Shown here piece after piece: positions 1-64,000 of a DNA stretch of 64,000 nt (the stretch's first letter is position 1; every line of letters starts with the position of its first letter). The DNA comes from Rubripirellula lacrimiformis (GTDB taxonomy: Bacteria > Planctomycetota > Planctomycetia > Pirellulales > Pirellulaceae). The DNA lies in contig NZ_CP036525.1 in NCBI RefSeq assembly GCF_007741535.1, forward strand, positions 1,984,001 to 2,048,000, in the 5' to 3' direction. The notes below the pieces were generated by a model. It searched no databases. It saw nothing but the letters and a program-made list of their open reading frames with translations, and had not been told where the DNA came from. The position numbers and the translations under genes are program-made.

Positions 1-683
1 AATGCGCGCCGCGACGGTGATCGAATCGCGTCGAACGCCTCCGGCGCTGGCGCAAGAAAGCGGTGTTTCGCAAACGCCCAATCAAGTTGCTCAAACGTAA
101 GCGTCATCCACGTGTCGCGCAGCAAGTCCAATCGACTCGCCGGCAACCCAGGATTGTTCTGAGCGTCGTTTTCTGGATCGGCTTCCGTTTGAATCGCCCA
201 AGAGAGTGCCATACAGCGATCGACGTGCAACCAACGATCCGCGGAGTCACCCAGCAAACTTGCGGCACGAATGAACCCATGCCAACGCTGCCAACCAACC
301 CAGTTATCCGGCGTCCCGTCCATCATGTGAACGCGCCGCCCAGGCGGTCGCGGCGCACGATCGTCAAACAAGACACCTTGCCCAAAATCTTCAAACGCAC
401 TGCGAATCGAATCATCGTCCTTCAAGTGACGATCAATGATTTGCAATTGAATTGCCGCCAGATCCAGCAACCCACGTCTGCCCGCTTCGACTGTTGTGAC
501 AAACGGACCAGGATGATTCGGATCAGAAAACGAGGTCCGCAAAAAGTCGGGTAGTGAGTCCAAGCCCCAGCTTTGAGCAAAATAACCTCGCTGAAACGCA
601 TCCGCGATCACCCGCGTCCTCTGCCACAGCGTCTGATTATCAAAGTCGAACCAAAACTCACGACCGATGGCTTTTGTGTACAT
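1..683 (-). CDS. Unknown protein, truncated by the window edge (first ~227 residues)
   Basis: An open frame runs from an ATG at 683 to the left edge without a stop, so the 3' end lies outside the window. The protein begins MYTKAIGREFWFDF and is rich in aromatic and acidic residues. I see no signal peptide, membrane segment or catalytic motif, and I do not recognise a family. The ATG lies 15 bases after the stop of the C11 protease gene, with an AAAGG-like ribosome site between them, so it is probably the next gene of the same minus-strand operon. The open frame and spacing support it as a gene; its function is unknown. Confidence 0.6.
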   Translation of the reverse strand, partial: MYTKAIGREFWFDFDNQTLWQRTRVIADAFQRGYFAQSWGLDSLPDFLRTSFSDPNHPGPFVTTVEAGRRGLLDLAAIQLQIIDRHLKDDDSIRSAFEDFGQGVLFDDRAPRPPGRRVHMMDGTPDNWVGWQRWHGFIRAASLLGDSADRWLHVDRCMALSWAIQTEADPENDAQNNPGLPASRLDLLRDTWMTLTFEQLDWAFAKHRFLAPAPEAFDAIRSPSRRA

Positions 684-698
684 TTGCTTGCCTTTGAA

Positions 699-1859
699 TT
701 AGCTGTATCGCATTTCTGCAAAAACGTCGTCCATGAAATTCAGCCATCCTGGCTGGTCTTCCACCCCATTCAATTCCAGATAGCGTGCCCTGTTAACGGT
801 GAACGAAAAAAGCGTCGATGGAAACCAAATGGAGAGTCCGTTCGCATTCGCGAGTTTTCTCGAGCGACGTAGCACTCGATTCTTGATGACTGCCTTGTTC
901 AGTGATTCGATCAGTCGCCGTGAGTATTTGCCAACGACCTTGCATTCGATCGCCTTGGAGAGATTTTCGGCAAAATGCACAGCGTCTACATACTCTGCGT
1001 TGGCAAAGGATTGCGATGACGCGCGTGCCATATCAATGGTGCGTATTGATTCTCTTTTCGTGCTGGCGTCCTGTGAGTCCAAATGGCTGGCGACTGCTTT
1101 TCCAAGTAGCGATAGAGATTTCATCGCTTCTCCTGTTCGTGTCAGTCGGATAGCTGACTGAGTAACATTCGTCATCCCGTGAAGCACGTAATGGTTGACG
1201 TATGAATCCACGATGTCGGAAGCGACATCGCAGACTTTTGGCTCATGCTTGAGATGCTCAAGCACTTTGTCGTATGGCCATCCCTCGCCAGGTTCAATCT
1301 GCTGTGATGCTACCAAGTAGTCAGCGAACTTAGAAAAGTGGTTGGCAATCTCAAGCATTCCCATCAAGCACGCATCAAAACCCAGTATCGCAATCTTTTT
1401 TTTGTGAAAGCCCACTCGCTCGAACACGTATTCGACTTCAGGCATATCGAGGGCTCCACCGAACTCGTCGATTGCGATCGCACGACGGCGTGATCGGAAA
1501 CCATCACCGTGTCCGCCGATGACCACTACCCGCTGGTCTGCTGGATAGCGATCGGTTCCCCAGGTCAAAAACTTCAGTAACGATTCCGGCTTTCCAGTGT
1601 CGGCCTCAGGCAACCGCTCAATCACATTTCTGTATGCAATTCCTTCCTCTTCTGGCTCCGTGATTTCGTACCGGATGGAGCCTGTGTGCTCACCTCTGGT
1701 GTCGATTTCGACGCCTACATAAACATCTGCTGATGCGCCAACTTTGCACAACTCAGCGATGTCACGAATCCCAGCATCACTTAGATCGTTATCGCCAGCC
1801 ATGAAAAGCAGAAGCGAATACCTCCGCTTTGCGCGTTTCTGTTTTGTGCGACTAGCCAC
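699..1859 (-). CDS. Clostripain-like cysteine peptidase (family C11)
   Basis: A 386-residue cytoplasmic-looking protein of the caspase-fold clan CD. The catalytic pair is visible: His117 in GGHGDG and Cys164 in FDACLMGMLE, the classic C11 signature. The fold begins near residue 13 (YSLLLFMAGDNDL), and the first 14 residues are strongly basic. C11 enzymes cut after Arg or Lys and are usually made as self-processing zymogens; whether this one self-processes cannot be seen. The start is GTG, with GAGG upstream, three bases after the stop of the S1 protease, so the two are probably co-translated. No signal peptide is visible, unlike secreted clostripain. Confidence 0.9.
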   Translation of the reverse strand: MASRTKQKRAKRRYSLLLFMAGDNDLSDAGIRDIAELCKVGASADVYVGVEIDTRGEHTGSIRYEITEPEEEGIAYRNVIERLPEADTGKPESLLKFLTWGTDRYPADQRVVVIGGHGDGFRSRRRAIAIDEFGGALDMPEVEYVFERVGFHKKKIAILGFDACLMGMLEIANHFSKFADYLVASQQIEPGEGWPYDKVLEHLKHEPKVCDVASDIVDSYVNHYVLHGMTNVTQSAIRLTRTGEAMKSLSLLGKAVASHLDSQDASTKRESIRTIDMARASSQSFANAEYVDAVHFAENLSKAIECKVVGKYSRRLIESLNKAVIKNRVLRRSRKLANANGLSIWFPSTLFSFTVNRARYLELNGVEDQPGWLNFMDDVFAEMRYS

Positions 1860-1862
1860 CGA

Positions 1863-2768
1863 CTACCTCATTTCCGCGATCGTTTCGTCAATCCAATCGC
1901 TGACGGAATCGACGCGAACATAGATGCCTCCGTCGCCGCAATTGTCGTTCGCTTCATCAGTCGCCCTTGATGTCGCCCCAGCAAGTTTTCGCTGACTGTC
2001 CACATGCACATATGCTGGACCTCCGCTGTCGCCGTTGCACGAGTCTTGCCCAGAACCCTTTCGACCCGCCACGAATTCTGTCATCGAATTGAAGCCAAGG
2101 GTTGATTCAGCGGCCGACAAGTTTTCCTGTGGAGTCTTTCTGACAACATTCATCGGCACGTTGACTTGTCGTTTGATTCCGAACCCCATTGAGCCCGCTG
2201 GGTTGTCGTTTCCGAATCCAACTAGTTCGATCCGACTCGCATTGGCGACTTCATCTGAAGTCGCCCTTGCAATCGGAGCCACCGTGGGCGCAGTTTGAAG
2301 AATCAGCAGCGCAATGTCTTCCGTCGGATGCTGCTTGATTCGCGAAATTCGCACAATGTTGGCTGGCTGCACATTGGATTCTTGCTCGACGCCAATTCCA
2401 ATCGAATTTGGGTCAAACCGACTGAAGATACAGTGGTCGGCTGTAATAACGAGTCGGGGATGAATGAGAGTACCAGTGCAGAACCACTCATTTAGAAACC
2501 CGCCAGCCGACGAGTTGCCAATGAGACAACATTCTGGAAATGCGCCAGGATCGACAGGGCGACCGCCAACTATTCGCTCAAGCTGATCTGCCATTCGACT
2601 TGCGCGACTCCGAGAGTCGTTGTCCGATGGGTCAGCGCGAAGGTGGTCGGAGAGTTGTTCAGACAGAAATCGAATTCGCTTGCTTAGCAATTCAATTTGT
2701 TCTCCTACATCGTGGCCTGTTGCACTGCGACCGCCGCAGTTGCAAGCACTCTTTTGATTCTTACGCAC
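1863..2768 (-). CDS. Trypsin-like serine protease (family S1) with N-terminal coiled coil
   Basis: A 301-residue protein with a complete chymotrypsin-fold triad: His112 (VITADHC), Asp151 (EDIALLIL) and Ser248 (GDSGGP). The mature-domain start IVGG lies at residues 66-69 after a ~64-residue N-terminal part that has paired Cys near residue 10 and a heptad-like helix (about residues 22-65). This resembles a zymogen, where cleavage after Arg65 would free the Ile N-terminus. The C11 enzyme next door has Arg/Lys specificity in its family and could do this; that is inference. The start is GTG behind a strong AGGAGG site. No export signal is visible. Confidence 0.9.
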   Translation of the reverse strand: MRKNQKSACNCGGRSATGHDVGEQIELLSKRIRFLSEQLSDHLRADPSDNDSRSRASRMADQLERIVGGRPVDPGAFPECCLIGNSSAGGFLNEWFCTGTLIHPRLVITADHCIFSRFDPNSIGIGVEQESNVQPANIVRISRIKQHPTEDIALLILQTAPTVAPIARATSDEVANASRIELVGFGNDNPAGSMGFGIKRQVNVPMNVVRKTPQENLSAAESTLGFNSMTEFVAGRKGSGQDSCNGDSGGPAYVHVDSQRKLAGATSRATDEANDNCGDGGIYVRVDSVSDWIDETIAEMR

Positions 2769-2818
2769 GGGAATACCTCCTGAGATTAGTGATTGTTTAG
2801 GATTATTCAGAGACGTGT

Positions 2819-3748
2819 TTAGTTGCCTTTTTGCACCGGGGGATCAGGCTGAACGTCTGGAGTTGGCACAGGATTCGGCACTGGCGTTGGAACGGGATTC
2901 CCTGGTGCGCCATAGAGTGCTCGCGCCCCCGCGATATCAAGCGGACTGAGGTCTCCATTGTTGTTGTACAGTGGGTTACAGTAGTTCATAATCGAATCAG
3001 GATCGTAGACAGTTATGAACCAATCTCCGTCACTGCCTTGTCGCTCTCGCTGACACCAAAGAGGTGCATCACTCCGATTTTGCTCGTGAGCAAAACTGAT
3101 GGCATGGCCAAATTCATGCACCGCGATGCTCTCGATCGAAGAACGTCGATTCGCTCCACCGCATGCTGGACACCAATTGCCGAAAGTAAAATTCAGCACC
3201 ATCCCATTTCGCATACCATCGAGACCTCTGCCCAACGCCTTTACATGAGGTCCATCATCAGCGATGAGAATCCGAATTCCCGTTGAGCTTGCCTGCGATT
3301 GTCCCCAGCCAGTGAACTTGAGTCCCGACTCAGCTTGCCATGTCCGCGTGATCGCATCCTGAACCCATTGGCGTTCCTGAGCATTCGCGGGTGAAGGATT
3401 CTCCCATGTCACTGGGATGGTCGCACTGGGCCAAATCGCACGGCGGAGCGGAAACGCACGGTCTTGTGCCCGATTGGAACCTGGGTCTCGAATTCGCTCA
3501 ACGAGTGAGATTTGGAGTCGCTGCATAGCGATCTTGAGACGCAAATTTTCCAGCTCTAGTTTTCTTGCTTTCGCAACGGCATCCGCGACAGCCGATTCTG
3601 CTGCCAGTCGTTCGATGGCAGGGTTATCGACTTGAGAATCGGAGCCATACGGAAGCGACCTGTCAGGTAGAGTTGCCTCCTGTGCGAACAATGGCACTCC
3701 CACTAGGCAGATCAAAACAAACAAACACCATTTTCGTGTATCGAGCAT
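2819..3748 (-). CDS. Secreted zinc metalloprotease (HExxHxxxxxH, matrixin/astacin-like)
   Basis: A 309-residue protein with a signal peptide (hydrophobic residues 8-22, likely cut after FAQ). Residues 45-85 form a probable coiled coil, and the catalytic domain spans about 100-275. The zinc site is His211-Glu212-His215-His221 in HEFGHAISFAH, followed by a Met-turn at SIMNYC (Met254), so it is a metzincin-type enzyme. The C-terminus is a proline/threonine linker (PVPTPVPNPVPTPDV) with no domain after it, so it may be a tail or a cell-surface spacer. The ATG has GGGAG upstream. It is the only protease of the trio with a clear export signal. Confidence 0.87.
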   Translation of the reverse strand: MLDTRKWCLFVLICLVGVPLFAQEATLPDRSLPYGSDSQVDNPAIERLAAESAVADAVAKARKLELENLRLKIAMQRLQISLVERIRDPGSNRAQDRAFPLRRAIWPSATIPVTWENPSPANAQERQWVQDAITRTWQAESGLKFTGWGQSQASSTGIRILIADDGPHVKALGRGLDGMRNGMVLNFTFGNWCPACGGANRRSSIESIAVHEFGHAISFAHEQNRSDAPLWCQRERQGSDGDWFITVYDPDSIMNYCNPLYNNNGDLSPLDIAGARALYGAPGNPVPTPVPNPVPTPDVQPDPPVQKGN

Positions 3749-3780
3749 GTGGAGACTCCCAAATGCATTTGAGGAAGGGA

Positions 3781-5283
3781 CTACGGAATCGAAATATCGT
3801 GTGTTGCACCAAAGAACACTTCTGTTGCCGATTGCTCGGGTCGCAGCCCAGGCTGAGCAACTGCCCGCGATTCACCTCGAGTTGCACGATCCGTCGGCGG
3901 AAACAGTAACCGGACAACCTGTTTCATCGTGTCGACATCGAAACCTTGTTGTGGCTTAGCCCACGGCTGGTCGTGCTCGACCCAGTTTTCGCTTTGAAAC
4001 CACGGCAGGCCACCGATATCAACTTGCCGAACTTCGCCAGGGTGAGCTGCTTCGTGAGCCGCGAACCAATCTTCGATCCGGTCATCGACCCAGCCGTGCA
4101 GACGCCAGAAAACGGGATTCACGTGCGATGAGTAAAAGTCGCCAAGGTAATCGTTACTCGGATCAGCCCATCGGCTGTCGATATCGCCAATGCCACGACC
4201 AAGCGGAACCTTGGTTCCATCAGGCAGTCGTGGAACGGACGCCCATCGCATGTGCATGTCATTGTGAATGGAGAATTCGACCAACGCGCCGAGTTGTCCC
4301 AGAGTGAGCTTTGCAAGTCGTTCGGGATTCTTGAATTCACGATCCCACCACTGCATGCGCGACCAGTAGTATTCATCGCTTTTGAGTGCGTGAATGCGAC
4401 GCTCAAGGTTGACGACGCCGGGCCAGTGCCAAGCTGGCGGAACGACGAATCCGTCGGGATTGCCGGGCGCAGGATGCGACGGATTGCATTCTGCGAAATC
4501 TGGTTCAGCACGCACAGACCCCGGCTGTGGAGGGCTGGACCAATGTTGAATCGGATCTAACCCTGCGTGATGCATCATGTGCCTAACGTGTGAGATCATC
4601 TCCCGGTGCATGTACAGAAAGTCGATTCCTGAGCCGTTGTTGACGGCAATCTTCCCTGACTCCGTTCCTAGTCGCGGCGGTTCCCAATTCAGATCCCGAA
4701 TCTGCTGGCGCGTTTCATCCGAAACGTCAGGCGAGAGCCAAAACTGTCGTAGCGAATGCCACAGCAAATGATGCAACCGGTGCTTTTCACCCGCCAGCAT
4801 TCGGATCACCGAGTCGGGCAGCGGGATGACTTCTCTGGGCTCTGGAAATTCCTGGGCTACAGCAACGAACGATCCAACCACACCCGCTGGTGCTTTACCA
4901 TGCGGAATACTGCGGATGACCGTTCCGACAATCGCGGGAACCTGGTTAACTCCATCGGGCCATTCCGGCGCAAAATATCCTATGTAATCGTAGACCCAAC
5001 CCTCAGCACTCGTGCCAGCGACCCCCGTTCCGCGGAGGCGAATCCGATGGGGTGTCCCGTGTTCGATTCTTCCAACCATCTCTAGCCGAGCATCATCGAC
5101 ATTCGGCGGATCACTGCGGAACGCCAGTTGCCCCAGAACATCATCGTGCCCGACCACTGGATCGAAAATCAATACGCCTTGTCCAAACAACAAGCGATCT
5201 TCAAGCGGCAACTTTGGGTCAACCTGTTCCTGCACGTTGTGAAAACTGCGGTAGATCCAGGTTCCCGTCAAAATGCTGCTCAT
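3781..5283 (-). CDS. PvdP-like tyrosinase (N-terminal beta-barrel plus type-3 copper domain)
   Basis: A 500-residue protein. Residues 1-145 look like a lipocalin/streptavidin-type beta barrel (GTWIYRSFHN, then alternating strands). Residues 165-440 are tyrosinase-like: His171, 172 or 176, His226 (FLYMHREM) and His235 for CuA; His340 and His344 (HNDMH) and His396 (NPVFWRLHGWVDD) for CuB. All six copper ligands can be placed. This two-domain layout is that of the pyoverdine maturation tyrosinase PvdP, but no siderophore genes are near. By family it would hydroxylate or oxidise phenols, perhaps tyrosine in a peptide. No signal peptide is visible, so its copper source and compartment are unclear. 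Confidence 0.78.
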   Translation of the reverse strand: MSSILTGTWIYRSFHNVQEQVDPKLPLEDRLLFGQGVLIFDPVVGHDDVLGQLAFRSDPPNVDDARLEMVGRIEHGTPHRIRLRGTGVAGTSAEGWVYDYIGYFAPEWPDGVNQVPAIVGTVIRSIPHGKAPAGVVGSFVAVAQEFPEPREVIPLPDSVIRMLAGEKHRLHHLLWHSLRQFWLSPDVSDETRQQIRDLNWEPPRLGTESGKIAVNNGSGIDFLYMHREMISHVRHMMHHAGLDPIQHWSSPPQPGSVRAEPDFAECNPSHPAPGNPDGFVVPPAWHWPGVVNLERRIHALKSDEYYWSRMQWWDREFKNPERLAKLTLGQLGALVEFSIHNDMHMRWASVPRLPDGTKVPLGRGIGDIDSRWADPSNDYLGDFYSSHVNPVFWRLHGWVDDRIEDWFAAHEAAHPGEVRQVDIGGLPWFQSENWVEHDQPWAKPQQGFDVDTMKQVVRLLFPPTDRATRGESRAVAQPGLRPEQSATEVFFGATHDISIP

Positions 5284-5392
5284 TGCTTACATTCCTCTGT
5301 GTTTCAAACGAAGATCTTTATTCAACCTTGGCGAGTTCGGCACTGCTACGGAAGTCGATGGGAACTCAATGGGAACAGAACCCGCGAAATAA

Positions 5393-7897
5393 TCAGTAGC
5401 CAGCACCGATGTCGAGTTCCGATGGCAAGAGACGTAGCGTGTTGTAGTTTTCGATTTCGTCGGAAGTGAATTCTGCTTCGAGGGCTTCGAGTTGCGATTT
5501 CATTCGATCGTGGGCGTCTCGGTACTTTTGATTGACTTCGGGGTCTTTAAGATCCTCGAAGACGTTTTTGTAGTCAGTGGCTAGTAGCGTGTAACGAACT
5601 CGCGAAGTCGCCATCGCGACGCAAGCGAGTGAACGCCATTCGTCGACGCCGTAGGTGCCACCATCTTTGGGGACTTGTACTTTGTTGATGCGTGGATCGA
5701 GCGCTAAGCGGACGCCGGATGTTCCGTAGACTTCGTGGCGGATGATCAGATGATGCATCATGTCGGCAATGAACCTTGCTAGACCTGATCGTGTTTTTAG
5801 TTGGTCGAAACGATTGGGAAGCGGCTGAGCGTAAGTTGCTGCCAGATTGGCAAACAACACTTGCACGCACTCGTCGGATGCGACATTCGCATCGCTGGTG
5901 TAGACCGCTTCGACCAAGCTGGTCGCGTATTCCAGCCAGATCGCAGCGTATTGCTTTTCCCAAACCAGGCTTGATCTGGGTAGAACGTTCTCCAGGGCTT
6001 GGCCGTCGCGTCCTGCTAGCAGTACTTTCTCGCGGCGCTCGAAGTCTTCGTCTTCTGCCAGCTCGTATTCGCCAAATCGGTCGTTTAAGTGCCGCATCAA
6101 TGATGCGTTGGTCGTCGCGAATATCTGCGGAAAGACGGCGTTGTCTTCCAACAGGTTTTGGGTCGTTAGTTCTTCGGCTAGCTCATGGGCGAACAAATGC
6201 GGGTAAAGAGCGAGTCGGACGGGATGAAACCACTGCCGTTTGGCGTCGAACGAGTTGAACAACGCGACTTCGATCAGATTCAAGCCCATGTGGATTTCGA
6301 CGAGATGCTTTCCGCTGACGACATAGAAGTAGACGGTGGCCAGAATCATGTCCTCGGCATGGCGGAACCTCGCGTCAGTCGGATCAACAGACAATTCAAT
6401 ATCGGATTTCGGAGCCTGAACGTGAGTCAGTTTCAGGCAGTGATTGGCGTCGTCGATCTCGAAGTACGCGACTCCGCCATAAGACTCGTAGTCGGCTTTC
6501 GTCTCGTACTTTTCAAAGAACGACAGGTCCATCACAAAGGCTTGCTTACCATCTCGGATGATCGGCTGGATGAACGTGCCAGCGGTGCCGTATTCGACCA
6601 GGAAGGCTAAGAGCTGGCCTTGACTGTAAGCTTCGAGTACGGTTGGCGGCGTGGGCTGGAAACCTGGGCCGCGAACACCTGACTCAATTGAAAACCAGCC
6701 GAGTGTCGGGAGGTAGATGCGCTGAAGAAACTGCTTCGGCCAGTAGTTGCTACCGTCGCTCCACGGTTCCATTCTCGGTTTCAATCGCAGTGGCACGTCG
6801 ATGTTCGCGATTGGGAAGACACGATTGACCATGCTGGCCGCACCGAAAGCGAACTTCACTAACCTCGTGATCATTCCGAAGGCATGAACCTTCAACGTCA
6901 GTGCTTCATCCAGGCAAGGAACGCTGACTGGATGGGTCAAGTTGCGCGGATGGGCAATGTAGTAGGGGAGCAGCCCCAGCGGCTGAAGTTCGCTCTCACG
7001 TCCCGCGTATAGTTCGCCCAGACGCTCGGGTCTTGGAACACGCATCCCGCCTGCTATGAACAAATAGAAGTACGGCCAAGTCGCTCCGGAGATCATCGAA
7101 CGGAACATGGCCCAGGTTTGCGGAAGTAGATAGAAAGCCAGGGCCATCCCAGCCGGAATCGAGACGAGCAACCGCAGTCCAATTCCTATGATTCCCTGAT
7201 GAGCCTCGGCGGATGCATCAAACTCAGTCCGTAAACCGAAGTACAGCAAGGCAACGACAACCGTCGCAACGAGATGAAAGACCGTGCTTCGGCGTGGCGT
7301 TTGCGAACCGATGAAGGTTGTCGCGTAGAGCCCAATTGCTGCGACAGCGAGTGCAGTTCGCCCCCATACTCCTCCCTGCAATCCGCTGGACGCGAACATG
7401 AGTATCAGCAACGCGATCAATCCGACCGTCAGGGTTGCTGCGCCGATTTCTTGCGGACCTCGAAAGAGAAACAGAATAAGCAAAAAACCAGTGACGGTGC
7501 CAACCAAAGCCGTCACCCATCCTGAATGACCAAACGCACCGAGCGTCACCAGTCCGTAAGCCAGATAGACCGAGCCGAACACAAACGCAATGTTGCCGAG
7601 CCGAATGGTTTGAATGAAACGCCCCATGGCGGTTCCCAGCAATTGATAAGGTGCATTTCGGATCAGCAACCAAGTTTCGTAGAGGAACCCAATGCCACTT
7701 CCAAACGCGGTGAACCAAAACGGGGCGCCCACCCACAACGGCAAGTCAGGCAGATTGATGATCGCCAAAAGCGAAGCGACAAAGAACACCAGCAAGCTTC
7801 CAGCGGAAAACCAAGCGTCCTTCGTGTTGAAAGTCGGCGGCACCGGTAGCGTGAATTTTTCCGGCCCCGGCGGCGTGATATGGGTATTGGCTTGCAC
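5393..7897 (-). CDS. Multi-pass membrane protein fused to a lipoxygenase-like domain
   Basis: An 834-residue protein with a GTG start. Residues 30-285 hold about eight hydrophobic segments. Residues ~370-834 resemble a lipoxygenase: His531-x4-His536 (HLVEIH), then HPVRLALYPH (His558, His567), which matches the HPIYKLLTPH block of plant and bacterial enzymes. A later HLIIRHEVYG block (His716) lies where the third iron His and its neighbouring Asn occur; the Asn position holds Arg720. The C-terminus (LRLLPSEL...GAGY) echoes the family's end but lacks the terminal Ile that ligates iron. It may oxygenate membrane lipids with altered iron coordination, or be inactive. Fusion to a polytopic membrane domain is unusual. 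Confidence 0.72.
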   Translation of the reverse strand: MQANTHITPPGPEKFTLPVPPTFNTKDAWFSAGSLLVFFVASLLAIINLPDLPLWVGAPFWFTAFGSGIGFLYETWLLIRNAPYQLLGTAMGRFIQTIRLGNIAFVFGSVYLAYGLVTLGAFGHSGWVTALVGTVTGFLLILFLFRGPQEIGAATLTVGLIALLILMFASSGLQGGVWGRTALAVAAIGLYATTFIGSQTPRRSTVFHLVATVVVALLYFGLRTEFDASAEAHQGIIGIGLRLLVSIPAGMALAFYLLPQTWAMFRSMISGATWPYFYLFIAGGMRVPRPERLGELYAGRESELQPLGLLPYYIAHPRNLTHPVSVPCLDEALTLKVHAFGMITRLVKFAFGAASMVNRVFPIANIDVPLRLKPRMEPWSDGSNYWPKQFLQRIYLPTLGWFSIESGVRGPGFQPTPPTVLEAYSQGQLLAFLVEYGTAGTFIQPIIRDGKQAFVMDLSFFEKYETKADYESYGGVAYFEIDDANHCLKLTHVQAPKSDIELSVDPTDARFRHAEDMILATVYFYVVSGKHLVEIHMGLNLIEVALFNSFDAKRQWFHPVRLALYPHLFAHELAEELTTQNLLEDNAVFPQIFATTNASLMRHLNDRFGEYELAEDEDFERREKVLLAGRDGQALENVLPRSSLVWEKQYAAIWLEYATSLVEAVYTSDANVASDECVQVLFANLAATYAQPLPNRFDQLKTRSGLARFIADMMHHLIIRHEVYGTSGVRLALDPRINKVQVPKDGGTYGVDEWRSLACVAMATSRVRYTLLATDYKNVFEDLKDPEVNQKYRDAHDRMKSQLEALEAEFTSDEIENYNTLRLLPSELDIGAGY

Positions 7898-7915
7898 GAC
7901 AGGCGATCCAAGGTG

Positions 7916-8614
7916 CTAAAGGTTCGCTTCAAAGAATTGAATCGTTTCGCGAAGCGATTGATCCCTGGCAGTGCTATTTCCCGAATCGCTGCCCAAGAAT
8001 CCGTGGACGGCCCCTGGGTGCTTCGTCATGGAAACAGTCGCCCGCTCGCGTACGAGCTGTGATTGAATCGGATTAGCGTTTTGCATGAGAGGAACAAGGG
8101 AATCACTTTCACCGTGGTGAATGTGAACTTTGAGCAGCCTGTTTGCATTGGTCCCAATGCCATCAACCTCAGGAAAAGTGAACGGTGAAAAATACTCCAC
8201 GAGCACGTCGACCGAGTCTCGTATGCGCAGACTCAAGAAACCACCTAGTGAAAATCCAAGAAGCCCGACTTTGGAAGAGTCAATGCCCGGAAGAGTCTTG
8301 CAGGCATCGACTGCGTCTCGCAGAACGATCGCCCACGATCCATGACGCAGCGGGATTTGAGGAAAGACAGTGAGCGACGAGTCGTGAGAAGTAGACGGAG
8401 ACTTTTGAAAGTAGTCCGGCGTCAGTGCAAGGATTCCAACAGCGGCGAGTGCCTTCGCATGACGCTCGATTTCTGGCTTCCATTTTGGAGCAAGTCCATC
8501 ACTGCCATAGGCAATGATCACGGCGCTGTCATACGTGGTTGCGGGTTCTTCAGCCGTCCAAGAGATATTCTCGGTTACTGTGCCTGTGCCAGTCGGAAAG
8601 GTCGTGGGGATCAT
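7916..8614 (-). CDS. Dienelactone-hydrolase-like alpha/beta hydrolase
   Basis: A 232-residue alpha/beta hydrolase. The nucleophile elbow is GFSLGG, the acid is probably Asp in HHGESDSLVP, and the base is His in GAVHGF near the C-terminus. True dienelactone hydrolases use Cys as nucleophile; here it is Ser, which points to a general esterase or lactonase. The ATG overlaps the stop of the flavoprotein gene by four bases (ATGA), so translation is coupled. In this cluster it could open a lactone or ester made by the oxidases, but no substrate can be read from the sequence. No signal peptide is visible. Confidence 0.82.
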   Translation of the reverse strand: MIPTTFPTGTGTVTENISWTAEEPATTYDSAVIIAYGSDGLAPKWKPEIERHAKALAAVGILALTPDYFQKSPSTSHDSSLTVFPQIPLRHGSWAIVLRDAVDACKTLPGIDSSKVGLLGFSLGGFLSLRIRDSVDVLVEYFSPFTFPEVDGIGTNANRLLKVHIHHGESDSLVPLMQNANPIQSQLVRERATVSMTKHPGAVHGFLGSDSGNSTARDQSLRETIQFFEANL

Positions 8615-9762
8615 GCTATGCCATTTTCAAAGGAGGACTTGATGGAGTGAAGATTTCTGCAATTTTTTGGCTCGGAATCAACGCTCGTCCGCCGTTGCCA
8701 AAAGACTTGATCCTCCCAGCGAGTTTCCCGCTGGTGTGTCAACCGACTTTGTTCGGTAGATTCGCGAGCGAGGCTGTGAATCAAGTCTCCAAAAAAACGA
8801 CTTGTCGCGAAATCACTGCGTTCTGATACGACGCTTTCCGCCGCAGCTATTCCCGTTTTGAGCGCGCGGATGATTCCGTTGCCAGAAAGAGGATCGAGCG
8901 AGATGGCAGCGTCGCCAATCGCTATCCACCCCTCTCCAGAACTTTCATCAAGCCAACTCGTGTTCGCATTCACAAGACGCAGGGGTTCCAGCAATGATGT
9001 TGCTTCGATGCGTTGGGATGTGTGTGGCAAACGGCGAACCAAGTGTCTCCACCAATCTGTTCGTTCGTTGACATGACGGGGAATCAAATCCGCGTCCGTT
9101 AAATACGCAACGACCAATTGATCGTTTGGAAGCCCCGCGGAGTACCACCAACCGCTCGGCGCTGACTCGATCAATAGTCGCGGGTCGTCGAGGTCACTTG
9201 TTCGCATATAGCCAACCAGCGCCATCAAACGATTTCCAGGAACTCGCGTCGCACCCAGCCGTGTCGCGATCGACGCCGACCGTCCCGTTGCATCAACGAG
9301 AATGTCCGCTTGATAGGATTTCGATCCAATTTGAACATTCCAAACAGTCCCAGATTTTGATACTCGCATCGGACCAGCGGGGCGATCGACGTGGCAGCCT
9401 CGACCGGCACATTCGCACAGCAGCATTCGATCGAAATGGGCGCGATCGAGATTCCAACCCTGTGAGAACGGTTGGAAAAGGAAACTTGATACTGCGGTTT
9501 TGTCGCTGCCCCATGCGGATACGATTCCAGACGTCGGTTCAAAGTCCTCACGCTTGAATTGATCCCACACGTCAAGTGTTTTCAGTAGCCCTTCGGCTTC
9601 TGGCAACAACGCTTCGCCCACGCGACTCGTGCTGAATGAGCTTCTTTCAAGAATTGTGGGTGTGCATCCGTTTTGCATCAGTCGCAGCGCCATCGCACAG
9701 CCCGCTGGACCGCCTCCCACAATCAATACGTCCGTCGGATCTCTCACACTTGTTTCGCCCAC
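8611..9762 (-). CDS. LodB-like FAD-dependent oxidoreductase
   Basis: A 383-residue flavoprotein of the halogenase/geranylgeranyl-reductase/PHBH superfamily. It has an FAD Rossmann motif (VGGGPAG, residues 15-21) and the second FAD motif GDAAISLDPLSGNGI near residue 290. The halogenase signature WxWxIP is not visible. It starts with GTG five bases after the LodA-like gene. LodB proteins are partner flavoproteins needed to build the cysteine tryptophylquinone cofactor of LodA by hydroxylating its Trp, and they are encoded beside lodA. I assign this role from family and adjacency. A substrate monooxygenase of a biosynthetic pathway remains possible. Confidence 0.82.
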   Translation of the reverse strand: MGETSVRDPTDVLIVGGGPAGCAMALRLMQNGCTPTILERSSFSTSRVGEALLPEAEGLLKTLDVWDQFKREDFEPTSGIVSAWGSDKTAVSSFLFQPFSQGWNLDRAHFDRMLLCECAGRGCHVDRPAGPMRVSKSGTVWNVQIGSKSYQADILVDATGRSASIATRLGATRVPGNRLMALVGYMRTSDLDDPRLLIESAPSGWWYSAGLPNDQLVVAYLTDADLIPRHVNERTDWWRHLVRRLPHTSQRIEATSLLEPLRLVNANTSWLDESSGEGWIAIGDAAISLDPLSGNGIIRALKTGIAAAESVVSERSDFATSRFFGDLIHSLARESTEQSRLTHQRETRWEDQVFWQRRTSVDSEPKNCRNLHSIKSSFENGIA

Positions 9763-9767
9763 GCTTC

Positions 9768-11342
9768 TTAAACCAAGAACATTCCATCTGGGTTACGTTC
9801 AGTCTCGATGTACTCTCCGTTGGACTGGGCCACGACGCCTAGTTCGTGCCATCGTTCAACCATGTCCTTATGGTTTGCGATCTTGTCCCGATCCCATTCC
9901 AATTGCGGCCCACCGGAAGCAACCAGAACTTCATCGGGTCGCTGAGCGGGCCACCAGCCGTTGCGGCACTTCAAGAAGTCTGCCTGCCAAGGCATGGCGT
10001 TGTCCTGAGTCAGGTAGCCCGCCGGACGATCATCGTTCGCGGATTCAGGACGCAGGCGAATCTCTACCGCGACGTTGCTGCTGTCCGCTTGATAGATGTC
10101 CGGACGAGTGGCAACGATGCGATTGACTTCGATGCCAGGGAAAAACGAACCGCCCGTGCAGTGTTCCAACGCGGCCTGGTCAAGTCCCCACGCCGTTACG
10201 TTGGAACTCAATGCAGGGATTCCGCTCCAATCTCCAACAAACAACCCGTCCTTCCACTGCTTCATCAGGAAGTACTGCAAGGGACGAAGTGTAAGCCCGA
10301 CTGGATTCACTTCGCCGTCTCCATTGAGCCTCGGCATGTTCCCGGTTGTGTTCGGATTGTCGGGGTCGCGAAGCTTGTGAAAGATCAGCTCCCGCAACGA
10401 CTGGTGTGGGTCATTTCCAGGCGTTGGTACAAACGACAAGTCATTGAAGGCTCGCAGCATCACATTGGCGTGCCCCATGTTCGCAACACGACTCACCCAA
10501 CCTTGCTGCGAGACGCGATGGAGGATCGGATAGATTTCGTTTGTGAACGATGGGCGGTAGGTGGAATCAAACGCTCCGCCCGAAAATAGGTTCGGGGCAA
10601 ACGAGAATTGACGAACCACCAAATCGAGCATCAGTTCATACAGCGTGACGATATTGCCCACACCGGGTGCGTAATCAGGCGGGCCAACGATAATCCATGC
10701 CTGCTCCGCTTGAACGGTTGTGCCATCGCTCAGCTGGATCGTTGCATTGATTGAACCGTCAGAAGTGTCGTCGTACCAAAAGCGATTGTTCGCAAAGTTC
10801 AATCCACCGCCAGCAGAGTAGCCGCCTTGCTCTCCGGGCTTGACGACGAAATTCGACGTGCCGAAACCGCCCGCCACAACGAGGTTGCCGCTACTTTCGG
10901 TCGAGGCGTGACCAAGCGGAACGACTTTACCGCGAAACTTCCCATCGTCGAACGCAACCGATTGCCCCGGCGCGCTGAGCGTCTTGGCCGACGGAGCGAT
11001 GACGAGTTCGCTTTCCGAGATACCTGGATTGCGAGGCGTGTTACCGCCACTGAGAATCACGTTGCCAGCCGCCTTGCGATTGGCGAGCTTCACCGTCCAA
11101 GAAATATTCTCAACTTCACTGTGCGACGTTGTGACTTCAAGCGGCTCGGCAGTCGGGTTGTCTGAGTCGTACTCAAACACTCGAAATCGAGCAGCCTGTC
11201 GTTTCAATCGCCCGTCGGCCTTGAACGCACCGCCGATGGGCGCTGGCTCGGTGCCGGGAATTTCAGGGCCAATGAACGTTTCCATGCTATTGCCAACACG
11301 AGCGACTCCAATAGCCGGATGAATGCGATAGGACTTCGCCAT
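9768..11342 (-). CDS. LodA/GoxA-like quinoprotein amino acid oxidase (CTQ family)
   Basis: A 524-residue protein that opens with the hallmark YRIHPAIGVARVGNS and FIGPEIPG. The cofactor-forming Cys is probably Cys395 (ALEHCTGGSFFPGIE), and the Trp partner lies in the conserved segment MPWQADF...WWPAQRPD (Trp452-Trp464). LodA makes lysine 6-semialdehyde and GoxA oxidises glycine; both release ammonia and hydrogen peroxide. The substrate cannot be told from sequence. LodA of Marinomonas is longer (over 700 residues), so this is a compact member. There is no signal peptide, although LodA is known to reach the medium. The peroxide it makes would feed the haloperoxidase two genes upstream. Confidence 0.9.
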   Translation of the reverse strand: MAKSYRIHPAIGVARVGNSMETFIGPEIPGTEPAPIGGAFKADGRLKRQAARFRVFEYDSDNPTAEPLEVTTSHSEVENISWTVKLANRKAAGNVILSGGNTPRNPGISESELVIAPSAKTLSAPGQSVAFDDGKFRGKVVPLGHASTESSGNLVVAGGFGTSNFVVKPGEQGGYSAGGGLNFANNRFWYDDTSDGSINATIQLSDGTTVQAEQAWIIVGPPDYAPGVGNIVTLYELMLDLVVRQFSFAPNLFSGGAFDSTYRPSFTNEIYPILHRVSQQGWVSRVANMGHANVMLRAFNDLSFVPTPGNDPHQSLRELIFHKLRDPDNPNTTGNMPRLNGDGEVNPVGLTLRPLQYFLMKQWKDGLFVGDWSGIPALSSNVTAWGLDQAALEHCTGGSFFPGIEVNRIVATRPDIYQADSSNVAVEIRLRPESANDDRPAGYLTQDNAMPWQADFLKCRNGWWPAQRPDEVLVASGGPQLEWDRDKIANHKDMVERWHELGVVAQSNGEYIETERNPDGMFLV

Positions 11343-11362
11343 GAGTCTGAATCCGTGGAAGG

Positions 11363-14239
11363 TTAAACCTGTTGAACGCGGAAAATGTCGCCGCCGATTG
11401 AGACGAGATAAAGTTCGCCTTGTGCGTCTTCCCCAAAAGAGACGATCGAGTTGATCGCAGAATTGGCGTTTAATTCAGCCGTTCGTTCAACGTGATTGGA
11501 AACGCTAGAGCCGTCGTAGCGGAGGGACCAAATCCGATTGGAAAGAAAGTCTGCATAGAAGTAGGTGCCTTGCAGTCCCGCGATTGCCTCGCCGCGATAG
11601 ACGTATCCGCCAACGATCGAGCGCCCGTCACTGCGACCGTATTCGTGAATGGGATCGACGAGATTCGGCTGATCGGGATCAAGTCCCGTCAGGTTTGTGC
11701 CTTCGCGAATACGCCAACCGTAATTCTCGCCGCCACGGCTATTCGCGTTCTGGAAATTGAGTTCTTCGCGGGCTGACTGACCAACATCACCCATCCAAAG
11801 ATCGGCGGACAAACGGTCAAAGCTGCAACGCCATGGGTTACGCAAACCAAGTGACCAAATCTCTGCCCGTCCAGCACCACTTGCCGCAAATGGATTCGTG
11901 GGCGGTATGCCGTAGTTCATATCGGCGGCGGCCGGAAGATCGTCACGGTCAACGTCGACACGAAGCATCTTACCAAGCAATACGTTTGTTTCCTGAGCGT
12001 TGCCCATCGGATCGTTTGACGAACCTCCATCACCCATCGCGATGTATAGCAAGCCGTCGGCCGGACCGAACCCGATCCAACCTCCGTTGTGATTGGTGAA
12101 CGGTTGGTCGACGACCATTACGTTGTGCCGACTATTGGTGTCCGCAAGACCGCTGGACGCGGTGTATCGACGAATCGTTGTTCTGCCAACCGCGTCTGTA
12201 CAGTTCACAAAGAAGTGGCCGTTATCTTCATACTGTGGGTGAAACGCCAAGCCCAGCAAGCCTCGTTCTCCGTTGGTGCTCAGATCGTCAACTTGAATGA
12301 AGGTCTGAACAAGCTGTCCATTGGAAGCGTCTAGCACTTGAATCGCACCCGTCTTTTCGACGATATAAAGTCGATCGGGTTTACCAGGGGCGAAGGTGAC
12401 GAACAACGGCTGCGTCAATCCAGTTGCAAAACGATTTGCGACGATTCCAGCGGCACTGGGAACCACAGCGCCAGCTCGTGCGACTGCTGCCGGACGAGCC
12501 GCCGCTACGATTGCTGGGGCATTGCCGCCGACAGCGCCGGACGCAGCCAAGCTACGTATCCAACGATCAACGACTTGAATCTCGTCGTCCGAAAAATTCC
12601 CTGACATCACGCCCGTGGTGATTTGGATATAAAAACCACTTTGGCTCGGGCTTCCGGGGACTACCAACGGCTTGCCCACCGCAGGAGGACGTTTGGCATT
12701 GGTCGAAGTCAGGAAACTGACGATGGCATCATAGTTCTCAGCCGAGAACAGCTCGTTCAGGCTGCCGCCAGCCGGAATTTGCACACCGCTGTGCATGAAT
12801 TGAGCGATCCCTTGTTTCGATTTCAAAAGTTCCAAGAAGTCCGCCTTTGCCTTGGTGCCATCGCCGGGAGCTGGCGGTGGATCACTCGGATCATCGGGCG
12901 TCTGCGGTGGTGTAACCGTTTCGGAAAACTCAAGGGCGGATTCACGAATGGTATTTACAAAGTCTTCCAGGTTCGTTTGAAACGGAGGCACGCTGGTCGT
13001 TTGCGCAAGCAGATTATTGATAGCGTCGACGATTTCCACGTAGGTTCGCCACTGAGCGGACTGCGAATGCGGGAGCGCCAACGTGTAAGGCATTGCAAAC
13101 GGTGGCCCAGCCTTTCGTTCTCTGCCTTGCGTATCGGCCTGGGGAGGATCGTGTTGCGGTCGAGTCTGTAGAAATCCAATGACCTCACGCAGACCAGGGA
13201 ATTGCATCATGCCAAATGCCCAACCAATGACCGTCGTACGCGCCGTCGTTCCCTGTTCCAGAACCAGCGAATGTGCGATTCCGTGGAGCAGCAACCGATA
13301 TTGCAAATCGGCAATGTGCGCCCAGCGGCGACTCTCCGCATCGGTGATTCGTCCAGCTTCCATGTCCAAATCCTGGTGAGGCTGCTCGGACGTATTGGGA
13401 TTGGTCGGCATCGGACGACTTGGATTCCAAGTCGTTGTGGCCTCAAGTTCCTCGTAGATCGTACGGAATTTTTGGTAGTGCGATGTGACAGCCGTGTCGC
13501 CACCTTCGCCCTGCTCAGCGATCTCATTGGCCAGCGCCCTGGCCTCGCTTAGACTTGAGACGGGTCGGACAATTCGCTCACTGAAGCCTCTCCATTCAAT
13601 CGCGGTCGCTTGAAACGTGGTAGCGGATTCCGGATAGATATCGTCTTCCGTCAACGTAACCAGCAATGCATCAATTTTTTCAAAGAGGGATCCAACGCGG
13701 TTGATCGGCATCCCTCCTTGAGCCCCCGTCGCGCGGTCAATGATCGCCTGCAGCGGTGCATCTGCAACGATGTCAGGCATCTCAGCCACGACATACTTTG
13801 CCAACGAGTCGAGTGAGATCGGTTCGAGTTTGAAGTGAAACGGATAGAATAGGTCGCGAAACGGAAAGTCTTCACGTTCCAAATTCACAGGACCACCAAG
13901 CAGCAACAAAAGATTTTGCATCGAGATCAGGTGAGCCATCTCTTCGATCGCGATTTCAACGATCGCTCTCCGCCAGCCGCCCGCTTTCGCTTGTTCGGTC
14001 GGACTCGGCCCCGCAGTCGCATCAATCGAATAGGCGGCATAGAGATACTGCACGAGCAACGACTGTTCAATTTCGGCAGCGGTTTGCAGAAGAAAGATTG
14101 CTTCGTCTCTGGCAGTCAGCTCGCCGTCAACGACAAGGTCTTCCGTCGCATGCGTAACGGGAGTCACACCGTCAGCAGCAGCTCTTGCGACCGCCCGACC
14201 TCTTCGTTTGCGGAACGAAATGCGTGGACCTTTAAGCAT
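11363..14239 (-). CDS. Three-part fusion: ferritin-like (VioB-type), haem-less cytochrome-like and glucose/sorbosone dehydrogenase domains
   Basis: A 958-residue protein; I take the ATG at 14239 rather than the preceding TTG. After a basic N-terminus (RKRRGRAVAR), residues ~35-330 are a ferritin-like four-helix domain of the type found in VioB/RebD: EIEQSLLVQYLYAAYSI and EEMAHLISMQNLLLLLGG carry the metal-binding Glu and His. Residues ~470-580 look like a planctomycete cytochrome-c-type domain without CxxCH. Residues ~605-955 are a PQQ-type sugar dehydrogenase propeller (LTQPLFVTFAPG, GERGLLGLAFHPQY, NHNGG, MGDGGSSNDP, LGLRNPWRCSFD). By family, the domains would handle an oxidation at a di-iron site and an aldose oxidation. 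No signal peptide is visible, although sugar dehydrogenases are normally exported. Confidence 0.83.
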   Translation of the reverse strand: MLKGPRISFRKRRGRAVARAAADGVTPVTHATEDLVVDGELTARDEAIFLLQTAAEIEQSLLVQYLYAAYSIDATAGPSPTEQAKAGGWRRAIVEIAIEEMAHLISMQNLLLLLGGPVNLEREDFPFRDLFYPFHFKLEPISLDSLAKYVVAEMPDIVADAPLQAIIDRATGAQGGMPINRVGSLFEKIDALLVTLTEDDIYPESATTFQATAIEWRGFSERIVRPVSSLSEARALANEIAEQGEGGDTAVTSHYQKFRTIYEELEATTTWNPSRPMPTNPNTSEQPHQDLDMEAGRITDAESRRWAHIADLQYRLLLHGIAHSLVLEQGTTARTTVIGWAFGMMQFPGLREVIGFLQTRPQHDPPQADTQGRERKAGPPFAMPYTLALPHSQSAQWRTYVEIVDAINNLLAQTTSVPPFQTNLEDFVNTIRESALEFSETVTPPQTPDDPSDPPPAPGDGTKAKADFLELLKSKQGIAQFMHSGVQIPAGGSLNELFSAENYDAIVSFLTSTNAKRPPAVGKPLVVPGSPSQSGFYIQITTGVMSGNFSDDEIQVVDRWIRSLAASGAVGGNAPAIVAAARPAAVARAGAVVPSAAGIVANRFATGLTQPLFVTFAPGKPDRLYIVEKTGAIQVLDASNGQLVQTFIQVDDLSTNGERGLLGLAFHPQYEDNGHFFVNCTDAVGRTTIRRYTASSGLADTNSRHNVMVVDQPFTNHNGGWIGFGPADGLLYIAMGDGGSSNDPMGNAQETNVLLGKMLRVDVDRDDLPAAADMNYGIPPTNPFAASGAGRAEIWSLGLRNPWRCSFDRLSADLWMGDVGQSAREELNFQNANSRGGENYGWRIREGTNLTGLDPDQPNLVDPIHEYGRSDGRSIVGGYVYRGEAIAGLQGTYFYADFLSNRIWSLRYDGSSVSNHVERTAELNANSAINSIVSFGEDAQGELYLVSIGGDIFRVQQV

Positions 14240-14290
14240 CAATCTCTGCCAGTCGTGAAGGGGGAATTTTGTTCACTTGGTCGTTCAGCG

Positions 14291-16192
14291 TCAAACGACG
14301 GTCGATAGCGCCTTTGCGATGTCACACTCCGAGGCCTCAAGACACCGACCGCGTTTCAGCTCTGGCAGGTTCAGTTTCTTGCCGGCGAACTTGACTTGCC
14401 CTGAGTGAATTTCGATCGGCTTGCCGCCGAAACTGTTGAACTCGATGCAGTATTCCTCGGTGTAGGTCGCGCTCTTGCGATACAGCATGTCGATGGCGAC
14501 CCGCTGACCAAGCAAGACGCTTTGCGTGTAATCGCTGCGCCAATGGACGCCGGCCATGTTGCGACCGGTTGCGATGTTCGCGGCAAGTTTGTTCAGCTCA
14601 AGTTCGACGGTCATCTTGCCGCTGTGCGCGTCCATGCCTTGATACGGTACAAGGTGCCCGCCGTCGGCAGTTGATTCGACCGGTCCGATGAACTGAACGC
14701 TGCCATCGAAGAAGGATTTCAGCACGGTCACGCACGCACCGGCGACTGTTGCGTGCCCGGCTCCGTAGGATGGATGAGTCGGCGATCCTTCGGGATAAGC
14801 CATCGGCAGCAACGCATTTGGCTCAGGACGATGACCACGACCGCGGCGTTTTCCGCGAGAAGAAGTGAGCCGATCCAGCGCGCTACTGGCTCGCAGAATT
14901 CGCTCGACTTCGATGTCGAAATCTTCGTAAGGCACTGGCACTTCATCGACAATCGAGCGATGGACCAAAGCGGCATAAGCTTCGGGACGCAGTCGTAGAT
15001 GGGTCCATTTTTGTCGCCACACGGCTTTCAATGCCCGAGTCGCAACCTCGGTGACCTGAGAGAGAACCTGAGGACCGCCGAATGTGCCAAAACCGTCTTG
15101 ATCTGGGTATTTTGGTGCCCCGCGATTCGCTGACTTTAGGTATTCCTCGTGTTCGTGCGGCCGCTGATCCTGCCCGGTTCCCATCACGCTGCATCCGGGC
15201 CCGTAAGGATTGCCTGGATTACTCGGGTATCCACCGCCCAGCAAAATTAGAGCCGCATTGAGATAGGCCTCGTAGAGAGCGTCATAATGCACGTAGGTTG
15301 CCAGATCTCGCATCGTCGATAGATATCGTCGTTGAGACGGATCGTGTTGGCCCACCAAGTTTTGATTCGGATTTCTTCTTTCGCCGTCTTGGACGTGAAG
15401 CCATTCCGACCAATCCGTCATGTAGTCGACACCTGCTGCGGCATGAATGCATCGCTGTGGAATTCGCAACGTGCCATAAGGGATTTCGTGAAGTAAAAAC
15501 TGCGAAAGATAAGGGCCGACGTTCTCCGAAATTCCGGCATTTTTGTCAGCAAATCGCGCCAATTCGCCGCCACGGAATAGACTCTTCGATGTAACAGAAA
15601 GCGTCTCGAAGCCAGATGTCGTTGGATCTCCGTTAGGATCGTCACGGTTGACAAACAAAGGCAGAGTGCTGATCTCACCCGCGGCCGCGGCGACCATCGG
15701 ATGATCGTCCCACTGCGCGAACGGCACATCACGCAGTATCGCCATCCAGTACAGTTCGATCATCTCAGCCGCCTCTTCCTGGCTGTTCAAATCCGGCGGC
15801 GCGGGGATTTCGTAACAGCATGGATCGGTAACTTCGGTATCAAGTGACCAACCTGATTGCGGATTCACGAAACGGCGCAGCGAGTCACAAGTCTTGTTAC
15901 GCAGTTGAAATTTACGCTTCGCGGCTTGTCCAGGATCCGCGTTCAGCTTCTTGAGCTGATCTACCAGATTCTGAAACTGCGATGCATTCACTTCGCCAGT
16001 GGTCGGATCATGGTCAAGGCCCTTCGAGAATCTCGCTGTTGGGCTTTCCGCCGCAACAGTCAGTCTCGCGCCAAAAACGCTACGGCAGTCTTTCGCGGCA
16101 GTGGCAGTCTTTCGCTGCGTCGTTTTGGTCTTTCGTTTCGTCGATGCTTTCGGTTTTTGTGTTGACTTTCGCGCTGTCTTTTTCTTCGACAT
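14291..16192 (-). CDS. Vanadium-dependent haloperoxidase with lysine-rich N-terminal tail
   Basis: A 633-residue protein from the ATG at 16192; a longer TTG-start version lacks a ribosome site. The vanadate pocket of the PAP2/haloperoxidase fold is clear: Lys395...Arg402 (KWTHLRLRP), HPSYGAGH ending in His480, and Arg544...His550 (RNMAGVHWRSD). The Ser that bonds vanadate in SGH motifs is Ala here. The enzyme would use hydrogen peroxide and a halide to make hypohalous acid. Residues 2-40 are a Lys/Thr/Ala tail (KKKTARKSTQKPKASTKRK) like histone H1 tails, suggesting polyanion binding. No Sec or Tat signal is visible, whereas many haloperoxidases are exported. Confidence 0.87.
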   Translation of the reverse strand: MSKKKTARKSTQKPKASTKRKTKTTQRKTATAAKDCRSVFGARLTVAAESPTARFSKGLDHDPTTGEVNASQFQNLVDQLKKLNADPGQAAKRKFQLRNKTCDSLRRFVNPQSGWSLDTEVTDPCCYEIPAPPDLNSQEEAAEMIELYWMAILRDVPFAQWDDHPMVAAAAGEISTLPLFVNRDDPNGDPTTSGFETLSVTSKSLFRGGELARFADKNAGISENVGPYLSQFLLHEIPYGTLRIPQRCIHAAAGVDYMTDWSEWLHVQDGERRNPNQNLVGQHDPSQRRYLSTMRDLATYVHYDALYEAYLNAALILLGGGYPSNPGNPYGPGCSVMGTGQDQRPHEHEEYLKSANRGAPKYPDQDGFGTFGGPQVLSQVTEVATRALKAVWRQKWTHLRLRPEAYAALVHRSIVDEVPVPYEDFDIEVERILRASSALDRLTSSRGKRRGRGHRPEPNALLPMAYPEGSPTHPSYGAGHATVAGACVTVLKSFFDGSVQFIGPVESTADGGHLVPYQGMDAHSGKMTVELELNKLAANIATGRNMAGVHWRSDYTQSVLLGQRVAIDMLYRKSATYTEEYCIEFNSFGGKPIEIHSGQVKFAGKKLNLPELKRGRCLEASECDIAKALSTVV

Positions 16193-16324
16193 GACTAATT
16201 CCGCTGATTTGATTGCTCGACTTTGATTGCTCGACGTCAAAGATGAAGTGAGTTTCAAGGAGATTGTGACTCAGTCGTCTCGCCAATCTACGGAAGCAGA
16301 TAGGAACGACTAGAACGGGTTTTC

Positions 16325-17212
16325 TTAGTCTGCCGCGGCAACAACAGATGGCCGAGACAACTCCGTCGCATCCAGCCATTCTTCCGAGAATAGGCACCAG
16401 AAATCGCGAGCGAGATAGTTACAAACGAAGCTGGCAGGAAGCCATCCATACCCATTGTCTCCCCATTGCTTTCCCCATGAGCTGCGAATCAAGATCGCGT
16501 CTTGATCCGCACCAACGCGATTCAATTGGTATCCAACTGCGACAACAGATTGACCACCGCGCGGTGCGTCATGGGCTTTGCGAAAAAGAATGTCGGGACC
16601 ATCAGCCAATGACGAAGGCACAGAGAACCCGAACAAGACTGGAAAACCGGCCGCAAGGAAGGATTTCAACGCACGCCATGTCTCTTGACCACTACATCCA
16701 TCATCGACAATACGAAAATACCGAAGGGCCTTCGGGGCCGTTGCCAGCGAAAGCAGAAACGAGCTAGGTTCGGATCGAAAAGCTTCGATACTGTATGGCC
16801 AGTATTCTTCCGGCGGGACGCCAACCTGAGCAAGTACTTTCAAGGTGGTCCTCAAATCCGCGCCTGAATCAGCAATATCTCGCCCTGCTTTCGCAATTCT
16901 GTGTCGTGTAGCTTGATAAAGAAACAGGCGTGAGCCATCGTAGGTCCGTCCGGCAACACGCCGCTCAAAATACTCAACCGCAGACAAGACCGCGAACGCA
17001 GATGAAGCATTCAATGTTCGTTGGTCATCTACTGCCGTGAAATACTCTGTGTCGCAATCGCAGCGTAGATCAACTAGGTCGGGTTGTTCGGAGTCCAGCA
17101 TCTCCGGCAGGTCTAGAAGTAGACGCTGAACCTCAGGGTGTCGAAACGTGAAGTCGCGTCCATCGGGAAGGTCAGGTTGCCAACCCAATCCTCGCGGCAC
17201 AAATTTAGCCAT
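16325..17212 (-). CDS. Papain-fold (C1) protein without catalytic residues: likely pseudoprotease
   Basis: A 295-residue protein; ATG at 17212 chosen because MAKFVPRGLGWQPDLPDGRDF is the usual opening of bacterial C1 proteins, while the longest frame starts at a TTG. The fold signatures remain, but every catalytic position is changed: DQ...NASSAFA in place of DQ...GSCxAxA (Cys to Ser70), GGQSVVAVGY in place of GGHAVxxVGY (His to Gln221), and IRSSWGKQWGDNGYGW in place of the NSWG motif (Asn to Ser244). It is probably a binding or scaffold protein, not an enzyme. It is the first gene of the cluster, 132 bases upstream of the haloperoxidase, so it may be made in largest amount. Confidence 0.82.
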   Translation of the reverse strand: MAKFVPRGLGWQPDLPDGRDFTFRHPEVQRLLLDLPEMLDSEQPDLVDLRCDCDTEYFTAVDDQRTLNASSAFAVLSAVEYFERRVAGRTYDGSRLFLYQATRHRIAKAGRDIADSGADLRTTLKVLAQVGVPPEEYWPYSIEAFRSEPSSFLLSLATAPKALRYFRIVDDGCSGQETWRALKSFLAAGFPVLFGFSVPSSLADGPDILFRKAHDAPRGGQSVVAVGYQLNRVGADQDAILIRSSWGKQWGDNGYGWLPASFVCNYLARDFWCLFSEEWLDATELSRPSVVAAAD

Positions 17213-17385
17213 AGCGATCTCGTGATTGAATGCACATCGAGGCATAAAACGCTTCTCTAAACGTCTATTCAATCGCTAGGACAGAAATTGGCTACGGAAT
17301 AGAATGGGAACGCTCCGCGAGTAACGCGATTTTCACATGAAGGACTCCACGCAACTGAGTTAGAACAATGCATCATTCAGTGATC

Positions 17386-18108
17386 TTACTCGGCTAAGTC
17401 GACAATCTCCCAGATGACTCCTTCCCCGGTCCCGTCTCCCCGGAAATGAATGACCGCATAACGCTGTTTCCGGTTTAGGCACTTGATCGTGTCGGCTAGT
17501 CGTCGCTTGGAGTCCTGCTCCGCGTTCGGCGGTAGTGGATCGTCGATTCGCGGTGGCCATCCGTCCTCTTCAAAAGCATCAAGAATCGCTTGTTGATTGA
17601 CGGCCACCCATTTGAAGTGCTTCACGACTGCCCCATCGAATCGCAGTTCGCGACGTTCCGCTTCCCAGATAGGTACCGCGGCTTGTGACAGGCCTTGGTT
17701 CTTGGCGACACCATTCCGCGAGACTTGCTGATCACCAGGCTTGTAATCGACTTGCAACGAGACATTGGTGGCTGGGTATAACTTTTTGGCAAGTTGTACG
17801 CCGCAATCGGTCAGGAAGAAGCATGATCGCTCGCAATAGGTCAGGTCACCCTCAGGCTGAAAGTGCCGACCGTTCTCTCCCTCCAACGTCACCTCTCGCT
17901 GGTGCGTCACCAATCCGCTCCGTACGAGCCATCGAAGGTCGTTCGGAGTAAGTCCCAACGTCACAAGTTGGCCAATTTCAACGGCGAACTCCCAAGGCTC
18001 GCTAGTCACCTGCTGTGCATATTGAGATGCCAGCAACAACGGCGCCATTGCGGCAGCGACGTGACTTGGCAAGTTTGTCTCGGTTGATGTGAACCTCTTA
18101 CTCGTCAT
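17386..18108 (-). CDS. Conserved planctomycete protein of unknown function
   Basis: A 240-residue protein with an ATG start. The N-terminal ~100 residues contain a helix-rich stretch (TLGLTPNDLRWLVRSGLVTH) that could be a winged helix. The C-terminal half carries EDGWPPRIDDPLPP, KRRLADTIKCLNRKQ and FRGDGTGEGVIWE, a motif set I recall from uncharacterised planctomycete proteins. No catalytic residues or export signal are visible. It lies between the enzyme cluster and the integrase end of the island, 173 bases upstream of the pseudoprotease, so it could be a regulator; nothing in the sequence proves this. Confidence 0.65.
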   Translation of the reverse strand: MTSKRFTSTETNLPSHVAAAMAPLLLASQYAQQVTSEPWEFAVEIGQLVTLGLTPNDLRWLVRSGLVTHQREVTLEGENGRHFQPEGDLTYCERSCFFLTDCGVQLAKKLYPATNVSLQVDYKPGDQQVSRNGVAKNQGLSQAAVPIWEAERRELRFDGAVVKHFKWVAVNQQAILDAFEEDGWPPRIDDPLPPNAEQDSKRRLADTIKCLNRKQRYAVIHFRGDGTGEGVIWEIVDLAE

Positions 18109-19003
18109 CCCCGTACCCCTACGATTGCATCTTTCGAACGCTGCTACATCGAATCCGCGTCTCCACCAAAGGGAGGGTGGGCGGGCCCCTCATGTGGTTC
18201 TGGGATCATAAGGGATTCTGGCTCGTCATGCGCCACTCTGCCTCGGAATTGCGGCGATAAGCAACCTATTCCCAGAATCGGGCCGTTACATCGGTTGTTC
18301 AGGGCCTCGATCGCCTATTTTAACTACCTGTCTAACGGGCGAACGCGTTCGTTATCTGCCGGCCGATGCCGAACGGTGCGAGAAGAAAGCCTTGAGGCGT
18401 CCGTCGAGTGGGGCACAACTCGACGGGCCAATGGTTGAGCGGGGTGCGATCAACACCCCAAGGCGAGCAGATTGATACCTCAGCTGTGATCAAACTGTCA
18501 ACTGCGCCGCAAATGATATGCGGATTCCAAGCTGCCAATCTCTGTCCTGCTCAATAGTATTCGCGATTTTGCCGCATCCGGCAAAAGAAGGAGCAGTGCC
18601 TGTCGTTCACATTGGATTAGAAGCAGGTCGACGGGTATTTCTTGAAAGCCAAATCAACTATTCGCACGCGCCCGCAGATGCGGGCGCTAACGAATCCTTG
18701 ATACCGTGTTCACGTGTTTTCCGGGGTGAAATGGCCCTGCCAGCGTCCGTTTGCCTCCCGAATCGGCTTTGCTAGCTAAATTGAAGCCCAAAACGCGTCA
18801 TATAACATGAGCGCTGTCTTAGCCATCGTTCAGCGTCCATGCCCGCCAATCGAACATCTAAATTGGGAGCAAAAATGCGGCATATAATGTGAGTCCGATA
18901 CGCTTAGCTAACACCTCAAGTCGATCGATGGTCGGATTCTTGAATCCTAGCTGAATTTTGACCGATATTGCGTCAAGATACTTGAGCACCCCGCCTATCC
19001 ATC
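18109..19003. other. Gene-free 0.9-kb stretch with four hairpins and a 36-bp imperfect direct repeat
   Basis: I see no convincing gene here. Perfect inverted repeats lie at 18401-18426 (9-bp arms, 8-base loop), 18441-18459 (6-bp arms), 18567-18586 (8-bp arms, 4-base loop) and 18668-18687 (8-bp arms, 4-base loop). A 36-base direct repeat, 27 of 36 identical without gaps, lies at 18776-18811 and 18858-18893; each copy holds CATATAA, which resembles a -10 box, upstream of the rightward gene. The stretch separates the minus-strand enzyme cluster from the plus-strand integrase module and probably holds both promoters. Confidence 0.5.
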
Positions 19004-20173
19004 GTGCCAACCTCTGCGAGCCAATGGCCTCATCCAAAATCAGTTAGTCCCACCATGATACGGCAACGACCATCATTTCACCTCAGTTCGCTTTCGGTAG
19101 AAATGCGTTGGGAATCGACCCGACGCCATCCGCTCTACATACAGCTTTGGAAAATACTGGAAACGATGCGTCAAGTCGACAACGATGCAGAGGCAAGTCG
19201 GATGTTTCTGACCGATCCCCTGATCCTTCGAACCATGCTGGGACTGGGTGTCAACGGATTACCTGTCGACCCAGCAACGGACTTCACCGACTTGATTGGG
19301 GATAGAGATCAGCGTCAATGGCTTCGTGGGGCGATTCAGCCAATAACCGTTCGATCGATTGCCGGGTTGTTGATTGCCTATTTGGGTGAAGAGACGCTCA
19401 GCGAGGTAGGTGCGGCGTTCCAACTGGCATCGAAAGGGGATCGAAATTCTGATGATCGCAAGAAAGCCGTTCTGCAGGTCAAACAGTGTCAGCTCGATGA
19501 ACTTGACCAATTTCTCGACGCTCCGTTTTACTCGTTGAGCCCAGTAGCCCCGCGCGACCAAATGATTTCAGATCTCGCTCGCATTCAAGCTGAATGGCGC
19601 GAGCGCCACAATCTACCAACGACGCGGAGCCGCGAACCAGAACTCAAAAATTATCTGAGGGCTTGGGACTTGCGAGAAGGATGGGAAAACGGGGAGTACC
19701 GACGCGGGGCGATTCGTTTGTTGAAGGACGTGGCAGACACGTTGGGCAAAAACAAATCCACAACTAATAATTGGTACCGCTCTGCCTTCCATCTGATTAC
19801 GGGGCACGACTTCAGTTCGGCCAATTGGCAGGAACTGATGTCCGCAATGCACCTCACAGGTCTTATCGAAGAATCGGTTAATCCGATCTCAGTCGATCGT
19901 CTAAAACGCGCGCCGTCGCCTCGCCCGGTCGACGATACGACCATTTCGGAGGGGCGAAACCGTTCGGGAGGTGGGCTGGTAGAAGGATTGGCAGTGAGCG
20001 GCAGTTTATTCGATCCTGAGCAATGTATCACTGAAATTTTGCGTCTCATTGATGAGGGGCAAACCGACGATCAGATCATCGACGAAATCGGACTTGGCGA
20101 ACAGGTTTCCAAAGGCATCGCTTTCCTTAGGGAAAATCGAGAACTCGACTCGAAACCTCTCGCTTCAAAATAG
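19004..20173 (+). CDS. Unknown protein of the integrase module
   Basis: A 389-residue frame from GTG 19004; ATG codons at 19055 and 19100 are equally plausible starts, and none has a strong ribosome site. The protein is mostly helical and charged, with no signal peptide, membrane segment or motif I recognise. The last ~60 residues (PEQCITEILRLIDEGQTDDQIIDEIGLGEQVSKGIAFLRE) look like a small helix-turn-helix-like domain, which would fit DNA binding. It precedes the excisionase-like gene by 100 bases on the same strand and may be an island maintenance or regulatory protein; this rests on position only. Confidence 0.55.
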   Translation: MPTSASQWPHPKSVSPTMIRQRPSFHLSSLSVEMRWESTRRHPLYIQLWKILETMRQVDNDAEASRMFLTDPLILRTMLGLGVNGLPVDPATDFTDLIGDRDQRQWLRGAIQPITVRSIAGLLIAYLGEETLSEVGAAFQLASKGDRNSDDRKKAVLQVKQCQLDELDQFLDAPFYSLSPVAPRDQMISDLARIQAEWRERHNLPTTRSREPELKNYLRAWDLREGWENGEYRRGAIRLLKDVADTLGKNKSTTNNWYRSAFHLITGHDFSSANWQELMSAMHLTGLIEESVNPISVDRLKRAPSPRPVDDTTISEGRNRSGGGLVEGLAVSGSLFDPEQCITEILRLIDEGQTDDQIIDEIGLGEQVSKGIAFLRENRELDSKPLASK

Positions 20174-20273
20174 CCTTCGCCTTATTTGGCTTCCGGAAGG
20201 AGGCGGAAGCATGTCGTTGCTTCTGTTATCAGCCGCAGCTCGAGCGGCTATCGAATCGAAATGATCCGAACCT

Positions 20274-20573
20274 ATGTCATCGGCCAGCCGATCTGGGGCA
20301 CCAGGGGAATATGTGTTGCCACAGCAGTTCGCCGCACAGGCGGGAATCTCGTTGTCGACCGTCCACCGCTATCTAGCGAGCGGACGTCTTACCAAAATTC
20401 AGAGGGGCGGCAAAAACAGCCGTGTCTGGATTCCCGTGCAAGAACTCTCGTCTCTCGATGAGAGCAGCGTTGGCGTTGCAAGCGTCGTGGACGCGATTGC
20501 TGAAATGCCAGCTCGCAAGCGAACGTCACTGCCTGGGCGCACCCCCGAGTGGAAGATCGGTTTGCCTTCCTAA
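20274..20573 (+). CDS. Excisionase-like helix-turn-helix protein
   Basis: A 99-residue protein. Residues ~10-50 (YVLPQQFAAQAGISLSTVHRYLASGRL...KNSRVWIPVQEL) match the MerR/excisionase-type helix-turn-helix in which the recognition helix is followed by a small wing. The tail is short and polar. It is encoded directly before the tyrosine recombinase, with its stop 15 bases from the recombinase ATG, the usual order of xis and int in integrated elements. It probably directs excision or regulates the integrase promoter. The ribosome site is weak. Confidence 0.75.
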   Translation: MSSASRSGAPGEYVLPQQFAAQAGISLSTVHRYLASGRLTKIQRGGKNSRVWIPVQELSSLDESSVGVASVVDAIAEMPARKRTSLPGRTPEWKIGLPS

Positions 20574-20588
20574 TTGTTGGAGCAAACC

Positions 20589-21809
20589 ATGCCGAAAAAA
20601 TCACAACCAGAACAGTTTACTTGCCAGTTTTTCTGCTGGCCAATCTATCAACGACCCAACGGTGTTTGGTACGCCGACGGTCGTTCCAATGGAGCCGCGA
20701 TCAAACGAACGTCGCTCGGCAGCAAAGACCGAGAAGAAGCGATCGCGGCGCTTCATGTGTTGGATCGAGTCCAAGCCGAACGGGTTGGGCTCACACCTCG
20801 ATCCACGGTTGCAGATTCAAGCAAGCGATTGCCGCTTGCGTTGGGTCGGAAACTGTTTGACGGTCACACGTCGCGACCAAGACTGGTCGGTGGAACGAAA
20901 GCCAACACGCAGAAACGCTACAGGGCGATCTTCGACAAGTTCTTGCCATTCCTCGAAACCAAACGGATCGTGGACTGGCACCAAATCACGGAGCAAACGT
21001 TGGCATCCTACGCTGAGTATCTCAACGAACGAGAGTACGCTTACAAAACCGTTTTCGGAGAACTGAACACGATCAAGACTGCCTTTAAGTGGCTTTGCAC
21101 CGAGAAGCATCTTGCGCGAGAACCGCTGGTGCTTCGGCTTCGCAAGGCGGACTGCGAGCGGGCTTACTGCTACTCCAAAGTTGAGGTCGCTGCGATGATC
21201 AAACACTGCAGCGAGTTGTCGGACCTCAACTGGCTTCGCGATGTCATTATCGCACTGTCCTGTACCGGACTGCGGATCAGCGAATTGGCATCGCTGAAAC
21301 AGGCGGACGTCAAGACAAAAAGCCGATCACTGGTCATCGCGGACGAAAGCGGCTTTGCCAACGGCCAAGCCGATCGTCGGTCCACTAAAAGCAGCCGAAC
21401 TCGGCACATTCCAATTCACTCCGACCTGCAGTCGGTGCTTGAATCGTTGCGTCACCGCAAAGGAAATGTATTTCTCGGACCAAGGGGCGGAACGCTAAAA
21501 CCGGACACCGTCCGCAACATTCTTGTACGCGAAGCAATCGAACCGTTAACGCCTCGCTTCCCGAAACGATTTGAGGGACAGCGAAGTTTTGAAGACGGGC
21601 GGCTCCACAGTTTTCGTCATTACTTCTGCAGTACCTGCGCGAACAACTCGATCCCTGAACGGATCGTGATGAGTTGGCTTGGGCACTCCGACAGCGAGAT
21701 GGTACGACACTACTACCACTTGAGCGACGAGGAAGCTCTTCGCCAAATGGAGAACCTAGATCTTGTTGGAAAAGACGCCGGACGTTCCGGTGTTGAGGAA
21801 GTTCGTTAA
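20589..21809 (+). CDS. Tyrosine recombinase / integrase
   Basis: A 406-residue phage-type integrase. I choose the ATG at 20589, six bases after GGAG, over an in-frame TTG at 20574. The N-terminal ~75 residues could bind arm sites. Residues ~110-195 form a SAM-like core-binding domain, and the catalytic domain follows with Arg in CTGLRISELASL, the His-x-x-Arg pair in HSFRHYF, His in LGHSDSEMV and the nucleophile Tyr in RHYYHLS. It sits at the island end, with its 3' end facing the 3' end of tRNA-Ser(CGA) 147 bases away, which indicates integration into that tRNA. Confidence 0.93.
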   Translation: MPKKSQPEQFTCQFFCWPIYQRPNGVWYADGRSNGAAIKRTSLGSKDREEAIAALHVLDRVQAERVGLTPRSTVADSSKRLPLALGRKLFDGHTSRPRLVGGTKANTQKRYRAIFDKFLPFLETKRIVDWHQITEQTLASYAEYLNEREYAYKTVFGELNTIKTAFKWLCTEKHLAREPLVLRLRKADCERAYCYSKVEVAAMIKHCSELSDLNWLRDVIIALSCTGLRISELASLKQADVKTKSRSLVIADESGFANGQADRRSTKSSRTRHIPIHSDLQSVLESLRHRKGNVFLGPRGGTLKPDTVRNILVREAIEPLTPRFPKRFEGQRSFEDGRLHSFRHYFCSTCANNSIPERIVMSWLGHSDSEMVRHYYHLSDEEALRQMENLDLVGKDAGRSGVEEVR

Positions 21810-21870
21810 CCAGACTCGATCGTTAGATTTGGCCCTGCCACCGGCGGGCCTGCTATGGTTTGAACACGAT

Positions 21871-21904
21871 TTTTGGCACACTTTTGGCACACCGCAGTGT
21901 GCCA
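21871..21904. repeat. Tandem 11-bp repeats and dyad between int and the tRNA: candidate arm-type sites
   Basis: TTTTGGCACAC occurs twice head to tail (21871-21881 and 21882-21892). Its last 8 bases form a perfect dyad with GTGTGCCA at 21897-21904 across a 4-base loop. Short repeats between an integrase gene and its tRNA target are typical of arm-type integrase or excisionase binding sites. The binding itself is inferred. Confidence 0.5.
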
Positions 21905-21907
21905 ATG

Positions 21908-21948
21908 AAAAAGACCCCGTAAAACACGAGGTTTTACGAGGTCTTTTT
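21908..21948. terminator. Bidirectional rho-independent terminator between int and tRNA-Ser
   Basis: An 18-bp stem with one mismatch (arms 21908-21925 and 21931-21948, 5-base loop ACGAG) starts with five A and ends with five T, so it can end transcription from both the integrase (plus) and the tRNA (minus). Confidence 0.85.
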
Positions 21949-21955
21949 GTTAAAG

Positions 21956-22038
21956 CGGAGGACACGGGACTCGAACCCGCAACCGATAAATCGGCAACTG
22001 ATTTCGAATCAGTCTGCTAGCCAATTCGCATATCCTCC
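21956..22038 (-). tRNA. tRNA-Ser (anticodon CGA)
   Basis: Read on the minus strand, the acceptor arms GGAGGAT and GTCCTCC pair with one G-T, and the discriminator is G. The anticodon stem ACTGA/TCAGT closes a 7-base loop TTCGAAA with anticodon CGA. A stem-forming long variable arm and a T arm CGGG-TTCGAGT-CCCG follow, as expected for serine. The 3' end faces the integrase, so this is the likely attachment site of the island. Confidence 0.93.
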
Positions 22039-22491
22039 TGGCACAGGCGGTATATTCCCCTGCGTCGGGCTGTTCGTCAAGTCGATAGACCAAGGTCCCG
22101 GCGAGCTGGTCGATTTTAGTTGGTCAATCAGGCCGGTTATTTCGGGATCAGCGGCCAAGGCGGCTTCGATTTCTGCGGCATTTGGGTGGTCACCGACCAG
22201 GATCTGCCCGTCAGATTGGACCCGGATTTCGTCCGGAAGGTTCGATGTCATGCCCATCGACGAGAGCCGATCGCGAATCGCAGCGGTCAATTCGCCGATC
22301 GGATCTTCGGCCGACACCGGATCTTCGGCCGACGCCGGATCGGTACCTGCGCCGAGGACCTCGTCAAAGCTGATCGCTTTTCCCAATTGCTGGCCGGCCT
22401 GTTTGGCGATCTGGGCCACCGCGCCGATCGCATGGGACCCCAGAGCCAGGGCTCCTACCGAAGCAGCAGCACCTTGGATCGGAAAACTCAA
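22009..22491 (-). CDS. Unknown protein whose 3' end runs into tRNA-Ser
   Basis: A 160-residue frame from a TTG (22491) that overlaps the stop of the upstream small secreted protein as TTGA, suggesting coupled translation. The sequence is Ala/Gly-rich at the start (SFPIQGAAASVGALALG), then acidic, with a nearly exact internal repeat (DPASAED/DPVSAED). No family is recognised. The last ten residues and the stop codon are encoded by the 5' half of tRNA-Ser, a 30-base same-strand overlap. The longer in-frame ATG at 22539 lies inside the upstream gene and is less likely. Confidence 0.5.
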   Translation of the reverse strand: MSFPIQGAAASVGALALGSHAIGAVAQIAKQAGQQLGKAISFDEVLGAGTDPASAEDPVSAEDPIGELTAAIRDRLSSMGMTSNLPDEIRVQSDGQILVGDHPNAAEIEAALAADPEITGLIDQLKSTSSPGPWSIDLTNSPTQGNIPPVPGGYANWLAD

Positions 22492-22799
22492 TGTTTGTGC
22501 TCGGTCGTGAACCCGTATTCCTTCAGCCACTTTTCCCATTTGTGGGCTTCGTCGTGGCTGTCTAGCTTCAGTTCACGCCAATCGGGACAACGATATTTGA
22601 CGTCGATGTGGCCGTTGTGTTGGTCTTGTTTGAGCTCGCAGCCCAGCTTTTTCAGGGTCGCCGAAATTGTGTCGGCTTTCTTTGCGTCGTGGATATGCTT
22701 GGCTTTCCATTCTTTGCATTGATAGCGAACCATCTCGCCAGCCAGTGCAAACGTAGGCACAGCCATCAGGGCTGCCATCAAGGCAAAACGTCGAAACAT
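22488..22799 (-). CDS. Small secreted protein, unknown function
   Basis: A 103-residue protein from ATG 22799 with AGGAAG five bases upstream; the longer frame to 22961 has no ribosome site and an implausible N-terminus. Residues 1-19 are a Sec signal peptide (FALMAALMAVPTFALAG). The mature part is basic and His-rich, with two Cys positions arranged as VRYQCKEWKAKHIHDAKKA and VKYRCPDWRELKL, which look like two related halves each with one Cys. It may form one disulfide in the periplasm. No known domain is recognised. Confidence 0.68.
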   Translation of the reverse strand: MFRRFALMAALMAVPTFALAGEMVRYQCKEWKAKHIHDAKKADTISATLKKLGCELKQDQHNGHIDVKYRCPDWRELKLDSHDEAHKWEKWLKEYGFTTEHKH

Positions 22800-22920
22800 G
22801 GATTCTTCCTGAAAAAGTCTTCGGGGGGAGAGAAAGATGGAAGGAATGTGTCGAAATAGTGAATGCAGACCCGGAAGGTCAAGAGCTTTGCTGGAAAACC
22901 TTGCCGGACTCGCTTTCGGT

Positions 22921-23409
22921 TCACAGCGAAACCCAGCCCGGCCGGCTCGGTCGCGATCCACGGCGGCGGTGGGCCGATATCAGATTGGGCATCCACAGTG
23001 TTTGATCGACCACGGCAATCAGCGAGTTCGGGTCGATCGGCTTGAACAAGCAACGAGTCGCCTGAGCCATCGCTTCGGCCTTTTTCTCTAAACCCGCCCA
23101 TTTCGAGTCCGCGATCAAGACCGCAGGCAGGTCCTGGTAGCCTTCTACCGACCGCATTTCGTGCAGCGTTTCTAAGGTGGCAGCAGCATCCTGGCCAACG
23201 TCGGCCACCAGCAGGTCTTGCGGGCCCATCGCCAGAGCGTCGACTGCGGATTTGCCTTGGCGAGCACAGATGCACACGTATCCGTGGTGGTCCAATACGC
23301 CGGCCAGCGTCAGCAGCGATATCGGGCTGGGATCCAGCACAATGATCGATGCACGCTTGGTGCGGGGGGGCTCAACATGGGGGGGGTGACCGGGGTCGAT
23401 GTGACGCAT
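22921..23409 (-). CDS. Receiver-domain protein with a degenerate acidic pocket
   Basis: A 162-residue protein from ATG 23409. It has the alternating strands of a CheY-like receiver: SIIVLDPSPISL (one Asp where two acidic residues are usual), LLVADVGQD (likely phosphate-accepting Asp) and CLFKPID (the conserved Lys-Pro). There is no DNA-binding output domain; instead a short basic tail ends RRRGSRPSRPG. It may be a single-domain signalling protein or a non-phosphorylated one. No histidine kinase is adjacent. The longer frame to 23493 lacks an ATG with a ribosome site. Confidence 0.65.
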   Translation of the reverse strand: MRHIDPGHPPHVEPPRTKRASIIVLDPSPISLLTLAGVLDHHGYVCICARQGKSAVDALAMGPQDLLVADVGQDAAATLETLHEMRSVEGYQDLPAVLIADSKWAGLEKKAEAMAQATRCLFKPIDPNSLIAVVDQTLWMPNLISAHRRRGSRPSRPGWVSL

Positions 23410-23592
23410 GGCTACAGTGTTCCACCTGAGTGACGGGTGCGGATCCCTGCAAAGGCGAAACCACGTTGTGACGTTTAATCGGCGTTGGCCCATCGATGCA
23501 AGAGCGTTGTCGGGGGCGGAGCGAAGTAGCGGTTCGGCGTCTCTTGCGGTGTTTGGATGCCGGATCTGTGTCGCTTCGCTCCTTGATCCGGC

Positions 23593-25770
23593 CTACGGAC
23601 CGTTGGGGGCGTTTTGCGACAGTCGCTCGGCGATCCTTTGGAACCTTGCTGCGGTTTCGGCGTCGACGTAGCTGTAGATTTTGGCCAGCGAGGCATAGGG
23701 TTTGGCATACGCGGCGTCCAAATCCAGCGATCGCTGCAACGCCTCTTCGGCATCGCTGATCCGACGCTGGTTGGCGTAACAGATCGCTAGGTTGTACCAA
23801 TCGCGTGCGTCGCGGCGGATCCGTGTCAGTTCTTCGTACAACGGGATCGCTTGGTCATACGACTGGTCAAAAATCATCTTGTCGGCCAACGTTTCTAGGG
23901 CGAGCTGCCGCGTCTTCGTCGGCTTCGTTTCCTGCCTCAATGTTTTGACGGCGAAGTAGTGTGCCAGGTCGTAGGACTGTTGGATCTGTTTCTGGACGGT
24001 GTCGTCATCTGCAGCCTCGTCATCCGTCGCCCCGTCGTCAGACTTTTGCAGGATCATTGCCTTGGCCCGTTGCCGTGATGTTTCGGCCAACAGAGCCAAC
24101 GAATCGATTTCGTCCGCCGACGGCAGTGCCCTGATGGCAGCATCGTCCGACGCCAGGATCGGATCGACTTGTCCGTTGATCGCCTGCAGTACCGACCAAG
24201 ACGCTTCGGCCATGACGTCGCGGCGATGAAGTTCTTCCGGCGACAGCAGGTCAACCGACTGACTGACCCGGCGCATGGGTGGGCTGGTGGGCCGTGTGAC
24301 TCCACGCGGTTTCCCGTCCTGGTAAACGGCGATCAGGTGGTTGGTGATGCTGGCGTGCGGGATGTCGCTGCCGGCACGAGGCATGTGGCAGGCGGCGCAC
24401 GCATTCTGGTTCTCTGTTTCTCGCTGTGGCAACGGGACCGCACATCCCTGATCGACGTGACAACTTTGGCAAACGTTTCGAAACGCATCGATCTTGTCCG
24501 ATGCCAGATCGGAAGCATGGGGATCGTGCGGGTCGTGACAGGTCACGCAGGTCATCGTGTCGGATTGCAAATAGCACTGACTCTGCCACATCTGGTCAAA
24601 GTGGTTCGAGAACGTTTTGACCGATTCTCGCTCGGCCGTCGACTTGTACGCCAATCGATTCTGGATCAGGTCTTCGCCAGGTTGATAATCCCAAACGGTT
24701 TCTCCGGACGCCATCACGGTCACGTCGGCATCCAGGTGACACTGGGCGCAGATTGATTCGGCAGCGTGTCGATCCAAGCTGGATGGATTGACGATCTTGG
24801 TGTCCGCGATGATTTCGTCTTGCTGCAACTGTTGCAGGTCGGGATTCATGCGATCCCGATACAGTGCCGTGTGATCCGCACCGGCGCCGTGGCATCGTTC
24901 ACAGCCGATCGAAAGTTCGTGCAGGATCAACCTGTTCGGGTTTTCGTCCGCGGTCGAAACGATCCCCGCGTGGCAGTAAACGCAACTGTCTTCGATGACC
25001 CGGCCAAACCCAGCTTGGTTGGCGGTGTCGTAGCCCGGTGCGATGGCATAAGCCTGGGGCGACGTGTACCAGGTGATCGGTGACTGCAGCAGGTAATCGC
25101 CGTCGCGAACCAAGTATCCCTTGGCGAACGCGCCGCTGCCCATCACGTATTCCACCGGCAACTGGGCGATCGGCAACTGGGCGATCGGCATCCGGTCGTC
25201 GGTGTCGGGCGAATCGCCAAAGTAGCGTTCGTCTTCGTGCACCCAAGTAGACCCCGATTTTCGGACGGTATAGGTGCGGTGGCTGGCAGGGTGATGGAAC
25301 GCCAACCCGGTCGGAAGATCGGCCGCGGTCGGTCGACGAAGGGATCGGCTGTGGTGAGTTTTCTGATAGCTGGCGTACCGATCGGCGTGGCACTTGGCGC
25401 AAGCCGCGGTACCGACGAAACCGCCGGGAAAGTCAGCGGCCGATTCGGATGCGGAATTGCCCAGGTCGCCGATTTTTCGCTCGCCGATTTCTCGGTCGCC
25501 AATCTCTGGATCAACCATTTCTCGGTTGCGGGGGGATGTCGACTCTGGCGGGGCGGCCTGGGATGCAGGGAAACCGGAACCATCGGTTGGACGCGCTGGT
25601 GGCTTTTCGGTGGGGGCGGCTGACGTCGACGGTGCCTTGGCCGCGTCGGCTGGCGCGATCGGGGGCTCGGGTCGGGAACAACCGCTTGCGACCGCAATCA
25701 TCAGCGCAAACAGCCCCCCGATTTGCGGCAGCCTGGCATCGATCATGTGGCGGGACCGAATGGGTGACAT
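23593..25770 (-). CDS. Multihaem cytochrome c lipoprotein with C-terminal TPR
   Basis: About 725 residues from ATG 25770; the frame extends further but overlaps lysS on the other strand. A lipobox (IAVASGC) lies near residue 24, so the protein is probably anchored to a membrane. Seven CxxCH haem sites follow: CAKCH, CVYCH, CERCH, CAQCH, CVTCH, CQSCH and CAACH. The last ~110 residues hold TPR helices (ARDWYNLAICYANQRRISDAEEALQRSL). This is the cytochrome c554-like type common in planctomycetes, probably passing electrons in the periplasm; the redox partner is not encoded here. Two in-frame 15-bp minisatellites give IAQLPIAQLP and EIGDREIGERKIGD. Confidence 0.85.
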   Translation of the reverse strand: MSPIRSRHMIDARLPQIGGLFALMIAVASGCSRPEPPIAPADAAKAPSTSAAPTEKPPARPTDGSGFPASQAAPPESTSPRNREMVDPEIGDREIGERKIGDLGNSASESAADFPGGFVGTAACAKCHADRYASYQKTHHSRSLRRPTAADLPTGLAFHHPASHRTYTVRKSGSTWVHEDERYFGDSPDTDDRMPIAQLPIAQLPVEYVMGSGAFAKGYLVRDGDYLLQSPITWYTSPQAYAIAPGYDTANQAGFGRVIEDSCVYCHAGIVSTADENPNRLILHELSIGCERCHGAGADHTALYRDRMNPDLQQLQQDEIIADTKIVNPSSLDRHAAESICAQCHLDADVTVMASGETVWDYQPGEDLIQNRLAYKSTAERESVKTFSNHFDQMWQSQCYLQSDTMTCVTCHDPHDPHASDLASDKIDAFRNVCQSCHVDQGCAVPLPQRETENQNACAACHMPRAGSDIPHASITNHLIAVYQDGKPRGVTRPTSPPMRRVSQSVDLLSPEELHRRDVMAEASWSVLQAINGQVDPILASDDAAIRALPSADEIDSLALLAETSRQRAKAMILQKSDDGATDDEAADDDTVQKQIQQSYDLAHYFAVKTLRQETKPTKTRQLALETLADKMIFDQSYDQAIPLYEELTRIRRDARDWYNLAICYANQRRISDAEEALQRSLDLDAAYAKPYASLAKIYSYVDAETAARFQRIAERLSQNAPNGP
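25156..25190. repeat. 15-bp tandem repeat inside the cytochrome gene (two exact units)
   Basis: CGGCAACTGGGCGAT is repeated exactly at 25156-25170 and 25171-25185, with a partial third unit. It encodes the IAQLP repeats on the minus strand. A related 15-mer array is at 40486-40575. Confidence 0.8.
25466..25525. repeat. 15-bp tandem repeat inside the cytochrome gene (four diverged units)
   Basis: Units of 15 bases start at 25466, 25481, 25496 and 25511, each resembling TCGCCGATTTCTCGG. They encode the linker EIGDREIGERKIGD between the lipoprotein anchor and the first haem site. The period is a multiple of three, so copy number can change without a frameshift. Confidence 0.75.
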
Positions 25771-25958
25771 GTTGCGAATGGCGAGCTGGGAGAATCGGGA
25801 AAGGCGATGGCGATCGAGATGATGAAGAATGGTGGACGAATAGGATACAGTCTGCGGCTTGCGAAATCCTGCGATCAAAACGACAATCCTCGGCAAACCA
25901 CCCTGTCCGGCGCGCCGCTTTCGCCGCGCCGATCGAACTGTTCCGTTAAGCCAATACC

Positions 25959-27563
25959 ATGAACCAAGCTGCCGCTCCCGCCCCTGGTGACGACTCTCAA
26001 GCCAAGGGTGCCGCCAAGCCCGCCGACGTGACCGATCCGCGAGTCGCCCGCCGCGAGAAACTGCGTCAGATCGTCGAACGTGGCGTCGACCCGTTTGGCA
26101 GCCGATTCGATGATCGCGATATGATCGGTTGCTGCCATGATCGGGCCAGCGAAGTGAAGTGGACCAAGGAAGACGGGACCGACGTGCCGCTGCCGGATTT
26201 TTCGGACGAAACTCTGGAATATCGCCAATGGAAGTCGGACAACGGCCCGGGCGAAGAAACCGGGCCAACGGTGCGTGTGTCGGGCCGAATCATGCTGATG
26301 CGCGGCCAGGGCAAACTGATCTTTTTGACGATGAAGGACTGGACCGGCCAACTGCAGATCTTCATCGGCAAGAACCAAGTCGGCGAGGAAGGCTTTGATC
26401 TGGCCAAGCTGTTTGACCTGGGCGACCTGGTCGGTGCCGAAGGTCGGCTGGGCCGCACCAACACCGGCGAATTGACCGTTTTTGCCGAAAAACTGTACTT
26501 CCACACCAAAATGTTGGAAGTCCCACCGGAAAAGCACGCCGGTTTGACCAACCCCGAAATGCGCCAGCGGATGCGTTACGCCGACTTGGCTTTCAATGAC
26601 GGCGTGATCGACACGTTCATGGACCGCACTCGGATCATCAAATCGATTCGCGAAACGCTCGACGGCGAAGGTTTCTGTGAAGTCGAAGGGCCGACCCTGC
26701 ACACGATCGCCGGTGGTGCAGCCGCACGTCCGTTCGAAACTCATCACAACACGTTGGACATGCCGCTGACGATGCGGATCGCGCTGGAACTGCACCTGAA
26801 ACGGTTGATGGTCGGCGGGATGGAACGGGTCTACGAAATGGGACGCGTCTATCGCAATGAAGGGATCAGCCCGCGGCACAATCCCGAATTCACGATGATC
26901 GAACTGTATCAAGCCTATGGCGATTATCGATCGATGATGGACCTGACAGAGAAGTTGATTGTCAACGCGATCGACAAGATCGGGGGCGGTTACGTTCGAC
27001 CGTTCGGTGACAAAATGGTCGACTTCACCCCGCCATTCAAACGAGCCACCTACGCCGAATTGTTCCAGCAAGCCACCGGCATCGATCCGACCGACGACGC
27101 GTCGGTGATGGAACTGGCCAGGAAGTTGCATTTGGAAACCGAAGGCAAACACCCGGATGTGATTCGCAACGAAATCTTCGAAGAAAAGGTCGAAGATTCG
27201 CTCGACGGCCCCATCTTTGTCATCGACTACCCGGCCAGCATCTGTCCGCTGACGAAGCGAAAACGCGACCAGCCCGAGATCGCCGAACGGTTCGAGCTGT
27301 TCATCCTGGGGATGGAATTGGCCAACGCCTATACCGAACTGAACGATCCCGATTTGCAGGAAGAGTTGTTCAAAACTCAACTGGAAGGTCAGGACGACGA
27401 AGATTCGATGGCCAAAATGGACCACGATTTCGTGCGAGCCCTGCGGTATGCGATGCCTCCGGCGGGCGGCTTGGGGATCGGGATCGATCGCTTGGTGATG
27501 CTGCTGGCGAACAAAAAGTCGATCCGCGACGTGATCCTGTTCCCGCTGCTAAGGCCAGAGTGA
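25959..27563 (+). CDS. lysS: Lysyl-tRNA synthetase, class II
   Basis: A 534-residue enzyme that charges tRNA-Lys with lysine using ATP. After a ~25-residue Ala/Pro-rich extension, residues ~60-190 form the OB-fold anticodon-binding domain (VSGRIMLMRGQGKLIFLTMK). The class II core follows, with motif 2 in MERVYEMGRVYRNEGISPRH and motif 3 in GLGIGIDRLVMLLANKKSIR near the C-terminus. The length is normal apart from the N-terminal extension. It is divergently oriented from the cytochrome gene, with 188 bases between them for both promoters. Confidence 0.97.
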   Translation: MNQAAAPAPGDDSQAKGAAKPADVTDPRVARREKLRQIVERGVDPFGSRFDDRDMIGCCHDRASEVKWTKEDGTDVPLPDFSDETLEYRQWKSDNGPGEETGPTVRVSGRIMLMRGQGKLIFLTMKDWTGQLQIFIGKNQVGEEGFDLAKLFDLGDLVGAEGRLGRTNTGELTVFAEKLYFHTKMLEVPPEKHAGLTNPEMRQRMRYADLAFNDGVIDTFMDRTRIIKSIRETLDGEGFCEVEGPTLHTIAGGAAARPFETHHNTLDMPLTMRIALELHLKRLMVGGMERVYEMGRVYRNEGISPRHNPEFTMIELYQAYGDYRSMMDLTEKLIVNAIDKIGGGYVRPFGDKMVDFTPPFKRATYAELFQQATGIDPTDDASVMELARKLHLETEGKHPDVIRNEIFEEKVEDSLDGPIFVIDYPASICPLTKRKRDQPEIAERFELFILGMELANAYTELNDPDLQEELFKTQLEGQDDEDSMAKMDHDFVRALRYAMPPAGGLGIGIDRLVMLLANKKSIRDVILFPLLRPE

Positions 27564-27584
27564 GTGGTTTTGCTAGCGGTGCAG

Positions 27585-27607
27585 CACGTTTCCACCAGTG
27601 AAACGTG
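27585..27607. other. Hairpin after lysS
   Basis: Perfect 8-bp arms CACGTTTC and GAAACGTG are separated by 7 bases, 22 bases after the lysS stop. No T-run follows, so it may stabilise the 3' end rather than terminate transcription. Confidence 0.4.
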
Positions 27608-27741
27608 ACCGGGGAAATCCTGTCACGAAAACCCGGATGACGGCGATTCTTCGCTTTACCCGGCCGGCGGATCTGTCCTAGACTCCGCCCCGGTGCCGTC
27701 AACGGATGATGGTCAAGATTTTTTCGCCGAAGGAACGGCAA

Positions 27742-29319
27742 ATGTATCGCTGGCTACTTTGTTTTCGCTATTTGCGTACCCGTTACATCGCGCTCGCTTC
27801 GATCATCAGCGTGACTCTAGGGGTGGCGACATTGATCGTCGTCAACAGCGTCATGGCGGGATTTTCGGCCGAAATGCATGATCGGCTGCATGGGTTGGCG
27901 TCTGATATCTTGATCGAATGCCATACCAGCGGCGGGATGCCTGATCCCGATGCACGTCTGGCCGAGATCAAAGAAGTTTGTGGCGATCAAATTGCCGGTG
28001 CTTCGGTCAGCGTCCATGTTCCAGCCATGCTGGGCATCGATTTCAACGGGCAACTGGTCACTCGGCACGTCAACTTGGTGGGTGTCGAACCTGAAACCTA
28101 TGACACGGTCAGCCACTTCGGCCGGTACCTGTTGCACCCTGAAAACAAAGAACACGTCACTTTCGATCTGCGAAATGACGGATACGCACCCGACCGTGAT
28201 TCGTTCCCACCGTCTGGTTGGGCTTACCGAACCGCTCGCGTCGCCTACGACAACGCCCTGGAAGCCGAACGCAACCGATTCAATTCTGCTCGTGGTTTGA
28301 CCGATCCTGAAGCTGCCAGTGCCGGCCCGATCGAAGCGGATTCGTTGGCCGATGCGCCCAAGATGACTTTCGCTGCACCCGGCGAATTCCTGACGGAACC
28401 CACCGACGGTGGTCCCGCCGCACGCACTTTTGATCCTGCGGTCGATCAGTTTCCGGGATTGATACTAGGCATTTCGACATCCAGCGTCCGTTACCGAGAT
28501 GAAAACAACAACGTTGCCGACCGGTTTTATTGCCGACCTGGCGACGACGTCCGCATGATGTTCCCCAACGCGGCGGACAACACCAAGGTCGTCAACCAGA
28601 AGTTCACCGTCGTCGACATGTACGAGTCGGGGATGAGCGAGTACGACAGCACGTTCGCGTTTTGTCGTTTGGACCAGCTGCAAGATTTCCGCGGGATGAT
28701 CGATCCACAATCCGGGACTCGCAGCATCACGACGATCCAATTGAAACTGGTCGAGGGCGCCAGTTTGAACGAAGTGCGTGATGCACTGCGTCGCCGGTTC
28801 CCGCCGCACCAGTTCGCCTACGACATCCAAACTTGGCGTGACATGCAGGGCCCACTTTTGGCTGCGGTCCGCTTGGAAACGACGATCTTGAACATCCTGT
28901 TGTTCCTGATCATTGCGGTTGCCGGGTTCGGCATTCTGGCAACGTTCTTCATGATCGTGGTCGAAAAGACTCGCGACATCGGCACCCTGAAAGCATTGGG
29001 AGCGTCCGGCGCGGGGGTGATGAGCATCTTCCTGAGCTACGGTTTGCTGCTAGGGTTTGTCGGCAGCGGTGCCGGTCTAATTGGCGGCCTGTTGTTTGTC
29101 CGACACATCAATTCCGTGGCCGGCGTGATTGAAAAGTTCACCGGTCAAGAAGTCTTTGACCCGACGGTGTATTACTTCACCGAGATTCCCACGATCATTT
29201 ACCCGTTCACTTTGGTGTGGGTCATGGTGGGGGCCGTCGCGATCGCAGCGATGGCTAGTGTGTTGCCGGCATTGCGGGCGGCACGTATGCATCCCGTTCG
29301 CGCCCTGCGATTTGAATAA
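27742..29319 (+). CDS. LolC/LolE-type FtsX-family ABC permease
   Basis: About 525 residues from ATG 27742, which has AAGGA upstream; an ATG at 27706 would add 12 residues. One N-terminal membrane segment (ALASIISVTLGVATLIVVNSV), a large periplasmic domain (~residues 45-375) and three C-terminal membrane segments give the MacB/LolE topology. LEALGASGAGV-like coupling is seen in GTLKALGASGAGVMSIF, where the permease contacts the ATPase. With the LolD-like ATPase 103 bases downstream it probably extracts lipoproteins or other hydrophobic cargo from the inner membrane. Only one permease is present, so the complex may be a homodimer. Confidence 0.87.
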   Translation: MYRWLLCFRYLRTRYIALASIISVTLGVATLIVVNSVMAGFSAEMHDRLHGLASDILIECHTSGGMPDPDARLAEIKEVCGDQIAGASVSVHVPAMLGIDFNGQLVTRHVNLVGVEPETYDTVSHFGRYLLHPENKEHVTFDLRNDGYAPDRDSFPPSGWAYRTARVAYDNALEAERNRFNSARGLTDPEAASAGPIEADSLADAPKMTFAAPGEFLTEPTDGGPAARTFDPAVDQFPGLILGISTSSVRYRDENNNVADRFYCRPGDDVRMMFPNAADNTKVVNQKFTVVDMYESGMSEYDSTFAFCRLDQLQDFRGMIDPQSGTRSITTIQLKLVEGASLNEVRDALRRRFPPHQFAYDIQTWRDMQGPLLAAVRLETTILNILLFLIIAVAGFGILATFFMIVVEKTRDIGTLKALGASGAGVMSIFLSYGLLLGFVGSGAGLIGGLLFVRHINSVAGVIEKFTGQEVFDPTVYYFTEIPTIIYPFTLVWVMVGAVAIAAMASVLPALRAARMHPVRALRFE

Positions 29320-29422
29320 GCCGATTTGAGGCATTGGTTGTGAGGGCGACGGCGTTGGCGCCGATCGCCCCGTCGACTGGCCATGCGTCCCACCCGTTTT
29401 CATTCTTACGGTCGATCAATCC

Positions 29423-30145
29423 ATGAATCAACCCACTGTTTTGTCCGCTCGCGGCATCTACAAGAGCTATCACAAAGACAAAATCGAAGTGCCGGTACTG
29501 CGTGGCGTCGATGTCGAAATGACCGCTGGCTTGGTGACCGCTTTGGTCGGTCGCAGCGGTAGCGGCAAGAGCACCTTGATGCACTTGATGGCGACTTTGG
29601 ATCAACCCGACAAAGGCGAAGTGTATTTCAACGGCCAGCGGATCGACAACGCGCCGCGTGCCCGCCGCGATGCCTATCGCAATCAAGACATCGGCATCAT
29701 CTTTCAGTTCTATCACTTGTTGCCCGAATTGTCGGCACTGGAAAACGTGCTGGCGCCGACCATGATCAGCCGCAGTGTGTGGAACTATTTCACGCATCGC
29801 AAAGAGGTCCGGTTGCGAGCCGAGGCGATGTTGGATCGCGTTGGGCTGTTGCATCGTGCGAAACACAAACCGTCGGAAATGAGTGGCGGAGAGATGCAGC
29901 GGACGGCGATCGCGCGAGCTCTGATGACAGACCCGTCGTTGTTGCTGGCCGACGAACCGACCGGCAACCTGGATACCGAGACCGGTCAGGATATCTTGAA
30001 ACTGTTGGCGCAGCTGAACCGAGATGATGGGCTAACCATTGTCATGATCACTCACGACGATTCCATCGCCGCAGACGCTGACATCTGTCACCGCATGCAG
30101 GATGGAATGCTGGAAACAACGCCCCCAAAGCTACAAGCGGCGTAA
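29423..30145 (+). CDS. LolD-type ABC transporter ATP-binding protein
   Basis: A 240-residue ATPase with Walker A (GRSGSGKST), Q-loop ([21 protein letters not shown]), signature ([15 protein letters not shown]), Walker B ([12 protein letters not shown]) and the switch His (MITHDD). The [14 protein letters not shown] segment is typical of the LolD/MacB/FtsE branch. It pairs with the permease just upstream to power release of lipoproteins or a related export. A ~25-residue insertion around [15 protein letters not shown] lengthens the helical domain slightly. The following repeat array separates it from the next gene. Confidence 0.93.
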
Positions 30146-31410
30146 TCTAGGACGCCGCTGATCAACCTCTGGACCCCACTCGATCGAGCGAATAGGGGCG
30201 AGGCTGTCGATGTCTCATCCCCGCAAGCACTGCGTTTGAACAGCCGCCGACGAAGAGACGAGGGGATCGTTTGAACCACGAATCACACGAATTCCAGCAC
30301 TGGTTTTATTCGTGTCATTGGTGTGATTCGTGGTTGAATTTCTTCGCCCAACCTACGCAGGCGTTCGCTCGGATCAGCGTGCGAAGCGTTCTAGACAGGC
30401 AGCGCACTGAAACTGCCGCCCATACCTTCGTGGAACTTGGTCACCGCATCTTGCTGGTACCACAGTGAAGAATCAACCACGAATCACACGAATGACACGA
30501 ATTCCAGCACCCGTTTTCATTCGTGTGATTGGTGTGATTCGTGGTTGGATTTCTTCGTCCAACCTACGCAGACGCTCGCTCGGATCAGCGTGCGAAGCGT
30601 TCTCGGCAGGCGGCGCACTGAAACTGCCGTTCATACTTTCGTGGACCTCGGTCATCACATCTTGCTGGTGCCAGAGTGAAGAACTAACCACGAATCACAC
30701 GAATGACACGAATTCCAGCACCCGTTTTCATTCGTGTGATTGGTGTGATTCGTGGTTAAATTTCTTCGTCCAACCTACGCAGGCGCTCGCTCGGATCAGC
30801 TTGCGAAGCGTTCTCGGTAGGTGGCGCACTGAAACTGCCGCCCATACCTTCGTGGAACTTGGTCACCGCATCTTGCTGGTACCACAGTGAAGAATCAACC
30901 ACGAATCACACGAATGACACGAATTCCAGCACCCGTTTTTATTCGTGTGATTGGTGTGATTCGTGGTTGAATTTCTTCGTCCAACCTACGCAGGCGTTCG
31001 CTCGGATCAGCGTGCGAAGCGTTCTCGGCAGGCGGCGCACTGAAACTGCCGTTCATACTTTCGTGGACCTCGGTCATCATATCTTGCTGGTGCCAGAGTG
31101 AAGAACTAACCACGAATGACACGAATTCCAGCACCCGTTTTTATTCGTGTCATTGGTGTGATTCGTGGTTGAATGTCTTCGTCCAACCTACGTAGGCGTT
31201 CGCTCGGATCAGCTTGCGAAGCGTTCTCGGTAGGTGGGCTCACGGAATCAGCCTCCCGTGCCTTCGTGGATCTGGCTCATCCCATCTTGCTGGTGCCAGA
31301 GTGAAGAACCAACCACGAATCACACGAATTCCAGCACTGGTTTTATTCGTGTGATTGGTATGATTCGTGGTTGAATTTCTTCGTCCAACCTACGCAGGCG
31401 TTCACTCGTA
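30146..31410. repeat. Six tandem ~211-bp palindromic repeat units
   Basis: Units begin with AACCACGAAT at 30274, 30475, 30686, 30897, 31108 and 31311, giving steps of 201, 211, 211, 211 and 203 bases. Each unit starts with a ~75-base dyad whose arms are AACCACGAATCACACGAAT and its near-complement, then a conserved stretch (CCAACCTACGCAGGCG...) and a ~20-base piece resembling the 3' end of the neighbouring GxxExxY gene. The repeats are open in several frames, but the translated ORFs are artefacts. Positions 30146-30273 hold nothing recognisable. An RNA from this region could fold into a row of large hairpins. Confidence 0.93.
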
Positions 31411-31788
31411 TCAGCGGACGATGCGTTCGTATTGCAGTTTGGGATAGTGTCCGAAGTTGGCGATGATGCCGAGGCGATAGCCGGTCGCTTTCAAGTAGTT
31501 GTGGACCTGAGCACGGTGTTCATCTGTGATTTCTTTGACGGCTTTCAGTTCCAGGATGATTTGGTCATAGCAAATCGCGTCTGGGGTGTACTTAGCCTGA
31601 AGCGTGTGCTGCTTGTAGCGAAGTTTAAGTTGGACCTGGGGAACGAACGGGATGCTCTGATCGGTCATTTCAAACTCCGTGCATTCTTGGTAGACCGGTT
31701 CCACGAATCCGCAGCCCATTTCGTTGTACACCTCGAAACATGCTCCGACGATTTTGTAACTCTCGTTTTTGAAAAGGACCTCAGCCAT
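31411..31788 (-). CDS. GxxExxY protein
   Basis: A 125-residue protein of the GxxExxY family, which is related to the PD-(D/E)xK nuclease fold but has no established function. The name-giving motif is GFVEPVY near residue 27, followed by QVQLKLRYKQ and the core YTPDAICYDQIILELKAVKEI, where Asp, Glu and Lys could form the nuclease-like triad. ATG 31788 has AAGGAAG eight bases upstream; the longer frame to 32199 has no support. Related palindromes lie on both sides of the gene, and its last ~8 codons resemble the end piece present in every 211-bp unit. Confidence 0.85.
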   Translation of the reverse strand: MAEVLFKNESYKIVGACFEVYNEMGCGFVEPVYQECTEFEMTDQSIPFVPQVQLKLRYKQHTLQAKYTPDAICYDQIILELKAVKEITDEHRAQVHNYLKATGYRLGIIANFGHYPKLQYERIVR

Positions 31789-32201
31789 TTCATCTTCCTT
31801 CGACGGGGCGGGAGTGGACCACGAGGTGCACGAATGACAACGCCCGGATTCTTGTTCGTGCGAGTGGTGGTCTTCGTGGTTGGGGAATTGTTTGCAGCTA
31901 GAAAGCAGATCAAACGAACTATCGGTGCTCAACACGCGGGTGCCGGACTGGCTTTTGGGAAACCTGGGCAGTTTCTTGCGAACCCGCCTGGTCGAGCGAC
32001 TCTCTGGTCTTTGCGACGGTGAAGTGCATGGCACTCCATTGAACCGTCGCTCTGCAAATTCGCCCTGCGAAGCTCTGCACCCGCAGCACTCGGTAGCCCA
32101 AAGATTGAAACGATGACTTTGAATTTTGGAACAAAACGGCATCCGTCCAGGTCCCCGATCGTATCGGTGATCCCTGGTTTGTTTCCGATTCGAGGTCATT
32201 C
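31789..32201. other. Gene-free stretch with a diverged copy of the ~75-base palindrome
   Basis: At 31818-31881 a dyad with arms ACCACGAGGTGCACGAA and TTCGTGCGAG...TTCGTGGT repeats the design of the 211-bp units in diverged form, on the other side of the GxxExxY gene. The rest, to the start of the next gene, has no recognisable feature. Confidence 0.5.
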
Positions 32202-33719
32202 ATGGTTAAGAAAGCAAAGTCCGCTGGTGTAGCGGCCCCTTCTGAGAAGCTGCAATCGCATTTGCGCAGTTTGGGATTCACGACGGTATCGCAGTACCTT
32301 GTTTGGTGCGAGCAGCACGGATTTGGTCGCGGCTTGAACAAGCCGAACCAGATGTTGGCGCGCGAGCGAAGGCACCGCGCCGATACGGTCGCTGCCCTGC
32401 GCCAGCAGCAGGTCCAGCAGAAGAAGCGTTCGCCCAAGGACACTCTGCTGTGCTTGGCCAAAGGCGACTTGCCCGTCACCCAGGTCCCCAATCAAGGGTA
32501 CCGCTGCTTTGGCGAACTGTTGTGTTGGCATCGCCGCCGCGTTGCCGAAACGGGGTTCCGCCAACGCGACTTGATCGATTTGGTCGAACATCTTTGCGCG
32601 GTCCGTTCCAAGATCATCGATCCATCGCTGCATAACGTCAGCCTGGTCGATGGCGGCATCCCGCTGGTTGCTTCCTTGGTGTTGTTGGCGGCGGAGCGGA
32701 AGCGTTGGATTCGCCCGCTGGATCAGTGGCGACCGCGGACGCGGAATCCCAGGCGGCAACTGCGATCCTTGCTTCGCCACCTGTTGGATCGCTATGACGA
32801 AGTGCCACGGTTCATGGATCAGGCCTGGACGATTGGGTTGGATGCGTCCGGCACGATCGACCGGACGGGCCAGGCGTACCGGCACTGGTATCGACACCTG
32901 GGGCTGGGGCACAGCGTTCGCAAATTGGAACTTCCCATCGCGTTGAATCGGACGATGGCGGTTTGGTTCAAACAGGCGCCCGACGAACTTAGCATTCCAC
33001 AGGCACTCCGCTGGGCCCAGATGATGGGGATCAGTGGCAACGGATCGCTGGCTGCGGCCGTGATGGTGTCGCGTCTATCGGACAGTTTTGATCACGAGCC
33101 GTTTTGGGCCACGGTGATGCAGTGGTTGGCCGGCCAGCCGATGTTGGATACCAATCAGGTTGGCCCCATCGTTGACTATCTGCACCATCGACGCTTTGTT
33201 GCGGAAATCGCGGGCCGTGGGGCCGGCGACGATTGTCCGCCCTGCCCTGCGGAGCCGAACTTGACGATGAAGGGGCGGACGGCACAGTCCGTGCTGCGGC
33301 AAGTCGATGCATGGCACCGTCGGCTGGCCAGCGACAATCGGCTGCAGGTCGCCGCGTGGCGGCCATCAGGATTCGCTGGATTCGAATTCAGCGAGGGCAC
33401 CTTGGCGGGCGGCAATCTAAAGATTTGGACGATCCGCGAACTGCTGAGTTCCAGGTCGTTAGCGATCGAGGGCCGCAAACTGAAGCACTGTGTGGCCAGC
33501 TATGCCAACAGTTGTGCACGCGGCGCGACATCGATCTGGACGATGGAAGTCGAAACATTCAGCGGGCTGACGAAATGCCTGACGATCGAGGTTCGTCCGG
33601 GCAACCGCCAGATCGTGCAGATCCGCGGTCGATTCAATCGCCGGATGACCGAAAAAGAACAGTCCGTCATCCAGCGTTGGTGCACGACGGCCGGGCTGAC
33701 CATCGGCAAGTACGTCTAG
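32202..33719 (+). CDS. PcfJ-domain protein
   Basis: A 505-residue protein. The C-terminal ~130 residues match the PcfJ-like domain: WTIRELLSSRSLAIEGRKLKHCVASYANSC with the conserved HCVxxY, then a strand-rich part ending TIEVRPGNRQIVQIRGRFNRRM. PcfJ proteins occur on conjugative plasmids and in many chromosomes, and their activity is not established. The N-terminal ~370 residues are helical and basic with Trp-rich patches (YRHWYRHLGLG), without a family I recognise. No export signal is visible. It stands alone, convergent with the helicase gene 12 bases away. Confidence 0.72.
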   Translation: MVKKAKSAGVAAPSEKLQSHLRSLGFTTVSQYLVWCEQHGFGRGLNKPNQMLARERRHRADTVAALRQQQVQQKKRSPKDTLLCLAKGDLPVTQVPNQGYRCFGELLCWHRRRVAETGFRQRDLIDLVEHLCAVRSKIIDPSLHNVSLVDGGIPLVASLVLLAAERKRWIRPLDQWRPRTRNPRRQLRSLLRHLLDRYDEVPRFMDQAWTIGLDASGTIDRTGQAYRHWYRHLGLGHSVRKLELPIALNRTMAVWFKQAPDELSIPQALRWAQMMGISGNGSLAAAVMVSRLSDSFDHEPFWATVMQWLAGQPMLDTNQVGPIVDYLHHRRFVAEIAGRGAGDDCPPCPAEPNLTMKGRTAQSVLRQVDAWHRRLASDNRLQVAAWRPSGFAGFEFSEGTLAGGNLKIWTIRELLSSRSLAIEGRKLKHCVASYANSCARGATSIWTMEVETFSGLTKCLTIEVRPGNRQIVQIRGRFNRRMTEKEQSVIQRWCTTAGLTIGKYV

Positions 33720-33731
33720 CGGCGGCTCTAT

Positions 33732-34973
33732 TTAGCGTCGGCGGGTGACTTTTCGGTGCATCGGGTTGAGCACCTTGCGAAGTGGTTTTTCTTCGACTTT
33801 GACCACTTCGACGGGCATTTCGACCGTTTCGAAGCCGTCCATCGTGTCACGTTTCAGTTCTTTGTTGATCCGTTGTTCGATGCTGGTCAGCACATCGCCT
33901 TCGCCGGGGACGACGAAGGTATAGGCCACGCCGTCGCGGCCCATTCGGCCGGTACGTCCGACACGGTGCACATAGTCGTCACAGTCTTGAGGGACGTCGT
34001 AGTTGATGATGTGCGAAATCGTGCTGATGTCGATTCCTCGTCCCACCACGTCGGTCGCGACCAGAACTTTCAGTTTTCGGTCCCGCAGCGACTGCAGCAC
34101 GCGGTCACGTTCACGCTGTTGCATGTCGCCGTGCATCGATCCGCAATTGTCGAACGAACGGGCCAGTTGGCGGTAGAGCCGGTCGGTGCCGCGTTTGGTG
34201 CGACAGAAAACGATCGCCTGTTCGGGTTTTTCCCGTTCTAGCAGTCGTTCTAGCAGTTCGCCTTTTTTATTCTGGGCGACGGTGAAGTATCGCTGTTCGA
34301 TCGTTTCGACGGACATTTCGTCCTTGCAGCAATCGATCACCTCGGGATGATGCATGTACGATTCGGCCAAACGGCGGACCGTTGGCGGCAGCGTGGCCGA
34401 CAACAGCAGCGTTTGCCGATCTCGCGGGCATTTCCGCAGGATCCGTTCGATTTGTGGGCGGAAACCGATATCCAGCATGCGGTCGGCTTCGTCCAAGACC
34501 ACGCACCAGACTTTGTTGGTTCGCAGCGAACCACGTTGCAGGTGGTCGTGCAGTCGTCCGGGGGTCCCGACAACGATTTGGACGCCGTTTTCCAGCTGCC
34601 GCAATTGGCGGGTGATGTTCTTGCCACCGGCTAGCACGGCAATCTCGGTCGGTTCGCCCCAAGCTAGGCGTTCGGCTTCGCGTCCGACTTGGTCCGCCAG
34701 TTCGCGGGTCGGCACGACGATGATCGCTTGCGGATCGCGGCATTCTTCCAGCGGATCAAGCTGTTCCAGGATCGGAATCGAAAATGCGGCAGTTTTACCG
34801 GTACCGGTGCGAGCCTGGCCGATCACATCGAGGCCGTCGAGGGCCAACGGGATCAAGGCGGACTGGATGGGCGACGGGGCTTCAAAACCGGCTTTTTTCA
34901 ACGCCCGACGCATCACGGGCGAGAGATCTAGGTCGTCAAAGGATGCGTCGGCTGGCGATAAGGATGGATTCAT
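33732..34973 (-). CDS. DEAD-box RNA helicase (RhlE-like)
   Basis: A 413-residue helicase from ATG 34973 (GGCGGG upstream); the longer frame overlaps the permease gene. Motifs are complete: Q motif (SPIQSALIPLALDG), I (ARTGTGKT), Ia (PTRELADQ), Ib (TPGRL), II (DEAD), III (SAT), V (VATDVVGRGID) and VI (HRVGRTGRMGR). The last ~45 residues are basic (EKPLRKVLNPMHRKVTRRR) and probably bind RNA. RhlE-type helicases act in ribosome assembly and RNA decay. The gene follows the sugar importer on the same strand but is probably independent. Confidence 0.94.
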   Translation of the reverse strand: MNPSLSPADASFDDLDLSPVMRRALKKAGFEAPSPIQSALIPLALDGLDVIGQARTGTGKTAAFSIPILEQLDPLEECRDPQAIIVVPTRELADQVGREAERLAWGEPTEIAVLAGGKNITRQLRQLENGVQIVVGTPGRLHDHLQRGSLRTNKVWCVVLDEADRMLDIGFRPQIERILRKCPRDRQTLLLSATLPPTVRRLAESYMHHPEVIDCCKDEMSVETIEQRYFTVAQNKKGELLERLLEREKPEQAIVFCRTKRGTDRLYRQLARSFDNCGSMHGDMQQRERDRVLQSLRDRKLKVLVATDVVGRGIDISTISHIINYDVPQDCDDYVHRVGRTGRMGRDGVAYTFVVPGEGDVLTSIEQRINKELKRDTMDGFETVEMPVEVVKVEEKPLRKVLNPMHRKVTRRR

Positions 34974-35005
34974 CCCGCCAGTGTAACGCGATTTGGCCGT
35001 TTGGA

Positions 35006-35998
35006 CTATGCGTTTCGATTGGAAGCCTGTTGGGCCAGTCGGCGCCGCGACGCGTACCGCTTGACCGCTTCGTCGGCAATCACACCGCCCAGGATCACGG
35101 CACCGATCACGGCATACTCGATATTCGTCGGAATCCAATCCACCAACGTGATGGTGTTCTTCAAAACCTGCATCACAGCGGCCCCGATCACCACGCCGAT
35201 AATCGTGCCCTCGCCGCCCCGCAGGCTGCAGCCGCCCAGAACCGCGCCGGCGATCGCATAAAGTTCATAAAAGTTTCCAAAGTCGACCGGCTGGGCACTG
35301 CCCACATCCAGCACGAACAACAGGCCGCCCAGCCCGCTTAAGGCACCGCAGATCACATACGCCAAGATCGTGATCCGGTCGGTGTTGATGCCGCTGAACC
35401 GGGTCGCGGTTTCGTTCCGCCCCAGCGCCAGCATGTACCGGCCATAGACCGTGTAGTTCAAAAATACGATCGCCAGTGCCGCGACGATCACCAGGATTAA
35501 ACACGGCATCGGGATGCCGAATTCGGTTCCGGGCAATGGGATTTGCCCCTGAGAAAGTTCCCTCAGCATCTTGTATTCGCCGCGAAACCCCTGGGTCTGG
35601 TCGGCCACCAGACCGCGAGTGAACCCGCGATAGAACAACAAACCACATAGCGTGACGACAAACGGTTGAAGTTTTAGTTTGGTGATCAACAGCCCGTGCG
35701 TCACGCCGATCAGCAGCGATATCCCCACCACCACCCCCAGCGCCACCGGCACCGATATCCCCTGTTCGACCAACATCCACGGCAACAGGCATCCGATCAA
35801 ACAAACGACTGATCCGATCGACAGGTCGATGCCAGCGGTGATGATCACAAACGCCGCACCGATCGACAAAATGCCGAACAGGGCACTGCGACGGAGCAGG
35901 TTTTCGATGTTGTACAGCGTCAGGAAACGATCGCTCATCAACGCCGTCATGACGCAAATGAAAACCAACAGTCCTAGAATGCCAAGGATCTTTTTCAT
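35006..35998 (-). CDS. RbsC-type sugar ABC transporter permease
   Basis: A 330-residue inner-membrane protein with eight to ten hydrophobic segments and the BPD_transp_2 features of the ribose/xylose family (ITAGIDLSIGSVVCLIG; YVICGALSGLGGLLFV; GAVLGGCSLRGGEGTIIG). It forms the channel of the importer encoded with the ATPase and binding protein upstream; its ATG overlaps the ATPase stop. The C-terminus is short and basic. The substrate is a sugar or sugar-like compound that cannot be named from sequence. Confidence 0.92.
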   Translation of the reverse strand: MKKILGILGLLVFICVMTALMSDRFLTLYNIENLLRRSALFGILSIGAAFVIITAGIDLSIGSVVCLIGCLLPWMLVEQGISVPVALGVVVGISLLIGVTHGLLITKLKLQPFVVTLCGLLFYRGFTRGLVADQTQGFRGEYKMLRELSQGQIPLPGTEFGIPMPCLILVIVAALAIVFLNYTVYGRYMLALGRNETATRFSGINTDRITILAYVICGALSGLGGLLFVLDVGSAQPVDFGNFYELYAIAGAVLGGCSLRGGEGTIIGVVIGAAVMQVLKNTITLVDWIPTNIEYAVIGAVILGGVIADEAVKRYASRRRLAQQASNRNA

Positions 35999-37560
35999 CA
36001 GTTCGTTGCTTTTCCAATAAGCCTGTCGTTCGGATGTCCGGTCGCTAACTGCATGATCGCTTCTTCCGAGAAATCTTGTCGGTCCAGTTCGCCCGTCACC
36101 TGGCCTTCATGCAGCACGATGATCCGGTCGGACATCGAAAGCACTTCTTCCATTTCGCTGCTGACAAACAGAATCGCCACGCCGCGTTCGGCCAATTCTT
36201 CCATCAGTCGATAGATTTCCTGCTTGGCACCGATGTCGACCCCGCGAGTCGGTTCGTCCATCAGCAGGACCTTGGGATGCATCGACAACCATTTGCCGAT
36301 CACCACTTTTTGTTGGTTTCCGCCAGAGAGGAACTGCACCGGTTGCCGATCCGAAGGCGTCTTGATGTTCATCTCGGCGATCATTTGTTCCGAATCAGCG
36401 ATCTCTTGTTTCCGATTCAGGAATCCACCGGCCTTCTGGTTTCGTCCCAGTCCGGGCAATCCGATATTGGATCGAATGCCGATTTCTAGGATCAGGCCTT
36501 CCTCTTTGCGGTCCTCGGGGACCAATGCCATCCCCGCGTCGATCGCCGCTCGGCAAGTCAGCGGGGCGATGCGTTTTCCGTCGATGGCGACGGTGCCGGC
36601 GATCGGTGGATCGATCCCGAAGATCGCCCGCAGAATTTCGGTTCGCCCGGCGCCGACCAATCCGGCCAGCCCCACCATTTCGCCCTGGCGAACCTGCAGC
36701 GTCGCGGCGTGATCGGGCCACATTTGCGTCTGCAAACCTTCGATCGACAAAACGACGTCGCCGATGCAATGGTCCTCGCGAGCGTAGAACTGCGAAATGT
36801 CACGGCCGACCATCCGGGTGACCATCGCATCGTGAGTGATTTCGTCGCCCGAGAGTCCGCCCGCATTCTGGCCATCGCGTAGCACGCTGACCCGGTCGGC
36901 CAACGTTTCAATCTCGCGCAAACGGTGCGAGATGTAGATGACCGTGACGCCGCGATTTCGCAGGTCTTCGATCACCGTGAACAGTTTCTCGGTTTCGTGC
37001 TGGGACAGGCTGCTGGTCGGTTCGTCCATGATCAGGACACGGGCATCGACCGACAAGGCTTTGGCAATTTCGACCAATTGCTGAAGCCCGATCGTCAGGT
37101 CTTTGACCAAGGTTTTGGGTTCGATATCCAGCCCGACCATGGCAAGGAATTTGCGGGATTCCGATTCGATCCGCTTGAAATCGATCAGACCCAGACGCAG
37201 CGGTTCGCGGCCTAGAAAGATGTTGGCGCCGACATCCAGATTGTCGGCTAGGTTTAGTTCTTGGTGAATCAACGCGATGCCAAGGTCCAGGGCCGTTTCG
37301 ACCGATGGAATCTTGACGGGGCGACCGTCCAGCAAGATTTGACCCTCGTCGGGCGGTTGGACGCCCGCCAAGATCTTCATCATCGTGCTTTTGCCAGCGC
37401 CGTTTTCGCCGATCACGGCATGGACTTCGCCATGGGCAAATTCCAACGACACGTCCGTCAGCGCTTTCACGCCAGCGAATCGTTTGTTGATGTTGCAGAC
37501 CGATAACAAAGGTGGCAGGCGGTCAGGCGTCGCGATGGGTTCGTCCAAAACGCCGTTCAC
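35998..37560 (-). CDS. RbsA-type sugar ABC transporter, tandem ATP-binding protein
   Basis: A 520-residue protein with two ATPase domains. The first has Walker A GENGAGKST and Walker B VLIMDEPTSSLS. The second has the degenerate P-loop GLVGAGRTE usual for this family, the signature LSGGNQQKVVIGKWL and Walker B VLLMDEPTRGVD. It drives the importer made with the downstream permease. Its start overlaps the stop of the binding-protein gene by four bases (ATGA), so the three genes are translationally coupled. Confidence 0.94.
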   Translation of the reverse strand: MNGVLDEPIATPDRLPPLLSVCNINKRFAGVKALTDVSLEFAHGEVHAVIGENGAGKSTMMKILAGVQPPDEGQILLDGRPVKIPSVETALDLGIALIHQELNLADNLDVGANIFLGREPLRLGLIDFKRIESESRKFLAMVGLDIEPKTLVKDLTIGLQQLVEIAKALSVDARVLIMDEPTSSLSQHETEKLFTVIEDLRNRGVTVIYISHRLREIETLADRVSVLRDGQNAGGLSGDEITHDAMVTRMVGRDISQFYAREDHCIGDVVLSIEGLQTQMWPDHAATLQVRQGEMVGLAGLVGAGRTEILRAIFGIDPPIAGTVAIDGKRIAPLTCRAAIDAGMALVPEDRKEEGLILEIGIRSNIGLPGLGRNQKAGGFLNRKQEIADSEQMIAEMNIKTPSDRQPVQFLSGGNQQKVVIGKWLSMHPKVLLMDEPTRGVDIGAKQEIYRLMEELAERGVAILFVSSEMEEVLSMSDRIIVLHEGQVTGELDRQDFSEEAIMQLATGHPNDRLIGKATN

Positions 37561-38594
37561 TCTTCACCCAGATTCTTTTTCAGCTCGTCCCAGTATTCGT
37601 CAATGTTGTCTCGGCGAATTTGCGATGCCGGGATGTTCAGGAAACCGTTTTCGGGGATCTCCAGTTCGGCAAGCGTTTGGCCACGCGTGAGGCCCGCCAA
37701 GATTCGCACCGACTGTCGACCGTACTCGAACGGGTTCTGGACGACGGTGCCGTGAACGTTCCCGTCGACGATCCCTTGCAAGGTTTCGTTGGCTTCGTCG
37801 AATGCGATGACCTTGATTTTGCCAAGCTTGTCGGCCTGGCCCAGAGCTTCCAAGATCAACGGTGGGTTGTAAGCGAAAAGTCCGACCATCCCGGCCAGAT
37901 CGCTGTGCCGCGACATCGCATCTTCGGCATTCGCTTTGCCTTGGGCGCGGTCGAACTGGTCGGTGTAGGTGCCGACAATGTGCCATTTGCCTTCCTGGAT
38001 ATCGGCATCCGGCGGGTCGAAACGGGTCGGGTCTTCGCTGCGTCCTAGGATCGCATCGATCACGCCTTGTCGGCGTCGACGTGCGTTGTCTTGTTCCAGC
38101 CGCCCGATGAAAATCGCGACCTTTCCGCCGTCGGGAAGTGCCTCGGTCACCAAATCACCACACATCCGGCCGGCCAGATAGTTGTCCATGCCGATGTAGC
38201 ACTGGCGATCCGAATCCGGGGCGTCGCTGTCTTGGGTGATAACGTGAGCCTGTTTGGCGGCTCGGTTGATCAATTCGTTTTGGTTGTCGGGATCGATGGG
38301 GCTGATCGCGATCCCGTCGGTGCCCTTGGTGATCAAGTCTTCGATGATGCGTTTCTGGTCGCTGATCCCTTCGGCCGGCATCAGCACGTCCACATTGGCG
38401 TCAAAGTCTTTGCCGCCCTGGTGGACCCCCGCCTCGGCAATCACCCAAAACGAAGCCACGCCGTTGGTGACATACGCGACCGAGGGGCGATCGTCATCGC
38501 CACCGGATTGCGAGGTCGACGACGAACTGCAGCCGACCATGGTCAGCGCCAGGATCGGGAACAGGAAAATGCTAGACGCCAAAGTTCGTTTCAT
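37557..38594 (-). CDS. RbsB-type sugar-binding lipoprotein
   Basis: A 345-residue periplasmic binding protein from ATG 38594. It carries a lipoprotein signal (LALTMVGC) and a Ser-rich linker, then a type I binding fold (VAYVTNGVASFWVIAEAGVHQGGKDF; DGIAISPIDPDNQNELINRAAKQ; CYIGMDNYLAGRMCGDLV). It delivers the sugar to the RbsA/RbsC-type channel. First gene of the operon, so the promoter lies at 38595-38700. Gene order (binding protein, ATPase, permease) differs from the E. coli ribose operon, which fits other sugars of this family. Confidence 0.92.
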   Translation of the reverse strand: MKRTLASSIFLFPILALTMVGCSSSSTSQSGGDDDRPSVAYVTNGVASFWVIAEAGVHQGGKDFDANVDVLMPAEGISDQKRIIEDLITKGTDGIAISPIDPDNQNELINRAAKQAHVITQDSDAPDSDRQCYIGMDNYLAGRMCGDLVTEALPDGGKVAIFIGRLEQDNARRRRQGVIDAILGRSEDPTRFDPPDADIQEGKWHIVGTYTDQFDRAQGKANAEDAMSRHSDLAGMVGLFAYNPPLILEALGQADKLGKIKVIAFDEANETLQGIVDGNVHGTVVQNPFEYGRQSVRILAGLTRGQTLAELEIPENGFLNIPASQIRRDNIDEYWDELKKNLGEE

Positions 38595-39025
38595 GGTCGG
38601 CTTCGTGTGGAGGATGCGACCTGGGCGACCTCGGAAGGCCGACATTGGACGCTGAACGACAAGAGTTTAGGTGCGAGCGATGGCGGTCGCAAGCATTGCC
38701 GCTAGATCGGTCTTCATCTGCTTGTGGATCGCTCGGACACCACTAGGGATCGGTAATGTTCCCCAGCCACCCGATCCGAGGGGCAGAGTTTGCCGGAATT
38801 GCAGGACGAAAGGATTGTGGGTTCAGCATGGTTGCTGCGGTTTGGGTAGCGGTTGGGGATCGGTGCGGCCGTTGAATTTGTCGATACGACCGGACTATCA
38901 CTCGTGGACCTACCTGCGGACGCGCCGCGGTGGCGTTCCGCCAGCATTTCACTGACCGCGACGGGCAGGTGTCACCGATGTGATAGCAATACGCAGCCCT
39001 GCGTTTTCATTTTTGTAGGAGGATC
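38595..39025. other. Divergent promoter region
   Basis: This 431-base stretch lies between the leftward sugar operon and the rightward histidine kinase. Apart from the kinase ribosome site TAGGAGGATC at 39016-39025 I see no repeat, hairpin or small gene in it. Confidence 0.4.
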
Positions 39026-40483
39026 GTGACCTTGGCTCTTTCAAACTCAACAGCTCCGAAACACTCTCGTCGGACCACCGGCGCGGTATCCTCTCCGCAG
39101 TCCGATGTCATTCAGCAGGCGTTGGCTAGCGAAGCTGCCGCGGCGCGAGTGATGAGCGAGACGGCTCACGATCTTCGTTCGCCCCTGACCGCCGTCCGCG
39201 AAGCGATTCGCTTGGTGCACGACGGCGACTTGGGCGCGATATCCATCGACCAACGGGGCTGTTTGGCCGCCGCCATCGATCAGTGCAACTGTATCGACCA
39301 GATGGTCGGCGAAATGGTTCAACTAGAACGGCTTCGGTCCGGGATGCCGCGCGCCAACCGAAGCTGGATCGATGTCGCCGAAGTGCGTCGCGTCGTCGAC
39401 GATACGCTGCAGCCATGGGCCGTGCCACGGAACATCGACGTCCTGTGGGACGCCGCCGAAAATGCCGGTGCGATCGTGTTTGCCGATGCCAGCATCCTGC
39501 GACGATTGATCGTCAATTTGGTGACCAACGCGATCCGTGCTAGCCGAGACGGCAGTACGGTCCTGATCCGGCTGCAGCGAAGCCGTGGCGACGAAATGTT
39601 GCTGTGGTCGGTTGTCGATCAGGGCGCCGGGATCAGCGAACGTGACATCCGTCAAATCGCCGATCGACAGGTCTCCCTCAGCGGTGGCGAAGGGCTCGGG
39701 CTAACGATCTGTCGTCAGTTGGCCGCCGTTCACTTTTCGTCTTTGAAACTAAGGTCGCGGCTTGGCTACGGTACCGAAGTCAGCTTCCAAACACCGGCAT
39801 TGGGCCCCCGTTCGGTTGCCGGGGCATGGGCGCGATGGCGAGTGGAAGCACGCGGCGAACTTCACCAACCATCGCAACACCATCATCGTGCCGATGGGAT
39901 GCAGGCTGACGACGCCGTTGAACGCGTCCGATTGGACCCGCCATCGGTCGCTGTCGAAATCTCACAGACCACTGCCCATCCGCGCTGCGAAGATCGGATG
40001 GCGGCCGGAACCGTCACCCTAGGGGCTGCGGTGTCGCGCCAAGCAGCCGATGCGTTTGATCAATGTTTGCAATCGCAGTTGCAGTTGTTCGAACTCGTCT
40101 ATCGCGTCGATTCTCGCCGCTGGGTGTGGGTGTTTGACACCGATGCCCACAGCGTGGATGCCAGGATCGCCCTGGTGTCGGACCACGCAAAGTCGCAAGT
40201 CGACGGCATTCGGATGGCATGGTCGGCGCCTCAGATGATTCCCGTGGATGCGAGGCGTACGGAAGCCAGGCTCAGCGATTTGATGGTGCGAGAAACGTTG
40301 GCAGCGTCCGCTTCGGCACGCGGAGTGGACCAGAACGATGTGCGTCTGGGCGCCGCTCCGATCGTCCATAGTGAAGCGGCCGCCGCCCGGTTGGACGCGG
40401 AACTACGGCGGTTGAGCGACCAGATGCGTGGGCAAACGCTGCGTCTTCGCCAGCAAGCTCGCAATCTACGCCCCATCAATTAA
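39026..40483 (+). CDS. Cytoplasmic histidine kinase without a sensor domain, with extra C-terminal domain
   Basis: A 485-residue protein from GTG 39026 behind a strong TAGGAGGATC. The phosphorylation box AHDLRSPLTAV lies at about residue 50, with the N box NLVTNAIRAS, G1 box DQGAGIS and G2 box GEGLGLTICRQ, so the kinase core is complete by residue ~255. There is no membrane segment or PAS domain before it. A His-rich linker (HQPSQHHHRADG) leads to a ~200-residue C-terminal part (LFELVYRVDSRRWVWVFDTD) that I cannot place. No response regulator is adjacent. Input may come through the N-terminus or a partner protein. Confidence 0.85.
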   Translation: MTLALSNSTAPKHSRRTTGAVSSPQSDVIQQALASEAAAARVMSETAHDLRSPLTAVREAIRLVHDGDLGAISIDQRGCLAAAIDQCNCIDQMVGEMVQLERLRSGMPRANRSWIDVAEVRRVVDDTLQPWAVPRNIDVLWDAAENAGAIVFADASILRRLIVNLVTNAIRASRDGSTVLIRLQRSRGDEMLLWSVVDQGAGISERDIRQIADRQVSLSGGEGLGLTICRQLAAVHFSSLKLRSRLGYGTEVSFQTPALGPRSVAGAWARWRVEARGELHQPSQHHHRADGMQADDAVERVRLDPPSVAVEISQTTAHPRCEDRMAAGTVTLGAAVSRQAADAFDQCLQSQLQLFELVYRVDSRRWVWVFDTDAHSVDARIALVSDHAKSQVDGIRMAWSAPQMIPVDARRTEARLSDLMVRETLAASASARGVDQNDVRLGAAPIVHSEAAAARLDAELRRLSDQMRGQTLRLRQQARNLRPIN

Positions 40484-40485
40484 TT

Positions 40486-40575
40486 GGTTCGCAACTAGTT
40501 GGTTAGCAATTGGTTGGTTAGCAATTAGTCGGTTAGCAATTAGTCGGTTGGCAACGACTGGAGCTGCAACGACTG
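40486..40575. repeat. 15-bp minisatellite, five to six units
   Basis: Units start at 40486, 40501, 40516, 40531, 40546 and (diverged) 40561, with consensus GGTTAGCAATTAGTC; the third and fourth are identical. The array begins directly after the kinase stop. It resembles the CGGCAACTGGGCGAT repeat in the cytochrome gene, with most differences being transitions. Confidence 0.88.
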
Positions 40576-40683
40576 GGAAGGCGGACCGCGGCAGTCCTAG
40601 GCCGGCCGCCCTGATTGCGGGATACGCATTGCGGTACGCTATCGGCAGCGACAAACCGCAGGCCCCATTACGAATGCTGAATC

Positions 40684-42120
40684 ATGACCGCCGATCATTC
40701 TGACGCGGGGCGTCCTAGCGACGATCGCGATCGAAGCGCTGAAAATGATCGGGCAGCGAAAGACGGTCCGCCCGATGGTCTGACGGATGGGCCGCGGGTT
40801 CGCCCCGGGGAACGCGGCGCCGTGGTCTGGGCGACCGCTTGGTTCTTTTTCATCTTGCTGGGCTATTTGATCGTTCGCCCGGTCCGCGAAACGATGGGCA
40901 GCATCGGTGGGACGAAGCAGTTGCAAGGGCTGATGTTGGTCACCTTTGCGGTCATGCTGGTCGCTGTGCCAATCTATTCCGCACTGGTGGCTCGCTTGCC
41001 CCGCCGTTGGTTGGTCCGCGTCGTCTACCACTTTTTTGCCGCCTGCTTGCTGGCGTTCTTTCTGCTGATGCGGGTGGACAACGAATCGGTTCAGGTGGCC
41101 ACCGCTCGCGTTTTCTTTGTTTGGGTGAACGTCTTTTCGCTGTTCGCGACCAGCGTTTTCTGGAGCGTGTTGGCGGATTTGTTCAGCAGTTCGCAAGGCA
41201 AACGTTTGTTCGGAATGGTCGCCGCCGGAGGGACCGCGGGGGCCATCACGGGATCGCTGCTGACCAGCCAATTGGCCAGCGTTTTGTCGACCAGTTGGCT
41301 GCTGTTGATCCCGGTCGTGATGATCGAAATCGGACTGATGTGCGCCTGGCGACTGGAGACGACGGTCGCGAAAAATGGGGTTGGTTCGGAGCGAGGCTTG
41401 TCGGGTGGGGCAGCGGCCGATGACGCGAAAGCCGGCGACGCCGATTCCGACAAACCGACCGGTGGCGGGTTGCTAAGCGGGATCACGCACGTTGCGTCGT
41501 CGCCGTACCTGATGATGATCTGTTTGTTCTTGTTCTTTGTTCAAGCGTGCGGGACCCAGTTGTACTTTGAACAGGCCGAAATCGTTGCTGACCAGATCGA
41601 AACGAAACAGCAGCGGACGGAGTTGTTTGCCTATCTGGATCTGGGGACGCAGGTGCTGACGTTGTTGGTGCAGTGGTTGCTTTCCGGCGTGATCCTACGG
41701 CGGCTGGGCGTGGCCGTTTCGTTGGTGATTTTGCCATGCGTTTACGCGGCGGGCTTCGCGTCGCTGGCCGTTGCCCCGGTGCTGCTGACGCTGTGTGTGG
41801 TCGTGGTTATTTCCCGAGCGATCGGTTACGGGATCACGGTGCCTGCGCGAGAAGTGTTGTTCACCGTTGTCAGTCGCGAAGAGAAATACAAATCGAAAAG
41901 CTTCATCGACACGGTCGTGCTGCGCGGTGGCGACGCGATCTCCGGGCAGATCTTCGGGTCGCTGCGATCCTGGGGACTGAGTCTGTCGGTGCTGAACCTG
42001 TGGGCGATCCCGCTGACAGGTTTGTGGGCCGTGGTGGCATGGCGATTGGGGCGAAAGCAACAGCAGCGGTCTGTCAGGATTCCCAACACGCATCGCCCAG
42101 GCAAAAAACCGACTCCGTAG
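40684..42120 (+). CDS. Npt-type (ATP/ADP translocase-like) MFS transporter
   Basis: A 478-residue membrane protein with a ~45-residue acidic, charged N-terminal tail followed by about twelve hydrophobic segments. The first (WATAWFFFILLGYLIVRPVRETMG) and the REVLFTVVSREEKYKSKSFIDT loop are typical of the Npt1/Npt2 nucleotide-transporter-like family found in free-living planctomycetes as well as obligate intracellular bacteria. In free-living hosts the substrate is unknown and need not be a nucleotide. The stop codon lies inside the first unit of the downstream repeat array. Confidence 0.82.
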   Translation: MTADHSDAGRPSDDRDRSAENDRAAKDGPPDGLTDGPRVRPGERGAVVWATAWFFFILLGYLIVRPVRETMGSIGGTKQLQGLMLVTFAVMLVAVPIYSALVARLPRRWLVRVVYHFFAACLLAFFLLMRVDNESVQVATARVFFVWVNVFSLFATSVFWSVLADLFSSSQGKRLFGMVAAGGTAGAITGSLLTSQLASVLSTSWLLLIPVVMIEIGLMCAWRLETTVAKNGVGSERGLSGGAAADDAKAGDADSDKPTGGGLLSGITHVASSPYLMMICLFLFFVQACGTQLYFEQAEIVADQIETKQQRTELFAYLDLGTQVLTLLVQWLLSGVILRRLGVAVSLVILPCVYAAGFASLAVAPVLLTLCVVVVISRAIGYGITVPAREVLFTVVSREEKYKSKSFIDTVVLRGGDAISGQIFGSLRSWGLSLSVLNLWAIPLTGLWAVVAWRLGRKQQQRSVRIPNTHRPGKKPTP

Positions 42121-42540
42121 CGCAAGTCGCCAACACTTTCGGCCCCCCCCCTCCTAGCCGCCCCCGTAGCGCAAGTCGCCAAGACTTTCGGCCCCCCCCT
42201 CCTAGCCGCCCCCGTAGCGCAAGTCGCCAAGACTTTCGGCCCCCCCCCTCCCTAGCCGCCCCCGTAGCGCAAGTCGCCAAGACTTTCGGCCCCCACTCCT
42301 CCCTAGCCGCCCCGTAGCGCAAGTCGCCAAGACTTTCGGCCCCCCCTCCCTAGCCGCCCCCGTAGCGCAAGTCGCCAAGACTTTCGGCCACCCCCGCCCT
42401 AGCCGCCCCCGTAGCGCAAGTCGCCAAGACTTTCGGCCCCCCCCTCCCTAGCCGCCCCCGTAGCGCAAGTCGCCAAGACTTTCGGCCACCCCTCCCTAGC
42501 CGCCCCCGTAGCGCAAGTCGCCAAGACTTTCGGCCACCCC
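42117..42540. repeat. Nine-unit 48-50-bp tandem repeat filling a convergent intergenic gap
   Basis: GTAGCGCAAGTCGCC starts at 42117, 42166, 42214, 42264, 42314, 42362, 42411, 42460 and 42508. Each unit has a conserved core, GTAGCGCAAGTCGCCAAGAC plus TTTCGGC, then a C-rich run (GCCCCCCCCTCC) and TAGCCGCCCC. AAGTC-GCCAA-GACTT within the core forms a hairpin. The array begins in the stop codon of the transporter and ends at the stop codon of the ABC permease. Confidence 0.95.
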
Positions 42541-44303
42541 TAGCGGTGCCGGTTCCAGTAGGCCGACAACGGCAGCATCAGGATTCCGCCCAGCGGGATC
42601 AGGCAAGCGGTCATGGACACCCAGTGCCAGCTTTCGATGATCGCGAAGGGATTGATGAACGCTAGCGGGCCGCCGATCCCGATGGAAACGATCACCCACC
42701 CAATCCACACGGTGCAAATGGAACGCGGCCTAGCCAAGTCAAGCTTCCGTAGCTTGATGCTGATGCCGGTGGCCACGATCAGTTTCGTCACTAGCAATGC
42801 GATGATGGCCGGGCGGATAAAACGACTCAGCGCGACCAGCGAAGCGCGTGCCGATTCCCAATCGCTTTGGTGTGCCAACCATAGGCTGATAATGCCAATC
42901 GGCACCAGGAAACCGATTCCGCATGCAAAGGCAAGCGGAATCGCAACCCAGTCGCGACCGGTGCTGCCGGCCCACGACAAGCCGCCTGCGAAACTGGCCG
43001 CCACCGTCGTGAATCCGATCACAATCATCAACGAGATTGCCAAGCCGATGTTGATCGCCTGCGCCGGTGCGTCCAGTTGTCTGGCAATCTCCTGGGACCA
43101 CTGGATCCAGATCTCACGATTCGATGGCCAGATAGCCCAGCCTGCGAATGCCAGCAGGATGAACGCGAACATGCAGGCCGCCATCGACATCGAAACTGCG
43201 GCCCGTGTCCAAGCGATGGCGGCATCACTGACTGGTGAACGAACTAGGATCGGGGGCAATTTCGCCGATGGTGATTCGCCCGCAACGGAAACGCTGATAC
43301 CCGCCAGGACAGCGAAACTGATCAACGCCATGGCGACCCAAGCTGCGTGAAACGGGGTGGCAAGTGTCAGGATCAAAACCAACGGCAACGTGCCGACCAG
43401 CAGAGTCCGCAACCAGTAATCCCGCGTCGAAGTAAGCTCGAACCACGCGATCGCCGCCACAGGACTTGCAAAGGTTCGAACCGGAACTTCGATTTGGCGT
43501 TCCGTGGTGATCGCCTGTTGAGTGCTGTTGGATAGGGCTGCGGTTCGATGGAAAATGCCTCGCTCGAACATCCCCGTCGAAGTGATCCCCTCGGCGGACG
43601 TGCGTGCCTTTTCGATCGACATCACCGCGGCCACCATGGCGACCCCCCAGTTGATAACGGCGAAAGCGGCGCTGGACCAGATTGCCAGCGGACGCCAGCC
43701 CACGGCCGGCATCGTCGGTGCAGCAAAGTACAGTAGCAAGAATGCATACGATACGACGGCGGCCAACGCGATCCAGATGAAGCGAGTCCATGCAAATTTG
43801 AACGGGCGCCAAGCGATCGCCATCAACCACATGGCCACTGCCGAAAACGCAAAGCAGGGAATCACGATGGGTGGGGTAGCCCCGACGAAGTGTCTGACCA
43901 AACCGGATCCTAGGCACCACACCATGCTGATCCAAGCGGTTTTTAGCAGCAGCGGAACGACAGCGATCTTCCAAGACCGGATCGGCATCCGCAGCACAAA
44001 GTGACTGCAGTTGCTTTCGGGCAAATTGACACTGTTGCCGCTGGAGAAATCAAACAGCACCAAGCTGGCAATCCCAGCGGGTAGGAAGGTCCACGCGATG
44101 ATGACGGCGGAATATCGAGCCAGGTCTTCGGCTTCGGTCGTGGGGGCCAATGTCTGGTGTATCGCCAGGACGATGCTGCAGCCGATCACGATGATCCCCA
44201 GCAGCACGATCGCCGCGGTTCGACTGCGTGAGATTGCCAGTCGCGTCAGTGCCATTGTTTCAGGCATGCCCAATGCGTCAAACATGCCCCGTGAATTAAA
44301 CAT
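42540..44303 (-). CDS. ABC-2-type membrane protein of the YtrA-type operon
   Basis: A 587-residue membrane protein; ATG 44303 overlaps the end of the ATPase gene. I count about a dozen hydrophobic segments, and no ATPase motif. It begins with a cytoplasmic stretch (RLAISRSRTAAI) and a first segment IVLLGIIVIGCSIVLAIH. It is presumably the permease of the ABC system encoded with the GntR regulator and ATPase upstream. YtrA-type systems are often induced by cell-wall antibiotics, so a role in drug or envelope-stress response is a reasonable guess; the sequence alone does not show the cargo. Confidence 0.75.
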   Translation of the reverse strand: MFNSRGMFDALGMPETMALTRLAISRSRTAAIVLLGIIVIGCSIVLAIHQTLAPTTEAEDLARYSAVIIAWTFLPAGIASLVLFDFSSGNSVNLPESNCSHFVLRMPIRSWKIAVVPLLLKTAWISMVWCLGSGLVRHFVGATPPIVIPCFAFSAVAMWLMAIAWRPFKFAWTRFIWIALAAVVSYAFLLLYFAAPTMPAVGWRPLAIWSSAAFAVINWGVAMVAAVMSIEKARTSAEGITSTGMFERGIFHRTAALSNSTQQAITTERQIEVPVRTFASPVAAIAWFELTSTRDYWLRTLLVGTLPLVLILTLATPFHAAWVAMALISFAVLAGISVSVAGESPSAKLPPILVRSPVSDAAIAWTRAAVSMSMAACMFAFILLAFAGWAIWPSNREIWIQWSQEIARQLDAPAQAINIGLAISLMIVIGFTTVAASFAGGLSWAGSTGRDWVAIPLAFACGIGFLVPIGIISLWLAHQSDWESARASLVALSRFIRPAIIALLVTKLIVATGISIKLRKLDLARPRSICTVWIGWVIVSIGIGGPLAFINPFAIIESWHWVSMTACLIPLGGILMLPLSAYWNRHR

Positions 44304-45297
44304 GATTGGGGGCCTCGGAATCTTTGGCGACACTGTTCGGCGCCGATGGGGACGGATGGGACGTTCCATCACCGCCGCGGCCCACGCGAGCGGCGAACCA
44401 GCGTTCCAGCGACATCGGCCGGGTCTGGATCAAGCCGATTTCGCTGGATATTTCTGGCGATTCTAAGCGGTCGCGTTGGGCGGCGGCCGACCATTCCTGG
44501 CCGCTGGACTGCCAGCCCCACACGCCCTGGATCGATGGCGGCGATGACCACGCCGATTTCGGGCGGCAAATGATTTCCGCGTAGTCGGTCGCGATCGATT
44601 CGGTGGTCGTGGTCTCGATGATCCGGCCGTCGTGCATCACCGCGATGTGGTCGCAAACACGGTCCACTTCGTCCAGCAAATGGCTCGAAAACAGCACCGT
44701 CCGGCCGTCGTCGCTGACGGTACGGATGATCGCTTCCAGGATGTCGCGTCTGGCGATCGGGTCCAGCCCGCTGGACGGTTCGTCCAGGATCAACAGTTCG
44801 GGTCGGTGAGCGATCGCGACCAGTAGGCCCGCGCGAGCACGTTGACCCTTGGACAGCGAACGTAGCTTGGTGGACCGGGCCAGACTGAACAGATCGCATA
44901 GCTCGGTCGCGTAGGCGTTGTCCCAGGTCGGGTACAGCGCACGCGTGAAATCGATCAACTCACCCACTCGCATCCACTTCGGCAGCGAATCTTCCTCGGT
45001 CAGATAGCCGATCCGCTTTAGCACGCCTTCCGGGTCGGCCACCGGGTCATGCCCCAACACACGGACTTTGCCTTGGTGTGCTTTCAGCGAACCGATCAGG
45101 TGCCGAATCAGTGTCGTTTTGCCAGCGCCGTTGAGCCCAACGAGTCCAAAGATGGAGCCTTGGGGAACCGACAGGTCGACGCCCGCCAAGGCGACCGTGC
45201 CACGAAAGCTGCGCTCGAGTCCCTGGACGTCAACGGCAGGCGGTTGTCCGGCGGTCGGGGGTTGGGCGGGTGGGGGAATAGTCTGTGGTGACTTCAT
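44296..45297 (-). CDS. ABC transporter ATP-binding protein of the YtrA-type operon
   Basis: A 333-residue ATPase with Walker A (GLNGAGKTT), signature (LSKGQRARAGLLVAIAHRP), Walker B (LLILDEPSSGLD) and switch His (LFSSHLLDEVD). The last ~90 residues after SIATDYAEIICRPK are Trp- and Pro-rich and not part of the ATPase fold. It starts in the four-base overlap ATGA with the regulator gene and overlaps the permease start, so the three genes are one coupled operon. Confidence 0.93.
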   Translation of the reverse strand: MKSPQTIPPPAQPPTAGQPPAVDVQGLERSFRGTVALAGVDLSVPQGSIFGLVGLNGAGKTTLIRHLIGSLKAHQGKVRVLGHDPVADPEGVLKRIGYLTEEDSLPKWMRVGELIDFTRALYPTWDNAYATELCDLFSLARSTKLRSLSKGQRARAGLLVAIAHRPELLILDEPSSGLDPIARRDILEAIIRTVSDDGRTVLFSSHLLDEVDRVCDHIAVMHDGRIIETTTTESIATDYAEIICRPKSAWSSPPSIQGVWGWQSSGQEWSAAAQRDRLESPEISSEIGLIQTRPMSLERWFAARVGRGGDGTSHPSPSAPNSVAKDSEAPNHV

Positions 45298-45701
45298 GAT
45301 CCGCTTGCCTTTTCCGAAGGGTTTTCGCCAGATAGCTTCTCGTCCCGTGTCATCAGCAGCCCCACCACGTCGTCGATGGTGAACCCGAGATGGCGGGACT
45401 GGATGATCAGATTGTCCAAGTGAGGTTCCAGCGATCGCCGCCGCTGGGCCACCGATCGCTGTTGGGTGGTCTCTGCCACAAACGTTCCCGTCGTGCGGCG
45501 TTTTTCGACCAGCCCGTCGTTTTCGAGCTCGCGATAAGCACGGGCGACCGTGTTCGGGTTGACCCGCAAGCTTTCCGCCAACGTGCGGATCGCGGGCAAT
45601 TCATCGCCCGTGTTCAGCCCGCCCGAGAAGATTCGGGTTCGAATTTGGTCCACGATCTGTTGGTAGATCGGGACGCCGTCGGATGAGATATGGATTCGCA
45701 T
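45294..45701 (-). CDS. GntR-family regulator, YtrA subfamily
   Basis: A 135-residue repressor-type protein. Residues 8-75 are the GntR winged helix (PIYQQIVDQIRTRIFSGGLNTGDELPAIRTLAESLRVNPNT...), and the short ~55-residue C-terminal part is the small helical dimerisation region that defines the YtrA subfamily. It is the first gene of the ABC operon it probably controls, and a 20-bp near-palindrome lies 12 bases upstream of its ATG. Confidence 0.93.
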   Translation of the reverse strand: MRIHISSDGVPIYQQIVDQIRTRIFSGGLNTGDELPAIRTLAESLRVNPNTVARAYRELENDGLVEKRRTTGTFVAETTQQRSVAQRRRSLEPHLDNLIIQSRHLGFTIDDVVGLLMTRDEKLSGENPSEKASGS

Positions 45702-45712
45702 GATTGACCTGT

Positions 45713-45732
45713 TGTGTTAATTCATTAATACA
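45713..45732. promoter_or_regulatory. Candidate YtrA-type operator
   Basis: TGTGTTAATTCATTAATACA is a 20-bp dyad in which only the pair at positions 4/17 and the centre fail to match, the TTAAT-N2-ATTAA form expected for GntR dimers. It lies 12 bases upstream of the regulator's start codon, where binding would block transcription. The rest of the gap 45733-46006 holds a GCAGGAG ribosome site for the next gene and nothing else I recognise. Confidence 0.7.
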
Positions 45733-46006
45733 GAATCGCGAGCCCGTGTCAAGTTTTTTTCAGGGCATCCTTGCCGCAAGCCCGGCGGTCGGCATCGGCC
45801 GCGGATGCTTTTCACTGCGGTGGGGTGGGTTTCACGCGTGCAACAGGATGAAATGGCGAAATTTTAGAAATGGGCTTGCCAAAACAGCGTCAATCTTGCG
45901 ATAGCCCTCAGGAAGGACCACTCAAAAACGGTCGTGGCGGCGCATGGGTGCCCCGCGGCAGAGGCTTTCACCGCGGATCGAAGAATCGCCGCAGGAGAAT
46001 ACATCC

Positions 46007-46501
46007 ATGAAACCAAACACCTATTTGCTTACCGCCCAGCGGTTTTCGCCATCGCCGCTGCGTGCATTGATCGCGATCACGGCCATTGTCGGGCTATCGC
46101 TTTCCGCCTCGGCTCAGGACATGGCGCCTGAGTTGGGTGAGGAGCCTGCGTCGCCGATGGCGGGCATGTTCAGCGGGCTCAATCCAGCCAACTGGACGAT
46201 GCCGAACTTCAAAGAAATGCTGCCCGGTCAGCAGGAAAAGGCTCGCATCGTCGAAAAGAAAGACGGGTTGTTCACCGAGGTGAAACAAACCGCCACGCGA
46301 AGCTGGACGAAGACCAAAGAGATCTTCAATCCACAGAAGTTGAACCCGGTCAATTATCTGCCGGCGTCTTCGAAGACTCCATCGAGTTCTACCGAGGAAA
46401 CCAAGCCAGGTTTCTTCCGTTCGCTCTTCATGCCAGCCGAGCCGGTCGCCGAACCGACTCCTACGGTCCAGGATTTTCTAAAGCAGTCGCGCCCAAGCTA
46501 A
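46007..46501 (+). CDS. Small secreted protein, unknown function
   Basis: A 164-residue protein from ATG 46007 with AGGAG upstream; the frame from 45944 has no ribosome site. A signal peptide (residues ~15-37, cut after SASAQ) is followed by a Met/Pro-rich region (SPMAGMFSGLNPANWTMPNFKEMLPG), then basic and Ser/Thr-rich parts and a proline-rich end (PAEPVAEPTPTVQDFLKQSRPS). No domain is recognised, but this type of exported protein is common in Rhodopirellula relatives. It may bind the envelope. Its stop codon is 60 bases from the next repeat array. Confidence 0.65.
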   Translation: MKPNTYLLTAQRFSPSPLRALIAITAIVGLSLSASAQDMAPELGEEPASPMAGMFSGLNPANWTMPNFKEMLPGQQEKARIVEKKDGLFTEVKQTATRSWTKTKEIFNPQKLNPVNYLPASSKTPSSSTEETKPGFFRSLFMPAEPVAEPTPTVQDFLKQSRPS

Positions 46502-46560
46502 GCAGGTAGCCAGACGTCTTTCGGTCGAAGAGCGATTCGCGCAAACCTGCACATCGCTGC

Positions 46561-46862
46561 GTAGCGGAAGTCGCCAAGACTTTCGGCAACTCTGCACAAC
46601 GCTGCGTAGCGGAAGTCGTCAAGACTTTCGGCAAACCCTGCACAACGCTGCGTAGCGGAAGTCGCCAAGACTTTCGGCAACCCTGCACAACGCTGCGTAG
46701 CGGAAGTCGCCAAGACTTTCGGCAACCCTGCACAACGCTGCGTAGCGGAAGTCGTCAAGACTTTCGGCAACCCTGCACAGCGCTGCGTAGCGGAAGTCGC
46801 CAAGACTTTCGGCAACCCTGCACAACGCTGCGTAGCGGAAGTCGCCAAGACTTTCGGCAAAC
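46561..46862. repeat. Seven-unit 45-bp tandem repeat sharing its core with the 42-kb array
   Basis: GTAGCGGAAGTCG starts at 46561, 46606, 46652, 46697, 46742, 46787 and 46832. The core differs from the 42-kb array by one base (GCGG for GCGC) and by GTC/GCC variants, while the rest of the unit is different (AACCCTGCACAACGCTGC). The same hairpin AAGTC-GCCAA-GACTT is present in the core. The two arrays lie 4 kb apart. Confidence 0.95.
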
Positions 46863-46995
46863 CCCAACCGCCGAAACACTCGGCAATTTGTATCTTGACT
46901 TTGCCGATTCGTCGCTCGCCTCGGTTTCGCCGCTCGCTTACCGGCCTGCTGATCTAGTAACCCGCTGCGTGAGCCAGGGGTTCAATAGGATCCCT

Positions 46996-47111
46996 CGCTC
47001 ACGCGTCGGGTTGTGATTGCAAAGCTACTTTCTTGGCAGCGACTCAATCACAACGCCGCTCACGCGTCGGGTTGTGATTGCAAAGCTACTTTCTTGGCAG
47101 CGACTCAATCA
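46996..47111. repeat. Exact 55-bp direct duplication
   Basis: A 55-base sequence starting CGCTCACGCGTCGGGTTGTG occurs at 46996-47050 and 47057-47111 with a 6-base spacer. CAATCACAAC at the first copy's junction and GTTGTGATTG in the second form a 10-bp dyad. The surrounding gap (46863-46995 and 47112-47243) contains further short GC-rich direct repeats (AGCAGGCTGC) but no gene. Confidence 0.9.
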
Positions 47112-47243
47112 GCAGGCTGCGATCGCCCAAGCGGCTCGCTGAACCAGCAGGCTGCTGGCCATCGTTCCCGCTTTCAGCCGGACGCTATCGCGTGGCGGCT
47201 GATGGGATGCTGCACCTGATATCCGCGCGTGGCGGATGCGGAA

Positions 47244-48149
47244 TTAGACCGCCGTTGCTTCTTGCAATCCGAATGCGAACAGGGTTTCGCGTAGCGTTTC
47301 GCAGTCTTTGGCGTCCAGCGGTGTCATTGGCAATCGCAATTCGCCCGTGTCGCGTCCGACCATTTGCATGGCGGTTTTGACAGGGATCGGGTTGGTTGCC
47401 AGGCCCAGCATGGTGTTGCAGAGCGCGAACAAACGGTGGTGCAGTTTTCGAGCGGTTTCGAAGTCGCCCGCCGCCGCGGCTTGGACCAATTCGATCATTG
47501 GACCCGGTACCAAGTTGCCGACGACGGAGATCACGCCTTCGGCACCGACGCTCATCATCGGCAGAGTCAGCGAGTCATCGCCCGACAGCACGGTCAGATC
47601 GGTCGTGCCCAGGATGGCCGAACACTGGTCCAGTTTTCCGGTGGCTTCCTTGACCATCTTGATGCCGTCCAGGCTGGATAGCCGCTGGATCGTATCGACG
47701 TCGATCTCTTTGCCGGTTCGGCCTGGGATGTTGTAAACGCACACCGGGATATCGATGTCTTCGGCGATCGCTTTGAAGTGTTGGTAGAAGCCTTCCTGGG
47801 TCGGCTTGTTGTAATAGGGGGCGACCTGCAGCGTTGCGTCGGCGCCTTCGGCAGCCGCACGGCGGGTTAGCCGCAGCGCTTCGGCGGTGCTATTGCTTCC
47901 CGTACCGGCCATCACTTTGGCTCGCCCCGCAACGCACTGGATCACTTCGCTGATGACGCGTTCGTGTTCGTCGTGCGACAGGGTTGGCGATTCGCCGGTG
48001 GTGCCGACGGGAACGATGCATTTGGTGCCGGCAGCGATCTGGAACTCGACTTGTTCCCGAAGTCGAACAACGTCGACTTTGTCGTCGGAAAACGGCGTGA
48101 TGATGGCGACGGACAGACCGGCAAACTCAGAACCCTTGCGTTGGGCCAT
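47244..48149 (-). CDS. dapA: 4-hydroxy-tetrahydrodipicolinate synthase
   Basis: A 301-residue TIM-barrel enzyme from ATG 48149; the longer frame is non-coding. It condenses pyruvate with aspartate semialdehyde in lysine and peptidoglycan (diaminopimelate) synthesis. The Schiff-base Lys lies in [12 protein letters not shown], the catalytic Tyr in [10 protein letters not shown], and the pyruvate loop in [16 protein letters not shown]. Family length is 290-300 residues, so it is complete. Members of the wider N-acetylneuraminate lyase family look similar, but the TTGESPTL motif favours DapA. Confidence 0.93.
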
Positions 48150-48721
48150 GAAAACTCTCACTCGAAATGGACACGGTTGACTGCCTGGAAGTGTACCAGC
48201 CGAGTCGCTTTCCGCTAAAGGACTCAAAAGACGGGAATGTAGGAAAACAGGTTCACCGGTTCCGATGGCGACCCAGCCGATCGCCGCGGGTGAAAATCGC
48301 ACGGTCGATGCGGGGGGGCGGACTCCATCGCGGCTGCCAGCCGATTCGCGGGGACCAAGCCGACCGGAGGTCCCGTCGCCGCCAGTCGGGCAGAAAAATC
48401 TTTCCGGTTGTACCGATTCAAAAGGTTTGGTGGACGTTCTAGGTGTGTCCACCGTTGTGTTTTCCGCTATCGCGGGCACATTCGGAGTCAGCGGTTAGCA
48501 AATCGCCTGTTTTCCCAAGCCGTCACAGTCGCTTTGGGCTTGCGTGAGCGGCTTCTTCCGCCATACTTACCCGCTTCGCGTGAAAATCTCGTGTGCAATC
48601 ATCGCACCAAAAGGTTTAGCCTGCCAGGAAACGGTCGAAGAAATCGAACGCCGGCACTGCAAAACGCGGCCAAACAAAACAAACCACCCGATCAACATTG
48701 ACAGTTTAAGGTAAAGCATCG
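48150..48721. other. Divergent promoter region of dapA and the rplY block
   Basis: This 572-base stretch has no ORF I trust; the ORFs in it are fragments in shifted frames. It ends with AAGG four bases before the rplY ATG. No lysine riboswitch aptamer or other known leader is recognisable upstream of dapA by eye. Confidence 0.35.
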
Positions 48722-49351
48722 ATGGCAGACGTATTTGAAGTCGAAACTCGCGAGGAAGTCGGTTCTGCCGCGACTCGTCGTTTACGTCGCAAGGGTCTTG
48801 TTCCTGCAGTGCTTTACGGTCACGGCGAAGAGAACAAGCATCTTGCAGTCCCGGAAGCCCAGGTTCGCACCTTGTTGCGTCACCACGGCAAGATGGTCGA
48901 ACTGAAGGGCGTATGCAAAGAAACCGCCTTGGTCAGCGATATCCACTGGGATCCTTTGGGCATCGACGTTTTGCACATGGACCTGATTCGGGTGAACCTG
49001 AAAGAAATGGTTGCTGTGAACGTGCCAATTCACGTCCGCGGCGAAGCTGTTGGAGTTCGTGAAGGCGGCATGCTGCTGGAAAACTCCCACGAAGTCGAAA
49101 TCCGCTGCCCTGCCGGCGCGATTCCTGAAAACATTGATCTGGACGTCTCGGAACTAGCGTTGGGCGGGCACTTGTCCGCTGGCGATCTAGTGTTGCCCGA
49201 GGGTGTCGAACTGGTCACGCCTGCCGAAACGGTTGTTTGTCACGTCGAAGAGCCTCGCAAGGCCAGCGAAGAAGGTGACGAAGCCGTCGCCGTTGGTGGC
49301 GAGCCTGAGGTGATCTCCAAGGGTGGCGACAGCAGCGAAGGTGAGGACTGA
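48722..49351 (+). CDS. rplY: Ribosomal protein L25 / Ctc
   Basis: A 209-residue long-form L25. Residues ~1-93 are the 5S rRNA-binding domain (EVETREEVGSAATRRLRRKG; VPAVLYGHGEENKHLAVP), and residues ~94-190 the CTC C-terminal domain (ENIDLDVSELALGGHLSAGDL). The tail is acidic. It opens the conserved run rplY-pth-rpsF-ssb-rplI, all on the plus strand. Its ATG follows AAGGTAAAGC. Confidence 0.96.
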   Translation: MADVFEVETREEVGSAATRRLRRKGLVPAVLYGHGEENKHLAVPEAQVRTLLRHHGKMVELKGVCKETALVSDIHWDPLGIDVLHMDLIRVNLKEMVAVNVPIHVRGEAVGVREGGMLLENSHEVEIRCPAGAIPENIDLDVSELALGGHLSAGDLVLPEGVELVTPAETVVCHVEEPRKASEEGDEAVAVGGEPEVISKGGDSSEGED

Positions 49352-49457
49352 TGATCCTGGTTGGCAATGGTGGGCGTGAGTATTTTGTGACCGCCCGGGT
49401 TGTCAGTCGCGGAAAACGGTCAGGTTTTTGTGCCCTCGCAAGCTGGAACGCAAGGCT

Positions 49458-50102
49458 TTGAAGTTGATCGTTGGGCTCGGGAATCCCGGCCGAAAGTATG
49501 AGCAAACCCGGCATAATATCGGGTTTGTCGTAGTGGATAAAGTTGCCGCTTTGGTTTCTGCTAGTCCTTCGAAGGTTCAATTCGAAGCGATGGCGGCCGA
49601 CGCGGTGGTTTCAGGCGAGCGGTTGATTCTGCTTTGGCCTCAGACGTACATGAACGCCAGCGGGCAAAGTGTTCGCAAGGCGATGGATTTTTATAAGTTG
49701 GCTGCCAGTGATGTTTTGGTCGTCTGTGACGATTTGAACTTAGCCAGCGGAAAGGTGCGGTTGCGAGCGTCGGGTTCAGCGGGAGGCCAGAAGGGCTTGG
49801 CTGATACGATCCGGCACCTGCAGAGCGACGAATTCGCCAGGCTGAAGATTGGCATCGGACGCCCGCCCGAAGGTTGGGAAGTAACAGACTACGTGCTCGG
49901 GAAATTCTCGGGTAACGAACAAGAGACGATGGAGACTGCCGCAACCGCTGCGGCTCGTGTCGCGATCAGCTGGGCCACCGATGGTGTCGCCGCGGCGATG
50001 AATCGGCATAATGGCGGCGATGACGGCGGAGCCAAAAAAGGAGCGTCCAAGAAGCAAAGGGACGTCTCCGGTAACGGCGGGAAGCCGGGGCGACCTTCTT
50101 GA
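49458..50102 (+). CDS. pth: Peptidyl-tRNA hydrolase
   Basis: A 214-residue hydrolase that recycles tRNA from drop-off peptidyl-tRNA. I choose TTG 49458 because it gives the family's usual opening KLIVGLGNPGRKYEQTRHNIGF; an upstream TTG at 49428 would add ten residues. The key residues are visible: Asn in GNPG, catalytic His in TRHNIGF, Asn in PQTYMNASG and Asp in VCDDLNLASGKVRLR. The last ~30 residues (GGDDGGAKKGASKKQRDVSGNGG) are a disordered extension. Confidence 0.92.
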   Translation: MKLIVGLGNPGRKYEQTRHNIGFVVVDKVAALVSASPSKVQFEAMAADAVVSGERLILLWPQTYMNASGQSVRKAMDFYKLAASDVLVVCDDLNLASGKVRLRASGSAGGQKGLADTIRHLQSDEFARLKIGIGRPPEGWEVTDYVLGKFSGNEQETMETAATAAARVAISWATDGVAAAMNRHNGGDDGGAKKGASKKQRDVSGNGGKPGRPS

Positions 50103-50213
50103 AGGTTCGCTGGATTCGGCGGGCTGTGTCAGTCCGCCAGCGGGTAGAGAGCAGATAGACTGTCCAAAAACAACGACCAACGACCGAAACTGTTTTAGAG
50201 AGATTGACCGACT

Positions 50214-50633
50214 GTGGCTAAAAAGAACACTTACGAAACCCTGCTGATCCTCGATAGCAACCTGTACGCTCGCGATCCCGGTGGCGTCAGCAAGCAAGTC
50301 AGCGACATCATCACCGAAGCCGGTGGCGAAGTATTGGTCAGTCGATTGTGGATGGAGCAAAAGCTTGCTTATCCAATCGACAAGCACCAAAAGGGCACCT
50401 ACTGGTTGACCTACTTCGAAATGGAAGGTCCTAGCCTGAACAAGCTGGATCGCGCTTTCCAGTTGTGCGAACCTGTTTTGCGTCAGATGACGTTGAAGCT
50501 GGAACCACGGTTGATCGAGCCGATCTTGGCAAACGCTCGTGGCGAATCGGTCCGCGTTTCAGCTTCGGCTGAATCCGCAGACGGTGAAGCTGAAGTCGTT
50601 GCCGAAAGCGACGACGCAGCCGTCGAAGCGTAG
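50214..50633 (+). CDS. rpsF: Ribosomal protein S6
   Basis: A 139-residue S6 from GTG 50214. The core (YETLLILDSNLYARDP...LWMEQKLAYPIDKHQKGTYWLTYFE) has the S6 alternating beta-alpha fold, and an acidic C-terminal tail (SADGEAEVVAESDDAAVEA) extends beyond the usual ~100 residues. It binds the central domain of 16S rRNA with S18. It sits 85 bases before ssb, the usual pairing. Confidence 0.96.
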   Translation: MAKKNTYETLLILDSNLYARDPGGVSKQVSDIITEAGGEVLVSRLWMEQKLAYPIDKHQKGTYWLTYFEMEGPSLNKLDRAFQLCEPVLRQMTLKLEPRLIEPILANARGESVRVSASAESADGEAEVVAESDDAAVEA

Positions 50634-50718
50634 GTATTTCAAAGATTCGCTTGTGCTCCACTGCGTTTGATGAAAATGCAAATCGGTTGCAGGCGTTCGA
50701 TGCAGGCAAGGGAAACCC

Positions 50719-51294
50719 ATGGCAAGCTATAACCGAGTCATCTTGGTGGGCAATCTGACTCGAGATATCGAGCTGAGATACACGCCAGGTGGAACTGCGG
50801 TTTCGGACATCAGTATCGCGGTGAATGACCGACGCAAATCGGCCAGCGGCGAGTGGGTCGAAGAAACGACTTTTGTGGACGTCACCCTGTGGGGGCGAAC
50901 GGCAGAAGTGGCCAGCGAATACCTTGGCAAAGGTTCGCCGATCTTGGTCGAAGGTCGGTTGAAACTGGATACCTGGGAAACCGACGGCCAGAAACGAAGT
51001 AAATTGCGAGTTGTTTGCGACCGAATGCAGATGCTAAGCGGTGGCGCGCCAGGAAGCGGTGGCGGCAGTGGCGGTGGATCGGCAAGCCGTCCAGCACCAG
51101 CCGCACGGCCTGCACCGGCAGCGCAATCGGCTTCGCGAAGTGACGAGTACAGCGAGTATGATTCGGGACGCGACAGTTCAGGCGATGGCGGTTCCGGTGG
51201 TCGCTCCGAAAGCGTCAAAGAATCCAACCAAGGACGGTCGGCTCAGCCCACCGGGGATGGTCCCGGTTACGACGAGCCAGATATTCCATTTTAG
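50719..51294 (+). CDS. ssb: Single-stranded DNA-binding protein
   Basis: A 191-residue SSB with the OB fold in residues 1-105 ([63 protein letters not shown]), a Gly/Ser/Ala-rich linker, and the acidic tip EPDIPF that binds partner proteins. The tip matches the usual DDDIPF. It lies between rpsF and rplI. Confidence 0.96.
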
Positions 51295-51440
51295 TAGGGC
51301 GATCTGCTATACATTTCGTTCTGGCAAGCCAACTGCGACCGTTGACGAGGCTGGTCGAATCCCAGCGATTCGTCACCTGTCCCCTGAAATTTAACATTCC
51401 ATTCAACTGAATCACTGATTCGATCATTCAGAGTTTTGAT

Positions 51441-51977
51441 ATGACTACCTCCACTCCCCGTCGACGTACCCAGACCTTCAAGCGTTTGCCCAAAGGCGAG
51501 AACGGCGGCATTCAACTGCTGTTGATCCACAACGTCGAACATCTTGGTAAGCAGGGCGACATCATCGAGGTGAAGTCCGGTTACGCTCTGAATTTCCTGT
51601 TGCCACAGGGTCTGGCCACCGTCGCAACCGACCACCACAAGCGAATGGTCGAAAAGCACCGTGAAAAATTGCGTGCGATCGAACTCGAAAAGCTCAGCGA
51701 ATTCCGCAAGCTGGCCGACGAATTGGGTCGTCAGTCGATCACGATCGAAGCCAACGCCAACGACGAAGGCCATCTGTACGGCAGCGTCGGAGCCCACGAA
51801 ATCGTCGAATCGCTCAAGGGTGCCAGCTTCACCTTGGCTACCGACCAAATTCGTTTGGAAGGTCCGCTGAAGGAACTTGGCCTCTACACGGTCAAAGTTC
51901 ACTTGCACAGCGAAGTGGACGCCAGCGTCAAGGTTTGGGTCGTTCCGACCGTTGCTGCTGACGCCGCTGGTAACTGA
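51441..51977 (+). CDS. rplI: Ribosomal protein L9
   Basis: A 178-residue L9 with an unusual ~24-residue basic N-terminal extension (TSTPRRRTQTFKRLPKGENG) before the normal opening (IQLLLIHNVEHLGKQGDIIEVKSGYALNFLLPQGLA). The long helix (HHKRMVEKHREKLRAIELEK) and the C-terminal domain (GHLYGSVGAHEIVESLKG) are intact. rpsR, which is often between ssb and rplI, is absent; only 146 bases separate the two genes. Confidence 0.95.
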   Translation: MTTSTPRRRTQTFKRLPKGENGGIQLLLIHNVEHLGKQGDIIEVKSGYALNFLLPQGLATVATDHHKRMVEKHREKLRAIELEKLSEFRKLADELGRQSITIEANANDEGHLYGSVGAHEIVESLKGASFTLATDQIRLEGPLKELGLYTVKVHLHSEVDASVKVWVVPTVAADAAGN

Positions 51978-52489
51978 TCGGATTTGCCGCGACAGACGCC
52001 TGTGGGTTCACCTGTGGGCGTTCGTTGGGGCAGCGGATGTGCGCTCGCCGATTGCTGGCCGAGCGACGGGGCGGACTTTGTCTGCAGGATTCGGCTGGTC
52101 GCACCGATATTGAATTTCAGATAGAGACCGATCCGGTCATGGACGTGGTTCGGATCGGCATCCAGAAGCCGAAGTCTGCGAGCTTCGGCGATGGCTACTG
52201 ACCAGTGCAGCGGTCGCCGAGAAAGCCATGCGTTGGATGTCGCCGATTTTGGATGGTCGCGATGGCGATTCAGCCGGCGACGGTAGTATCGATCGGCTTG
52301 CCGAACGGTCTTACTTGGCAAACGTTCGTACTTGGCGGACGGTCGTGATCGACTGGCGACACTTTCGGCTGTTCGTCGATGGCTGTGTGCGAGTCATTTT
52401 TAGAATGGAATTCGATTTTTCGAGGTCATCACCTCTTGGAATCGATCGAAGCATCGTTAGACTCGGCGATGTGCAAGCGAATTCAAACC
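51978..52489. other. Gene-free stretch between rplI and tRNA-Leu
   Basis: No ORF with a ribosome site and no repeat or strong hairpin stands out. It probably holds the terminator of the ribosomal block and the tRNA promoter, but neither is clear by eye. Confidence 0.3.
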
Positions 52490-52571
52490 GGGGCTGTGGC
52501 GGAACTGGCAGACGCGCTAGATTTAGGATCTAGTTTCTTCGGAAGTGCAGGTTCGATTCCTGTCAGCCCTA
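52490..52571 (+). tRNA. tRNA-Leu (anticodon UAG)
   Basis: Acceptor arms GGGGCTG and CAGCCCT pair with one G-T, and the discriminator is A. The anticodon stem CTAGA/TCTAG closes loop TTTAGGA with anticodon TAG. A stem-forming long variable arm (CTTCGGAAG) and the T arm with TTCGATT follow. A run of seven T directly follows the gene. Confidence 0.95.
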
Positions 52572-53230
52572 TTTTTTTGAATCGCAGGTCATCTCTTTGC
52601 CGGTCTTGGCCCTTCGCTGGGGGCTCTTTGCCGTGCCCTGTACCTGTTGAATTTGCCTGTTGTGCCGTGTTTTAACGGCGTCCTGGTTGGCCAGCCGATT
52701 GAATTTCTGGCGATCAATGATTTCGCTGGCGACGATTGCGGCGGATTGCCGAAGACAGATTCTTTGCAGCGAGAATAGGACGATCGCGTGGACTGGTCGT
52801 ATTTGATAGGCTTTTCGGGCAGCTCGTCATTGACCATTCGTCAGCCCGCAAATACATTTAGCCGGAAAATTGACGTGTTTTCAGGCACAGATGGCGGTTG
52901 TTTAGCTTCCTGCGTCGGCTTCTCATCACCAATCGGCTCACCCCGACCCACCGGATGGTCCCTCTGCGATACGCATTTCGCAGGCGGACAAAGAATTTGC
53001 AGCACCCGTAGCGTCTGCGGATTCGGATGAATCGGGTCTCCGAGTCGACCGTGAAACCAGCGTTGTTGAATCGAGTATCGTTTCAGCTTTGCCGGAGAGA
53101 TCGGATGCCCCCTGAGGCGGTTGTTTGCCCTGGCAATGGTTTTGCTGTGGGGACCGTCGTCCGGTGGCGACCGGGCACTCATACGCATCCATGAAAAATC
53201 ACTGACTAACGGCTTCCCTAGAGAAAAACG
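52572..53230. other. Long leader region upstream of ppdK
   Basis: A 659-base stretch without a recognisable gene. ORFs that cross it lack ribosome sites, and the largest is antisense to ppdK. CCTAGAGAAAAACG lies just before the ppdK ATG. No riboswitch is recognised. Confidence 0.3.
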
Positions 53231-55882
53231 ATGGCCAAACAAGCAAAGATGGTTTACTACTTCGGTAAGACAAAGACCGAAGGCAAAGGTGTCAGCAAGA
53301 GCATTCTCGGCGGTAAAGGTGTCAACCTTGCTGAAATGACCCGCATCGGATTGCCGGTTCCTCCCGGATTCACGATCACCACCGAATGCTGTGACGCCTA
53401 CTACAAGTCCAAGAAGAAGTTGCCATCCGGTTTGATGGCCGAAGTGAACTCGGCTGTCAAAATCCTGGAAAAGGAATTGGGCAAGAAGTTCGGCGATGAT
53501 TCGAACCCATTGCTGGTCAGCGTTCGCAGTGGTGCAGCGGTCAGCATGCCGGGCATGATGAACACCATCTTGAACCTGGGCCTTAACGACGCGGCGACTC
53601 AAGGTTTGGCCAAGGCCACCAAGAACGAACGCTTTGCTTACGACGCCTACCGTCGTTTGATCAACATGTTCGGCGACGTTGTGATGGGCATGGACCACCA
53701 CGCCTTCGAAACCGCTTTCGACAAGATCAAAAAGAAATACAAGGTTACCGAGGACACCGAGGTACCAGCCGAAGGTCTGAAGCAACTGTGCGAAGACTAC
53801 AAGGCGCTGTACAAGAAGCAAAGCGGCGAAGATTTCCCACAGGACCCGATCAAGCAGTTGCAACTGTCGATCGAAGCTGTGTTCGGATCTTGGAACACCA
53901 GCCGAGCCGTTCGCTACCGTGAAATCGAAGGCATCCGTGGTTTGCTCGGAACCGCCGTCAACGTTCAGTCGATGGTCTATGGCAACATGGGCGACGACTC
54001 GGGAACCGGGGTCGCTTTCACGCGGAACCCCAACACCGGCGAGAACAAGTTCTTTGGCGAGTTCTTGATCAACGCTCAGGGCGAAGACGTGGTGGCCGGT
54101 ATCCGGACTCCACAACCTGTTGCTGAAATGCCCAAATGGAATCGAGCCGTTCATAAAGAATTGCTAGAGATCAAGAAGACCTTGGAAGATCATTACAAGG
54201 AAATGCAGGACATCGAGTTCACGATCGAACGTGGCACGCTGTACATGCTGCAGACCCGAACCGGTAAACGCACCGGAGTCGCAGCGGTCAAGATCGCTTG
54301 CGACATGGTTAAGGAAAAGCTGATCGACGAAAAGGAAGCCGTGATGCGGGTTCCTGCCAACGACTTGACCCAGTTGTTGTTGCCTAGCTTCAAGCCGACC
54401 GCTCGTAACGCTGCCGACGTTCTTTGCCGTGGCTTGCCTGCTTCGCCAGGTGCTGCGGTTGGTAAGTTGGTCTTCAGTGCTCCCGAAGCTCGCGAAGCTG
54501 CCGAAGCCGGTTTGAAGGTCATCTTGGTTCGTAAAGAAACCAGTCCCGAAGACGTCGACGGTATGAACGCCGCCGCCGGAATCCTGACCAGCACCGGTGG
54601 GATGACCAGCCACGCTGCTGTGGTTGCTCGCGGTTGGGGCAAGTGTTGTGTCGCCGGAGCCGGCGAGATCGACATCGACGAAAAGGGCAAGAAGATCAAG
54701 GTCGGCGGACGTACGTTCAACGGCAAGGATATCATCAGCCTAGACGGCACGACCGGCGAAGTGATGGCTGGCGAAGTGGAAACACAAGAGCCGAAGTTGT
54801 CGGGCGATTTCGCCAAGCTGATGAAATGGGCCGATGGTTTCCGTACCTTGGACGTTCGTACCAACGCCGATTCGCCTGCCGATAGCAAGCGGGCTCGTGA
54901 GTTCGGTGCTCAAGGAATCGGCCTCTGCCGTACCGAACACATGTTCTTTGATGCCGATCGCATCATCCACATGCGTTCCATGATCTTGGCTGACAACGAA
55001 AAAGATCGTCGTGCGGCCCTGAAGAAACTGTTGCCTTTCCAACGCAAAGACTTCGAAGGCATTTTCAAAGCAATGGACGGTCTGCCAGTGACCGTTCGTC
55101 TGCTGGACCCACCTTTGCACGAGTTCTTGCCGCACGACGCGGACGCGCAAAAGGCAATGGCCAAAGAATTGGGCGTCAAGCCTGGCCAGATCGTCAAGCG
55201 AGCCGAAGCGCTGCACGAATCCAACCCGATGTTGGGTCACCGTGGTTGCCGTTTGAGCGTGACCTATCCGGAAATCCTTGAAATGCAAGTTCGGGCAATC
55301 GTCGAAGCGGCGATCAGTTGCTCGAAGAAAAAGATCAAGGCGATGCCGGAAATCATGATCCCGTTGGTCGGCACCGAAGCCGAACTTTCGATGCTGCGTG
55401 CCAAGGTCGAAGAAACGATCAAGGAAACCTGCGAAGCCAAGAAGTTCGAAGGCAAGCTGGACATTTCGATCGGTACCATGATCGAGATCCCACGTGCAGC
55501 GTTGACCGCCGACAAGATCGCCGAGCATGCTGACTTCTTTAGCTTCGGCACGAACGACTTGACCCAAATGACGTTCGGTTACAGCCGTGACGACATCAAC
55601 ACGTTCTTGCCCGACTACTTGTCGCAAGACATCCTGCACGTCGACCCGTTCCAATCGTTGGACCAGTCGGGTGTGGGCCAGTTGGTCGAAATGGGTGTCC
55701 AAAAGGGACGCAGCACCAAGAGCAAGTTGAAGATCGGTATCTGTGGCGAACATGGTGGCGACCCATCGTCGGTGGATTTCTGTCACCGCGTCGGTTTGGA
55801 CTATGTCAGCTGTAGCCCGTTCCGCGTGCCAATCGCACGTCTAGCCGCCGCTCAGGCAGCACTCCGCAACAGCAAGAAGTAG
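53231..55882 (+). CDS. ppdK: Pyruvate, phosphate dikinase
   Basis: An 883-residue enzyme that interconverts pyruvate, ATP and phosphate with phosphoenolpyruvate, AMP and diphosphate. The N-terminal ATP-grasp domain (residues ~15-340: SKSILGGKGVNLAEMTRIGLPVPPGF) is followed by the swivelling domain, whose phospho-His lies in GGMTSHAAVVARGWGKCCV (about residue 457). The PEP domain holds GLCRTEHMFF, GTNDLTQMTFGYSRDD and the catalytic Cys in ICGEHGGDP. Length equals the family standard. It gives reversible glycolysis in an organism that may use PPi or PPDK in place of pyruvate kinase. Confidence 0.97.
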   Translation: MAKQAKMVYYFGKTKTEGKGVSKSILGGKGVNLAEMTRIGLPVPPGFTITTECCDAYYKSKKKLPSGLMAEVNSAVKILEKELGKKFGDDSNPLLVSVRSGAAVSMPGMMNTILNLGLNDAATQGLAKATKNERFAYDAYRRLINMFGDVVMGMDHHAFETAFDKIKKKYKVTEDTEVPAEGLKQLCEDYKALYKKQSGEDFPQDPIKQLQLSIEAVFGSWNTSRAVRYREIEGIRGLLGTAVNVQSMVYGNMGDDSGTGVAFTRNPNTGENKFFGEFLINAQGEDVVAGIRTPQPVAEMPKWNRAVHKELLEIKKTLEDHYKEMQDIEFTIERGTLYMLQTRTGKRTGVAAVKIACDMVKEKLIDEKEAVMRVPANDLTQLLLPSFKPTARNAADVLCRGLPASPGAAVGKLVFSAPEAREAAEAGLKVILVRKETSPEDVDGMNAAAGILTSTGGMTSHAAVVARGWGKCCVAGAGEIDIDEKGKKIKVGGRTFNGKDIISLDGTTGEVMAGEVETQEPKLSGDFAKLMKWADGFRTLDVRTNADSPADSKRAREFGAQGIGLCRTEHMFFDADRIIHMRSMILADNEKDRRAALKKLLPFQRKDFEGIFKAMDGLPVTVRLLDPPLHEFLPHDADAQKAMAKELGVKPGQIVKRAEALHESNPMLGHRGCRLSVTYPEILEMQVRAIVEAAISCSKKKIKAMPEIMIPLVGTEAELSMLRAKVEETIKETCEAKKFEGKLDISIGTMIEIPRAALTADKIAEHADFFSFGTNDLTQMTFGYSRDDINTFLPDYLSQDILHVDPFQSLDQSGVGQLVEMGVQKGRSTKSKLKIGICGEHGGDPSSVDFCHRVGLDYVSCSPFRVPIARLAAAQAALRNSKK

Positions 55883-55938
55883 TCGTTTGCGGGCGCACCT
55901 TCGGCAGGTCTGACTTGCCGAAACATTCCGAATGTGAA

Positions 55939-55977
55939 GGGGCCCAGTGGATCCAGTTCCATGGGCCCCTTTTTTTA
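55939..55977 (+). terminator. Rho-independent terminator of ppdK
   Basis: Perfect 8-bp arms GGGGCCCA (55939-55946) and TGGGCCCC (55962-55969) with a 15-base loop are followed by eight T, 57 bases after the ppdK stop. Confidence 0.93.
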
Positions 55978-56027
55978 TACCCTCACGATTCCCAATCAAA
56001 TCCAACGAAACGTACGCGGAAAATCTG

Positions 56028-56363
56028 ATGAGTGATCCTTACGCAAAGTACAACGAAGTCGAAAAGCTAATCGACGCCGAGCAGTTCGACGAAGCGATCG
56101 CCGGCCTGAATGAGATCGTGGCCAAGGACGAAACCTTTGTGCTCGCTCACCTGGCGCTGTCGCGGGCCTATACCAAGACCGGCCAGCATGACTTGGCGAT
56201 CGCCCACGGCGAGAAAGCTTGCGAATTGGAACCGACCGATTCGTTCAATTTCACCGCGCTCAGCGTGACCTACCAACGCGCCTGGGCTGGCACCCAAGAG
56301 CAGCAGTACATCACCAAGGCCGAAGACGCGATGGCCAAGGCACAGACGATCGCTCGCGGTTAA
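56028..56363 (+). CDS. Small TPR protein
   Basis: A 111-residue protein from ATG 56028; the frame upstream crosses the ppdK terminator. Two to three tetratricopeptide helical hairpins are visible (NEVEKLIDAEQFDEAIAGL; ETFVLAHLALSRAYTKTGQH; DLAIAHGEKACELEPTDSFN). It probably mediates protein contacts in the cytoplasm. No partner is encoded nearby. Similar short TPR proteins are frequent in planctomycetes. Confidence 0.82.
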   Translation: MSDPYAKYNEVEKLIDAEQFDEAIAGLNEIVAKDETFVLAHLALSRAYTKTGQHDLAIAHGEKACELEPTDSFNFTALSVTYQRAWAGTQEQQYITKAEDAMAKAQTIARG

Positions 56364-56476
56364 ACGCCCCCACAGTCCTCGCAGGTCGCCATCACGCGAT
56401 TGGGTGGATCGTGGGTGACGCCGGCGCGGCGGAACGCCTGGATTTTGCAGGTCTGGCAAATCCAGCGATGGGACAA
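56360..56476 (-). CDS. Possible very small zinc-ribbon protein
   Basis: A minus-strand frame convergent with the TPR gene, sharing its final bases. It encodes WICQTCKIQAFRRAGVTHD then RVMATCEDCGG, two CxxC pairs 27 residues apart, like a zinc ribbon. The only conventional start is TTG at 56476 (38 residues). The frame stays open to 56642 with sensible residues (PTPEKAENGNPLTRASKSR) but no ATG or GTG, so the true start may be atypical or the frame may be chance. Four well-spaced Cys argue for coding. Confidence 0.35.
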   Translation of the reverse strand: MSHRWICQTCKIQAFRRAGVTHDPPNRVMATCEDCGGV

Positions 56477-56767
56477 GAGCGTCTTTGCCGGTCGTGATTT
56501 AGAAGCCCGCGTCAGAGGATTGCCGTTTTCGGCTTTTTCTGGCGTGGGGGCCCCACCGATGGGGCGATTTTCGCGGCCCGAAATGCTCTGTAGAGCGTGA
56601 TTTGCGGGGGGCCGCAGCTTCTTGGTGCGATCTCCACCAGACTTTTACATGGCTGTTACAAACTTGGCCATCTTGGGCCGAGGAGGTTTACACAGTTTTC
56701 AGTACACTTTGGCCATCTTTTCAGCTGGGAAAGCTGAAGAGCCAACTCTGTACAGGAAATCAGCTAT

Positions 56768-57817
56768 ATGGCATCTGTTGTAGAAACCCCCAGCAAAAAG
56801 AAAGCACGTCCTAGCAGCAAACTGTTGGTCGACGTCGATCCACAGGCACCTGTTTGGGATCAACCCAATATTCAGCGGCCTGAATCCGAAACAAAGCCCA
56901 AGGTCAAGAAGCATGCTTCGCCGACGACCGCGGAACGGTCCAACGTTTCGAATCTGAGCTATTGGGCCATTGGCTGGCTGACGATCGCTCACCTGGTCGT
57001 GTTGGCCGCCCCGTTCTACTTCTCGTGGACCGGTTTGGCCGTGATGGTCGTTCTGCACTGGATGACCGGCAGCCTGGGCATTTGCCTGGGGTATCACCGC
57101 ATGCTGACGCACACCGGCATGAAGTGCCGTCCGTGGGTTCGGTACACCTTCGCGACCATCGGCACCTTGGCCGGGGAAGGTTCGGCTTTGGACTGGGTCG
57201 CCGATCACCGGAAACACCACGCATTCAGCGACCTCGAAGGGGACCCCCACTCGCCGCGTGATGGCAGCATCTGGAGTCACATTTTCTGGCTCGCGTTTCA
57301 CACCCACAATGGTGACCGCAAAGCCTATCTGCAACGTTGGGTTCCCGATTTGTACAAGGAACGTGGAATGCGTTTCTTGGACATGATGTTCCTGCCTTTG
57401 CACATCATGACCGGGGCCGCCTTGTTCGCCATCGGTTATTTCGCCTTCGGTGGCAGCCTGTACATGGCCACGTCATTGTTGGTGTGGGGCATGTTCGTCC
57501 GCTTGGTCGGCGTCCTGCACTCGACTTGGTTGGTCAACAGTGCATCGCACATGTTCGGCTATCGCAACTATGAAACCACGGACGACAGCCGCAACAATTG
57601 GTTGGTTGCGATCCTGGCTTACGGCGAAGGCTGGCACAACAATCACCACGCTTACCCACGGATGGCCAAGCACGGTCACCAGTGGTGGGAATTTGACATC
57701 ACCTGGCAAGCGATCCGTTTGCTAAAGGCGACCGGATTGGTCTGGGATGTTGTCGATTACAAGAATGCGGCTGACAAAAAAGCCAAAGAGAAAGCCGCCG
57801 CCGCTGCTGCTAGCTAA
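56768..57817 (+). CDS. Acyl-CoA/acyl-lipid desaturase
   Basis: A 349-residue membrane di-iron desaturase of the delta-9 type. The three His boxes are complete: HRMLTH, HRKHH and HNNHH. There are two pairs of hydrophobic segments (WLTIAHLVVLAAPFYFSW; GAALFAIGYFAFGGSLYMA). It would introduce a cis double bond in a fatty acyl chain, probably to keep membranes fluid in the cold. The N-terminal ~55 residues are charged and soluble, and the C-terminus is Lys/Ala-rich (DKKAKEKAAAAAAS). Its electron donor is not encoded next to it. Confidence 0.93.
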   Translation: MASVVETPSKKKARPSSKLLVDVDPQAPVWDQPNIQRPESETKPKVKKHASPTTAERSNVSNLSYWAIGWLTIAHLVVLAAPFYFSWTGLAVMVVLHWMTGSLGICLGYHRMLTHTGMKCRPWVRYTFATIGTLAGEGSALDWVADHRKHHAFSDLEGDPHSPRDGSIWSHIFWLAFHTHNGDRKAYLQRWVPDLYKERGMRFLDMMFLPLHIMTGAALFAIGYFAFGGSLYMATSLLVWGMFVRLVGVLHSTWLVNSASHMFGYRNYETTDDSRNNWLVAILAYGEGWHNNHHAYPRMAKHGHQWWEFDITWQAIRLLKATGLVWDVVDYKNAADKKAKEKAAAAAAS

Positions 57818-57893
57818 GCACATGCATGGCGGTGTTCGGTGAAACGAAGACGGCAATAGGCTTGGTCCGGCCTTCTTCACTTCAACCAAAACA

Positions 57894-57930
57894 AACCCTG
57901 GTGGCGATTGAATCGCTGCCAGGGTTTTTT
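57894..57930 (+). terminator. Rho-independent terminator of the desaturase gene
   Basis: Arms AACCCTGG (57894-57901) and CCAGGGTT (57919-57926), with an inner GCGAT/ATCGC pair, are followed by T to 57930. Confidence 0.85.
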
Positions 57931-57985
57931 CGTAGGATCGGTCGGGTGGATTGGGGATCGCAGCCCCATGGGCAATCGCCGCCGG

Positions 57986-59473
57986 TTAGCTGAACAGGCG
58001 GGTGACGGCGGCGCCTTTGACCAGTTCGCGTGGTTGGTTCAGGTGGTTGTAGACGATCGTTTCGGGATGGATGCCAAAGCTGTGGTAGATCGTGGCCAGC
58101 AATTCAGCCGGGTGGACGGGATCTTCCAGTGGCGCCGATGCGGTCTTGTCGCTCTTGCCGTGCACATAGCCGCGGCGTATTCCCGCACCCGCCATCACCG
58201 CGGTATAGCAGTATGGCCAGTGGTCGCGGCCGTCGTCGGAATTGTTGTTACCGCTGGTGCTGACGCCACGCTGCGGGCTGCGGCCGAATTCGCCCACGGC
58301 GACGACCAAGGTGTCGTCCAGCATGCCGCGTTGGTCCAGATCGGTGATCAACGCCGACAGCCCGCTGTCCAGCATCGGAGCCGATTGGTTTTTCATCCGT
58401 TTGCTGAGGTCTTTGTGATGGTCCCAGGAATGATTGTCGCTGTTGGCGACCTTGGGCCAAATGACTTCGACGACGCGTGTTCCCGCCTCGACCAAGCGAC
58501 GGGCTAGCAGGCAGCTTTGCCCGAATGTGTTGCGGCCGTATTGGTCGCGGGTCGCATCGGTTTCCTCGGATAGCTCGAATGCATCGCGAGCACGCCCCGA
58601 TACGATCAGCGATAGAGCCCGGTCATAGTACTCGTCCAATTCGAACGATTCGACGGCTTGGTTGATCGCTGGCATTTGTGCATTCAACAGGTCACGCAGC
58701 TTGGCACGGCGCTGGAGCCGCACGCTGAATACTTCCGGACGCAGTTTCAAGTCATCGATCTTGATCCGGTCCATCTTGTTCATGTCCAGATCGTCACCGC
58801 TGGGATACAGCGTGTAGGGATCGAACGATTTGCCTAGGAATCCAGCGGTCCCGCCCTTGCCGACAACATTGGATTCCTGCAGCGGCCGAGGCAGCATGAC
58901 GAACGGCAGCATCGGTTCTTCCAGCGGCCGCATTTTGACGATGTTGCTGCCAAAGTTGGGGAAGTCCTTGGGGGATGGAGGTTCCAGTTGGCCTGACGGG
59001 CTGACTTTGTCCGTCGTGTAGCCGGTCATCATTTGGTAGATCGCCGCGGTGTGATTGAACAGACCGTTCGGCGTGTAGGACATCGACCGGATCATGGTGA
59101 ACTGGTCGTTGATCTGAGCGAGTTTGGGCAGGTTTTCTGTGAACTTGACGCCGGGGATCTTGGTGCTGATGGGCTTGAAGATACTGGCGACATTGTCCGG
59201 CACGTTTTCTTTGGGGTCCCACAAATCCAGGTGGCTCGGGCCGCCCTGCAGGTACACCAAGATGATGCTTTTCGCTTTGCCCCACCCTGGCCCGCCGGTG
59301 GCTAGCGGGGATCCCACGGTGGATTCAGCGCCCGACGCAGATTGCAGCTTCAACAGGTCCGGCAGGGACAGCCCAAGCATCCCGCAACTGCCCACACGCA
59401 GAAACGATCGCCGCGACGCAACCAAGTGCGAGTCGCATAGGTCTTTGGCTGGAAAGCCTTTGAAAGAAAGCAT
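57986..59473 (-). CDS. DUF1501 family protein (Tat-exported)
   Basis: A 495-residue protein of the sulfatase-like alkaline-phosphatase superfamily. It has a Tat signal ([10 protein letters not shown], residues 19-28) and the DUF1501 blocks [54 protein letters not shown] and [17 protein letters not shown]. The function is unknown. It is exported folded and follows the PSCyt gene on the same strand 78 bases away, the pairing typical of planctomycete genomes, where it may be part of a surface polymer-degrading or electron-transfer complex. Confidence 0.92.
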
Positions 59474-59551
59474 GGCGATAGCTCCAGGGCAGGTCGTGAA
59501 AAAGGGGCGTGGTCGGATGGGCGTGGTCGGTTCACTGGGCGTGCTGCCCGA

Positions 59552-62500
59552 TCAACGATTGAACAGGAACGCGGGACTGTTGATCAGCGCCCAGGTCAGG
59601 TCTTCGGCGGCTGTCAGCCGAAGATTGTCCAACTGCCCAGCGCTTTGGGCGACGTCCATTCGCTTTTGAATCAACGATGGAGTGTCAGGGGTAGCGACGG
59701 TTAAAGCAGCTTTGCGATTTTCCAGTGCGACCAACGCGTCGTCCGGTGGCACCGGTTTGCTTGCCTCGGCCAGGGCGGCTTTGGCTTCTTGAATCTCCGA
59801 ATCGGATCGTGCCAGATAGTCGACCAGTTGCTGTTTGGCTTGGTCGGATCGATTCGAAGCCGGCGTCGCCAAAATCGCAGCAAACGCCTCGGGTTCGGAT
59901 AGTCCGATGTCACCGTCGTCGGTGGTCACGCTGATGCGAAACCGGCCCAGACGGTGATCGGTGGCATTATGGAACTGGTGGAAATCGAAGCTCAGCAGCA
60001 CGCCGTCGGGGTTCGCGATCGGTTTCGCAAACTGAAATGTCGCCCAGTGGGAAACGCCCAGTTGGTTCGACACGGCCCAGCCGCGTTGGTCGTTGGTTTT
60101 CCCGTCAAAGGTTTGCTCGATCGCAAAGCCACCTTGGGCGAAATCCGCGTGGGCGCTGGCGATGGTTTGCTGGATCGGTTTCTTGGGGGAATCCGGCGCC
60201 GTTGCAGAAACTTCGATTTCGGTCACCACAAAATTCCCGTTTTGTCCTAGTCCAGGGCCCGACGATGGCAGGCTGGCGTCGGCGATCGCTTCCAAGCGAA
60301 ATCCAGTGATCTTGGGCAGGCTGGTTTGAAAGGCAACGTGATAGACACCTTTCCCCTTGGGGCCGGTGGCGATGATCGATCGGTCAGGTTGCGGCGTCAG
60401 GACAGCTTGGTTGGTCGTGCTAAAGGAAGTGGGCAATAGCGGATGCCACTGGGGCGATGATGCCAGGCGGTCTTGCCAGGCCTGGATCTTGCTATCGACG
60501 TTTTTCATCGTTTTGTCGGCGGCCTGCTGTGCCGTTTCGATCCGCTTGGCACGCTCGGATTCCAGTTTCTTGCGTTCCGGTTGGATGGCTGCCGAGCGGT
60601 GAGCGATTTGCTGGACCACGTCCGCCAATTTTGCTTCACGGGCCTTTTCCAGCTCGATTCGTTTCTTGCTCCACTCGTCTTCGGCGATCGCTAGCCGGGC
60701 AACCATGTCTCGGTGATCTTTTTGAATGGTCAGCGTGACTTGCTGGAAGGCACCGAATTCAGCATCGCTGGGCATGCGTCCGAGGGCACGCAGGAACAGT
60801 TCGTCGACCAAGCTGCGGTCGTCGGTGTGTTCTTTGACCAGACGTCCAAGTTCGTTCTTGGGGTCTGCGATCGCGGTGCCGATCGTTGGGCCGCTAATCA
60901 AGGCCATCACGGGGCCAAGCTGAAGCTCGCTGCTGCGTTCGCACTCGCATGCGCTTTCCCGGGTCGGCCGACCCAGGTTCTGCAGAAATCCGTCGGCAAG
61001 TTTGACGCCGGAATCAGACAGTTCGGCCGCCCGCGTGCCTGCGGGAACGCCGGGGATATGGGTCACCGATCCGGTCAACGTATGGACGGTGTCGTAGATC
61101 ACTTCGGCCGGCAAGCGGCGTGGGAGCGCGTGCGAATAGTTTTGACGATCGTCTTCGTTCATCGGGTTCACGCCAATGTCCAACTGATATGTCCGGCTGT
61201 TGCAAATTTGGCGCAGCAGTGACGCGACATCAAAATTCGATTCCACAAACGAATTCGTCAGGTGGTCCAGCAACTCTGGATTGGTCGGTGGGTTGCCCGC
61301 GCGGATGTCGTCGATCGGTTCGATCAGCCCAACGCCCAACAGATAACCCCACAATCGGTTTGCGTAGCTGCGGGCAAAGTATGGATTGTCAGCATCGGTG
61401 ATCCAATCGGCCAATCGTTGCCGACGCGTGGCATCGGGTGCCTCGTCGTGCGGGACGTCGTACGGAAAAGTTGGCACCACCGGTTTGCCGGTCCGCGGGT
61501 GCATCACGTCACCGGTGTCCTGGTCGACCACTTTTTCGAACAGTGGCGTGGCACCTTCGACGGCGGTGCCACCGATTTTGCGATCCCCGGATGCGGGATC
61601 ACGTTGCAGACCCACCTGGGCAAAGAACGATGCCATCTCGTAATACTGGTCCTGGGTCCAGCGTTCGAATGGATGGTCGTGGCATTTGTTGCAGTTGAAT
61701 CGGATGCCGAGGAATAAATGGGTGGTGTTTTCCATCGTGTCTTCGGGCGTCCGCAGCGTCTTGAAATACGATGCAGGTGGGTTTTCGTTGTTTGACCCGG
61801 CCGCCGTCAGTACCTTCTGGGCGAAATGGTCGTAGGGCATGTTGTTGGCCACGCAATCGCGAATCCACTGTCGAAATTGGGTGCTGCCCTCGACACCCAA
61901 AAACTTGCGATTGACAAGCAGCAGGTCGGACCACTTGTTGGTCCAGAATTCGATGTACGCTTCGCTGCCGATCAGGTCATCGATGACACGCCCTCGTTTG
62001 ATGCGTGTTGATGTTTCGTCGGCAAGGAAGGCTCGTACCTGGTCGCTGGTCGGTGGCATGCCGGTCAGGTCCAGGTGGACGCGGCGCAGGAAGGTGGCGT
62101 CATCGCACAGCCCGCTTGGTTCGACTTTGACTCGGTGCCACTTTTGGGCCACCAGTTCATCGATCTGGCTCCACGTTTCCGGTTGAGATTCCTGGTATCC
62201 GCTGCGGTCGCCCATCACGGTCAAGGTTGTGGCTGCGTAGGCGCCTTCGAAACGGGCTAAGATCGGAGCTTCGCCACGGCGAATCGCGGACAGCAACCCT
62301 GTGTTGTCGGCGGTCGCAACTTCGGTATTGCCGCTCTCGATAAAGGCTTCTCGAGTAACATCACGCTGCGTGCCATCGGAATAATGGGCGACGACACGCA
62401 CCTGTTGACGCGACTTGGTGCTTTGCACAATCGGGTTGATCGGGAACACTTCGATATGGCTAACGCCGGATGATTTTGAATCCAGTTGACTGCCATCGGC

Positions 62501-64000
62501 GATCCAACGCCGCAGGATGGCATGGTACGGATCTCCCGCCGTCATCAGCGTTCCGCCCTGGTGCGGCGTGGTGCCCAAGGGTTTTCGCAACATCAACGAT
62601 TCCTCAGGGGCGGCCGCATTGATTCGTCGTGCGGACAGGTCATCCGTCAACGCTCGCAGGTCGAATTCAGGATCGTACCCACGCAGCGAAAGTCGGAATC
62701 CGTTCTTGCCCTTCTGTGCACCATGGCAAGTGCCCTGGTTGCATCCCAGTCGGCTCAACACCGGTGCGACGTCGCGGATGTAATCGACCGATCCAAGGTC
62801 AACGTCATCACCGCTGACTCCGGTGGCGGAAACGGGAATCGTTTGCGAAAGCGAACCGTAGTGAACCGTTAGGCTGCCCGCGCCGTCGCGAATCGGACGA
62901 ATCAGCCCACGGTTGGTCAGCGTCATCCACGGGGGGGCATCCACCTGGCAGTGTGCAGTGATGTCGGTCGACGACCCGTCCTGGGCCACTGCCGTCACGA
63001 TCAACTGGGTGTAATCGTAAAGCGATCCCAAACGAATCGACGATGGTGTGACGTTGATTGCGGTGGCCGAATCCAAAGCGTCTGCTTGAGTGTCAGGTTG
63101 CTTCGGCGGCAGCGATTGGATCCAGGTTTGAACATCGAACTGCTGTTTGTTGGACGAATCGTCGGCGGTGATCTGGACGGCTGGGAAGGTGTCGGTCGAG
63201 GTTCCGTCGATCGCGATGTGGCGAATGTTTCCATCGTTGGCGGCCGCTAATAGGCTGTTGTCGGGGGCGAATGTGATGGCATAGACGGCCGCATCGGCGA
63301 CGGCCACGCGAGTGGTTTCTTGGGCATCGCGTTGGCGGTAGGCGTCGACTTTCTTCTTCTCTTCCGCATTTCGGTCGTTGACCCGCTTGCTGAGGATCGA
63401 TCGCAGATCTTCGTCCATGTCGCCATCAAAGCTGTATTGCCAGACTCGAATCTCGCTGTGGCCATCGATGGTCGCGGCCGCTGCGATCCGCGTTGCATCT
63501 TGGCTAATCGCAACGCAACTGATGCGGCCGTCCAGTTTGGGCAGCGAACGAATCAGATTGGCATCGTCCCCGATCTTCCGTTCGGTTTCGCGAAACACGC
63601 GGTACACCTTTGCGATTCCATCGGCGCCACCGATAACGATCTCGTTGCGAACCGGGTGGACGGCAACGCTGTTGAGTCCACCGGAGAGCGCACCCGGAGT
63701 GATCGATGTGATGTTGTCAACAAAACGTTCGGTCTCGACCTCCGTCAATTTGCATGACATGTCGCGAGCCACCGAAATCAGGTGTTTGCCATCGGGGGTG
63801 AAACCGGTATCGCGAACCCAATCTTCGTGCGCTCCTTGGAAAAGGATCGGTTGGCCGGATTCCGAGTCGACGGCACGAACCACGTTGTCGTTGGCGCCGA
63901 ATGCAATCTTGCTGCCATCGGGTGACCAGCTGGCCCCGCAAAGCGTGTCAAATGTCATTGGCAGGGACAGCCGTAGGTTGGCCGATTCGACATCCCAAAC
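59552..64000 (-). CDS. WD40 / Big-type / PSCyt1-DUF1549-DUF1553 protein, truncated by the window edge
   Basis: The frame runs beyond the right edge: the sequence before the first in-window Met continues WD40-like ([14 protein letters not shown]), so the 5' end is outside. In order: WD40 propeller blades, a Ser/Thr-rich linker, a Big-like domain ([14 protein letters not shown]), a planctomycete cytochrome c domain ([18 protein letters not shown]), a second Big-like domain, DUF1549 with a haem motif ([15 protein letters not shown]), DUF1553 ([22 protein letters not shown]) and, after a coiled coil (~1050-1110), a discoidin-like insertion. It is a giant secreted protein; substrate and role are unknown. 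Confidence 0.92.
   Translation of the reverse strand, partial: [1482 protein letters not shown]

What the first reader, a model, noticed from the sequence alone, without database searches (positions are those of the whole stretch)
699..17212. A multi-cofactor oxidative gene cluster with a built-in peroxide relay
Seen: a minus-strand run of closely packed genes with overlaps or short gaps encodes a LodA-like oxidase with its LodB partner, a vanadium haloperoxidase, a tyrosinase, a lipoxygenase-like fusion, a ferritin-like/PQQ-dehydrogenase fusion, a hydrolase, three proteases and a pseudoprotease. Known: LodA-type enzymes release hydrogen peroxide, and vanadium haloperoxidases consume peroxide and halide. 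Inference: the oxidase fuels the haloperoxidase, giving local hypohalous acid for killing or for halogenating a product, while the other redox enzymes modify amino acid or lipid substrates. I know of no described system with this set.
Basis: partly seen in the sequence, partly recalled or inferred. Interest (0 to 1): 0.88.

Follow-up and report, generated by a model that had tools for sequence, protein, structure and literature searches.

The report
Swappable oxidase–peroxidase gene island
A planctomycete carries about 15 neighbouring genes for a quinone-containing amino-acid oxidase, a vanadium haloperoxidase, a second peroxidase, a tyrosinase, a lipoxygenase-like membrane protein, proteases and a nuclease; relatives of this set recur in other phyla with the oxidase or the peroxidase replaced by unrelated enzymes of similar type, which suggests that peroxide made by one enzyme is meant for the others.

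Summary
On the minus strand lie genes for a LodA-type CTQ oxidase, LodB-type flavoprotein, vanadium haloperoxidase (VHPO), ferritin-like/GSDH fusion, DLH hydrolase, lipoxygenase-like membrane protein, PvdP-like tyrosinase, three proteases and a papain fold with all three catalytic residues lost. The cluster runs past the window: an unknown 771-aa protein, a DyP peroxidase and a trypsin–nuclease fusion follow.

It recurs in Rhodopirellula baltica SH1 and a third Pirellulaceae genus. R. baltica has an animal-type haem peroxidase where the window has VHPO. The third genome keeps VHPO but replaces LodA/LodB with a split CTQ enzyme plus QhpD-like radical SAM and a LodB/QhpG-like flavoprotein. CTQ–peroxidase neighbourhoods also occur on a Rhizobium plasmid and a Nostoc plasmid.

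Peroxide transfer, halide oxidation, substrates and purpose are unproven; almost no oxidase has a signal peptide. I favour an exchangeable oxidative antagonism or defence island; protein cross-linking and natural-product synthesis remain open. I found no description of this assembly in the open-access library searched.

The parts
17386..18108 (-). 240-aa protein of unknown function (HYP240), first gene of the run; 78% identical in R. baltica, second distant copy elsewhere in the genome
   Evidence: no Pfam match even at E 10
16325..17212 (-). papain-fold pseudoprotease (catalytic Cys, His, Asn replaced by Ser, Gln, Ser)
   Evidence: PF00112; alignment to xylellain 3ois; 93% identical in R. baltica with dS only 0.16
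14291..16192 (-). vanadium haloperoxidase, red-algal bromoperoxidase type; Lys/Arg-rich N-terminus, no signal peptide seen
   Evidence: E 2e-79; K398, R406, H478, G484, H485, R545, H551 positions kept, S483 reads Ala as in the planctomycete relatives checked
11363..14242 (-). VioB/PF12902 ferritin-like domain + degenerate cytochrome-c-like linker (my reading of the sequence) + GSDH beta-propeller
   Evidence: fused to LodA in one 1641-aa protein in G073
9768..11342 (-). LodA/GoxA-family CTQ oxidase, C459 and W464 as CTQ pair, D455 kept
   Evidence: PF17990 185 bits, PF18417 82.5 bits; alignment to LodA 2ymw/3weu
8611..9762 (-). LodB/GoxB-type flavoprotein (CTQ maturation)
   Evidence: NF038171 244 bits, below its cut-off of 400; GGGPAG motif
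7916..8614 (-). dienelactone-hydrolase-family alpha/beta hydrolase
   Evidence: PF01738 58.8 bits
5393..7897 (-). membrane protein (about 6-7 hydrophobic segments in residues 27-260) fused to a remote lipoxygenase-like domain (H531-x4-H536, H721)
   Evidence: 84% in R. baltica, 80% in G206, 53% in G311
3781..5283 (-). PvdP-like type-3 copper tyrosinase
   Evidence: PDB 6rrp/6eys E 2e-66; NF051454 288 bits, below its cut-off of 625; histidine blocks kept
2819..3748 (-). zincin metalloprotease with an N-terminal signal-like segment, HEFGHAISFAH
   Evidence: PF01400/PF00413 weak
1863..2768 (-). trypsin-like serine protease, TADHC and GDSGG motifs kept
   Evidence: PF00089 91 bits
699..1859 (-). 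clostripain-family (C11) cysteine protease, GGHG and DACLM motifs kept
   Evidence: PF03415 145 bits
1..683 (-). start of the 771-aa unknown conserved protein (runs past the window edge; L037:14368-16683); followed outside the window by a DyP peroxidase (L037:12776-14335) and a Trypsin_2/Endonuclease_NS protein (L037:10407-12620)

Best explanation
This is a modular, horizontally exchanged oxidative gene island. A CTQ quinoprotein oxidase (LodA, matured by the LodB flavoprotein) oxidises an amine or amino acid and releases H2O2; the peroxide is used by peroxidases encoded beside it (vanadium haloperoxidase and DyP here; animal-type haem peroxidase in R. baltica), so that halide, phenolic or protein targets are oxidised where the peroxide is made. 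The tyrosinase, the lipoxygenase-like membrane protein and the ferritin-like/GSDH protein add further oxidations, and the proteases and nuclease attack the same target or mature the enzymes. The most likely biological use is antagonism or defence against other cells. Shown: gene content, conservation of the active-site residues checked, recurrence in several genera and phyla, and replacement of both the oxidase and the peroxidase by functional analogues. Inferred: H2O2 release, halide oxidation and peroxide coupling. Speculative: the target, and release of the proteins by lysis or a non-classical route.
For: CTQ, VHPO and DyP key residues kept. Same cluster in R. baltica SH1 (contig length equals the published 7,145,576 bases) and G206. 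Peroxidase slot: VHPO in window and G206 (84-85% identical), An_peroxidase in R. baltica, whose genome gave no VHPO match. Oxidase slot: LodA+LodB in window and R. baltica; in G206 LodA_N fused to the ferritin-like domain, separate LodA_C with CTQ motif, QhpD-like radical SAM and LodB/QhpG-like flavoprotein. LodA fused to the ferritin/GSDH protein in G073. Other phyla: R. sophoriradicis plasmid with CTQ cassette, DyP, 771-like, haem peroxidase, trypsin, C25 protease and trypsin-nuclease; Nostoc plasmid with chloroperoxidase-like protein, ferritin-like, CTQ cassette, 771-like and DyP. 771-like genes lie near LodA_C in 6 of 14 fetched loci; on plasmids 0.01 shared records expected. Known precedent: LodA is a peroxide-releasing antimicrobial oxidase co-regulated with tyrosinase and laccase by PpoS in Marinomonas (PMC2855505).
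Against: No expression or activity data. Only 3 of 241 family genomes hold the membrane lipoxygenase-like core. LodA without peroxidase and VHPO without LodA both occur. Only the zincin and the membrane protein carry a signal-like or transmembrane segment, which fits badly with secreted weapons. Vanadate-contacting Ser reads Ala. The CTQ enzyme's substrate is unknown and the split forms might be dehydrogenases that make no peroxide. The plasmid co-occurrence figure ignores relatedness of the plasmids and their size.
Confidence: 0.5

Rival explanations
1. Oxidative cross-linking of the cell's own surface or matrix proteins: lysine oxidase, tyrosinase, peroxidases and haloperoxidase make allysine, dopaquinone, dityrosine and halogenated tyrosine that harden a proteinaceous wall, holdfast or biofilm matrix; proteases trim precursors.
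For: Lysyl-oxidase-, tyrosinase-, peroxidase- and haloperoxidase-type enzymes all act on Tyr/Lys chemistry (general knowledge); Pirellulaceae have surface-attached stages and a protein sacculus (PMC7293339; PMC2754498); tyrosinase directly beside LodA in Mesorhizobium.
Against: Only 3 of 241 family genomes have the core, too sporadic for a wall or holdfast function; nearly all enzymes lack signal peptides; a trypsin-nuclease fusion is linked to the cluster; no obvious structural substrate protein is encoded.
Confidence: 0.2
2. Biosynthesis of a halogenated or oxidised small molecule or peptide, with LodA/ferritin-like chemistry resembling VioA-VioB imine coupling, tailored by tyrosinase and haloperoxidase.
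For: Ferritin-like domain matches VioB (TIGR04492 E 2.5e-13); the tyrosinase is closest to the pyoverdine-maturing PvdP; G311's cluster carries TPP, amine-oxidase and tyrosine-decarboxylase-like genes.
Against: No NRPS, PKS or transporter gene was identified among the cluster genes; several proteases and a nuclease are hard to place; the VioB match covers only one domain and is far below its cut-off.
Confidence: 0.15
3. Loose hot spot: unrelated degradative and redox genes gathered by horizontal transfer without a shared function.
For: Patchwork divergence: the pseudo-papain/HYP240 block is 87.9% identical at DNA level to R. baltica while the rest is 66-80%; integrase gene upstream; IS-type gene inside the cluster in G206.
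Against: Same gene order in three genera with synonymous sites close to or at saturation for most genes (dS above 1.1 or not estimable); dN/dS about 0.05-0.10 where it could be estimated for the core genes; slot-wise replacement by analogues; LodA fusion in G073.
Confidence: 0.15

Closest known systems
lodAB of Marinomonas mediterranea (marinocine), with its tyrosinase and laccase under PpoS control
   Same: CTQ oxidase plus flavoprotein partner; peroxide as antimicrobial and biofilm agent; co-regulation with phenol oxidases (PMC2855505)
   Different: no haloperoxidase, DyP, haem peroxidase, proteases, 771-aa protein or lipoxygenase-like protein is described with them in the passages read; this LodA is 524 aa and its CTQ Cys and Trp are 5 residues apart instead of 65
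fungal and bacterial lodA loci with a PF12902 ferritin-like gene (Campillo-Brocal 2015, PMC4417212)
   Same: LodA, LodB-like and ferritin-like genes as neighbours
   Different: no peroxidase, tyrosinase or protease context in the passages read; they mention catalase-domain and multicopper-oxidase-domain fusions
QHNDH (qhpABCDEFGR)
   Same: the replacement cassette in G206 and on plasmids uses a QhpD-like radical SAM protein and QhpG-like flavoprotein beside a small CTQ-motif protein
   Different: the CTQ protein is a LodA C-terminal domain paired with a LodA N-terminal protein and a ferritin-like domain, not the QhpC gamma subunit
PvdP (pyoverdine maturation tyrosinase)
   Same: same fold family, E 2e-66 to 6rrp
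   Different: below the NCBIfam cut-off; not in a pyoverdine locus
vanadium bromoperoxidases of red algae (Corallina)
   Same: sequence E 2e-79; six of seven vanadate-pocket residues and the acid-base His conserved
   Different: S483 to Ala in the planctomycete set; no signal peptide; Lys/Arg-rich N-terminus

Membership tests
LodA/GoxA CTQ quinoprotein oxidases | LodA_N and LodA_C domains over Pfam cut-offs | tested here: met
   185.2 and 82.5 bits against 26.3 and 25
LodA/GoxA CTQ quinoprotein oxidases | CTQ Cys and Trp and the nearby Asp conserved | tested here: met
   C459/W464/D455 align with C516/W581/D512 of LodA 3weu
LodA (lysine 6-oxidase) or GoxA (glycine oxidase) proper | NCBIfam equivalog cut-off | tested here: not met
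   NF038172 200 of 600 bits; NF038173 202 of 750 bits: family member, substrate unknown
LodA/GoxA CTQ quinoprotein oxidases | CTQ present and H2O2 produced | not testable with these tools
   needs purified protein
vanadium haloperoxidase | vanadate-binding Lys, Arg, Ser, Gly, His, Arg and vanadate-linked His | tested here: inconclusive
   all kept except Ser to Ala (S483), a clade-wide change
vanadium haloperoxidase | halide oxidation with H2O2 | not testable with these tools
   assay needed
PvdP tyrosinase | NCBIfam equivalog cut-off | tested here: not met
   287.8 of 625 bits
type-3 copper tyrosinase fold | histidine blocks of the PvdP structure conserved | tested here: met
   H168, H172, H176, H226, H340, H344, H387, H396
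lipoxygenase | Pfam PF00305 match | tested here: not met
   no match at E up to 10
lipoxygenase | remote homology with HxxxxH and a later His in order | tested here: met
   hhalign 36.4 against at most 22.6 for 60 shuffles; the Asn ligand is not kept and the C-terminal Ile is Tyr
DyP peroxidase | family cut-off and GxxDG motif | tested here: met
   TIGR01413 121 bits against 100.5; GFRDG
papain-family protease | catalytic Cys, His, Asn | tested here: not met
   Ser, Gln, Ser
PQQ sugar dehydrogenase (GSDH part) | PQQ supply in the cell | tested here: inconclusive
   no PqqE over its cut-off in the genome, but the model rings below cut-off in all control genomes, so this is weak

The most novel reading that the evidence does not exclude
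A widespread, undescribed class of conflict island in which a CTQ enzyme, peroxidases of interchangeable superfamilies, ferritin-like and 771-type proteins, cysteine and trypsin-like proteases and a trypsin-nuclease form one multi-enzyme agent, kept inside the cell without signal peptides and released by lysis or used for self-killing, and spread by plasmids and patchwork exchange across Planctomycetota, Cyanobacteriota, Pseudomonadota and Actinomycetota.
Probability: 0.25. Interest if true: 0.92.

Novelty: new variant of a known kind. Interest (0 to 1): 0.72.

Why it matters
It offers a natural test of whether a quinoprotein oxidase and a haloperoxidase are built to work in series, in an organism with a closed genome (R. 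baltica). Replacement of a vanadium enzyme by a haem enzyme in the same slot, and of LodA by a split CTQ enzyme with radical-SAM maturation, is an unusual case of slot-wise analogous replacement of both ends of a presumed relay. It also exposes a recurrent LodA/QHNDH-like hybrid CTQ family and a conserved 771-aa protein with no known fold or function beside DyP peroxidases.

Tried and rejected
AlphaFold models of the membrane lipoxygenase-like protein and of the 771-aa protein failed (mean pLDDT 33.7 and 31.2), so no fold search was run. Pfam and PDB sequence searches gave no lipoxygenase hit; profile comparison did. PF00305 search of 99 relatives found nothing. Promoter and terminator scans gave fewer sites than shuffles and say nothing about operons. 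PqqE search was uninformative. PADLOC gave only trypsin-domain similarity (LmuA, Avs1b) for the serine protease, so I do not call it an anti-phage system. I first took 93% identity of the pseudo-papain as strong constraint; dS 0.16 shows instead recent exchange. The R. baltica stress transcriptome (PMC2754498) gave nothing that I could tie to these genes. The genome-contig scan found only one distant Chitinophaga LodA. Plasmid search with the membrane protein found nothing. The TrypNS tag for Bradyrhizobium L082 reflects only its trypsin domain.
Full report
What is there. The window is G000:C1:1984001-2048000 of an 8.54-Mb single-contig genome. On the minus strand from 18108 down past the left window edge lies a compact run of genes with gaps of -4 to 113 bp. 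In order of transcription: a 240-aa unknown, a papain-fold pseudoprotease, a vanadium haloperoxidase (VHPO), a ferritin-like/GSDH fusion, LodA, LodB, a DLH hydrolase, a membrane protein with a lipoxygenase-like domain, a PvdP-like tyrosinase, a zincin, a trypsin, a C11 protease, and, outside the window, a 771-aa unknown, a DyP peroxidase and a Trypsin_2/Endonuclease_NS protein.

Are the enzymes intact? LodA keeps the CTQ pair and the neighbouring Asp (C459, W464, D455 against C516, W581, D512 of LodA), though only five residues separate Cys and Trp. The VHPO keeps K398, R406, H478, G484, H485, R545 and H551 of the Corallina enzyme and has Ala for S483; the same Ala is found in the six further planctomycete relatives checked, so it is a clade trait and not decay. 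Tyrosinase histidine blocks, DyP GxxDG, trypsin, C11 and zincin motifs are kept. The papain fold has lost all three catalytic residues. The lipoxygenase-like domain is invisible to Pfam, but a profile of four homologues aligns over 270 columns with three lipoxygenases (sequences checked against the PDB) with score 36.4, against at most 22.6 for 60 column-shuffled controls; HxxxxH and a later His are kept, the Asn ligand is not, and the chain ends in Tyr, not Ile.

Recurrence in the family. LodA of this type was found in few of 241 family genomes, and the membrane lipoxygenase-like gene in three: this genome, G152 and G206. G152 has one contig of 7,145,576 bases, the published size of R. baltica SH1 (PMC2754498). 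All three share DLH, membrane protein, tyrosinase, 771-aa gene and DyP in one order, with HYP240 at the front; in G206 the HYP240/pseudo-papain part is reduced to a fused remnant and the 771 gene is interrupted by a transposase-like gene. R. baltica and G206 carry in addition a ferritin-like/BNR-propeller protein.

Slot-wise replacement. Where the window has VHPO, R. baltica has a 504-aa animal-type haem peroxidase (PF03098, 81 bits) and no VHPO match in its genome. G206 keeps VHPO (84-85%) but has no ordinary LodA: the LodA N-terminal region is fused behind a ferritin-like domain (1032 aa), the CTQ-bearing C-terminal region is a separate 257-aa protein, and between it and a LodB/QhpG-like flavoprotein lies a radical SAM protein 48% identical to a Bradyrhizobium protein that matches QhpD (TIGR03906, E 3.5e-100). 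In G073 the ferritin-like, GSDH and LodA domains are one 1641-aa protein. The distant planctomycete G311 has the membrane protein (53%), a flavin amine oxidase and the split CTQ cassette.

Other phyla. LodA_C-type proteins of the split cassette are found on plasmids of Rhizobium, Bradyrhizobium, Mesorhizobium, Mycetohabitans, Novosphingobium, Microvirga, Embleya, Streptomyces and Nostoc. The most telling neighbourhoods: R. sophoriradicis, with trypsin-nuclease, trypsin, LodA_N, radical SAM, LodA_C-ferritin, C25 protease, DyP, 771-like and animal haem peroxidase within 20 kb; Nostoc UHCC 0302, with a vanadium-chloroperoxidase-like protein (PAP2 just over its cut-off, VCPO_N and VCPO_2nd below theirs; PSGHAT and R-x5-H motifs by eye), ferritin-like, radical SAM, LodA_C-ferritin, LodB-like, 771-like and DyP; Mesorhizobium onobrychidis, with PvdP-like tyrosinase next to LodA and a LodB-type flavoprotein; R. 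leguminosarum and Mesorhizobium AR10, with ordinary tyrosinases, multicopper oxidase (AR10) and BNR propeller. 771-like genes lie in 6 of 14 fetched split-cassette loci; on 72,556 plasmids 0.01 shared records would be expected by chance, a figure that ignores relatedness and plasmid size.

How it most likely works. LodA-type enzymes release H2O2 and ammonia from amino acids, and LodB-type flavoproteins are needed to mature the CTQ (PMC2855505, PMC7876137). The repeated presence of a peroxidase of changing ancestry beside a CTQ enzyme of changing architecture is best explained if the pair oxidase plus peroxidase is what selection keeps. What the oxidised products are for is open. I favour antagonism or defence, because proteases and a nuclease travel with the set, LodA is a known antimicrobial oxidase, and the island is sporadic. 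Weak points: no expression or enzyme data, few signal peptides, and CTQ genes without peroxidases and VHPO genes without CTQ enzymes.

Evolution. Divergence along the cluster is uneven: between the window and R. baltica the pseudo-papain/HYP240 block (16347-18244) is 87.9% identical (dS 0.16 and 0.50), other blocks 66-80% with dS above 1.1 or saturated; dN/dS is 0.055-0.095 where it could be estimated for core genes. The cluster has therefore probably been exchanged in pieces, which also fits its lower GC (54% against 58% to its right).

Novelty. The single enzymes belong to known families. I found no description of the assembly among the papers searched, but the library is open-access only. 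I rate it a new variant of a known kind (peroxide-producing CTQ oxidase loci), with a real chance that it is a new class of multi-enzyme island.

Noticed in passing
L082:8359-13348, L083:8438-13700, L029:1301-7988, L033:6826-12502, L085:3797-9844: Split LodA/QHNDH-like hybrid CTQ enzymes: LodA_N and LodA_C as separate proteins or ferritin fusions, with motif CxPWxxD[YF]RxCxCxYWA, QhpD-like radical SAM and QhpG/LodB-like flavoprotein; apparently an undescribed CTQ family.
   Followed up: partly
window 16347-18244 versus R. baltica L011: Pseudo-papain and HYP240 block is far more similar (87.9% DNA, dS 0.16/0.50) than the rest of the cluster: recent exchange of a pseudoenzyme gene block.
   Followed up: partly
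L037:14368-16683 and homologues; fused in L013:4943-9115 to Trypsin_2, Exo_endo_phos and Endonuclease_NS: 771-aa protein without any Pfam match whose C-terminal domain (about 340-740) recurs in Rhizobium, Streptomyces, Nostoc and others, in places beside DyP or CTQ genes and fused to nuclease or protease domains.
   Followed up: partly
L013:9151-12024 (G073): Two EAD1 (effector-associated domain) proteins, one with Trypsin_2, near the LodA fusion locus, a hint of conflict-system context.
   Followed up: no
L028:4931-6094 (G206): Transposase-like gene inserted in the 771-type gene of G206.
   Followed up: no
window 20574-21806: Phage-type integrase gene upstream of the cluster on the + strand.
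   Followed up: no
L078:7992-12649 (Mesorhizobium onobrychidis plasmid): PvdP-like tyrosinase directly next to an intact LodA and a LodB-type flavoprotein in Alphaproteobacteria.
   Followed up: yes

Follow-up and report, generated by a model that had tools for sequence, protein, structure and literature searches.

The window, by which we mean the whole 64,000-nucleotide stretch of DNA analysed here, covers positions 1,984,001-2,048,000 of the single-contig genome (8.54 Mb) of Rubripirellula lacrimiformis. Between 2819 and 16258 it carries a run of genes, all on the minus strand, which we refer to as the oxidase cluster. Within this run lies the gene for a membrane protein with a lipoxygenase (LOX)-like C-terminal part, here called the membrane-LOX gene. 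The features are as follows:

2819..3748, minus strand: secreted-looking zinc metalloprotease (PF01400 Astacin, E 2.8e-5; signal peptide seen by eye)
3781..5283, minus strand: PvdP-like tyrosinase (NF051454, E 1.4e-85, 288 bits, below the cut-off of 625)
5393..7897, minus strand: membrane LOX-like protein gene (open reading frame of 834 aa, GTG start)
7043..7897, minus strand: polytopic membrane domain of that protein, residues 1-285 (from hydropathy; without a Pfam match)
5396..7042, minus strand: its lipoxygenase-homologous domain, residues 286-834, 549 aa (from hhalign and a LOX-like model)
7916..8614, minus strand: dienelactone-hydrolase-family protein (PF01738, E 7.4e-16)
8611..9762, minus strand: LodB/GoxB-like flavin maturase (NF038171, E 2.2e-72, below cut-off)
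9768..11342, minus strand: LodA/GoxA-like quinone amine oxidase (LodA_N, E 2e-54; LodA_C, E 3.2e-23)
11363..14242, minus strand: protein with ferritin-like (VioB-type) and glucose/sorbosone dehydrogenase domains (PF12902, PF07995)
14291..16258, minus strand: weak PAP2-superfamily match, possibly of the vanadium-haloperoxidase type (PF01569, E 1.9e-4, below cut-off)

The start codon of the membrane-LOX gene is uncertain by a few codons, and the copy in the related genome G537 has an ATG seven codons upstream. Searches of Pfam, NCBIfam and the PDB sequences with the 834-aa protein returned no LOX and no match indicating a function. The Pfam lipoxygenase model PF00305 did not match the protein even at E <= 10, nor did it match anything in the window's own genome (0/1). 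Two PDB entries, one named 'Hemolysin' (E 0.019, residues 60-147) and one P450 (E 0.85), were taken as chance hits.

We searched whole genomes with the protein or with its family profile. Relatives were found in three of 241 genomes of the family (its own, G537 and G591) and in two of 392 genomes of the phylum (its own and G071). The copy in TBK1r (CP036432.1, L003), an organism of the same family as that of the window, and the one in G591 were counted once. At E <= 0.1, ten of 397 class genomes gave a match: the organism itself, G725 (E 8.7e-66) and eight weak ones (12-15 bits, E 0.015-0.09), the last taken as noise. In G725 the match is an incomplete copy that runs into the end of a contig (L010/L019) and lacks the LOX half; it was kept out of every alignment. 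In L010 (1-1310) this copy is frame-broken and adjoins what looks by eye like the end of an insertion sequence. The full-length relatives share 80, 84 and 53% identity with the window protein; the layout of a membrane part followed by a soluble part is common to them all, and the last six residues, DIGAGY, are the same in all four proteins. No relative was matched on plasmids. Among viral contigs 12 stretches fitted a pattern, none of them a relative, and patterns made from the window sequence alone, with which only close relatives can be detected, found only TBK1r among the genome contigs and nothing outside the Planctomycetota.

For comparison with lipoxygenases, two reference sets were assembled. 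PF00305 was present in four of 294 phylum genomes and yielded six true planctomycete LOX (L020-L025). Seven LOX came from plasmids of other phyla (7 of 9 matches, with Pseudomonas and a third Rhodococcus left out; the Burkholderia protein entered with its last 720 residues only). When the C-terminal alignment of the four-member family was compared with the six planctomycete LOX, hhalign gave a probability of 85%, E 5.9e-6 and a score of 52.1 over 303 columns. Column shuffles of this comparison (n = 100) scored 17.0 on average (sd 2.8, maximum 23.2), and the reversed alignment scored 21.9. Residues 286-834 compared with the same six gave E 7.2e-6 over 362 columns. Against the seven LOX of other phyla the family reached E 2.9e-6 (score 54.9), and against all 13 it reached E 3.9e-9 (score 75.0); the maxima of 60 shuffles per set were 26.9 (six LOX), 29.7 (seven LOX) and 23.2 (13 LOX). 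As decoys we took eight unrelated neighbour families from the same gene clusters, which scored 14.1-21.4 against the membrane-LOX family and 13.8-23.8 against LOX. The lowest values, E 1.2e-4 and a score of 42.7, came from the subset of five non-planctomycete LOX that remain when the two divergent ones are dropped.

The membrane-LOX protein shares with the LOX family (PF00305; the planctomycete members and those of Nostoc, Acaryochloris, Rhodococcus and Pantoea) a catalytic domain of the same length and order, the HLxxxH and HPxxxLxxPH blocks, a third histidine and a conserved Leu, and the C-terminal ends align in MAFFT. The pairwise identity is only 15-18%, which is below Pfam detection. Judged by the Pfam model the protein is outside PF00305, whereas profile-profile comparison places it in common ancestry with that family. 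From these alignments we conclude that residues ~400-830 are homologous to the LOX catalytic domain, and it is very likely that this homology is combined with a fused membrane domain. The original prediction had been of a lipoxygenase-like domain joined to a polytopic membrane part, with the HLVEIH and HPVRLALYPH blocks aligning with the LOX core. The first part is upheld by the profile comparison with its controls and by the retention of the whole gene in four genomes, the second by hhalign and MAFFT alignments, the hhalign scores exceeding those of the shuffle and reversal controls.

The model of the full protein built from three relatives had a pLDDT of 37.5 and was unusable; without LOX rows in the alignment, no LOX appeared among the 50 matches listed for it, and nothing reached E <= 0.001. 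Residues 286-834 modelled from four relatives and six LOX rows gave a pLDDT of 52.3 and a pTM of 0.53; in the central and C-terminal helices some stretches reached a pLDDT of 70-90. All 50 PDB matches listed by Foldseek for this model, which was built with LOX rows, were LOX (best E 1.8e-7, TMq 0.42), and so were all 50 listed by VIA-align (Z 14.2-16.5, rmsd mostly 6-8 A), where most alignments extended to the last residue. Since the LOX rows guided the model, the result is circular and indicates compatibility with the LOX fold, not proof of it. An unrelated fold in which the two His blocks are not close together had been named beforehand as the outcome that would speak against lipoxygenase kinship. 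This outcome did not occur: the only usable model resembles LOX alone, but it was made with the LOX rows.

The membrane domain was delimited by a 19-residue Kyte-Doolittle scan, which suggests about eight segments within residues 29-258 (about 29-48, 58-78, 102-122, 126-145, 149-170, 177-197, 203-223 and 237-258). The predicted number of about eight holds when the relatives are included; in the window protein alone six distinct stretches exceed the threshold of 1.6, helices 2 and 6 passing it only in relatives. With helix boundaries set by hand, the K+R count on the side of the C-terminal domain was 10, 10, 11 and 10 in the four proteins, compared with 0, 3, 1 and 2 on the other side. Because of this charge bias, the positive-inside rule predicts that both ends of the membrane domain, and with them the LOX domain, are cytoplasmic. 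An unfused membrane module was not found in the 241 family genomes, which hold only the three fused genes. A weak partial match to the module (E 0.004 per genome over 241 genomes) was taken as chance, and a rhodopsin-like bundle, suggested by a best Foldseek E of 0.045 on the pLDDT-37 model, was treated as meaningless.

The residues that matter for a LOX-type metal site are listed below:

6290..6307, minus strand: HLVEIH, residues 531-536, with the predicted metal ligands His531 and His536 (aligned with LOX His)
6197..6226, minus strand: HPVRLALYPH, residues 558-567, the LOX 'HP...LL.PH' block (from the alignment)
6152..6166, minus strand: residues 578-582, including Thr578 and Leu582 (from the alignment with LOX)
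5735..5737, minus strand: His721, predicted third histidine ligand (from MAFFT and hhalign)
5723..5725, minus strand: Gly725, at or beside the LOX Asn694 position (invariant in 4/4)
5396..5398, minus strand: Tyr834, C-terminal residue, predicted carboxylate ligand (invariant in 4/4)

His531 and His536 fell on the two central-helix histidines of LOX with all five LOX sets in hhalign and in all four MAFFT modes, and they are invariant in the four membrane-LOX proteins. The pair of histidines five residues apart on a long central helix, characteristic of LOX, is thus present as predicted ligands; we take the two to correspond to H499 and H504 of soybean LOX-1. In the second block H558, P559, P566 and H567 paired in hhalign with the H, P, P and H of LOX. 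HE or HQ before the first ligand is absent, unlike in the LOX family. The third histidine ligand would be provided by His721, presumably the counterpart of soybean H690: it was placed there by all four MAFFT modes and by hhalign with three of five sets by default and a fourth with -mact 0.1, whereas with the fifth, which includes Aureibacter, the register slipped by four, to Gly725. The Aureibacter plasmid LOX (L041 2365-4206) is itself very divergent and has Gly, not His, in the third-His column.

Four residues after the third histidine, where soybean LOX-1 has Asn694, all four proteins have Gly725, and MAFFT with all 17 sequences put this glycine within a few residues of the Asn694 position. 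The fourth ligand of LOX is Asn, or His or Ser in some. Nostoc LOX has Gly in the Asn column too. The original prediction had identified the Asn of the third block with Arg720, but this needs His716 as the ligand and no alignment gave His716. That assignment is wrong because the wrong histidine was taken; Arg720, moreover, is not conserved, being Gln in L002. At the positions that correspond in LOX numbering to Gln697 and Gln495, the protein has Gly728 (Ser in one relative) and Val527, respectively; the Gln697 column holds Ala or Gly in some LOX as well. Thr578 occupies what we take to be the stereocontrol (Coffa) position, which is filled by Ala or Gly in 11 of the 13 LOX, by Ser in one and by a gap in another, and Leu582 is presumably the conserved active-site Leu. 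Taken together, the alignments indicate that the second-shell residues of LOX are altered in this protein.

In the four MAFFT modes Tyr834 fell on the terminal residue of each of the 13 LOX, whereas hhalign -glob paired Ile830 with the LOX C terminus and left GAGY overhanging. LOX iron is bound by the terminal carboxylate, not by a side chain, and the terminal residue is usually Ile. A Tyr terminus therefore need not abolish metal binding. Replacement of the terminal Ile by Tyr had also been foreseen; it holds in all four proteins and is less drastic than it seemed, as the 13 LOX themselves end in I, V, T or G. The three candidate His ligands, the exact C-terminal end and the fusion of the membrane and LOX parts are conserved, and it is likely that the protein binds a non-haem metal.

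The coding sequences were also compared. In the LOX half pS was 0.625 and pN 0.070 against G537, and 0.771 and 0.107 against TBK1r; the membrane half was somewhat looser, with pS/pN of 0.610/0.128 and 0.640/0.151, respectively. Synonymous differences are near saturation and non-synonymous ones few, and the gene is under purifying selection. This speaks against a decaying gene, although a non-catalytic role is not countered by it. In such a role, the LOX fold would bind metal or lipid but not oxygenate, acting as a membrane lipid sensor, a carrier or a scaffold of the oxidase cluster. The loss of the Asn694-type residue and of both glutamines, together with the Thr at the stereocontrol position, would fit this. 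However, none of the four proteins, down to 53% identity, has lost any of the three histidines or differs in its exact C-terminal length, and the Asn and Gln697 positions drift in annotated LOX too, since Nostoc has Gly and others Ala or Gly there. We consider a non-oxygenating protein unlikely, if worth keeping in mind.

The gene neighbourhood bears on the question of substrate. The oxidase cluster is conserved in L008 and L003; its gene order is closely kept in G537 and is kept in TBK1r with a changed LodA section. The G537 cluster has an adjoining gene of the animal-haem-peroxidase type (PF03098). In TBK1r (L003 2567-9254) the LodA section consists of a 1032-aa ferritin-like protein, the later part of which looks LodA_N-like by eye, and of a separate protein of 257 aa that LodA_C matches weakly; a radical SAM protein comes next, then a flavin oxidoreductase. 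This rearranged section recalls quinone maturation of the QHNDH type. Three peptidase genes flank the cluster in the window (702-2768 and 16325-17272), namely clostripain-like, trypsin-like and papain-like ones. Near this rare cluster, at 20574-21809, there is an open reading frame that by eye resembles a tyrosine recombinase (integrase). The GC content of the cluster stretch is 54.6%, compared with 57.9% at 22-64 kb of the window, which fits a recent gain.

The PvdP-like tyrosinase occurs in exactly the same three of 241 family genomes as the membrane-LOX gene. This strict co-occurrence, along with the LodA/LodB-like, ferritin-like and dienelactone-hydrolase-like neighbours, would suit a LOX-fold enzyme of the cluster that acts on a non-fatty-acid substrate, such as an aromatic metabolite, one derived from an amine, or a cluster intermediate linked to a lipid, with the membrane part serving as an anchor only. 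LodA-like operons with tyrosinases have been published (PMC4417212), and the genes near the membrane-LOX gene resemble them in combining LodA-like, LodB-like and tyrosinase-like members; in contrast to the window cluster, the accessible part of that paper mentions no LOX-like or membrane-LOX gene. On the other hand, the G071 relative has no oxidase-cluster neighbours within the 20 kb covered. A flavin amine oxidase and a TPP enzyme are encoded there instead, along with a protein that weakly matches reprolysin-type metalloproteases. A polytopic membrane part also suggests a lipophilic substrate. A cluster-specific substrate of this kind is in our opinion doubtful. As for the view that there is no LOX kinship and that an unrelated helical membrane protein has histidine blocks resembling those of LOX by chance, the lack of matches in Pfam, NCBIfam and PDB sequences and of LOX among the matches listed for the model without LOX rows agrees with it, but profile scores of 52-75 with two non-overlapping LOX sets, where shuffles reached at most 23-30 and decoys 14-21, already leave it disfavoured and highly improbable.

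The reading that we favour, with a probability of roughly 0.55, is that of a divergent oxygenase with the lipoxygenase fold, carried by a membrane anchor of eight helices. The protein is probably a metal-binding polytopic membrane LOX-like protein with altered second-sphere residues, and activity as an oxygenase on a membrane-derived substrate seems slightly better than an even bet. His531, His536, His721 and Tyr834, the last through its C-terminal carboxylate, would hold one non-haem metal, iron or possibly manganese. With the LOX domain on the cytoplasmic face, a hydrophobic substrate would arrive at the site from the membrane, hydrogen would be abstracted and O2 added, as in LOX. Since the usual small stereocontrol residue, the Gln network and the Asn ligand are missing, we expect the reactivity of the metal or the product to be unlike that of classical LOX. 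A PfaA-type PUFA synthase scored above cut-off in only one of four genomes (G071), so a home-made PUFA is not a general substrate; for the same reason, the substrate in the window organism is more likely to be a lipid taken up or some membrane polyene that is not a home-made PUFA.

LOX, which oxygenate lipids, are known as soluble or membrane-touching enzymes. The LOX family has soluble helices where the membrane-LOX protein has a polytopic N-terminal domain, and the latter protein differs further in the glycine at or near the Asn position, the Thr at the stereocontrol site and the Tyr C terminus. The secreted LOX of Pseudomonas aeruginosa (PDB 4g32, a phospholipid complex) represents a phospholipid-associated bacterial LOX fold; the residues 286-834 model, built with LOX rows, aligned with it at a VIA Z of 16.0 (rmsd 7.0, 386 residues aligned). 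We take that enzyme to be soluble, exported and equipped with classical ligands, whereas the membrane-LOX protein is polytopic. A C-terminal LOX domain also occurs in the allene oxide synthase-LOX (PDB 3dy5) and in a Burkholderia stagnalis FAD-oxidoreductase-LOX, but the fusion partner there is a soluble enzyme and here a membrane domain. The B. stagnalis gene (L040 634-4611) is on a plasmid and is annotated as an FAD-dependent oxidoreductase of about 1325 aa. No description of a polytopic LOX was found in the accessible parts of the literature on planctomycete, membrane-bound or fused LOX. Bacterial LOX are rare, occurring in less than 0.5% of sequenced species according to the accessible part of PMC6612559.

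The membrane-LOX protein thus appears to work like lipoxygenases and to descend with them, yet it escapes the Pfam model and departs from the Asn-ligand rule. We tentatively propose, as a possibility short of an even chance, an integral-membrane LOX subfamily in which a lipid-facing module of eight helices forms a permanent fusion with a LOX domain in the cytoplasm, its site made of three histidines and a C-terminal Tyr carboxylate but no Asn ligand, and which oxygenates membrane polyenes in place as a step of a planctomycete oxidase pathway. If this is true, a polytopic membrane LOX would change how the substrate gets to the site, and the family would test in nature how much drift the ligand set and the second shell tolerate. 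It would also mean that there are LOX relatives which current family models do not reach. The membrane-LOX gene points, in addition, to an unstudied oxidase cluster of planctomycetes.
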